NCBI GenBank assembly: GCA_029052085.1
Contig: JAIDJS010000112.1
Location: 1 to 26,485, forward strand
Direction of reading: 5' to 3'
Source of the DNA: Eubacterium sp.
GTDB taxonomy: Bacteria > Bacillota > Clostridia > Oscillospirales > Acutalibacteraceae
DNA length: 26,485 nt
Below are positions 1 to 26,485 of this stretch, one piece after another. The notes beneath the pieces were generated by a model, which saw only the letters and a list, made by a program, of their open reading frames with translations, searched no databases and was not told the DNA's origin. Both the position numbers and the translations under genes were made by a program. How positions within the stretch are numbered: the first letter of the stretch is position 1; every line of letters starts with the position of its first letter.

Positions 1-100
1 ATTGTTGACCTAAAACGCATAATTTATAAAAAAACGAATTGGTAATTTATGGAAAAAATGTGATAAAATTGCGCATAAAACCTTAAAAAATTTTAATTCA

Positions 101-130
101 TACAAAATTGTTACAAAATATTACAAATTG
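101..130 (+). promoter_or_regulatory. Three phased TACAAA direct repeats upstream of the -35 box
   Basis: TACAAA occurs at 101-106, 112-117 and 122-127, so the copies are 11 and 10 bp apart and lie on one face of the helix. The last copy ends 6 bp before the -35 hexamer. A further related copy, within ATTGTTACAA, lies at 210-219 in the leader; the same 10-mer occurs at 107-116. This spacing fits a binding site for an activator or response regulator, or an AT-rich UP-like element. The regulator cannot be named from sequence. Chance repetition is possible because the whole region is AT-rich. Confidence 0.4.
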
Positions 131-133
131 GTG

Positions 134-162
134 TTGACATCTTTCTATAATAGGTATATAAT
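134..162 (+). promoter_or_regulatory. Sigma-A type promoter for the three-gene unit
   Basis: TTGACA at 134-139 and TATAAT at 157-162 are separated by exactly 17 bp, a full match to the housekeeping consensus. Transcription would start near 168-170. An overlapping TATAAT at 146-151 is only 6 bp from the -35 box and is not usable with it. No other convincing promoter was found before the second or third gene, so this one probably drives all three. Confidence 0.85.
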
Positions 163-169
163 TACTTTA

Positions 170-259
170 ATTAATAATAAATATGGGTGTATTATGCCTT
201 TTTGTATTTATTGTTACAATTTAGTTTGAGTTGCTTTATTCAGAAAAGAGGTAGTTTTT
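170..259 (+). promoter_or_regulatory. Leader and ribosome binding site of the giant gene
   Basis: The predicted untranslated leader is about 90 nt. It contains an 8-bp inverted repeat, AATAAATA (176-183) and TATTTATT (205-212), which could form only a weak AT hairpin. AGAGG at 247-251 sits 8 nt before the ATG at 260 and decides that start. I see no riboswitch-like structure in it. Confidence 0.6.
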
Positions 260-379
260 ATGAAACGAAAATCGAAGCGAATAATGGGTATGCTGTTGGC
301 ATTGCTTATGTTTGCAACAAGCTTTATCCAGCCGCTTGGTCTGTCCTTCGGACTGTTTGATGTTTATTCGGCAGAAGCC
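260..379 (+). other. Signal peptide of the giant surface protein
   Basis: Residues 1-40 begin MKRKSKR, continue with a hydrophobic core (MGMLLALLMFATSF) and end in an A-E-A motif at 38-40 before glycine. This is a standard Sec signal with predicted cleavage after Ala40. The stretch between core and cleavage site is rather long, so an earlier cut cannot be excluded. There is no YSIRK/G-S motif. Confidence 0.85.
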
Positions 380-3300
380 GGTCCGTCTATGGATTTGTCC
401 ATAACATATCTCAGCGGCGGTAATGTGTCGGAACCCCTTCCGGGTCAGCAGCCGCCTCGTCAGGTAATGATTGGACACGGCGAAACGAACGGTGCAAGAA
501 TTAATATGATAGGCGATTTCCGTTCGGGTGTAGGTGAAGGAAGAAATGCTTACTTTGATTTGAAGCTTCCTTATTTCTACAAGGATTCTACCGGAAATCT
601 TGCTACAACCTATGATTTTGCCGATATCCCTGCAGATCAGAGGGATGATCCGATGTGCCTTGCCGTTAAGGTTGCGGGCGATAATGAGGATTGGGAAGTT
701 GACAAAACTACCGAGTACAGAGGTACGGTTCATTTCCAGAGTGCAAGAACTGTAAGACAGGGTCAGCAGATTGCGTTAACGCTGCTTATTTATTTCAAGG
801 GTGCTGTTCCTGAAAATACAAGTGCTCTTATTTATCTCGGCGGCGGTTATGAAACCTACGCATATCAGGGTGCAACCTCAGACGGATGGTCTGCAACGCC
901 TGAAATGGCAAGCAAAAACGGTATCTATGAATTTATCTGTTCAAACCTTCGTTGGGAAGCAGATATTCAGGCTGTTAATCCAAGAAATGCGTTGTGGGAT
1001 AAATTCAATTACCTTGTTTATAAAATTACAGTAAGAAACACTTCGGAAGACCCTGCCAGCCATATTAAGGCTTTCAGTGCGAATGTTGAAGTTCCTACCG
1101 AGGGTAATGACGGCTATGGTCTTCATATGAAGGAAGCGATGCACTTCCTGTATAACAACGGAAACCCCATAGAGCAAACGAGCTTTGAGCTTGAAGACCG
1201 AGAAGAACTTTATGTCGGTGTTCCCGGACAGGGCGGTGCTCTCATATATGATGTAACGGGAATTCCTCAGGAAGTTCGTGATGAATGGAATCTGATTACA
1301 TTTGCTAATGCTGCAGATCAGAATGGCAATCCGCTTGTTCCTCTTCCGTATACATATACAGCAAGTTCCAGTGTTTATTTCAGTGTGTATGAAAGTATTT
1401 ATGCGCAGGAATATGTTGATAATGATGCAACAGGCGAATCTGTTTCTGAAAAAGAGTTTTATATTGCGCTTCCGATGTCAACGGATATTCCGGACTCACA
1501 GAAGGCAATGATTAACGCTCATGTTTATGATACAATTGTTTTCGGTTCGGACTATACATGGACTAAGCAAAGCGGTCTTGCAACTCACGGCTTTGATGAA
1601 ACCAAAACGGGCTTTACTCATAAGAAATTTGTTCTTGATGAGGATGCTGAAAAATCAGAAAAAACTGCATCAATCGGTGATGAAGTTGAATACTACCTCG
1701 GATATTTTAAAAATACAAGTAACGTTCCTGCCTTTGAGGCAAATGCAGTTGATACTGCACCAAAGGATTTTAATCTTAAACGAATTAATGCGTATATGAA
1801 TTACAGCGATGAGGATGAAGATTACGATCCTCAGCTTGAAGATTGGTTTAAAGAGGAGGGAACGGTTGAATTTGAATTCAGCACAGATGAAGTTGATGAA
1901 GAAGGAAACGCTGTTACCTCTTTCGTTCCGCTCGGCTCAATGGTCTATAATGCTGATAAATCTTCTGATGAAGCAAAAGTGTTTACTCTTGAAGTAGGTA
2001 CTTTGATTGATGATTATATTAAATCTCAGGCTCTTCTTAATAAAACTGTTAAATATACGAATAAATTCCGTGTTAATTTTAAGCACAGAATTGCTCCGAA
2101 TGAAGCCTTTGACGGAAAAATCGGAGTTCAGGGTATTGTTGATAAAGGTATTAAATATGAGAATAAGCTTGTAACAAATTATGAAACATGGCAGTGGATT
2201 AATAAATCTGCGGTTGTTGAGGAAGCAGATTATTTTAAACAGCAGAATTCTACCTCTGCAAGCACGGCAACAATCTTTGCAACGCCTGCAGATCCTAAGC
2301 TGGTAACGGATGTAACCCGTGTTGTAGATGATAAGCTTACAGCTGCGGATACAATGTATATTCCCATTAATGTTGCGGGAACGGGCTTCCGTTATAAGCT
2401 TGGCAACAGCAGCCGTTCCAAGGTTATTCCGGGTATTCTGAAATCAGGTGCAATGCTTGATATTAATCAGAGTAAGCCGCTTGGTTTCGTTACAAATAAA
2501 ATTATCCTTTCAAAGGCATTAATGGATATTGCTGAGGTTGATTCGGTTACTATCTATTGCTTTAGAGGTAAAAATGCTGCTACAAAGGCCGTAGAAATTC
2601 CGTTCAGTAATTTCTCGGTTGATGAAGATGGAAATTATTATATTGAGTCTTCAGCATGGAAGTCTGTCGGCGAATGCTATGAGGGCTATGTAAACTTTAA
2701 ATCATTCGGTGCTAATATAGCGCTTTCCGATGACATATATGTTCAGTTTGCAGGTTATACAAATATTGTAAAACCTGCTGCCGATCCTCTTGTTGTAACG
2801 GGTACATTTACAACGGATTATAATGATCCTGCTCTTGATAAGGCTGTAAAAGACCCTGCAACTATGATTGTAAATACAATCAATCCGATTATTACGGGCT
2901 TTAGCTTTGATGATACAGATACTAAGAAATCAGGTGTGAATACTGCAAGCGGTCAGTCAAAGCAGACTACCGTTAATCATATTGAAATTCCGAATAAGCA
3001 GAAGGATGTCGGTTATGAATGGTCTATCTGCAATAATGCCATTTCTCCTGCAGGTGCTGTTGATATTTCAATTGATTTATCAAGCAGCGTTGGGAATAAA
3101 ACTCCTAACGGTGAAAATCCTACAGTTAAAGGCTTTTTAACCCAGAAAATAACGATTTCCGATTTCAGTAAGGTTGCCGATGTTGATTCAATTAAAATTT
3201 ATGGGTGGAATAAAAATCCCGCAACTGATGAGCCGGATGCAACCATTCCAATCAGTTCTCTTACGGTTACAGATGGTTCGGTTGTTATCGGAGAAGATGT

Positions 3301-6300
3301 ACTTAAAGATATCGGTTATGTAAAGAATATCGTTCTTTCCTGTTCAGAGTTCTATGGCTCCGAAAAAGATGAGCCTGATAAAATGAATATCAGACTTGAT
3401 GGTTATTCGGATTGGTATGGCGATTTGGATGCTGCGTTAACCTTTACTCCGGAAAACGAATCAATGGCAAATCGTATTATCACTCTTACAAACCGTTTAA
3501 GAGTTTTAAAGCCATATGCTGAAATTCACGCATTTATTGATTATTACGATTTAACAGGAACTGCTCTGAATTCAACAGTGAATTCAGATAAAAATGAATA
3601 TACATTAGGTGTACCGTATGACCGTAATTTTTATTACAGTGTTAAGGTAGGCAACCCGTATGTTTCAAGACTTGATGATTTTGAAATCACGCTTGATCTT
3701 CCGTTGTCTGCTGAGGGCAGTGATTATACAGGTTTCCATACAACCGGAATGTTTATGAGCAAAAATCTCATAGATAATTATAGAGTTCTTGAATATTTTA
3801 CGTTCTATGATACCTCTAATCCTGATAAAGCTTACAAATTTGATTTTGATAAGGAAAACGGAACTTTTACCGCTGAAGACGGAACCGTTTACAATGTTGT
3901 TGATGCAGATGGCAATATTTCTATTGATGAAAAAACAATCTTTGCAGATTGGGGAATTGAAAATCTTGGCAAGGTTGTTGTAACAGGTAAGGATTTCAAG
4001 GCAAATGTTGATTGTAACGATGATAACTATTTTACATTTGCAGGATTTTCTGACAGTTACTTTAACAGCTCAGATAGATTAGCTGTTACTGCAATAGATT
4101 ATTTTGACTGTATCCGCACAGAGAATGATACAAAAACTGTGTCAACAGATGGTGCAACAGCTTATATCAGCAAAATGTATTTTGATTCAACAATTGTTGC
4201 TGCTTATAAGGATACTGAGAGTGAAACTGCTGCAAAAACCGGCAATCGTTTTGATGCGGTTTCAACCTCAGATGAGCATATCCGATTAGAAAGATATGAA
4301 AAGAATGATAATTATCATTGGCTTGATAATTCCGAACTTGATATTGGATACAAGGCAATGGGTTCCTTCCTTGTGGATTTCAGACAGTATGTTGATAAGC
4401 CTGGTACAGATTCAAAAAATGTGCCTTTGGTAGGAGGAACGCTTCCTAATTCTCTTACTTATAAAATGTATTCTCAGGAACATCAGGGTAAGGAATATGT
4501 TCACAAGGAATCTTTTAACACTGCAGCGGATGTTGATTTGAATATCACTTTGCCTGATGCAAGTTTTGATGCTTCATATCTTAAAGTTCATCCCAAGGTA
4601 AAGGATTATCTTGAAAGCATTAAAATAACCCGCAAAGATGGTACTGAAACCATTATTGATAAAAGTGACTGGGAAAACAATTCTGTTGAAACTGCTCTTG
4701 ATACAGATGGAAGTGAGCTTGATAAGTTTTTTAGAATTGATTTGCTTCAATCAGCCGAAAGCGAAGAATTGGGTATTTATAAAACTCCAAGTGAATATGC
4801 TGCTGAAAACCCGGTAACTTCTATTGTTATCAGTTTAAATATTAATAGAACTGAGGCAGAAGACGGTAATGCCGCAGATCCTGATTACGGAGCATGGTTT
4901 GATTATTTCAATGAGAATTCAAGATACATGTTTGAAGTAACAGGAAGATTTTATAAATCAGGTTCTGCCACTGCAACTGTGAAAACAGATATGGAAATCG
5001 GTCATATTACCGAAAGACCGTATTCTCAAGCTAAAGACCGAACAACCTCCGGTGTTAAGGATCAGAAATCAAACTGGTCTTTCACAAATCAGTATCAGTG
5101 TTTCTGGTATGTACCGTATCATTGGAATTCAAGAGTAGAGAATTATGATTCGGCTGATCTGTTCTCAACTGCAAAGGTTTATGTTTATAATGAACAGAAT
5201 CAGATTTTAAAGGGTGTTCATAAAACTCCTGCTACAACCCAGGATCTTGATTGTACTTTTGGTACCTATAATGAATTTGCAGTATCCTTCTTCCAGAATA
5301 CTTTCGGAAGTGCTAATGATTATGCAAACGGCGGTGTAAAGAATACAGCAACGGGATATCGCTGGATTGAACAGGATAGGTTTGATTGGAACGGCAAGCA
5401 TGCCTTTACCGACAGACTTGTTCTGGAGGATAAGCTTCCGGTTATCAGACCCGATGCAGAAACGGATTATTACGGCTATCTGACTCAGAAGATTTATGTA
5501 TCTCCTCAGCTTTATCCGTTTATTGATTATATTGAGCTGACAAAGAAGGGAATTGTTCTTAATGAAGACGGAACAACCTCCTCAAAGACTATTGACGATA
5601 ATAAAATCGTTCTTCAAAAAGATGATTTGAAGCTTTATGTAAATGACGGTTCTGATGTCAAGGATCCTACAATTGTTGGTAATGATGAAGGCGTTACTCA
5701 TGAAGGTTTCTATGAAATCAATGTATATTATCACGATGATGAGGATAAAACAGAGGCATCAAACTCCATAATTCTTGGTAAAGACGAGTATCTTGACGGA
5801 TATTCCATTCATTTAAAGAATTTAGCGGGCAACGGAGATTATACAAGGGAACTTGAGGGCTTCGATCTGATGAAACCGTCAGAACATAACAACAATGCAA
5901 CCCCGGATATTTATATCGGCGGTGAGGTATATCGTGTAAGAGAAACAAATCCTCCGGCAGAGGATTATAACAAGATGACCTCAACCTCATATCATTATGA
6001 GTGGAATGCTGCAAAATCGGAATATGCCACAAATCAATATTATACTATGAATGATACCGGTCTTTTGATGGGTTATCGAATTCCGTTCCAGGCAGCTTGG
6101 AAGCTTATTTCAACAAATACCAAAGGTCGTACAATTTATGATTATCATGAAGAAAACGACAATCGTCAGAATGTTGAACCGAATATAGGGAGCTTCGATG
6201 TAAAAATCTGGAATAGAATGGATACGGACCAGCAGATGGGAAGATCCTCTTACATAGATACTGCAACGGTAACCAATACAATGAATGGTATTTATCGTTT

Positions 6301-9300
6301 AAAGCATATCTATATTCCCGAGGCGTTTATTGACGGTGATTGGTTTAATGTTGAGAAATTAACAATTAAGTATGGAAGCGGCAGTTCTCATACCGCTACA
6401 TTCAATCTTCAGCAGCTTAAGGACTGCGGCTATTTGTCATATGATGAAGAAAATCAGCAATACGTGTTTGATTTTAATCCGTTCATAAAAGACCATATAG
6501 ATGATTTTGCTAAGTTTAATCCAAACAACTATGAAACCGGCGATGTTTATGTAAGTGAATGGATTCATTCCTTTGTTATTAAGCTTTCCGCAGTTGATTC
6601 TAAAAAGAGCAATGGTGCCGGTGTTCTTAAAGGCGGAGAATTCCTTAACTCTGCAAGGCAGAAGCAAACTGCAAACAGAGGCGGAATAGAAAATTCTGCT
6701 TTGCCGACATTTTCATATGATGGTGTTTATGCAGACAGAACAGTTGAGGATATCAATGCAAACGCATGGACAAAGAAATCAAGGCCAACTGTTTGGCATG
6801 GTCCTGACGGAAACCACGAGTATACAAGCTCTACGGATTATTACAACTATGCTGATACTGTGTTTACCTCTTCGGAAAAGAATGCAGAAGCATACAGAAA
6901 TTTAAATGGTTCCAATCAGATAGATTCCAATGGTTATGGCGACAGACGTGATTATTATAATATCCGAAATCTTGTAGCTAATCTGAATGTGAATGCCCAG
7001 CGTACTACCACTATGGATGACGGCTCAAAAACCTTTGCATATGATATTGATAACTCCGATGGAACAAATACATATCTTAATGTAGATAAGAGCCATCTCC
7101 TCCCTGATGATTACATTGAATATCAGCTGACGGTTGCGGCTTCGGCTGATAGTATGATTCCTGTATATCGTCCTGATATCCGCTTTGTTGCTCCGACAGG
7201 ACAGCGTGTTGTCGGCTGGTATATCATTGAAAATACATCCGATATTCCGGATGATGATATCACAGGTAAGCTCAGTACATCGTCAACAGGCTCCAATACT
7301 GCAATTGCAGCAAGCCCGATTGATAGGGATGCTTATTACAGTCTTGTTGCCGGTGCTGACGGAAATGAAGAAACCTGTTACAGACGTCTTGATATTTCAG
7401 CAGGTGATTTAAGCAAGGAAGAAAGTTTAAATCAGGTTGCAAAGGGCAAAAAGATTGTTGTTTCTGTTATAACACAGCTTACGGATGAGCTTAGCTCATT
7501 TGAGGGTAAAACAATCAATCCCGGAATTTATGCTGCTGCGCATCCTCAGCATACGTATTCTCAGTACAGAATCAGAAATATCAATAATGCTCCGGGCGCT
7601 TATTATTACAGTACACATCATTATACCGATAGTACCGAAGGTGCAGAATACCATAGATATAATACAAGTTCTTATTACGGCGAACTTAATAATGAGCTGA
7701 CCTATATGTCAGATATCAGAACAAGTACAACATTTTATGACAGCCGTAATCTCAAGCTTGATGTGAATTATACAGATCCGGAATTCCATTATGACGGAAT
7801 GCCGATGAAGTTTACAATGACGGGCGGTACTGGCTCAAATAATGCTACTGCTGCCAATGCGGAAAATGATACGCTGCATAGTCTTGAAAGAGCAGTTTAT
7901 ACTGTTTCCTTCCTGCAGACAGCAAACGGCAAGCTGTTTAAAGGCTTTGATTTAACTGAAAAGCAGGTATTCCCTTATCCTGACAGTGTTACTCAGCATA
8001 AGGGTGAGAATGCAAAGGTTGAATACTGCTATTTCGTAGATTCTGCCGGTGATGTTATCGGAACAGATGTGGGTATTTACGAAACCGATGCTCCCGATAC
8101 GCAAATCTGGATATCAGAGGATAAGGTTATTGCTGCAGATAGCTTAACCGAAGAGCAGATTGCTGACGGCTGCCGACTTCTTAAAGACGCTGTCAGAATC
8201 AGATGGACTTACTTTGATGTTCCTGCAGGTACTGCTGCAAATCCGATTGTATTTGCAACACCTGCAAATCCGTTTGAATTAATCGGTGTAGGCAGATATC
8301 GTGATATCAGAACAGATGCGCAGAAGAAAACAACGGCTGCCGATGATTATTTTACATTTAGAATTGACGGTCACGTTGAGCTTAAGCATAAACACGATGA
8401 ATCTGTTGAAAATACGCTTGTCGGTTCAACTGATTCCTCTGCAATGCAGTTTACCGAGCCGGTTTCACTTTATGGCACCGGTGTTATTACAAAGAGCATT
8501 GTAAGAGAGCGTCCTATCTTAAATCTTCATACGCAGATATTCAAAAATGAGGCAGAGGCGGAAGCGGTTTATAATGCCAACGCTGCCCAGGTTAAGGGAT
8601 ATCGTCCCGGAGATACGGTTTGGTTTAAGGATACTGTTCAGAATCTGCAGAAAGGACCCGATGCTCCGCAGGGTGTACTTCTTAATCCTGTATTCTTTGA
8701 TAAAATCCCCGAATATATTTCCGCAAGCGGACTTGAAAGTGCTGTTCAGACAGGAAATACCGATAATATCAAGGTTGTGTGGTATAACAGGGACGGCACG
8801 GTTAAAACAGATATCCCTGAGTTTACAGTAACGAAAACGCAGTTTGAAGATGTTCCTGATTATCTCGGCGATACTGTTACAACCAAGAGTGATACAGACG
8901 GAACAAACTTTAATACACACAGAGCTTTTGCCGATATTTCTCTTGGCGAAAATGGAAATACGGTTTCTACTCCTATTACATTTAATCTTTATCAGATTAA
9001 GTTTAAGGATGGTTCACGTCTTGAAATCGGTGAGCATATTGAGGTTTATTATTCTGCAACTGTAAGAATGGAAAATCTTCCGCTGTCTTATACGCAGCGC
9101 GGAACAGGCGATAATGCCAAAACCTTTGTTGATTATTATCCGAAATACGGCGAATACTATTCAGTTCCGTCAGGTGCCCATACAGATGGATGGGGCACGG
9201 TTTATGAATGGTATACAAGAGCTTATCCGTATATTGGTGTAATGACAGGAAAGAATTTATATGGTACCCCTACATTAACAACTGACTACTGTGGCTCATT

Positions 9301-12300
9301 AACTCAATTTATGAATGCCAACAGTATGATGGATATGAATTATCTTTATCATGATCTGGGTGTAAGCGGTCTTAGAAATAAGAATATAGATAAATATGAA
9401 TATCTTAAGGATTCAAATGTCTATATGCCGGGTTCTGCAGGTGATGAAATCAATGATGGTGCATATATATCCGGAAGAGGATATCCACATGAGAATTATG
9501 GTGGTTCAAACGGATATCTTAAAGATTTTGATGTTAATATTGATAAGAACCAGCAGATAACAACTTATGTTCCAACCTTAACGCAGAATAAGTTGACTGA
9601 ACTTCCTGTTAGTGAAAAATATGTTAATCCAACAAGCAAAAGAGACCGTGATTGGTTCAACAGAATGCTTGTTTACAGAAACAGAAGTACGAATTGGCAG
9701 GAGGAACATGAGGATGCTGTAATCTGGGCTGAATCAAGAATGCATTTGCAGACAGCTTGGCTTGCTGCAGGCTCTCAGATTATCAGTGCTGAAGATAAAT
9801 CCGAATCAATAGAATACCTGCCAACAAACTATAATGGCTATAAGCTTGATCCAAGATTCAATATTATTCATAATACCTATGCAAGCGGCAGTCACTCAGT
9901 TTGGGGTTATCGAACAGGTCAGAATGAAAACACACGTCTTTTCAATGATGATAGTGTTCCGACAATGGAATACGATCAGTATTTTACCTCTCGTGTAAGT
10001 GCATATAACTATGGTGACTGGAGCCTAACTTCCGGCCTTGAATTTATCTATGTAATGCCGAAGGGAATAGAGCCTCAATTTAATGAAGATGGCTCTGTTG
10101 ATACTGCAAATATCAAAGCTCAGATTATGAGCGGCGGTACATCAAATAATCCTATCTATACGGAAATTGATCCTGATTTAATTCAGGTTCAGGTGCTTCA
10201 GAAACCGGGCAATGCAAATGGATATAAAACGCCGAATATTATGCAGGATCCCGTGTTGAGCTCCGAAACAATGAACAAGACAGGTCATAGCTATGTTGAT
10301 GAGAATCCGTATTATTCTGCCGATGATGAAACATCATGGGTATTCAGAATAACGGTTAAGCAGTCGCTTAATAAATGGTTTAACCGCGGTACGTCATACG
10401 GTTATATGATGTATGTTGATATTCCTTCACATGTATATGAAACGCCTGAAAGTGAATATTGGTATGATGAGGTTATGGTTAGACCTCTTGATACCACACA
10501 TCAGGATAGCCTTTATTATCAGATTTATGATACTACCTCGCTTTGGGGTCATAATGATTTAACAAAGCTTGCGTTAGCTTCCCAGGTAAGTACACAGTAT
10601 GGAGGAATGGATTATCTGTGGAATAGCTACTACCATTATTATCATCATGGCGGAAGAGGCAGTGATGTAGGACCTAACGGAAATATGTATTATGTAAGTG
10701 CTTCTCCGAATATGCCTTATATTAACGGTATGAATATTTCAAACCGTGAGGTATCCGCGCAGGGTGTTCTTGATGACAGCGGAAAAGAAAACTTTGAAAG
10801 CGGTGTACGTAATACCTATGCAAGCACAGGTACGCGTGCGCATATGAGAAAGCCGCTTATCAGAACGTGGACAACAGTTGGTGAAGATAATATTATCGGC
10901 ACCAATCCGCATGGTTATTATCTTGATTCACAGGGTGATACATCAACACTCAATATCCATGTTGAAAATAAATACTGGCTCAACACAATGGCTGTTGACC
11001 AGCATTATTACGGCTGGGTTTCAACAGGTAACAACAGTGGATACTATACCGAATCTCAGGAATACAATAAAATAAGACATACGTATTCAACAGACGGTGG
11101 TAATAAGGGTACCTTATATTATCCGGTTGTAACAAATATTCTTCCTGCAGGTATTGTTCCGAAGGATATTAACGGCAGACTGTTTACGGAAGATAATGAT
11201 GAAAATGCCAAAATGCAGCTTGATTGGTCACTTTATAATTACAGCTACAGCGGAAATACCTCAACGGCTTATGAGAAGTTTGATCAGGAAAAAGAGCTTT
11301 ATGAGACCAAGGTTGAATATATTCTTCTTGATTGCGAAGATGGAAGCACAGAGGGAAGATATAAGATAACCTTTAAGCAGAAATCAGATGATTTAACAAC
11401 TGCAAATGAGGATAAGCTTAAGATTTCTTCAGAGGATGCAAGAGTATTCCAGTTTAAAATTTATACCCTTGCTGCGCCAAGCGGTATGACAAAGGACGGT
11501 AAGCTTAATAACGATCTTCTTGATGTATTCCAGAGAAATCATACTTTTGTTTCAAGCCAGCTTGAAAACTTCCGCTTCCTGATTGATTCCGAGGTTCAGA
11601 ACAATCAGGCTGAAAATCCGTATTATGTAGGCAGCAGATTTGTTGAGAGCTACAGAAATTGGTATGCGCCGCCGAACAGACCGAATGATGCAACAATTAG
11701 TGATGTTCGCAAGGATTCTGCTCTTATAACGAACAGAGCAGGCGGCAATTCCGGTAATCTTCCGGATTGTCCTGTATTAACGCAGAATCTTGGCACAAAT
11801 GCAGCAATAGACGGTACAGATGAGGGCGGTAATAAACGCTACTTTGAGGAAGACGGCAAGATTACTCTCAGAGATAATTTTGATAAGAGTAAAATAACCG
11901 AGCTTCAGATGGAAGACTATACCGATTTAAGATATGGTCTGACACTTCAGTCTGAATCTGTAGATTTTGATGCAGGCAATGATTCAACCAATATCGGTGT
12001 TCATACAACAAACAGAATTCGTGTTCGCTGGCCGGATATTGAAAGCAATGCTTATTTAACGGATAAACCATCCGAAAATATTGAGAATCTGGGTGTTCGT
12101 TCTCCTCAGGGAACAGAGGGTAAATATGTATATTATCCAGATGCTTCCGATAAATCACAGGCTCTTCAGTACGGCGATACCCTTTATTACAATGTTAAGG
12201 TATCAAACGGTGCAACTGAGGATGACCATTTCCACCACGGAAATGTGCTTCATGCAAAGATTAAGGTAGTTCTTGCACTTCCGGATATTGTAAGATTTGT

Positions 12301-15300
12301 AGGCAATTATGATGAAGACGGAAACTACATTGATGATGCAATGTATCTTATTCATCAGAAGGAAGACGGTACGGTTAACAGATATACCTTTGCCGAGCTG
12401 GAAGATGCAGGCTATGAAATCAAGTTTGAAGAAAAAATTGATGAGAACGGCAGACAGCTGCTTATTCTTGAAGTTCTGACTCCGGGCGATTTTACGGATG
12501 ATGAAACGCCTAATTATCTTGATTATGTTGCAGGTAAGCATCTTCCGGGCTGGTTCAGCTACAATGATAAAATGGTTGTTGGATTCAAAACAACGATTCA
12601 TAATAATATGGAAGATGATTCCGATATTCTCAGCGGCGAAGATTTCTGGGATAATGAATATAAAGCAGACAGCTATGCAACATTGGAGGATATAGACGGC
12701 GAATATCTCAAACAGCAATATCCGGGCGAAGGCTTTGAAAAGCTCTCAGACCGTGACGAAAGTAAAATTGGATATGAGAGGGAATCCGCTGAAAATGAAG
12801 AAACCGGAATTGATATAGATTATGACGATGATCCTAACGAAAGATTTTCTCACGATGTATCAGCGGCTATAACGCTTCTTAAGCCTCATGCTGTTGTACG
12901 TTTGGATACTTCGGAGCAGAGAATTCCGATTATTAACCCTGATCTTACGGGCGGTTCTGTTCGCGTTGTTGAAGATCCAGCGGTTAAGGGTGCAACAAAA
13001 ATGACTCTCTATATTGACCGTGCGGAAAATGACGGTGCAAAAGTACCTGAATTTATTCTTGATTACAGAGTTCCGTTTAGAGGAACGTATGAGTCAACAA
13101 GAGATGAGGCTGCTGCTTCTGAGGATTCAGTTAAGGGTAATGTTTACGCTGTAGGTACAGGTGTTTGGGAAATACCTGAAACTGCCGGTGATGAAGAGTA
13201 CAGAGAAGCTCTTAAAAATCATCTTTCGGTAAAGGTTTATGGTCTTTACAGCGATAGTGATGACAGTTCCGAGCATGGAAAGCTTCCGTTTGAAGATAAT
13301 TCAGTTTATGAAAATGTAAACGATTATGGAAAGGGAAAATGGGTGGATCTTACAGCGGTGCATAACAGCTTAAGCGGTAATGCAGGACAAAGCGGTGTTC
13401 CGATTGATGAAAATACGATTCTGGATATTACAAGTATTTCAAATGCGTTCATCGGCAATTCAACTTTGGTTAACAGGCTGTATCAGATTCGTTTTGTAAT
13501 TTCATCTGATGATCCTGCTTATCTTGTTCCTCAGAATTTCAGTTTGGCAATTGATGCAGATCCTGATACTGACGGCGTTCAGAATATGGACGATATAGAT
13601 CCGGAGCATGAAAACCTGAATCCGCTTCCCGAATCCGTAGTTTCAAACGTAAAATTCCTTGAATCAGGAGAGCTTGATTTAGAAAACAGCAAGGTAGGCA
13701 ATGCGGCATTTGTTATTGCGGCAATGAGCCACCAGAATGCAACAAGACGCCATGTAAATCATTTTGTAAATGCCTGGGCTCGTTATGATGATGAGCAATA
13801 CGGCGCTATAGCAAACCGTTCCCGTGCCGGTTATTTCATAACCCGTGAAATGCCTGTTCTTGAGGTTGATTTGAAAGCAAAATATTTCAAACGTGCAAAG
13901 AATGATGAAACGGGTAAGTATGAATACAGCTGGAGCGATGATGTAATGATCAGTGACAGCAGTAAAATGCTGAAGTACACTGCATCAATAAAGAATCTTT
14001 CCGATGATGGTATTGCTGATACAAATCTCGGCGATGTTGAACAGGATGCTGCAACGGATGTTCAGATTTCAACCGTTCTTCCGTTTATTCAGAACATTGA
14101 TAAATCTGTTTCGGATGATGATCCGAATGAATATAAATTCTATAAGCAGGTTTCATATAACAGTGAAGAATGGCAGAATACCATTTCTCCGGATAATGTA
14201 TCTTCCGCTCAGCTTTATGCCGAGGATTCAAAATGGTGTTGGCATGTTGAAAATGAAGAGGGAGAATGGGTTTCAGTTCCTGAAATTACAAGCGTAACCC
14301 TCCAGATGTATGATAAGATTACCGATCTTACCAATACACTTCAAAGACGAGTTCTTACCTTTACCTCAGCAGGTATATTAAGACCGGGTCAAAGGTTGGT
14401 TGTTGACTTTATGGTTCCTGTTACAACGGATAACGGTGTAGGCAGCTCAAACCTGCTTTCCTGTAAAGCTTACGGCTTTAAACCGGGTGCATATATTCCG
14501 TATATTCCGTCAACAGATAACGGAACGGAAACCTACGCTTTTGAAATTGATAAGCGTGATGTCAACAATAATAATATGATGAATTCCGAAAATACCATTA
14601 CCAAAAACCTTGGCGGTATTTCCTTCAGTTCAACAAGAGTATTCAACAGAACAAAGGTTTCGTTCTCGGAATACGGAACAGGTCTTAACGTTTCGGGTAA
14701 TGACAGCTTAAGACCATCTGTAGTTCCTGAGGGTACTAAGTATTCCTTCATATCTTCTCTTGTAAATCCGGATACCTCTCCGGATGACGGAGGAAACAGA
14801 GGCTATGATCAGCCTATTATCTATGATGTTTTGCCTTATGAGGATGATATTTCCCTTATCAAGATTGACGATCAGGGCAATGTTGCTCAAAGAGGTACAA
14901 ACTGGAGAGGATATATCAGGCTTGATTCCATTTATGTTAAATCGGATAAAGCAGGCGTTGGAACCGAGGAATTGAAGGATGGCGTTAATGCAAATATCTG
15001 GATAGGTCCTTTCAACTATGACGCAAGAGGAAATATCATTGATATTCCTATGGAAAATCTTCCGAATGTTGATTTAACAAGTGATAAGGAATTCTTTAAA
15101 TCCATAAGAGGCGAGGGCTTATCTCAGGTTAACGAAAAGAAAAAATATTTTGTTCGCTTAAGAGATATACTTGCTCTTAAAAATAAGGATTCTGAAAGAT
15201 ACGATGAAATAGAGCGCCATGCACAGGCAATCTATGTTGAGCCTCTTGAGGATTATTATCTTGGCGGAAGTACAAAGCTTTCACTTTCATATGATATGAA

Positions 15301-18300
15301 AGCGCCTTTGAATATTCCGCTTTATACAGGTCTGGTTGACGAAGCAGATCCAGATCTTAAAATCAAGGTTCAGAATTTCGACTCTTGGAACAGCTTTGCT
15401 GCTCAGACAGGCGATGAGGTTGTAACGGAATCTGCCTATGCAGGTGTTTATCTCGCAACTCCGTCTGATAAGGGTTATATCGGTCATTATGTATGGCTTG
15501 ATGAAAACTATAATGCAGACTATACCGATGAAGGCGATTATATTAAGCAGGGCGGCAGATGGATTCTTGATAAGCCATCCAAGGATGTTGATTACGACGG
15601 AGAGATAGACGATCCGGGTATAAATAATGTTAAGGTTGAGCTTCTTTCGGAAAATGGATATCCTGTAAACCGCTTTGGTGAGCCTGTTGTTGATATTGAC
15701 GGCAAGTATTATCTTATTGATGAAGCTACCGGCGAGTTTGCTTATGACACAACCGGTAATCCTACCTTTACAACAGCCGGTCCGGTATCTTATACAACCG
15801 AAAAGGATGTTTACGGACATGATGGCTATTTCATCATTTCAAACATTACTCCCGGTAATTATAAGCTGAGATATACCTTCCCTGAAAACGGAAAGTATGA
15901 TGAATACGCTTTAACAACAAGATTTGTAGGTGTTACAAATACACCTGTTGAAGTGTACAGAAAAGGAGAAACACTTCCTGATCTCGGAAATAAGGGTGCA
16001 GGTGATGAGCCAAGCGATTGCGGCAAAGTAAATACTTTCGTTGTTCAGACTAAGGATTCAATCAGAATCGATGCGATAGGAAAAGACACAAGCAAGTATG
16101 AAGAATATGATGCTAAGATGACAACATATGATCTTGGTGTTGCTCCGTCCTTTAAATACGGCGGCTTCGCATTTATGGACAACGGAGAAAGAGTAGACGG
16201 CAAGGGCGGTACGGACGGCTATATTAATGATAACGAAGAGCGTATACCGGGTGTCAGTGTTCAGTTCTATGAAGTTAAAACCGATGAAAACGGCGAAGAA
16301 ACCTTCGGTCCTGCATATAATGCAGACGGTGAAGTAATCAAGGCTCTTATAACTGATGAAAACGGTCACTATGGTACAACTCTTTATCCGTACAGAAGCT
16401 ATATTGCAGTTGCCGATACATCTGAGTTAATCAGGCTTATAGAGCCATCTCCGGTTACAAGAAGTACGTATCCTTTAAGGTATGATAATGATAACGATTT
16501 AACGTATAACAAATCTGCCAAAGCAAATACCACTGCCGTTATGTCTGTTGTTCCGCAGAGAAGCGAATATCCTATGGGCGAATGTGTAAACGGACAGTAT
16601 GGTATTTATGACAGACTGAATCTCGGTTTTGTTGATGTCGGTATCGGTTCAATCGGTAAATATGTATTCCATGATGAAAACTACGATGGAGTACGTAATG
16701 AATCTGTTGATGAAGATGGATTGATTATTACTGAGCCGGGTGTTAACGGCGTTACATTAGTTCTTGAACAGTATTATCTTGACAGTGATAATAACTGGGT
16801 ATATGTTGATGATATAGATTCGCAGGAAAGCTATGGCTCTGCTTATACATTCATTGTTAAGGATACAACCTATATTGTTGACGGAGAAAGATATCTTTGC
16901 GGCTATAAGGTAAAGATGGATATGTCAACCGTTCCCGAGGGCTTTGTTCCTACAAAGTATCATATTAATAATGGAATTTCAGACAGTGATCTGCCTTTAA
17001 CAGGTACAGCGGATTCTGATTATCGTTATCTTAATGATAATCCTATTATTATAGCTGCACTTGCAGATGAGGATACCATTGATGAATACAAAATGGAGGC
17101 CTTCGGAAAAATATATAATGTAACACGTTCTCAAACTGTTCTGGATGTTGATGCTGGCTTAACAATTGATGAAAAAGCCGAAATCAGCGGACTTGTTTGG
17201 AACGATAAGAATTATGATGGATGTCAGAATTCTTATATTGATGAAAACGATGTTGAACTTGATGAAACAGGTGTTTCCGATGTTGAGCTTCAGCTTGTTC
17301 CGTATGTATATACAAATAATAAGTGGACGTTGCTTAATGCAGATGCTTTAACAGACCCTGCCGCTTATGATGCGTATATTCAGAAGGTTACAACAGATGA
17401 AAACGGCAATTATAAGTTTGAAAATGTTGAATCAACAGCTGTTATCAAAAACGGAAACAGCAGTGAGCATTGTATAGTCGGTTACAAGATTAAGGTTAAT
17501 ACCGATATTGAGAATATGAATCTCGGTGCAACCAAGTATCTTGCAAACGGCGGAACAGAGGACAGCCACCTTATCAGATATAACGATGGCGGCAAATATC
17601 TGAATCCTGAAAGTGAATATATTATCACAGCTAAGAAGATTGCAGATTCAGATGTTGATAAAGAATACGGCAAGGATGATGCGTATAATCAGAACACACT
17701 GCTTATTCATAATTCATTAGGCTATTATGATATAAATAAGGTTGTGAATTATGACAGCTTTGATGCAGGTTTAACAGAGTTTGACAGTAATTCCGTTTCA
17801 GGTCGTGTATGGATTGATGAAAACTATAACGGCTTGATGGATGAAGACGAAATCGGAATTGAAAATATTACAATAACATTAAAGCGTTATTATCTTGAAA
17901 AGGGCGGTGCAGGCTCTGAAGATGCTGCTTCATGGATTGAAGATGCTGATTATAACAACGAACTCCATACGGCTGTATCCGATGAAAACGGAGATTATTC
18001 CTTTGATAATCTTGCAACTCATGTTTATAAAAACGGCAAGTATTATCTTGCAGGCTACAAGCCTTTTGTAGCAGCGCATCCTGATAATGCGTTCTATGCT
18101 GCAACACTTTATCGTGTATCGTCTGAAGATGGATTAAGAAATAACGATCTTAAGAATTATTCCTTAACTGCTTCTGCCGAATATCTGATTGTTGCAGATA
18201 TGTGTGATAATAAAGAAGCAGATATTCCGACTGATGCTGTAAATGTAAGCAATGATGCAGTTCGTCTTAATGATTTATACTATGTTGTTAAGTATAAAGA

Positions 18301-21300
18301 TAAATTCTATGATCTTATTACTTCAAAGCCGGTTGGCGAAATTGATGCGGGTTATCATGAATATGACGAAGCAAAGATTTCCGGAAGAGTGTTTGATGAT
18401 ATCAATTATGATGGATATATAAACACGGATGAAGATACCGGAAAAGAAGACGGCTTTACGGAAGAGCTTAAGGAAGCTATACGCAATTCAAGATTTGATG
18501 AAATTATTGTAACGGCAACAGGTTACTATTATGATGGTAATGATAAGAGCTGGAAGCAATATCGTCCTAATGGGGAAGATAGTGAAGCAACATATACAGC
18601 TTCCGTATCCGCAGAAAGCGAAGACGGATTGTTTGAAATATCCGTTCCTACAAAATATACGGTAAACGGCCAGAACTATATGGCAGGCTTCAAGCTGAAA
18701 GTGAATATGATACCTCTTGATTATCATATAACAAAGCATATGGCAAACGGCGAGGATACAACGCAGAATGCGCTTCTTAAAGCAAGCTCATCCGAGTATC
18801 TTTTAACCAAAACAAATCCGAACCGTGAATATTCAGGCGAGTTAAAGGAAGAACTTGACGGTTATGTAATTGTTGCAAATCCGTCAGATAATGCTTCAAG
18901 CCCGAATATTATAAGAGGCTATGATATTGCGGACAGCCGAGATGTTGCGAATTATAATGTCGGCTATACAATAAGACAGAAAGCGGATATTGACGGTATC
19001 GCCTTTATTGATAACAATGATAATGGTATTTATGATTGGAAAAATGAAGATGGTACAACATATGATTCTGGCAAGCCTGATGAACCTTTAGCGGGTATTG
19101 AGGTTGGTATCAAGAGATATATCTGGGATGAAAAGACCGATGTATGGAATCTTGCACCAAATGAGGATGATCCGGATGCTGAGTATTATGCTACAACAGT
19201 AACGGGCGAAGACGGAAGATATACCTTCGCTGAGCTTCTTACTCATGAGCCAAGCGGCAGCTATAAAGATATTCCGCTTCTTTACGGTTATAAAATATGG
19301 CTTCTCAATATGCCGAATGATGATAACGGAGAAGAATTTGCCGCAACGTATTATCAGAAGAATAATGAATTGCTTGACAGTGCTCTGATAGCTTCAACAA
19401 ATCAGGTTATTAAGAGCAAAGAAAATGAATCATATGTAAACGGCGAGCATAAAGACGGATATATCATTATTGCCAATAAGATTGACGGTTCGTCGGCAGC
19501 TGAATTTTCAGATATTGTAGACGGATATGATACAACGCATGGTGTAAACAGAGACGGCTATAACCTTGGCTTTGCCGATTATGAAACCGGAAGCATAGAG
19601 GGTTCTGTTTTCGAGGATATGGACTATAACGGTATTATTGATGAAACGGATTCATCATTTAAGGATATCGAACTCGGAATTAAGAGATACAGCTATGTAA
19701 ACGGAAGCTGGAATTTGGATCAGGCGGATGATGAATATTATTCAACTGTAACAACAAGTGCAAACGGGCATTACAGCTTCAGAAACCTTCCGCTTTATAA
19801 AGAGGTTGATAATGTAAAATACCTTTATGGCTATGAGGTTTATGTTGTTGATGCACCTGAGGGCTTTGCTTTAACACGTTATCAGCAGAATAACGGAGAT
19901 AACGACAGTGCCCTTCTCCTGAACGGACAAATTATCAAATCTGATACTTCTCTTTATGAGATGCTGAAAGGTAAGCTTGTTTTAGGTAATAAAATAACAG
20001 ATCCGGAACAGACGATTGTTGATAAAAAATATATCGTTGACGGCTATGATATTGTTCGCTCTGTTCATCTCAAAGAATATAATGCCGGTTATAAAGCAGA
20101 GGAAAAGGGTACAATTACAGGCACTGTATTTGATGATAAGAATTATGACGGTGCTTTTGATGAAAATGACGGTATTCTGTCCGATGTTGAGGTTTCACTC
20201 AAACGTTTTGTATTCATAGACGGAAAGTGGATTGAGGATGAAGAATTTGAGGGCTATTCAGTATTAACCGATGAAAACGGAAAATACAGCTTTGAAGAGC
20301 TTGATACATATCTCTCAATTGATGGAAAAAATCATCTTTACGGCTATGAGGTATGGGTAACAGAGGCTCCTGATGATTATGCAATAACAAGATATCAGAA
20401 TGACAGCTATGTTCTTCTTAATGGTCAGATTATCAAGCCGGATACCGAGCTTTCTGAAATGCTTGACGGTAAAATGGTAGTTGCCGGTGCAGCAGATGAT
20501 ACCGCAGGCATTGATCCAAGCTATATTGTAGAAGGCTATAATACGGTTCTTTCCGCTGCTGTTGAAGAATATAATGCAGGTTATATTAAGGAGCAGAAAG
20601 GCACGATTACAGGCGTTGTATTTGATGATAAGAATTATGACGGTGTACTTGATGAAGACGAAGAACTGATGTCTGATGTAGGCATAACACTTAAACGCTT
20701 TATCTATAGAAACGGCGAATGGGAAGAGGATACCTTCTTTGAAACCATAACCGATGAAAACGGACATTATAGCTTTGAAGAGCTTGATACTTATGTAAGT
20801 GATGAGGATGCCAAGTATCTTTATGGCTATGAAGTATGGGTAACAGAGGCTCCTGATGGCTATGCAATAACAAGATATCAGAATGACAGTTATGTTCTTC
20901 TCAGCGGTCAGATTATTAAGCCGGATACCGAGCTTCCGGAAATGCTTGACGGTAAGATTGTTGTAGCTGAGCCTGCTGCTGATAAATCGGGTGTGGATGC
21001 AAGCTTCATTATTGAAAATTACAATGTAGTTCTTGCTGAAACTGTTTCAGAATATGATGCCGGTTATAAAGCATTGGAAAAGGGTACAATTACGGGCGTA
21101 GTATTCAGCGATAGTAACTATAACGGTTCAATTGATGAAAATGAAGCTATGCTTTCCGGCGTAGAAGTTACTCTTAAACGCTTTGTTTATGTAAATGATG
21201 AATGGCTTGAGGATGAATTATTTGAAGCTCCAATCGAAGTAACTGATAAAAACGGTAATTATACATTCAATAATCTTGACACTTATGTGGCTGATGAAGA

Positions 21301-24300
21301 TGCTAATTATCTCTATGGTTATGAGGTTTGGGTAACAGATACTCCTGACGGCTATGCAATAACAAGATATCAGAATGACAGTTATGTTCTTCTCAGCGGT
21401 CAGATTATCAAGCCGGATACCGAGCTTCCGGAAATGCTTGATGGTAAGATTGTTGTAGCTGAGCCTGCAGCTGATAAATCGGGTGTGGATGCAAGCTTCA
21501 TTATTGAAAACTATAATGTAGTTCTTGCAGAAACGATTTCCGAATATAATGCAGGCTATAAGGCAATCGAAAAAGGCTCCATTTCGGGCAAGGTATTTGA
21601 CGATAAGAATTATGACGGTAATTTGGATGACGAAGACGAACTTATGTCAGATATAGAGGTTACTCTTAAACGCTTTGTATTGGTAAAAGGCAAGTGGGAA
21701 GAGGATACCGAGTTTGATGTTAAATCCATAACAGATAAAAACGGAGCATACAGCTTTGAAAATCTTGATACTTATGTAAGCGATGAGAATACAAATTATC
21801 TCTATGGCTATGAAGTATGGGTAACAGGGGCTCCGGAACATTATGCAATAACAAGATATCAGAATGACAGCTATGTTCTGCTTAACGGTCAGATTATCAA
21901 GCCGGATACCAAGCTTCCGGAAATGCTTGATGGTAAGATTGTTGTGGCTGAGCCTGCTGCTGATAAATCGGGTGTGGATGCAAGCTTCATTATCGAAAAC
22001 TATAATGTAGTTCTTGCAGAAACGATTTCCGAATACAATGCAGGTTATAAGGCAATCGAAAAAGGCTCCATTTCGGGCAAGGTATTTGACGATAAGAATT
22101 ATGACGGTAATTTGGACGACGAAGACGAACTTATGTCGGATATTGAGGTTACTCTTAAACGCTTTGTATTGGTAAAAGGCAAGTGGGAAGAGGATACTGA
22201 ATTTGATGTTAAATCCGTAACAGATAAAAACGGGGCATACAGCTTTGAAAATCTTGACACCTATGTGGCTGATGAAGAGGCTGATTATCTCTATGGTTAT
22301 GAGGTTTGGGTAACAGGTGCTCCTGATGGTTATGCTGTAACGAAATATGTTAATGACAGCAGTCTTCTTGTAAACGGTCAGATTATCAAAGCCAATACAG
22401 AGTTACCGGAAATGCTTAACGGCAAGATTGTTGTTGCTGAGCCTGCAGCTGATAAATCAGGTGTGGATGCAAGCTTTATTATCTATAATTACAATGTTGT
22501 TCTTGCTGATGATATTTCAGATTACAACGGCGGTTATAAGATTCAGGAATTTGCTTCTATTTCAGGTAATGTATTTGATGATATGAATTATGACGGCATT
22601 ATTGATGAAGAAGATATGATGCTGCCGAATATTCAAATCGGTTTAAAACGCTTTGTTTATGAAAACGGCGAATGGATTTTGGCACAGAGTGAGGATGAAG
22701 AATTCTGCCAGACAGCTGATACAGACGAAAATGGTGGATATCGCTTTACAAATCTTGAAACCTATGTAAACGAAGATGGTGTAAATAAGCTGTATGGATA
22801 TGAGCTTTATGTAATCATAGAAAACAGATTTGCAACGAAATATCAGATGAACGGCGGCGAAAACGATAGTGCTCTTGTTGCTGAAACAAATCAGATTATC
22901 AAAAAGGATGCAAATCTTCCCGAAATGCTTGCAGGAAAGATAGTTCTTGCTAATCCTGTAAGTGATGAGGAAATCAGAAATACACCTTATATAATTGAAA
23001 ATTATGATATTGTTCAAAAATCAGATCTTGATCAGTATAATGCAGGTTTTGTTCCTGTAAGAGAATACAGTATCAGCGGCTATGTTTGGAATGATTCAAA
23101 CAGAGATGGTGTAATCAGCGAGGACGAACAGTTTATGAGCGATGTAAATGTAACTCTTGAACGTTTGTATCTCTTGGATGGAAAATGGTACGAACTTCCT
23201 CAGGAAGAGGATGATAATACAGAAGATGTAACAGATACTGACAAAAATGAAATTGCCGCTCAGAATGATGAAGCGGATGTGGATTCTGATGAAGAAAATC
23301 CGGATATCATTGCTACAGATAAAAACGGATATTATTCCTTCAATAATCTTCCGCTCTATACTGAGGTTGACGGAAACAAAGTAGTTTGCGGTTATAAAGT
23401 TAAGGTTGAAGAATTGCCAAATCTTTATGCAGTAACTGAATATCATAAAAATCAGTTGCCGGAAGCTGAAGAAGCAGAGAATGCTGATGATGCTGAAGAA
23501 AACGGATTGTTTGATAATGATTTGAATGATAAAACAGGCTATCTTGAAAATACCGAGGCACTCATTGTTCTTGCTGATGATGCAGATGAAGCAACGCAGC
23601 CAAGCTATAATATTGATGATTTCAATATTTCCTACGGCGAATCTGTTGAACATTTAGATGCCGGCCTTGTTCCGTTCGGTGCAGGCAGCATCGCAGGTGT
23701 TGTTTTTGAGGATGCAAATGAAAACGGTATTTACGATGACGGAGAGCTGATATTCGAGGGAGAAGCAGTTTATCTGGATTACTTTGTTGCTCCTGAAGCT
23801 GAAGAGGAAGGGGAAACCGATGTTTCCGCTGAGTCTGAAGGCAGCTTTGAAAGCTATCAGAATATGAAAGCTGAAACAGATGGAAACGGTTATTTCATAT
23901 TTGATAATCTTCCTGTTCTGGATGAAAATAATCAGCCGTATCAGTATAAGCTTCGTATGGGTAAGCCTGATGAAAGAAGCTTTACAAAAGCGTTTGCCTT
24001 TGAAATAATGGGCGAGGATAAGCTTAATATTCTTTCTCAGGATAATGAGGATGATGAGAAATTAGGCTCAACTCCTGTTATAACACTTGCTACTCCGAGA
24101 ACAGATAAAAACTTCTATAATCTTAAGTGGCAGCTTGATGGATATAATCATACAAATGCTTATCTTGCCCTTAGCGGTATTGCTGACGGCGAAAAGGTTT
24201 ACACCGGTACGGAAGATATCAATCCTTGGCTTATTGCAGTTCCTGCTTCAGCCTTCGGTTTGCTTATTCTTGTATTTATTGCAGTTAAAAACAGAAAAAG

Positions 24301-24316
24301 AAAGGAAACAGATTAA
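260..24316 (+). CDS. Giant wall-anchored surface protein with DUF11-like modules and SdrD B-like repeat stalk
   Basis: This 8,018-residue secreted protein is probably a cell-surface adhesin or fibre. A basic N-terminus and hydrophobic core form a signal peptide (residues 1-40). Residues 41 to about 5073 hold beta-rich modules: several match the DUF11 pattern of surface proteins, and six diverged copies of an unfamiliar repeat lie between residues 742 and about 2114. Sixteen SdrD B-like domains begin at residue 5074, each opening with a form of I-S-G-x-V-F-D-D-x-N-Y-D-G. The C-terminus has a sorting signal: KVYTGT (7979-7984), a hydrophobic span (about 7991-8009) and a basic tail (KNRKRK). The reading frame is intact for 24 kb, and the start is set by AGAGG 8 nt upstream. 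A solute-binding-fold gene and a class B sortase gene follow, and that sortase is the likely anchoring enzyme. Ligand and exact function are unknown. No enzymatic domain was recognised. Confidence 0.96.
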   Translation: MKRKSKRIMGMLLALLMFATSFIQPLGLSFGLFDVYSAEAGPSMDLSITYLSGGNVSEPLPGQQPPRQVMIGHGETNGARINMIGDFRSGVGEGRNAYFDLKLPYFYKDSTGNLATTYDFADIPADQRDDPMCLAVKVAGDNEDWEVDKTTEYRGTVHFQSARTVRQGQQIALTLLIYFKGAVPENTSALIYLGGGYETYAYQGATSDGWSATPEMASKNGIYEFICSNLRWEADIQAVNPRNALWDKFNYLVYKITVRNTSEDPASHIKAFSANVEVPTEGNDGYGLHMKEAMHFLYNNGNPIEQTSFELEDREELYVGVPGQGGALIYDVTGIPQEVRDEWNLITFANAADQNGNPLVPLPYTYTASSSVYFSVYESIYAQEYVDNDATGESVSEKEFYIALPMSTDIPDSQKAMINAHVYDTIVFGSDYTWTKQSGLATHGFDETKTGFTHKKFVLDEDAEKSEKTASIGDEVEYYLGYFKNTSNVPAFEANAVDTAPKDFNLKRINAYMNYSDEDEDYDPQLEDWFKEEGTVEFEFSTDEVDEEGNAVTSFVPLGSMVYNADKSSDEAKVFTLEVGTLIDDYIKSQALLNKTVKYTNKFRVNFKHRIAPNEAFDGKIGVQGIVDKGIKYENKLVTNYETWQWINKSAVVEEADYFKQQNSTSASTATIFATPADPKLVTDVTRVVDDKLTAADTMYIPINVAGTGFRYKLGNSSRSKVIPGILKSGAMLDINQSKPLGFVTNKIILSKALMDIAEVDSVTIYCFRGKNAATKAVEIPFSNFSVDEDGNYYIESSAWKSVGECYEGYVNFKSFGANIALSDDIYVQFAGYTNIVKPAADPLVVTGTFTTDYNDPALDKAVKDPATMIVNTINPIITGFSFDDTDTKKSGVNTASGQSKQTTVNHIEIPNKQKDVGYEWSICNNAISPAGAVDISIDLSSSVGNKTPNGENPTVKGFLTQKITISDFSKVADVDSIKIYGWNKNPATDEPDATIPISSLTVTDGSVVIGEDVLKDIGYVKNIVLSCSEFYGSEKDEPDKMNIRLDGYSDWYGDLDAALTFTPENESMANRIITLTNRLRVLKPYAEIHAFIDYYDLTGTALNSTVNSDKNEYTLGVPYDRNFYYSVKVGNPYVSRLDDFEITLDLPLSAEGSDYTGFHTTGMFMSKNLIDNYRVLEYFTFYDTSNPDKAYKFDFDKENGTFTAEDGTVYNVVDADGNISIDEKTIFADWGIENLGKVVVTGKDFKANVDCNDDNYFTFAGFSDSYFNSSDRLAVTAIDYFDCIRTENDTKTVSTDGATAYISKMYFDSTIVAAYKDTESETAAKTGNRFDAVSTSDEHIRLERYEKNDNYHWLDNSELDIGYKAMGSFLVDFRQYVDKPGTDSKNVPLVGGTLPNSLTYKMYSQEHQGKEYVHKESFNTAADVDLNITLPDASFDASYLKVHPKVKDYLESIKITRKDGTETIIDKSDWENNSVETALDTDGSELDKFFRIDLLQSAESEELGIYKTPSEYAAENPVTSIVISLNINRTEAEDGNAADPDYGAWFDYFNENSRYMFEVTGRFYKSGSATATVKTDMEIGHITERPYSQAKDRTTSGVKDQKSNWSFTNQYQCFWYVPYHWNSRVENYDSADLFSTAKVYVYNEQNQILKGVHKTPATTQDLDCTFGTYNEFAVSFFQNTFGSANDYANGGVKNTATGYRWIEQDRFDWNGKHAFTDRLVLEDKLPVIRPDAETDYYGYLTQKIYVSPQLYPFIDYIELTKKGIVLNEDGTTSSKTIDDNKIVLQKDDLKLYVNDGSDVKDPTIVGNDEGVTHEGFYEINVYYHDDEDKTEASNSIILGKDEYLDGYSIHLKNLAGNGDYTRELEGFDLMKPSEHNNNATPDIYIGGEVYRVRETNPPAEDYNKMTSTSYHYEWNAAKSEYATNQYYTMNDTGLLMGYRIPFQAAWKLISTNTKGRTIYDYHEENDNRQNVEPNIGSFDVKIWNRMDTDQQMGRSSYIDTATVTNTMNGIYRLKHIYIPEAFIDGDWFNVEKLTIKYGSGSSHTATFNLQQLKDCGYLSYDEENQQYVFDFNPFIKDHIDDFAKFNPNNYETGDVYVSEWIHSFVIKLSAVDSKKSNGAGVLKGGEFLNSARQKQTANRGGIENSALPTFSYDGVYADRTVEDINANAWTKKSRPTVWHGPDGNHEYTSSTDYYNYADTVFTSSEKNAEAYRNLNGSNQIDSNGYGDRRDYYNIRNLVANLNVNAQRTTTMDDGSKTFAYDIDNSDGTNTYLNVDKSHLLPDDYIEYQLTVAASADSMIPVYRPDIRFVAPTGQRVVGWYIIENTSDIPDDDITGKLSTSSTGSNTAIAASPIDRDAYYSLVAGADGNEETCYRRLDISAGDLSKEESLNQVAKGKKIVVSVITQLTDELSSFEGKTINPGIYAAAHPQHTYSQYRIRNINNAPGAYYYSTHHYTDSTEGAEYHRYNTSSYYGELNNELTYMSDIRTSTTFYDSRNLKLDVNYTDPEFHYDGMPMKFTMTGGTGSNNATAANAENDTLHSLERAVYTVSFLQTANGKLFKGFDLTEKQVFPYPDSVTQHKGENAKVEYCYFVDSAGDVIGTDVGIYETDAPDTQIWISEDKVIAADSLTEEQIADGCRLLKDAVRIRWTYFDVPAGTAANPIVFATPANPFELIGVGRYRDIRTDAQKKTTAADDYFTFRIDGHVELKHKHDESVENTLVGSTDSSAMQFTEPVSLYGTGVITKSIVRERPILNLHTQIFKNEAEAEAVYNANAAQVKGYRPGDTVWFKDTVQNLQKGPDAPQGVLLNPVFFDKIPEYISASGLESAVQTGNTDNIKVVWYNRDGTVKTDIPEFTVTKTQFEDVPDYLGDTVTTKSDTDGTNFNTHRAFADISLGENGNTVSTPITFNLYQIKFKDGSRLEIGEHIEVYYSATVRMENLPLSYTQRGTGDNAKTFVDYYPKYGEYYSVPSGAHTDGWGTVYEWYTRAYPYIGVMTGKNLYGTPTLTTDYCGSLTQFMNANSMMDMNYLYHDLGVSGLRNKNIDKYEYLKDSNVYMPGSAGDEINDGAYISGRGYPHENYGGSNGYLKDFDVNIDKNQQITTYVPTLTQNKLTELPVSEKYVNPTSKRDRDWFNRMLVYRNRSTNWQEEHEDAVIWAESRMHLQTAWLAAGSQIISAEDKSESIEYLPTNYNGYKLDPRFNIIHNTYASGSHSVWGYRTGQNENTRLFNDDSVPTMEYDQYFTSRVSAYNYGDWSLTSGLEFIYVMPKGIEPQFNEDGSVDTANIKAQIMSGGTSNNPIYTEIDPDLIQVQVLQKPGNANGYKTPNIMQDPVLSSETMNKTGHSYVDENPYYSADDETSWVFRITVKQSLNKWFNRGTSYGYMMYVDIPSHVYETPESEYWYDEVMVRPLDTTHQDSLYYQIYDTTSLWGHNDLTKLALASQVSTQYGGMDYLWNSYYHYYHHGGRGSDVGPNGNMYYVSASPNMPYINGMNISNREVSAQGVLDDSGKENFESGVRNTYASTGTRAHMRKPLIRTWTTVGEDNIIGTNPHGYYLDSQGDTSTLNIHVENKYWLNTMAVDQHYYGWVSTGNNSGYYTESQEYNKIRHTYSTDGGNKGTLYYPVVTNILPAGIVPKDINGRLFTEDNDENAKMQLDWSLYNYSYSGNTSTAYEKFDQEKELYETKVEYILLDCEDGSTEGRYKITFKQKSDDLTTANEDKLKISSEDARVFQFKIYTLAAPSGMTKDGKLNNDLLDVFQRNHTFVSSQLENFRFLIDSEVQNNQAENPYYVGSRFVESYRNWYAPPNRPNDATISDVRKDSALITNRAGGNSGNLPDCPVLTQNLGTNAAIDGTDEGGNKRYFEEDGKITLRDNFDKSKITELQMEDYTDLRYGLTLQSESVDFDAGNDSTNIGVHTTNRIRVRWPDIESNAYLTDKPSENIENLGVRSPQGTEGKYVYYPDASDKSQALQYGDTLYYNVKVSNGATEDDHFHHGNVLHAKIKVVLALPDIVRFVGNYDEDGNYIDDAMYLIHQKEDGTVNRYTFAELEDAGYEIKFEEKIDENGRQLLILEVLTPGDFTDDETPNYLDYVAGKHLPGWFSYNDKMVVGFKTTIHNNMEDDSDILSGEDFWDNEYKADSYATLEDIDGEYLKQQYPGEGFEKLSDRDESKIGYERESAENEETGIDIDYDDDPNERFSHDVSAAITLLKPHAVVRLDTSEQRIPIINPDLTGGSVRVVEDPAVKGATKMTLYIDRAENDGAKVPEFILDYRVPFRGTYESTRDEAAASEDSVKGNVYAVGTGVWEIPETAGDEEYREALKNHLSVKVYGLYSDSDDSSEHGKLPFEDNSVYENVNDYGKGKWVDLTAVHNSLSGNAGQSGVPIDENTILDITSISNAFIGNSTLVNRLYQIRFVISSDDPAYLVPQNFSLAIDADPDTDGVQNMDDIDPEHENLNPLPESVVSNVKFLESGELDLENSKVGNAAFVIAAMSHQNATRRHVNHFVNAWARYDDEQYGAIANRSRAGYFITREMPVLEVDLKAKYFKRAKNDETGKYEYSWSDDVMISDSSKMLKYTASIKNLSDDGIADTNLGDVEQDAATDVQISTVLPFIQNIDKSVSDDDPNEYKFYKQVSYNSEEWQNTISPDNVSSAQLYAEDSKWCWHVENEEGEWVSVPEITSVTLQMYDKITDLTNTLQRRVLTFTSAGILRPGQRLVVDFMVPVTTDNGVGSSNLLSCKAYGFKPGAYIPYIPSTDNGTETYAFEIDKRDVNNNNMMNSENTITKNLGGISFSSTRVFNRTKVSFSEYGTGLNVSGNDSLRPSVVPEGTKYSFISSLVNPDTSPDDGGNRGYDQPIIYDVLPYEDDISLIKIDDQGNVAQRGTNWRGYIRLDSIYVKSDKAGVGTEELKDGVNANIWIGPFNYDARGNIIDIPMENLPNVDLTSDKEFFKSIRGEGLSQVNEKKKYFVRLRDILALKNKDSERYDEIERHAQAIYVEPLEDYYLGGSTKLSLSYDMKAPLNIPLYTGLVDEADPDLKIKVQNFDSWNSFAAQTGDEVVTESAYAGVYLATPSDKGYIGHYVWLDENYNADYTDEGDYIKQGGRWILDKPSKDVDYDGEIDDPGINNVKVELLSENGYPVNRFGEPVVDIDGKYYLIDEATGEFAYDTTGNPTFTTAGPVSYTTEKDVYGHDGYFIISNITPGNYKLRYTFPENGKYDEYALTTRFVGVTNTPVEVYRKGETLPDLGNKGAGDEPSDCGKVNTFVVQTKDSIRIDAIGKDTSKYEEYDAKMTTYDLGVAPSFKYGGFAFMDNGERVDGKGGTDGYINDNEERIPGVSVQFYEVKTDENGEETFGPAYNADGEVIKALITDENGHYGTTLYPYRSYIAVADTSELIRLIEPSPVTRSTYPLRYDNDNDLTYNKSAKANTTAVMSVVPQRSEYPMGECVNGQYGIYDRLNLGFVDVGIGSIGKYVFHDENYDGVRNESVDEDGLIITEPGVNGVTLVLEQYYLDSDNNWVYVDDIDSQESYGSAYTFIVKDTTYIVDGERYLCGYKVKMDMSTVPEGFVPTKYHINNGISDSDLPLTGTADSDYRYLNDNPIIIAALADEDTIDEYKMEAFGKIYNVTRSQTVLDVDAGLTIDEKAEISGLVWNDKNYDGCQNSYIDENDVELDETGVSDVELQLVPYVYTNNKWTLLNADALTDPAAYDAYIQKVTTDENGNYKFENVESTAVIKNGNSSEHCIVGYKIKVNTDIENMNLGATKYLANGGTEDSHLIRYNDGGKYLNPESEYIITAKKIADSDVDKEYGKDDAYNQNTLLIHNSLGYYDINKVVNYDSFDAGLTEFDSNSVSGRVWIDENYNGLMDEDEIGIENITITLKRYYLEKGGAGSEDAASWIEDADYNNELHTAVSDENGDYSFDNLATHVYKNGKYYLAGYKPFVAAHPDNAFYAATLYRVSSEDGLRNNDLKNYSLTASAEYLIVADMCDNKEADIPTDAVNVSNDAVRLNDLYYVVKYKDKFYDLITSKPVGEIDAGYHEYDEAKISGRVFDDINYDGYINTDEDTGKEDGFTEELKEAIRNSRFDEIIVTATGYYYDGNDKSWKQYRPNGEDSEATYTASVSAESEDGLFEISVPTKYTVNGQNYMAGFKLKVNMIPLDYHITKHMANGEDTTQNALLKASSSEYLLTKTNPNREYSGELKEELDGYVIVANPSDNASSPNIIRGYDIADSRDVANYNVGYTIRQKADIDGIAFIDNNDNGIYDWKNEDGTTYDSGKPDEPLAGIEVGIKRYIWDEKTDVWNLAPNEDDPDAEYYATTVTGEDGRYTFAELLTHEPSGSYKDIPLLYGYKIWLLNMPNDDNGEEFAATYYQKNNELLDSALIASTNQVIKSKENESYVNGEHKDGYIIIANKIDGSSAAEFSDIVDGYDTTHGVNRDGYNLGFADYETGSIEGSVFEDMDYNGIIDETDSSFKDIELGIKRYSYVNGSWNLDQADDEYYSTVTTSANGHYSFRNLPLYKEVDNVKYLYGYEVYVVDAPEGFALTRYQQNNGDNDSALLLNGQIIKSDTSLYEMLKGKLVLGNKITDPEQTIVDKKYIVDGYDIVRSVHLKEYNAGYKAEEKGTITGTVFDDKNYDGAFDENDGILSDVEVSLKRFVFIDGKWIEDEEFEGYSVLTDENGKYSFEELDTYLSIDGKNHLYGYEVWVTEAPDDYAITRYQNDSYVLLNGQIIKPDTELSEMLDGKMVVAGAADDTAGIDPSYIVEGYNTVLSAAVEEYNAGYIKEQKGTITGVVFDDKNYDGVLDEDEELMSDVGITLKRFIYRNGEWEEDTFFETITDENGHYSFEELDTYVSDEDAKYLYGYEVWVTEAPDGYAITRYQNDSYVLLSGQIIKPDTELPEMLDGKIVVAEPAADKSGVDASFIIENYNVVLAETVSEYDAGYKALEKGTITGVVFSDSNYNGSIDENEAMLSGVEVTLKRFVYVNDEWLEDELFEAPIEVTDKNGNYTFNNLDTYVADEDANYLYGYEVWVTDTPDGYAITRYQNDSYVLLSGQIIKPDTELPEMLDGKIVVAEPAADKSGVDASFIIENYNVVLAETISEYNAGYKAIEKGSISGKVFDDKNYDGNLDDEDELMSDIEVTLKRFVLVKGKWEEDTEFDVKSITDKNGAYSFENLDTYVSDENTNYLYGYEVWVTGAPEHYAITRYQNDSYVLLNGQIIKPDTKLPEMLDGKIVVAEPAADKSGVDASFIIENYNVVLAETISEYNAGYKAIEKGSISGKVFDDKNYDGNLDDEDELMSDIEVTLKRFVLVKGKWEEDTEFDVKSVTDKNGAYSFENLDTYVADEEADYLYGYEVWVTGAPDGYAVTKYVNDSSLLVNGQIIKANTELPEMLNGKIVVAEPAADKSGVDASFIIYNYNVVLADDISDYNGGYKIQEFASISGNVFDDMNYDGIIDEEDMMLPNIQIGLKRFVYENGEWILAQSEDEEFCQTADTDENGGYRFTNLETYVNEDGVNKLYGYELYVIIENRFATKYQMNGGENDSALVAETNQIIKKDANLPEMLAGKIVLANPVSDEEIRNTPYIIENYDIVQKSDLDQYNAGFVPVREYSISGYVWNDSNRDGVISEDEQFMSDVNVTLERLYLLDGKWYELPQEEDDNTEDVTDTDKNEIAAQNDEADVDSDEENPDIIATDKNGYYSFNNLPLYTEVDGNKVVCGYKVKVEELPNLYAVTEYHKNQLPEAEEAENADDAEENGLFDNDLNDKTGYLENTEALIVLADDADEATQPSYNIDDFNISYGESVEHLDAGLVPFGAGSIAGVVFEDANENGIYDDGELIFEGEAVYLDYFVAPEAEEEGETDVSAESEGSFESYQNMKAETDGNGYFIFDNLPVLDENNQPYQYKLRMGKPDERSFTKAFAFEIMGEDKLNILSQDNEDDEKLGSTPVITLATPRTDKNFYNLKWQLDGYNHTNAYLALSGIADGEKVYTGTEDINPWLIAVPASAFGLLILVFIAVKNRKRKETD
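2483..6600 (+). repeat. Diverged six-copy repeat family (module A), not recognised
   Basis: Copies begin at 2483, 3131, 3731, 4568, 5474 and 6287 (residues 742, 958, 1158, 1437, 1739 and 2010). The first three are clearest. They open with GFVTNKIILS, GFLTQKITIS or GFHTTGMFMS, contain a strand such as VDSVTIYCF or VDSIKIYGW, then an SxxxVxxDG-like turn, and close with FAGYT, LDGYS or FAGFS. Copy five (GYLTQKIYVSP) keeps the opening; copies four and six are weak. Each copy is preceded by a DUF11-like half, for example VGYEWSICNNA, so the true unit is a composite of about 200 residues or more. I do not know a named family for the second half. Confidence 0.5.
9120..11060 (+). other. Aromatic- and histidine-rich part of the giant protein
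   Basis: Residues of about 2955-3600 are unusually rich in Tyr, Trp, His, Asn and Gly compared with the acidic stalk. The extreme is YYHYYHHGG at residues 3457-3465 (10628-10654). Other aromatic clusters include WGTVYEWYTRAYPY. Such composition is common in exposed carbohydrate- or surface-contacting loops, so this may be the contact zone. That is inference only; no lectin or carbohydrate-binding family is recognised. Confidence 0.45.
13553..13609 (+). other. Thrombospondin type 3-like calcium loop
   Basis: Residues 4432-4448 read DADPDTDGVQNMDDIDP. The spacing of Asp and Asn matches the D-x-D-x-D-G-x-x-N-x-x-D-x-x-P pattern of calcium-binding thrombospondin type 3-like loops found in many bacterial surface proteins. 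Only one copy was seen here, near the end of the N-terminal region. Confidence 0.5.
21410..21780 (+). repeat. Near-identical direct repeat, copy 1 (end of domain 11 into domain 12)
   Basis: This block of about 370 bp recurs 489 bp downstream at 21899-22269. By eye I count about 15 substitutions, most of them synonymous (for example GAT/GAC, GTA/GTG, ACC/ACT). It crosses a domain border, so the duplicated unit is not in phase with the protein domain. Confidence 0.85.
21899..22269 (+). repeat. Near-identical direct repeat, copy 2 (end of domain 12 into domain 13)
   Basis: This is the second copy of the block at 21410-21780. Similarity ends sharply after LDTYV, where copy 1 continues SDENTN and this copy continues ADEEAD. 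The latter resembles domain 11 (ADEDAN), a sign of mosaic exchange among neighbouring repeats. Confidence 0.85.
24194..24313 (+). other. C-terminal sorting signal with atypical KVYTGT motif
   Basis: Residues 7979-8018 contain KVYTGT, a short acidic spacer, a hydrophobic span (LIAVPASAFGLLILVFIAV) and the tail KNRKRKETD. The three-part layout is that of a sortase substrate, with VYTG in the place of the LPXTG pentapeptide. It is neither LPXTG nor the NPQTN of the iron-linked SrtB. It most resembles the xVPTG signals of streptococcal pilus proteins, which are processed by class B-type sortases. The class B sortase two genes downstream is the natural partner. Confidence 0.75.
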
Positions 24317-24339
24317 GGGAGGTTTTACTCCTCCCTTAA
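24313..24339 (+). promoter_or_regulatory. Perfect 10-bp hairpin overlapping the giant gene's stop codon
   Basis: TTAAGGGAGG (24313-24322) and CCTCCCTTAA (24330-24339) are exact inverted repeats around a 7-nt loop. The TAA stop (24314-24316) lies inside the left arm, and a strong Shine-Dalgarno-like GGGAGG is locked in it. No U-tract follows, so it is not a standard intrinsic terminator. It may stabilise or divide the mRNA, or couple translation of the next gene to ribosomes finishing the giant gene. Confidence 0.65.
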
Positions 24340-24349
24340 GGTAATGGCT

Positions 24350-25729
24350 ATGGCTGGAAAATTAAGTGTAAAATTCAAAATAATACTTGCAGTTCTTATT
24401 GCTGTTGTTTTGTGTGCGGTTTCTGCGCTGGTATTCAAAATTACTGTATATCAGCCGGATAACATGGTTTTCAAAGGCCACAGTATTCAGGTTTCCTTAA
24501 GCAAGGAAAGAAAAAAGAATTATCATATCGGTTTATCATCGGCAGTTGCTGATGATAAACCGTATGCTTATAACAGTGAAGCTATGTTCTATCTGAAAAA
24601 GCTTGTTTATCAGCCGCTTTTGCAGATGAATAATGACGGCTCATTAAATTATCTGAATGCCTCAAAAATCATTTTTAAAAACAGCGGAACTGAAGCTTAT
24701 GTTTCTGTTGACAGCAGTGTTCGTTTCAGCAACGGCGAAAGGCTCTCAGCTGATATCGTTCTTAAATCCTATGAGTGGTTTATGAAAAATGAAACAGACT
24801 TTTCGGATTTGCTGAGCAATATTGCTTCAATTGAAAAAAGTGATGATAAAACGCTCATTTTTTATTTTAAAGAGGTAAGCCTTGAAAATATAAGGCTGTT
24901 TAATATTCCTGTTGTGTATTTTGATGAAAATGCAAAGCTTGCACTCGGAACAGGCAGCTATGCTGTTGAATCGCTTGTTTTTTACGGAGATATAACGCTT
25001 TTTGAAAATAAGTATTCTGACAATAGACAAAAGTATGAAAAGGTTGTTCTAAGCCCAATGAATTTAGATGCTGCAGACAGTCTGAATGAAAATCAGGATT
25101 ATGATGTGTTTCTTATGAATAAAGAAACACAATCAGATTTAATTAACGAAAACGGAGCATATAATATTTTTGAAATAGGGCAGAGCCAAGGAAACTATTT
25201 AATATATAATATTGAAAATCCTTCGGTCAGAAGAGCCGTTTCTTTACTTGTATCCGGCGAAGAATTTTTTGAAAGCACGCAGGACAGCGGTGCGTATTCC
25301 AAAGGAATAACCTCTGCATATATGAAAAAGCCGAATTATCATTCTCTTATAAAAAAAGGAAATCTGAATGATATAGAAAGCTTGAAAATTGCGTATGATT
25401 ATCAGGGTGTGTCTTACAGTATTTATTCTGCTTTGTCAGAGATGCTTGAGAATTCCGGTGTTGAATGTAAGGCGGAAAATGTTGAAATTCTTGAAGCAGA
25501 ACAGAAAATTAACGCAGATATAATTGTTTACTATGGCAGCTTAGGAGATATAGTAAACAGCAGTGATACAAAAGCATTTTTTGATAATTATAAAAAGATT
25601 AATGCAAAAAATTTCAATAAAAATATTGAAAAGTATTTTGCAGATAAAAATAAAATTGCCCCTCTCAGTAAGGATACCGTCTGGTATGCTTCACTTGCAG
25701 GGCGTGATGATTTAGGATTGTTTGATTAG
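24350..25729 (+). CDS. Membrane-anchored, shortened family 5 solute-binding protein
   Basis: This 459-residue protein has the layout of OppA/DppA-type extracellular solute-binding proteins. Visible family segments are VYQPLLQMNNDG (from residue 86), SVRFSNGERLSADIVLKSYE (from 123), GTGSY (200-204), NPSVRRAVSLLVSGEEFF (290-307) and IAPLSKDTVWY (436-446). An N-terminal hydrophobic segment (11-29) holds it in the membrane. Cys22 is not in a proper lipobox (VVLC), so it is probably not a lipoprotein. It is shorter than the usual 500-550 residues, mainly through compression after about residue 400. I prefer the ATG at 24350 because AAGG (24338-24341) is 8 nt before it; an in-frame ATG at 24344 is only 2 nt from that site. 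No permease or ATPase gene is adjacent. It may bind a peptide or assist the fibre, but its role is unknown. Confidence 0.82.
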   Translation: MAGKLSVKFKIILAVLIAVVLCAVSALVFKITVYQPDNMVFKGHSIQVSLSKERKKNYHIGLSSAVADDKPYAYNSEAMFYLKKLVYQPLLQMNNDGSLNYLNASKIIFKNSGTEAYVSVDSSVRFSNGERLSADIVLKSYEWFMKNETDFSDLLSNIASIEKSDDKTLIFYFKEVSLENIRLFNIPVVYFDENAKLALGTGSYAVESLVFYGDITLFENKYSDNRQKYEKVVLSPMNLDAADSLNENQDYDVFLMNKETQSDLINENGAYNIFEIGQSQGNYLIYNIENPSVRRAVSLLVSGEEFFESTQDSGAYSKGITSAYMKKPNYHSLIKKGNLNDIESLKIAYDYQGVSYSIYSALSEMLENSGVECKAENVEILEAEQKINADIIVYYGSLGDIVNSSDTKAFFDNYKKINAKNFNKNIEKYFADKNKIAPLSKDTVWYASLAGRDDLGLFD

Positions 25730-25750
25730 TTCGTTTAAAGAGGTTCGGGT

Positions 25751-26458
25751 ATGAAAAGAAAACGAAAAATTCGTCTGGGTATTATAATTGTATTGTTAAT
25801 TGCTGTTCTTTCAGCATCTGGTTATTATATATGGCAGGAAATGTATTCTCGCGTTCAGGAGCAAAAGGCTTTTGATAGAATTCATCAGCTTGTTGATAGT
25901 GAAAACGGCAGAAATATTTCTCTTTTATTAGAGCAAAACCGTGATTGTATCGGATGGGTTTCCATTCCGGATACAACGCTTAATTATCCTGTAATGTATA
26001 CCCCTGATAATCCTCAGAAATATTTGAGGCTGAGCTTTGAGGAAAAATACAGCTTTTCAGGCGTACCTTTCCTTGATGCCAGATGCAGTTTGAAAAGTGA
26101 TAATTTGATTATTTACGGTCACAATCTGAAAAATGATACTATGTTTTCATCCCTTGGCGGATATGTTCAGGAGTCTTACAGCCGAAAGCATCCCGAAATA
26201 GAATTTGAAACGGAAAATGAAAAAGCTGTTTATTCCGTTTTTGCTGTTGTTCAGATTGACGAAAATGATGAATGGTATAATTTTGTTGATGCTCCCAACA
26301 GTAAAAGCTTTGGCAGCTATATAGAAACGATTAAGGAAAAAGCAATTTATACAACAGATGCGGTACCCGAATTCGGGCAGCAGCTGCTTACGCTTACAAC
26401 ATGCTATGGCTCAAATAAAAGCGGGCGCCTAATTGTTGTTTCGGTTAAAAATCAGTAA
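25751..26458 (+). CDS. Class B sortase
   Basis: This 235-residue membrane-anchored transpeptidase would cleave a sorting signal between Thr and Gly and join the protein to cell-wall peptide or to another subunit. An N-terminal transmembrane segment (about residues 9-27) leaves the catalytic domain outside. The catalytic triad is visible: His124 in YGHNLKNDTMFSSL, Cys218 in TLTTCYGS and Arg226 in SGRLIVV. The segments GWVSIPDTTLNYPV and FLDARC and the overall length are those of the SrtB family rather than class A or C. AAAGAGG (25737-25743) lies 7 nt before the ATG, and the gap to the preceding gene is 21 nt, so the two are probably co-transcribed. The likely substrate is the giant protein of this locus. 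The match to SrtB is firm; the substrate is inferred from position. Confidence 0.95.
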   Translation: MKRKRKIRLGIIIVLLIAVLSASGYYIWQEMYSRVQEQKAFDRIHQLVDSENGRNISLLLEQNRDCIGWVSIPDTTLNYPVMYTPDNPQKYLRLSFEEKYSFSGVPFLDARCSLKSDNLIIYGHNLKNDTMFSSLGGYVQESYSRKHPEIEFETENEKAVYSVFAVVQIDENDEWYNFVDAPNSKSFGSYIETIKEKAIYTTDAVPEFGQQLLTLTTCYGSNKSGRLIVVSVKNQ

Positions 26459-26485
26459 TATAGCCGAAATTGTTATGAATTAATT

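Follow-up and report, generated by a model that had tools for sequence, protein, structure and literature searches.

Here, we analysed a giant bacterial surface protein of 8,018 residues and the two genes that follow it in the window, i.e., the whole 26,485-base stretch of DNA under study, which is an entire contig (G000:C16) of a draft genome (1.92 Mb, 367 contigs, 91% complete). Our results point, with a probability of roughly 0.6, to a wall-anchored protein of the fibrillar-adhesin type, in which a conserved, ligand-facing head would be carried on a tunable stalk, attached by a sortase encoded in the same operon and aided at the membrane by a partner protein. The gene opens with ATG, closes with TAA and has no internal stop in its single frame of 8,018 codons; 259 bases separate the contig start from the ATG, and the third gene of the operon stops 27 bases short of the contig end (Table 1). 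A single intact gene of this size had been claimed in the preliminary description, and the open frame, the homologues and the purifying selection described below bear this out. One exported, anchored polypeptide is, likewise, still the best reading, given that the tested part of the frame is under strong purifying selection, that putative export and sorting signals lie at its ends and that a class B-like sortase is encoded two genes downstream.

Table 1. Features of the window, with positions counted from its first base
Feature	Position	Strand	Basis
Promoter-like TTGACA-17-TATAAT	134..162	+	Spotted by eye in the sequence
Giant surface protein, 8,018 aa	260..24316	+	ORF listing, translation, homologue search, alignment, dN/dS
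Putative signal peptide, residues 1-39 (approximate)	260..376	+	Judged by eye
Head, residues 40-5061, collinear in 17 relatives	377..15442	+	Alignment
Tip domain, residues about 450-675; pilin-like fold; K456, D498, N635 (candidate isopeptide)	1607..2284	+	Structure model, alignment
Head repeats, three to four and diverged, residues about 700-1280; span variable among relatives	2357..4099	+	Profile self-comparison
Well-conserved head segment, residues 2745-3790, all-beta model	8492..11629	+	Alignment, structure model
Stalk of 16 SdrD_B-like domains, 14 of them firm and 2 weak; Ca-type loop complete in 13	15443..24112	+	Pfam, HMM, hhalign, motif search
Tandem array within the stalk, period 489, 5.2 copies	20074..22614	+	Repeat detection
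Putative sorting signal with KVYTG (24194-24208), then a hydrophobic stretch and a basic tail	24194..24313	+	Sequence, alignment, motif search
Hairpin whose 10-bp stem overlaps the stop codon of the giant	24313..24339	+	Folding of the giant/partner gap
Partner: family-5 solute-binding-like protein of 461 aa, hydrophobic anchor at the N-terminus	24344..25729	+	Pfam, profile search, alignment
Class B-like sortase, 235 aa	25751..26458	+	Pfam, NCBIfam, comparison with solved relatives

The gene order of the window recurs in distant genomes. Among 14 loci examined 3′ of the giant (G000, G472-G477, G479, G481, G397, G490, G493, G494 and G110), which were called Bacillota by record annotation, kinship or rpoB likeness, a binding-protein gene directly follows the giant in 12, the exceptions being G477 and G110; in G472, G476 and G479, only the C-terminal part of the giant is seen beside the partner. 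A sortase gene, confirmed by Pfam in each case, comes next in 8 of these 12 operons (G000, G472, G473, G474, G475, G490, G493 and G494), and the other four have no adjacent sortase. The sequences of G478 and G480 end inside the giant, and G110, which has giants elsewhere, carries a partner-like gene on a giant-free contig (G110:C124; L075 2862-4481). No partner/sortase pair was recognised by eye in the ORF lists of five Actinomycetota-type loci (L021, L022, L024, L029 and G488). Because the partner is absent beside the giants of G477 and G110 and no pair was recognised in these five loci, it is, judging from gene order, not required by every giant. A search with the window's partner (P0042) found no match in genomes G483-G488, G491 and G492, the same search having passed over divergent partners, including the one adjacent to the giant of G493, and having matched only other places in G490 and G494. 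Among family genomes, a partner search that was likewise insensitive to divergent partners matched 3 of 150 (G000, G110 and G085), the G085 match being an ordinary lipobox protein. In the open-access literature, with most subscription papers outside this search, we found no published account of a giant/binding-protein/sortase operon; the operon and its partner protein thus appear to be undescribed.

The junction between the giant and the partner has a feature of its own. In 9 of 12 giant/partner gaps, a stem starts at the giant's stop or within about 16 bases of it, with stems that mostly differ in sequence among relatives; no stem was found in the gaps of G490 and G493, and that of G494 lies further on. 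In the six gaps tested, the hairpin z ranges from -2.3 to -4.9, and the window's stem has no T run. Such a hairpin may dampen expression of the partner and sortase genes, or it may protect the long transcript.

The partner and the giant appear to travel or diverge together. In nine genomes, the distances of the two proteins correlate at r 0.946, and at 0.937 with rpoB taken out, whereas giant and rpoB distances correlate at only 0.385 in the same nine genomes and 0.51 in twelve; in ten genomes, with no control for rpoB, r is 0.92, and 0 of 5000 permutations are as high, all these being coefficients from few genomes, obtained from distances rather than a tested tree and boosted by a close pair of genomes and a single distant one. 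G110 has no rpoB match and is therefore excluded from the rpoB-controlled correlation, and G490, G493 and G494 are in neither correlation. Among G000, G472, G474 and G475, rpoB distances are 0.02-0.04 and those of the giants (segment 2745-3790) 0.10-0.40, whereas the distance of G476 (Candidatus Stoquefichus) to these four is 0.42-0.43 for rpoB and just 0.43-0.45 for the giant. Because giant and partner co-diverge with each other but not with rpoB, the pair probably moves horizontally; fast divergence may be an alternative to such exchange.

What the partner does for the giant is a matter of proposal. The window's protein matches PF00496 at E 5.9e-18 (65.6 bits, with a cut-off of 32.4), this family is matched by 13 of 13 aligned partners at E <= 0.001, and the partner profile matches oligopeptide- and nickel-binding proteins over most of their length; used as a single-sequence query, the window's binding protein found no solved relative. 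These affinities would suit a nutrient-capture station, in which peptides or glycopeptides caught by the head would be passed by the partner, as a receptor, to a transporter encoded elsewhere. We regard such a station as unlikely, however: in the ORF lists of the neighbours, inspected by eye, no transporter or importer gene was recognised beside the partner, a regex search found no lipobox in 12 of 13 partners (L058 has a lipobox-like motif), and the partner diverges in step with the giant. More in keeping with these observations, the partner, rather than supply a transporter, would most likely work on the giant at the membrane, either by gripping the chain as it emerges or by offering the chain's tail to the sortase.

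The sortase is assigned to class B with some reserve. NCBIfam gives class B as the best match for 8 of 8 operon sortases, with the window's enzyme scoring 143.9 bits against TIGR03064, under the curated cut-off of 153.75 that a single operon sortase passes (L049, 154.6). The window's enzyme has the Pfam sortase domain, and its closest solved relatives are SrtB enzymes. The same genome contains a second class B-like sortase, away from the giant (L002 1279-2040, contig G000:C74).

The sorting signal announced in the preliminary description is present at the C-terminus, but it is KVYTG and not a canonical LPXTG. KVYTG, at residue 7979, is followed by a hydrophobic stretch and KNRKRKETD, and the sole LPxTG match in the giant, at residue 5578, lies inside the stalk. 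At the same place, relatives have motifs that include VDTG, IQTG, VQTG, VNTG, AKTGD, VKTGD, QPKTSD, LPKTGD and LPRTGD, and P0040 has no clear sorting motif. All 11 giants in alignment A1 share the motif threonine (T7982). NPW was also considered as the sorting motif and rejected, relatives aligning on the preceding xTG instead. According to the accessible text of one source, a class B sortase of Streptococcus pyogenes accepts (E/Q/V)(V/P)PTG (PMC3019223), which KVYTG resembles; by this analogy, KVYTG would be a non-canonical signal of the class B sortase type, as distinct from a proven class B motif. Sortase anchoring of the giant to the wall is, on these grounds, likely. If, instead, the giant were held in the membrane by its C-terminal segment and the sortase served other substrates, the non-canonical motif and the 4 of 12 operons that have no adjacent sortase would be readily accommodated, but not the LPKTGD, QPKTSD and similar motifs found at the same place in relatives or the invariant threonine, so that membrane retention seems distinctly improbable.

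At the other end, the giant starts, as previously described, with what by eye looks like a Sec signal peptide, i.e., a basic run, a hydrophobic core and AEA↓G. The head of about 5,000 residues that had been delineated earlier is aligned end to end and in the same order in 17 representative relatives, of which the 14 more distant ones show 18-68% identity per 250-residue block; the best-conserved stretches are residues about 2,751-3,750 and 5,001-5,250. A Pfam search, which had been proposed as a check, recognised SdrD_B in the stalk, but the head is nearly invisible to it: at E 0.1, no family was found in residues 1-4080 of the giant, nor was any found in the 15 members of the 2745-3790 alignment, and of the 10 members of the 40-700 alignment, two contain DUF7619. 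Matches to AMP_N, DUF6795 and other families were discarded as sums of weak repeats in which no single stretch passes. NCBIfam recognised a DUF11-type repeat in the head, best at residues 467-504. Segment-wise structure prediction had been proposed along with the domain search: the two modelled head segments, 1,707 of about 5,020 residues, are predicted to be all-beta and resemble pilin domains, so that the beta-sandwich content formerly attributed to nearly all of the visible protein holds for the modelled part of the head. Structural matches to the 2745-3790 model fall mainly on model residues 2-787 and barely cover the last quarter, and no modelled head fold is called new.

In the model of the tip domain, a Lys-Asp-Asn triad, conserved in 18 of 18 giants, is a candidate intramolecular isopeptide of the CnaA-like kind, and the fold class of this pilin-like model is listed as isopeptide-forming in the accessible part of PMC12617251. 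Exceptions in alignment A4 are the L076 row, with H and E in the Lys and Asp columns, and another row that is gapped at Asn; the segment that begins at 2745 has His-Thr-Gln at the position of the triad's Lys. Near the tip lies a second repeat region (residues about 700-1280), whose matched span in relatives varies from 580 to 989 residues. Profile self-comparison revealed no convincing repeats from about 1280 to the stalk, the weaker pairs outside 700-1280 and the stalk being taken as chance; a recent duplication of the whole head was dismissed, clear repetition being limited to residues about 700-1280.

Adhesion by the giant is plausible. Pfam recognised no catalytic or lectin family in the giant or in the members of the head alignments, and no ligand-binding domain was identified in the head. 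Together with the many beta-sandwich modules, this would fit a protein of a structural coat or biofilm matrix that is devoid of a specific ligand and may be processed once exported, but for such a material it is hard to see why the head, and not the stalk, should be conserved in order and length, and we consider this explanation, too, rather doubtful.

The stalk is built from SdrD_B-like domains. An HMM made from 13 of the giant's own repeats finds 14 stalk domains at iE <= 1.9e-13, a weak one at 5318 (iE 1.2e-4) and one at 5070 that is not significant (iE 0.69), although hhalign matches the latter at 96% over 41 columns; the earlier count of sixteen is reached only if both weak domains are included, and Pfam SdrD_B (E 2.2e-52) counts 10 stretches. 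The loop D-x-[ND]-x-[DN]-G-x-x-[DEN] is complete, and at its usual place, in thirteen domains, which suggests metal binding. The stalk sequence found no match among solved structures. In 18 giants, 6 to 14 domains were counted at iE below 1e-5, with 25 in G397; the HMM used here derives from repeats of the window's giant and gives too low a count for distant stalks (1 in G490). The first domain starts at 5,248-5,643 in 17 of 18 giants. P0010 and P0016 are 99.7% identical where aligned, and 706 residues of their 719-residue difference fall in two stalk gaps. Compared with the window's giant, P0002 and P0003 lack 327 and 163 residues, respectively, in single stalk gaps, near which the repeat unit is 161-164 residues. 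In these alignments, stalk length is seen to change by repeat units, with the head constant in order and nearly in length; some of the differences may be repeats collapsed in assembly.

For the window itself, stalk misassembly is unlikely because the sole exact repeat of at least 60 bp in the stalk is 71 bp long and neighbouring repeats are 38-86% identical in DNA. A homologue search with residues 1-2500 retrieved 40 proteins of 6,741-7,990 aa from other assemblies, with 26-90% identity over 71-100% of the 2,500-residue query, although about two dozen of them (7,190-7,223 aa) look like entries of one lineage; the closest three, at 87-90% identity, are 7,678, 7,830 and 7,990 residues long. A further homologue, of 9,750 aa, sits in CP102272.1, a chromosome labelled complete. 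Against a UBA3323 relative (L011), dN/dS is 0.053-0.12 at dS 0.51-0.83 in nine blocks spanning codons 1,732-6,600, with residues 1-1,731 and 6,601-8,018 outside the comparison; because of these low values, we infer strong purifying selection on the tested head and stalk in the giant's frame. An artefact of assembly or decay, for which one could invoke the 367 contigs of the draft and the 393 N in the sequence retrieved for the stalk and its surroundings in the nearest named relative (L061, genome G472), has a negligible probability and is, in practice, ruled out by the 40 homologues, the collinearity of the whole head, the divergence of the stalk repeats, the dN/dS values and the homologue in the chromosome labelled complete.

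Giants of this family are rare and widely scattered. With the window's genome included, the tip query found them in 2 of 200 genomes of the family and 2 of 295 of the order; profile A2, run against 398 genomes of the phylum, found one in that of the window alone. The congeners G021 and G149 (99% complete) have no match to giant or partner. A scan of a species-genome collection with two short patterns, and hence a lower bound, yielded at least 25 loci, of which 13 are Bacillota-type, 10 Adlercreutzia-type, from records that we take to be Eggerthellaceae, and 2 from Leucobacter. Among named species, relatives occur in [Clostridium] asparagiforme DSM 15981 and Massiliimalia timonensis. Adlercreutzia-type genomes G485, G486, G487, G488, G491 and G492 have two to five frames with the A2 domain each. 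The longest open frame with this domain has 24,922 codons, and that of A. caecimuris encodes 24,910 aa ending in LPQTGD and a membrane tail. This wider family, like the operon and the combination of a fixed head with a variable stalk, had been overlooked in the preliminary description.

Taking these observations together, we propose that the giant chain would exit by Sec, that its beta-sandwich domains would fold outside the cell and that the operon's sortase would cut KVYT↓G and join the giant to peptidoglycan. The stalk, probably stiffened by metal loops, would keep the head at a distance of tens of nanometres, or about 65-80 nm if each stalk domain adds 4-5 nm, far from the wall, as envisaged before; there, the head might bind a host glycan, a mucus component or another cell. 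Only tentatively, as a possibility to which we give well under even odds, do we further suggest that the solute-binding-like protein, tethered to the membrane, is dedicated to the export or sorting of giant chains, its peptide-binding fold having been recruited to seize a chain of thousands of residues as it emerges or to pass the tail on to a class B sortase, and that the three genes form a kit, exchanged horizontally, for fibres that lengthen and shorten as stalk repeats are gained and lost.

Giant bacterial surface proteins have mostly been listed as curiosities. In the present case, the head is conserved and the stalk varies, the likely anchoring enzyme is encoded nearby, and an enigmatic partner has evolved along with the giant across distant lineages. 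Three questions thus become testable, namely, how very long proteins are secreted and anchored, what such bacteria expose tens of nanometres from their wall and how fibre length is set.

Several known systems share parts of this design. Staphylococcal Sdr/MSCRAMM proteins have SdrD_B-type stalk domains with Ca-type loops, as does the giant, which, unlike them, has no SD repeats (no run of three SD) and no terminal LPXTG, is far larger and has a different head. Calcium has a role in Sdr proteins. In AbpA-SrtB (PMC4974636) and the S. pyogenes pilus sortase Spy0129 (PMC3019223), a class B sortase lies beside its substrate and the motif is non-canonical, as here; unlike in the window, the substrates are small proteins or pilins, and the accessible text of these sources mentions no solute-binding-like partner. 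Giant1-5 of Apilactobacillus kunkeei, surface proteins of 3,000-8,000 aa, are similar in size to the window's giant; they are reported to have beta-solenoid tips, and sortase goes unmentioned in the accessible part of that account (PMC12863079), whereas the models of the window's giant are all-beta and pilin-like.

The closest precedents are the giants of Adlercreutzia, likewise putative surface proteins with a C-terminal sortase motif. As far as the accessible texts go, sortase-signal proteins encoded by genes of 74,766 and 74,247 nt were reported in 2013 (PMC3778203), and a 2021 account added a subspecies whose homologues are shorter (PMC8142583); the giants of 2013 are about three times longer than that of the window and have LPXTG-type ends. 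Records of A. caecimuris and other Adlercreutzia, which were used for the comparison in place of AEQU_0093 and AEQU_1251 themselves, share the window's A2 (stalk-start) domain, with head pieces matching in part; unlike in the window, no adjacent binding protein and sortase were recognised in the Adlercreutzia loci examined. Because Adlercreutzia giants with sortase signals had already been reported, the giant itself is not a new kind of protein; it is novel in its KVYTG-type signal, its operon and a partner that diverges along with it.
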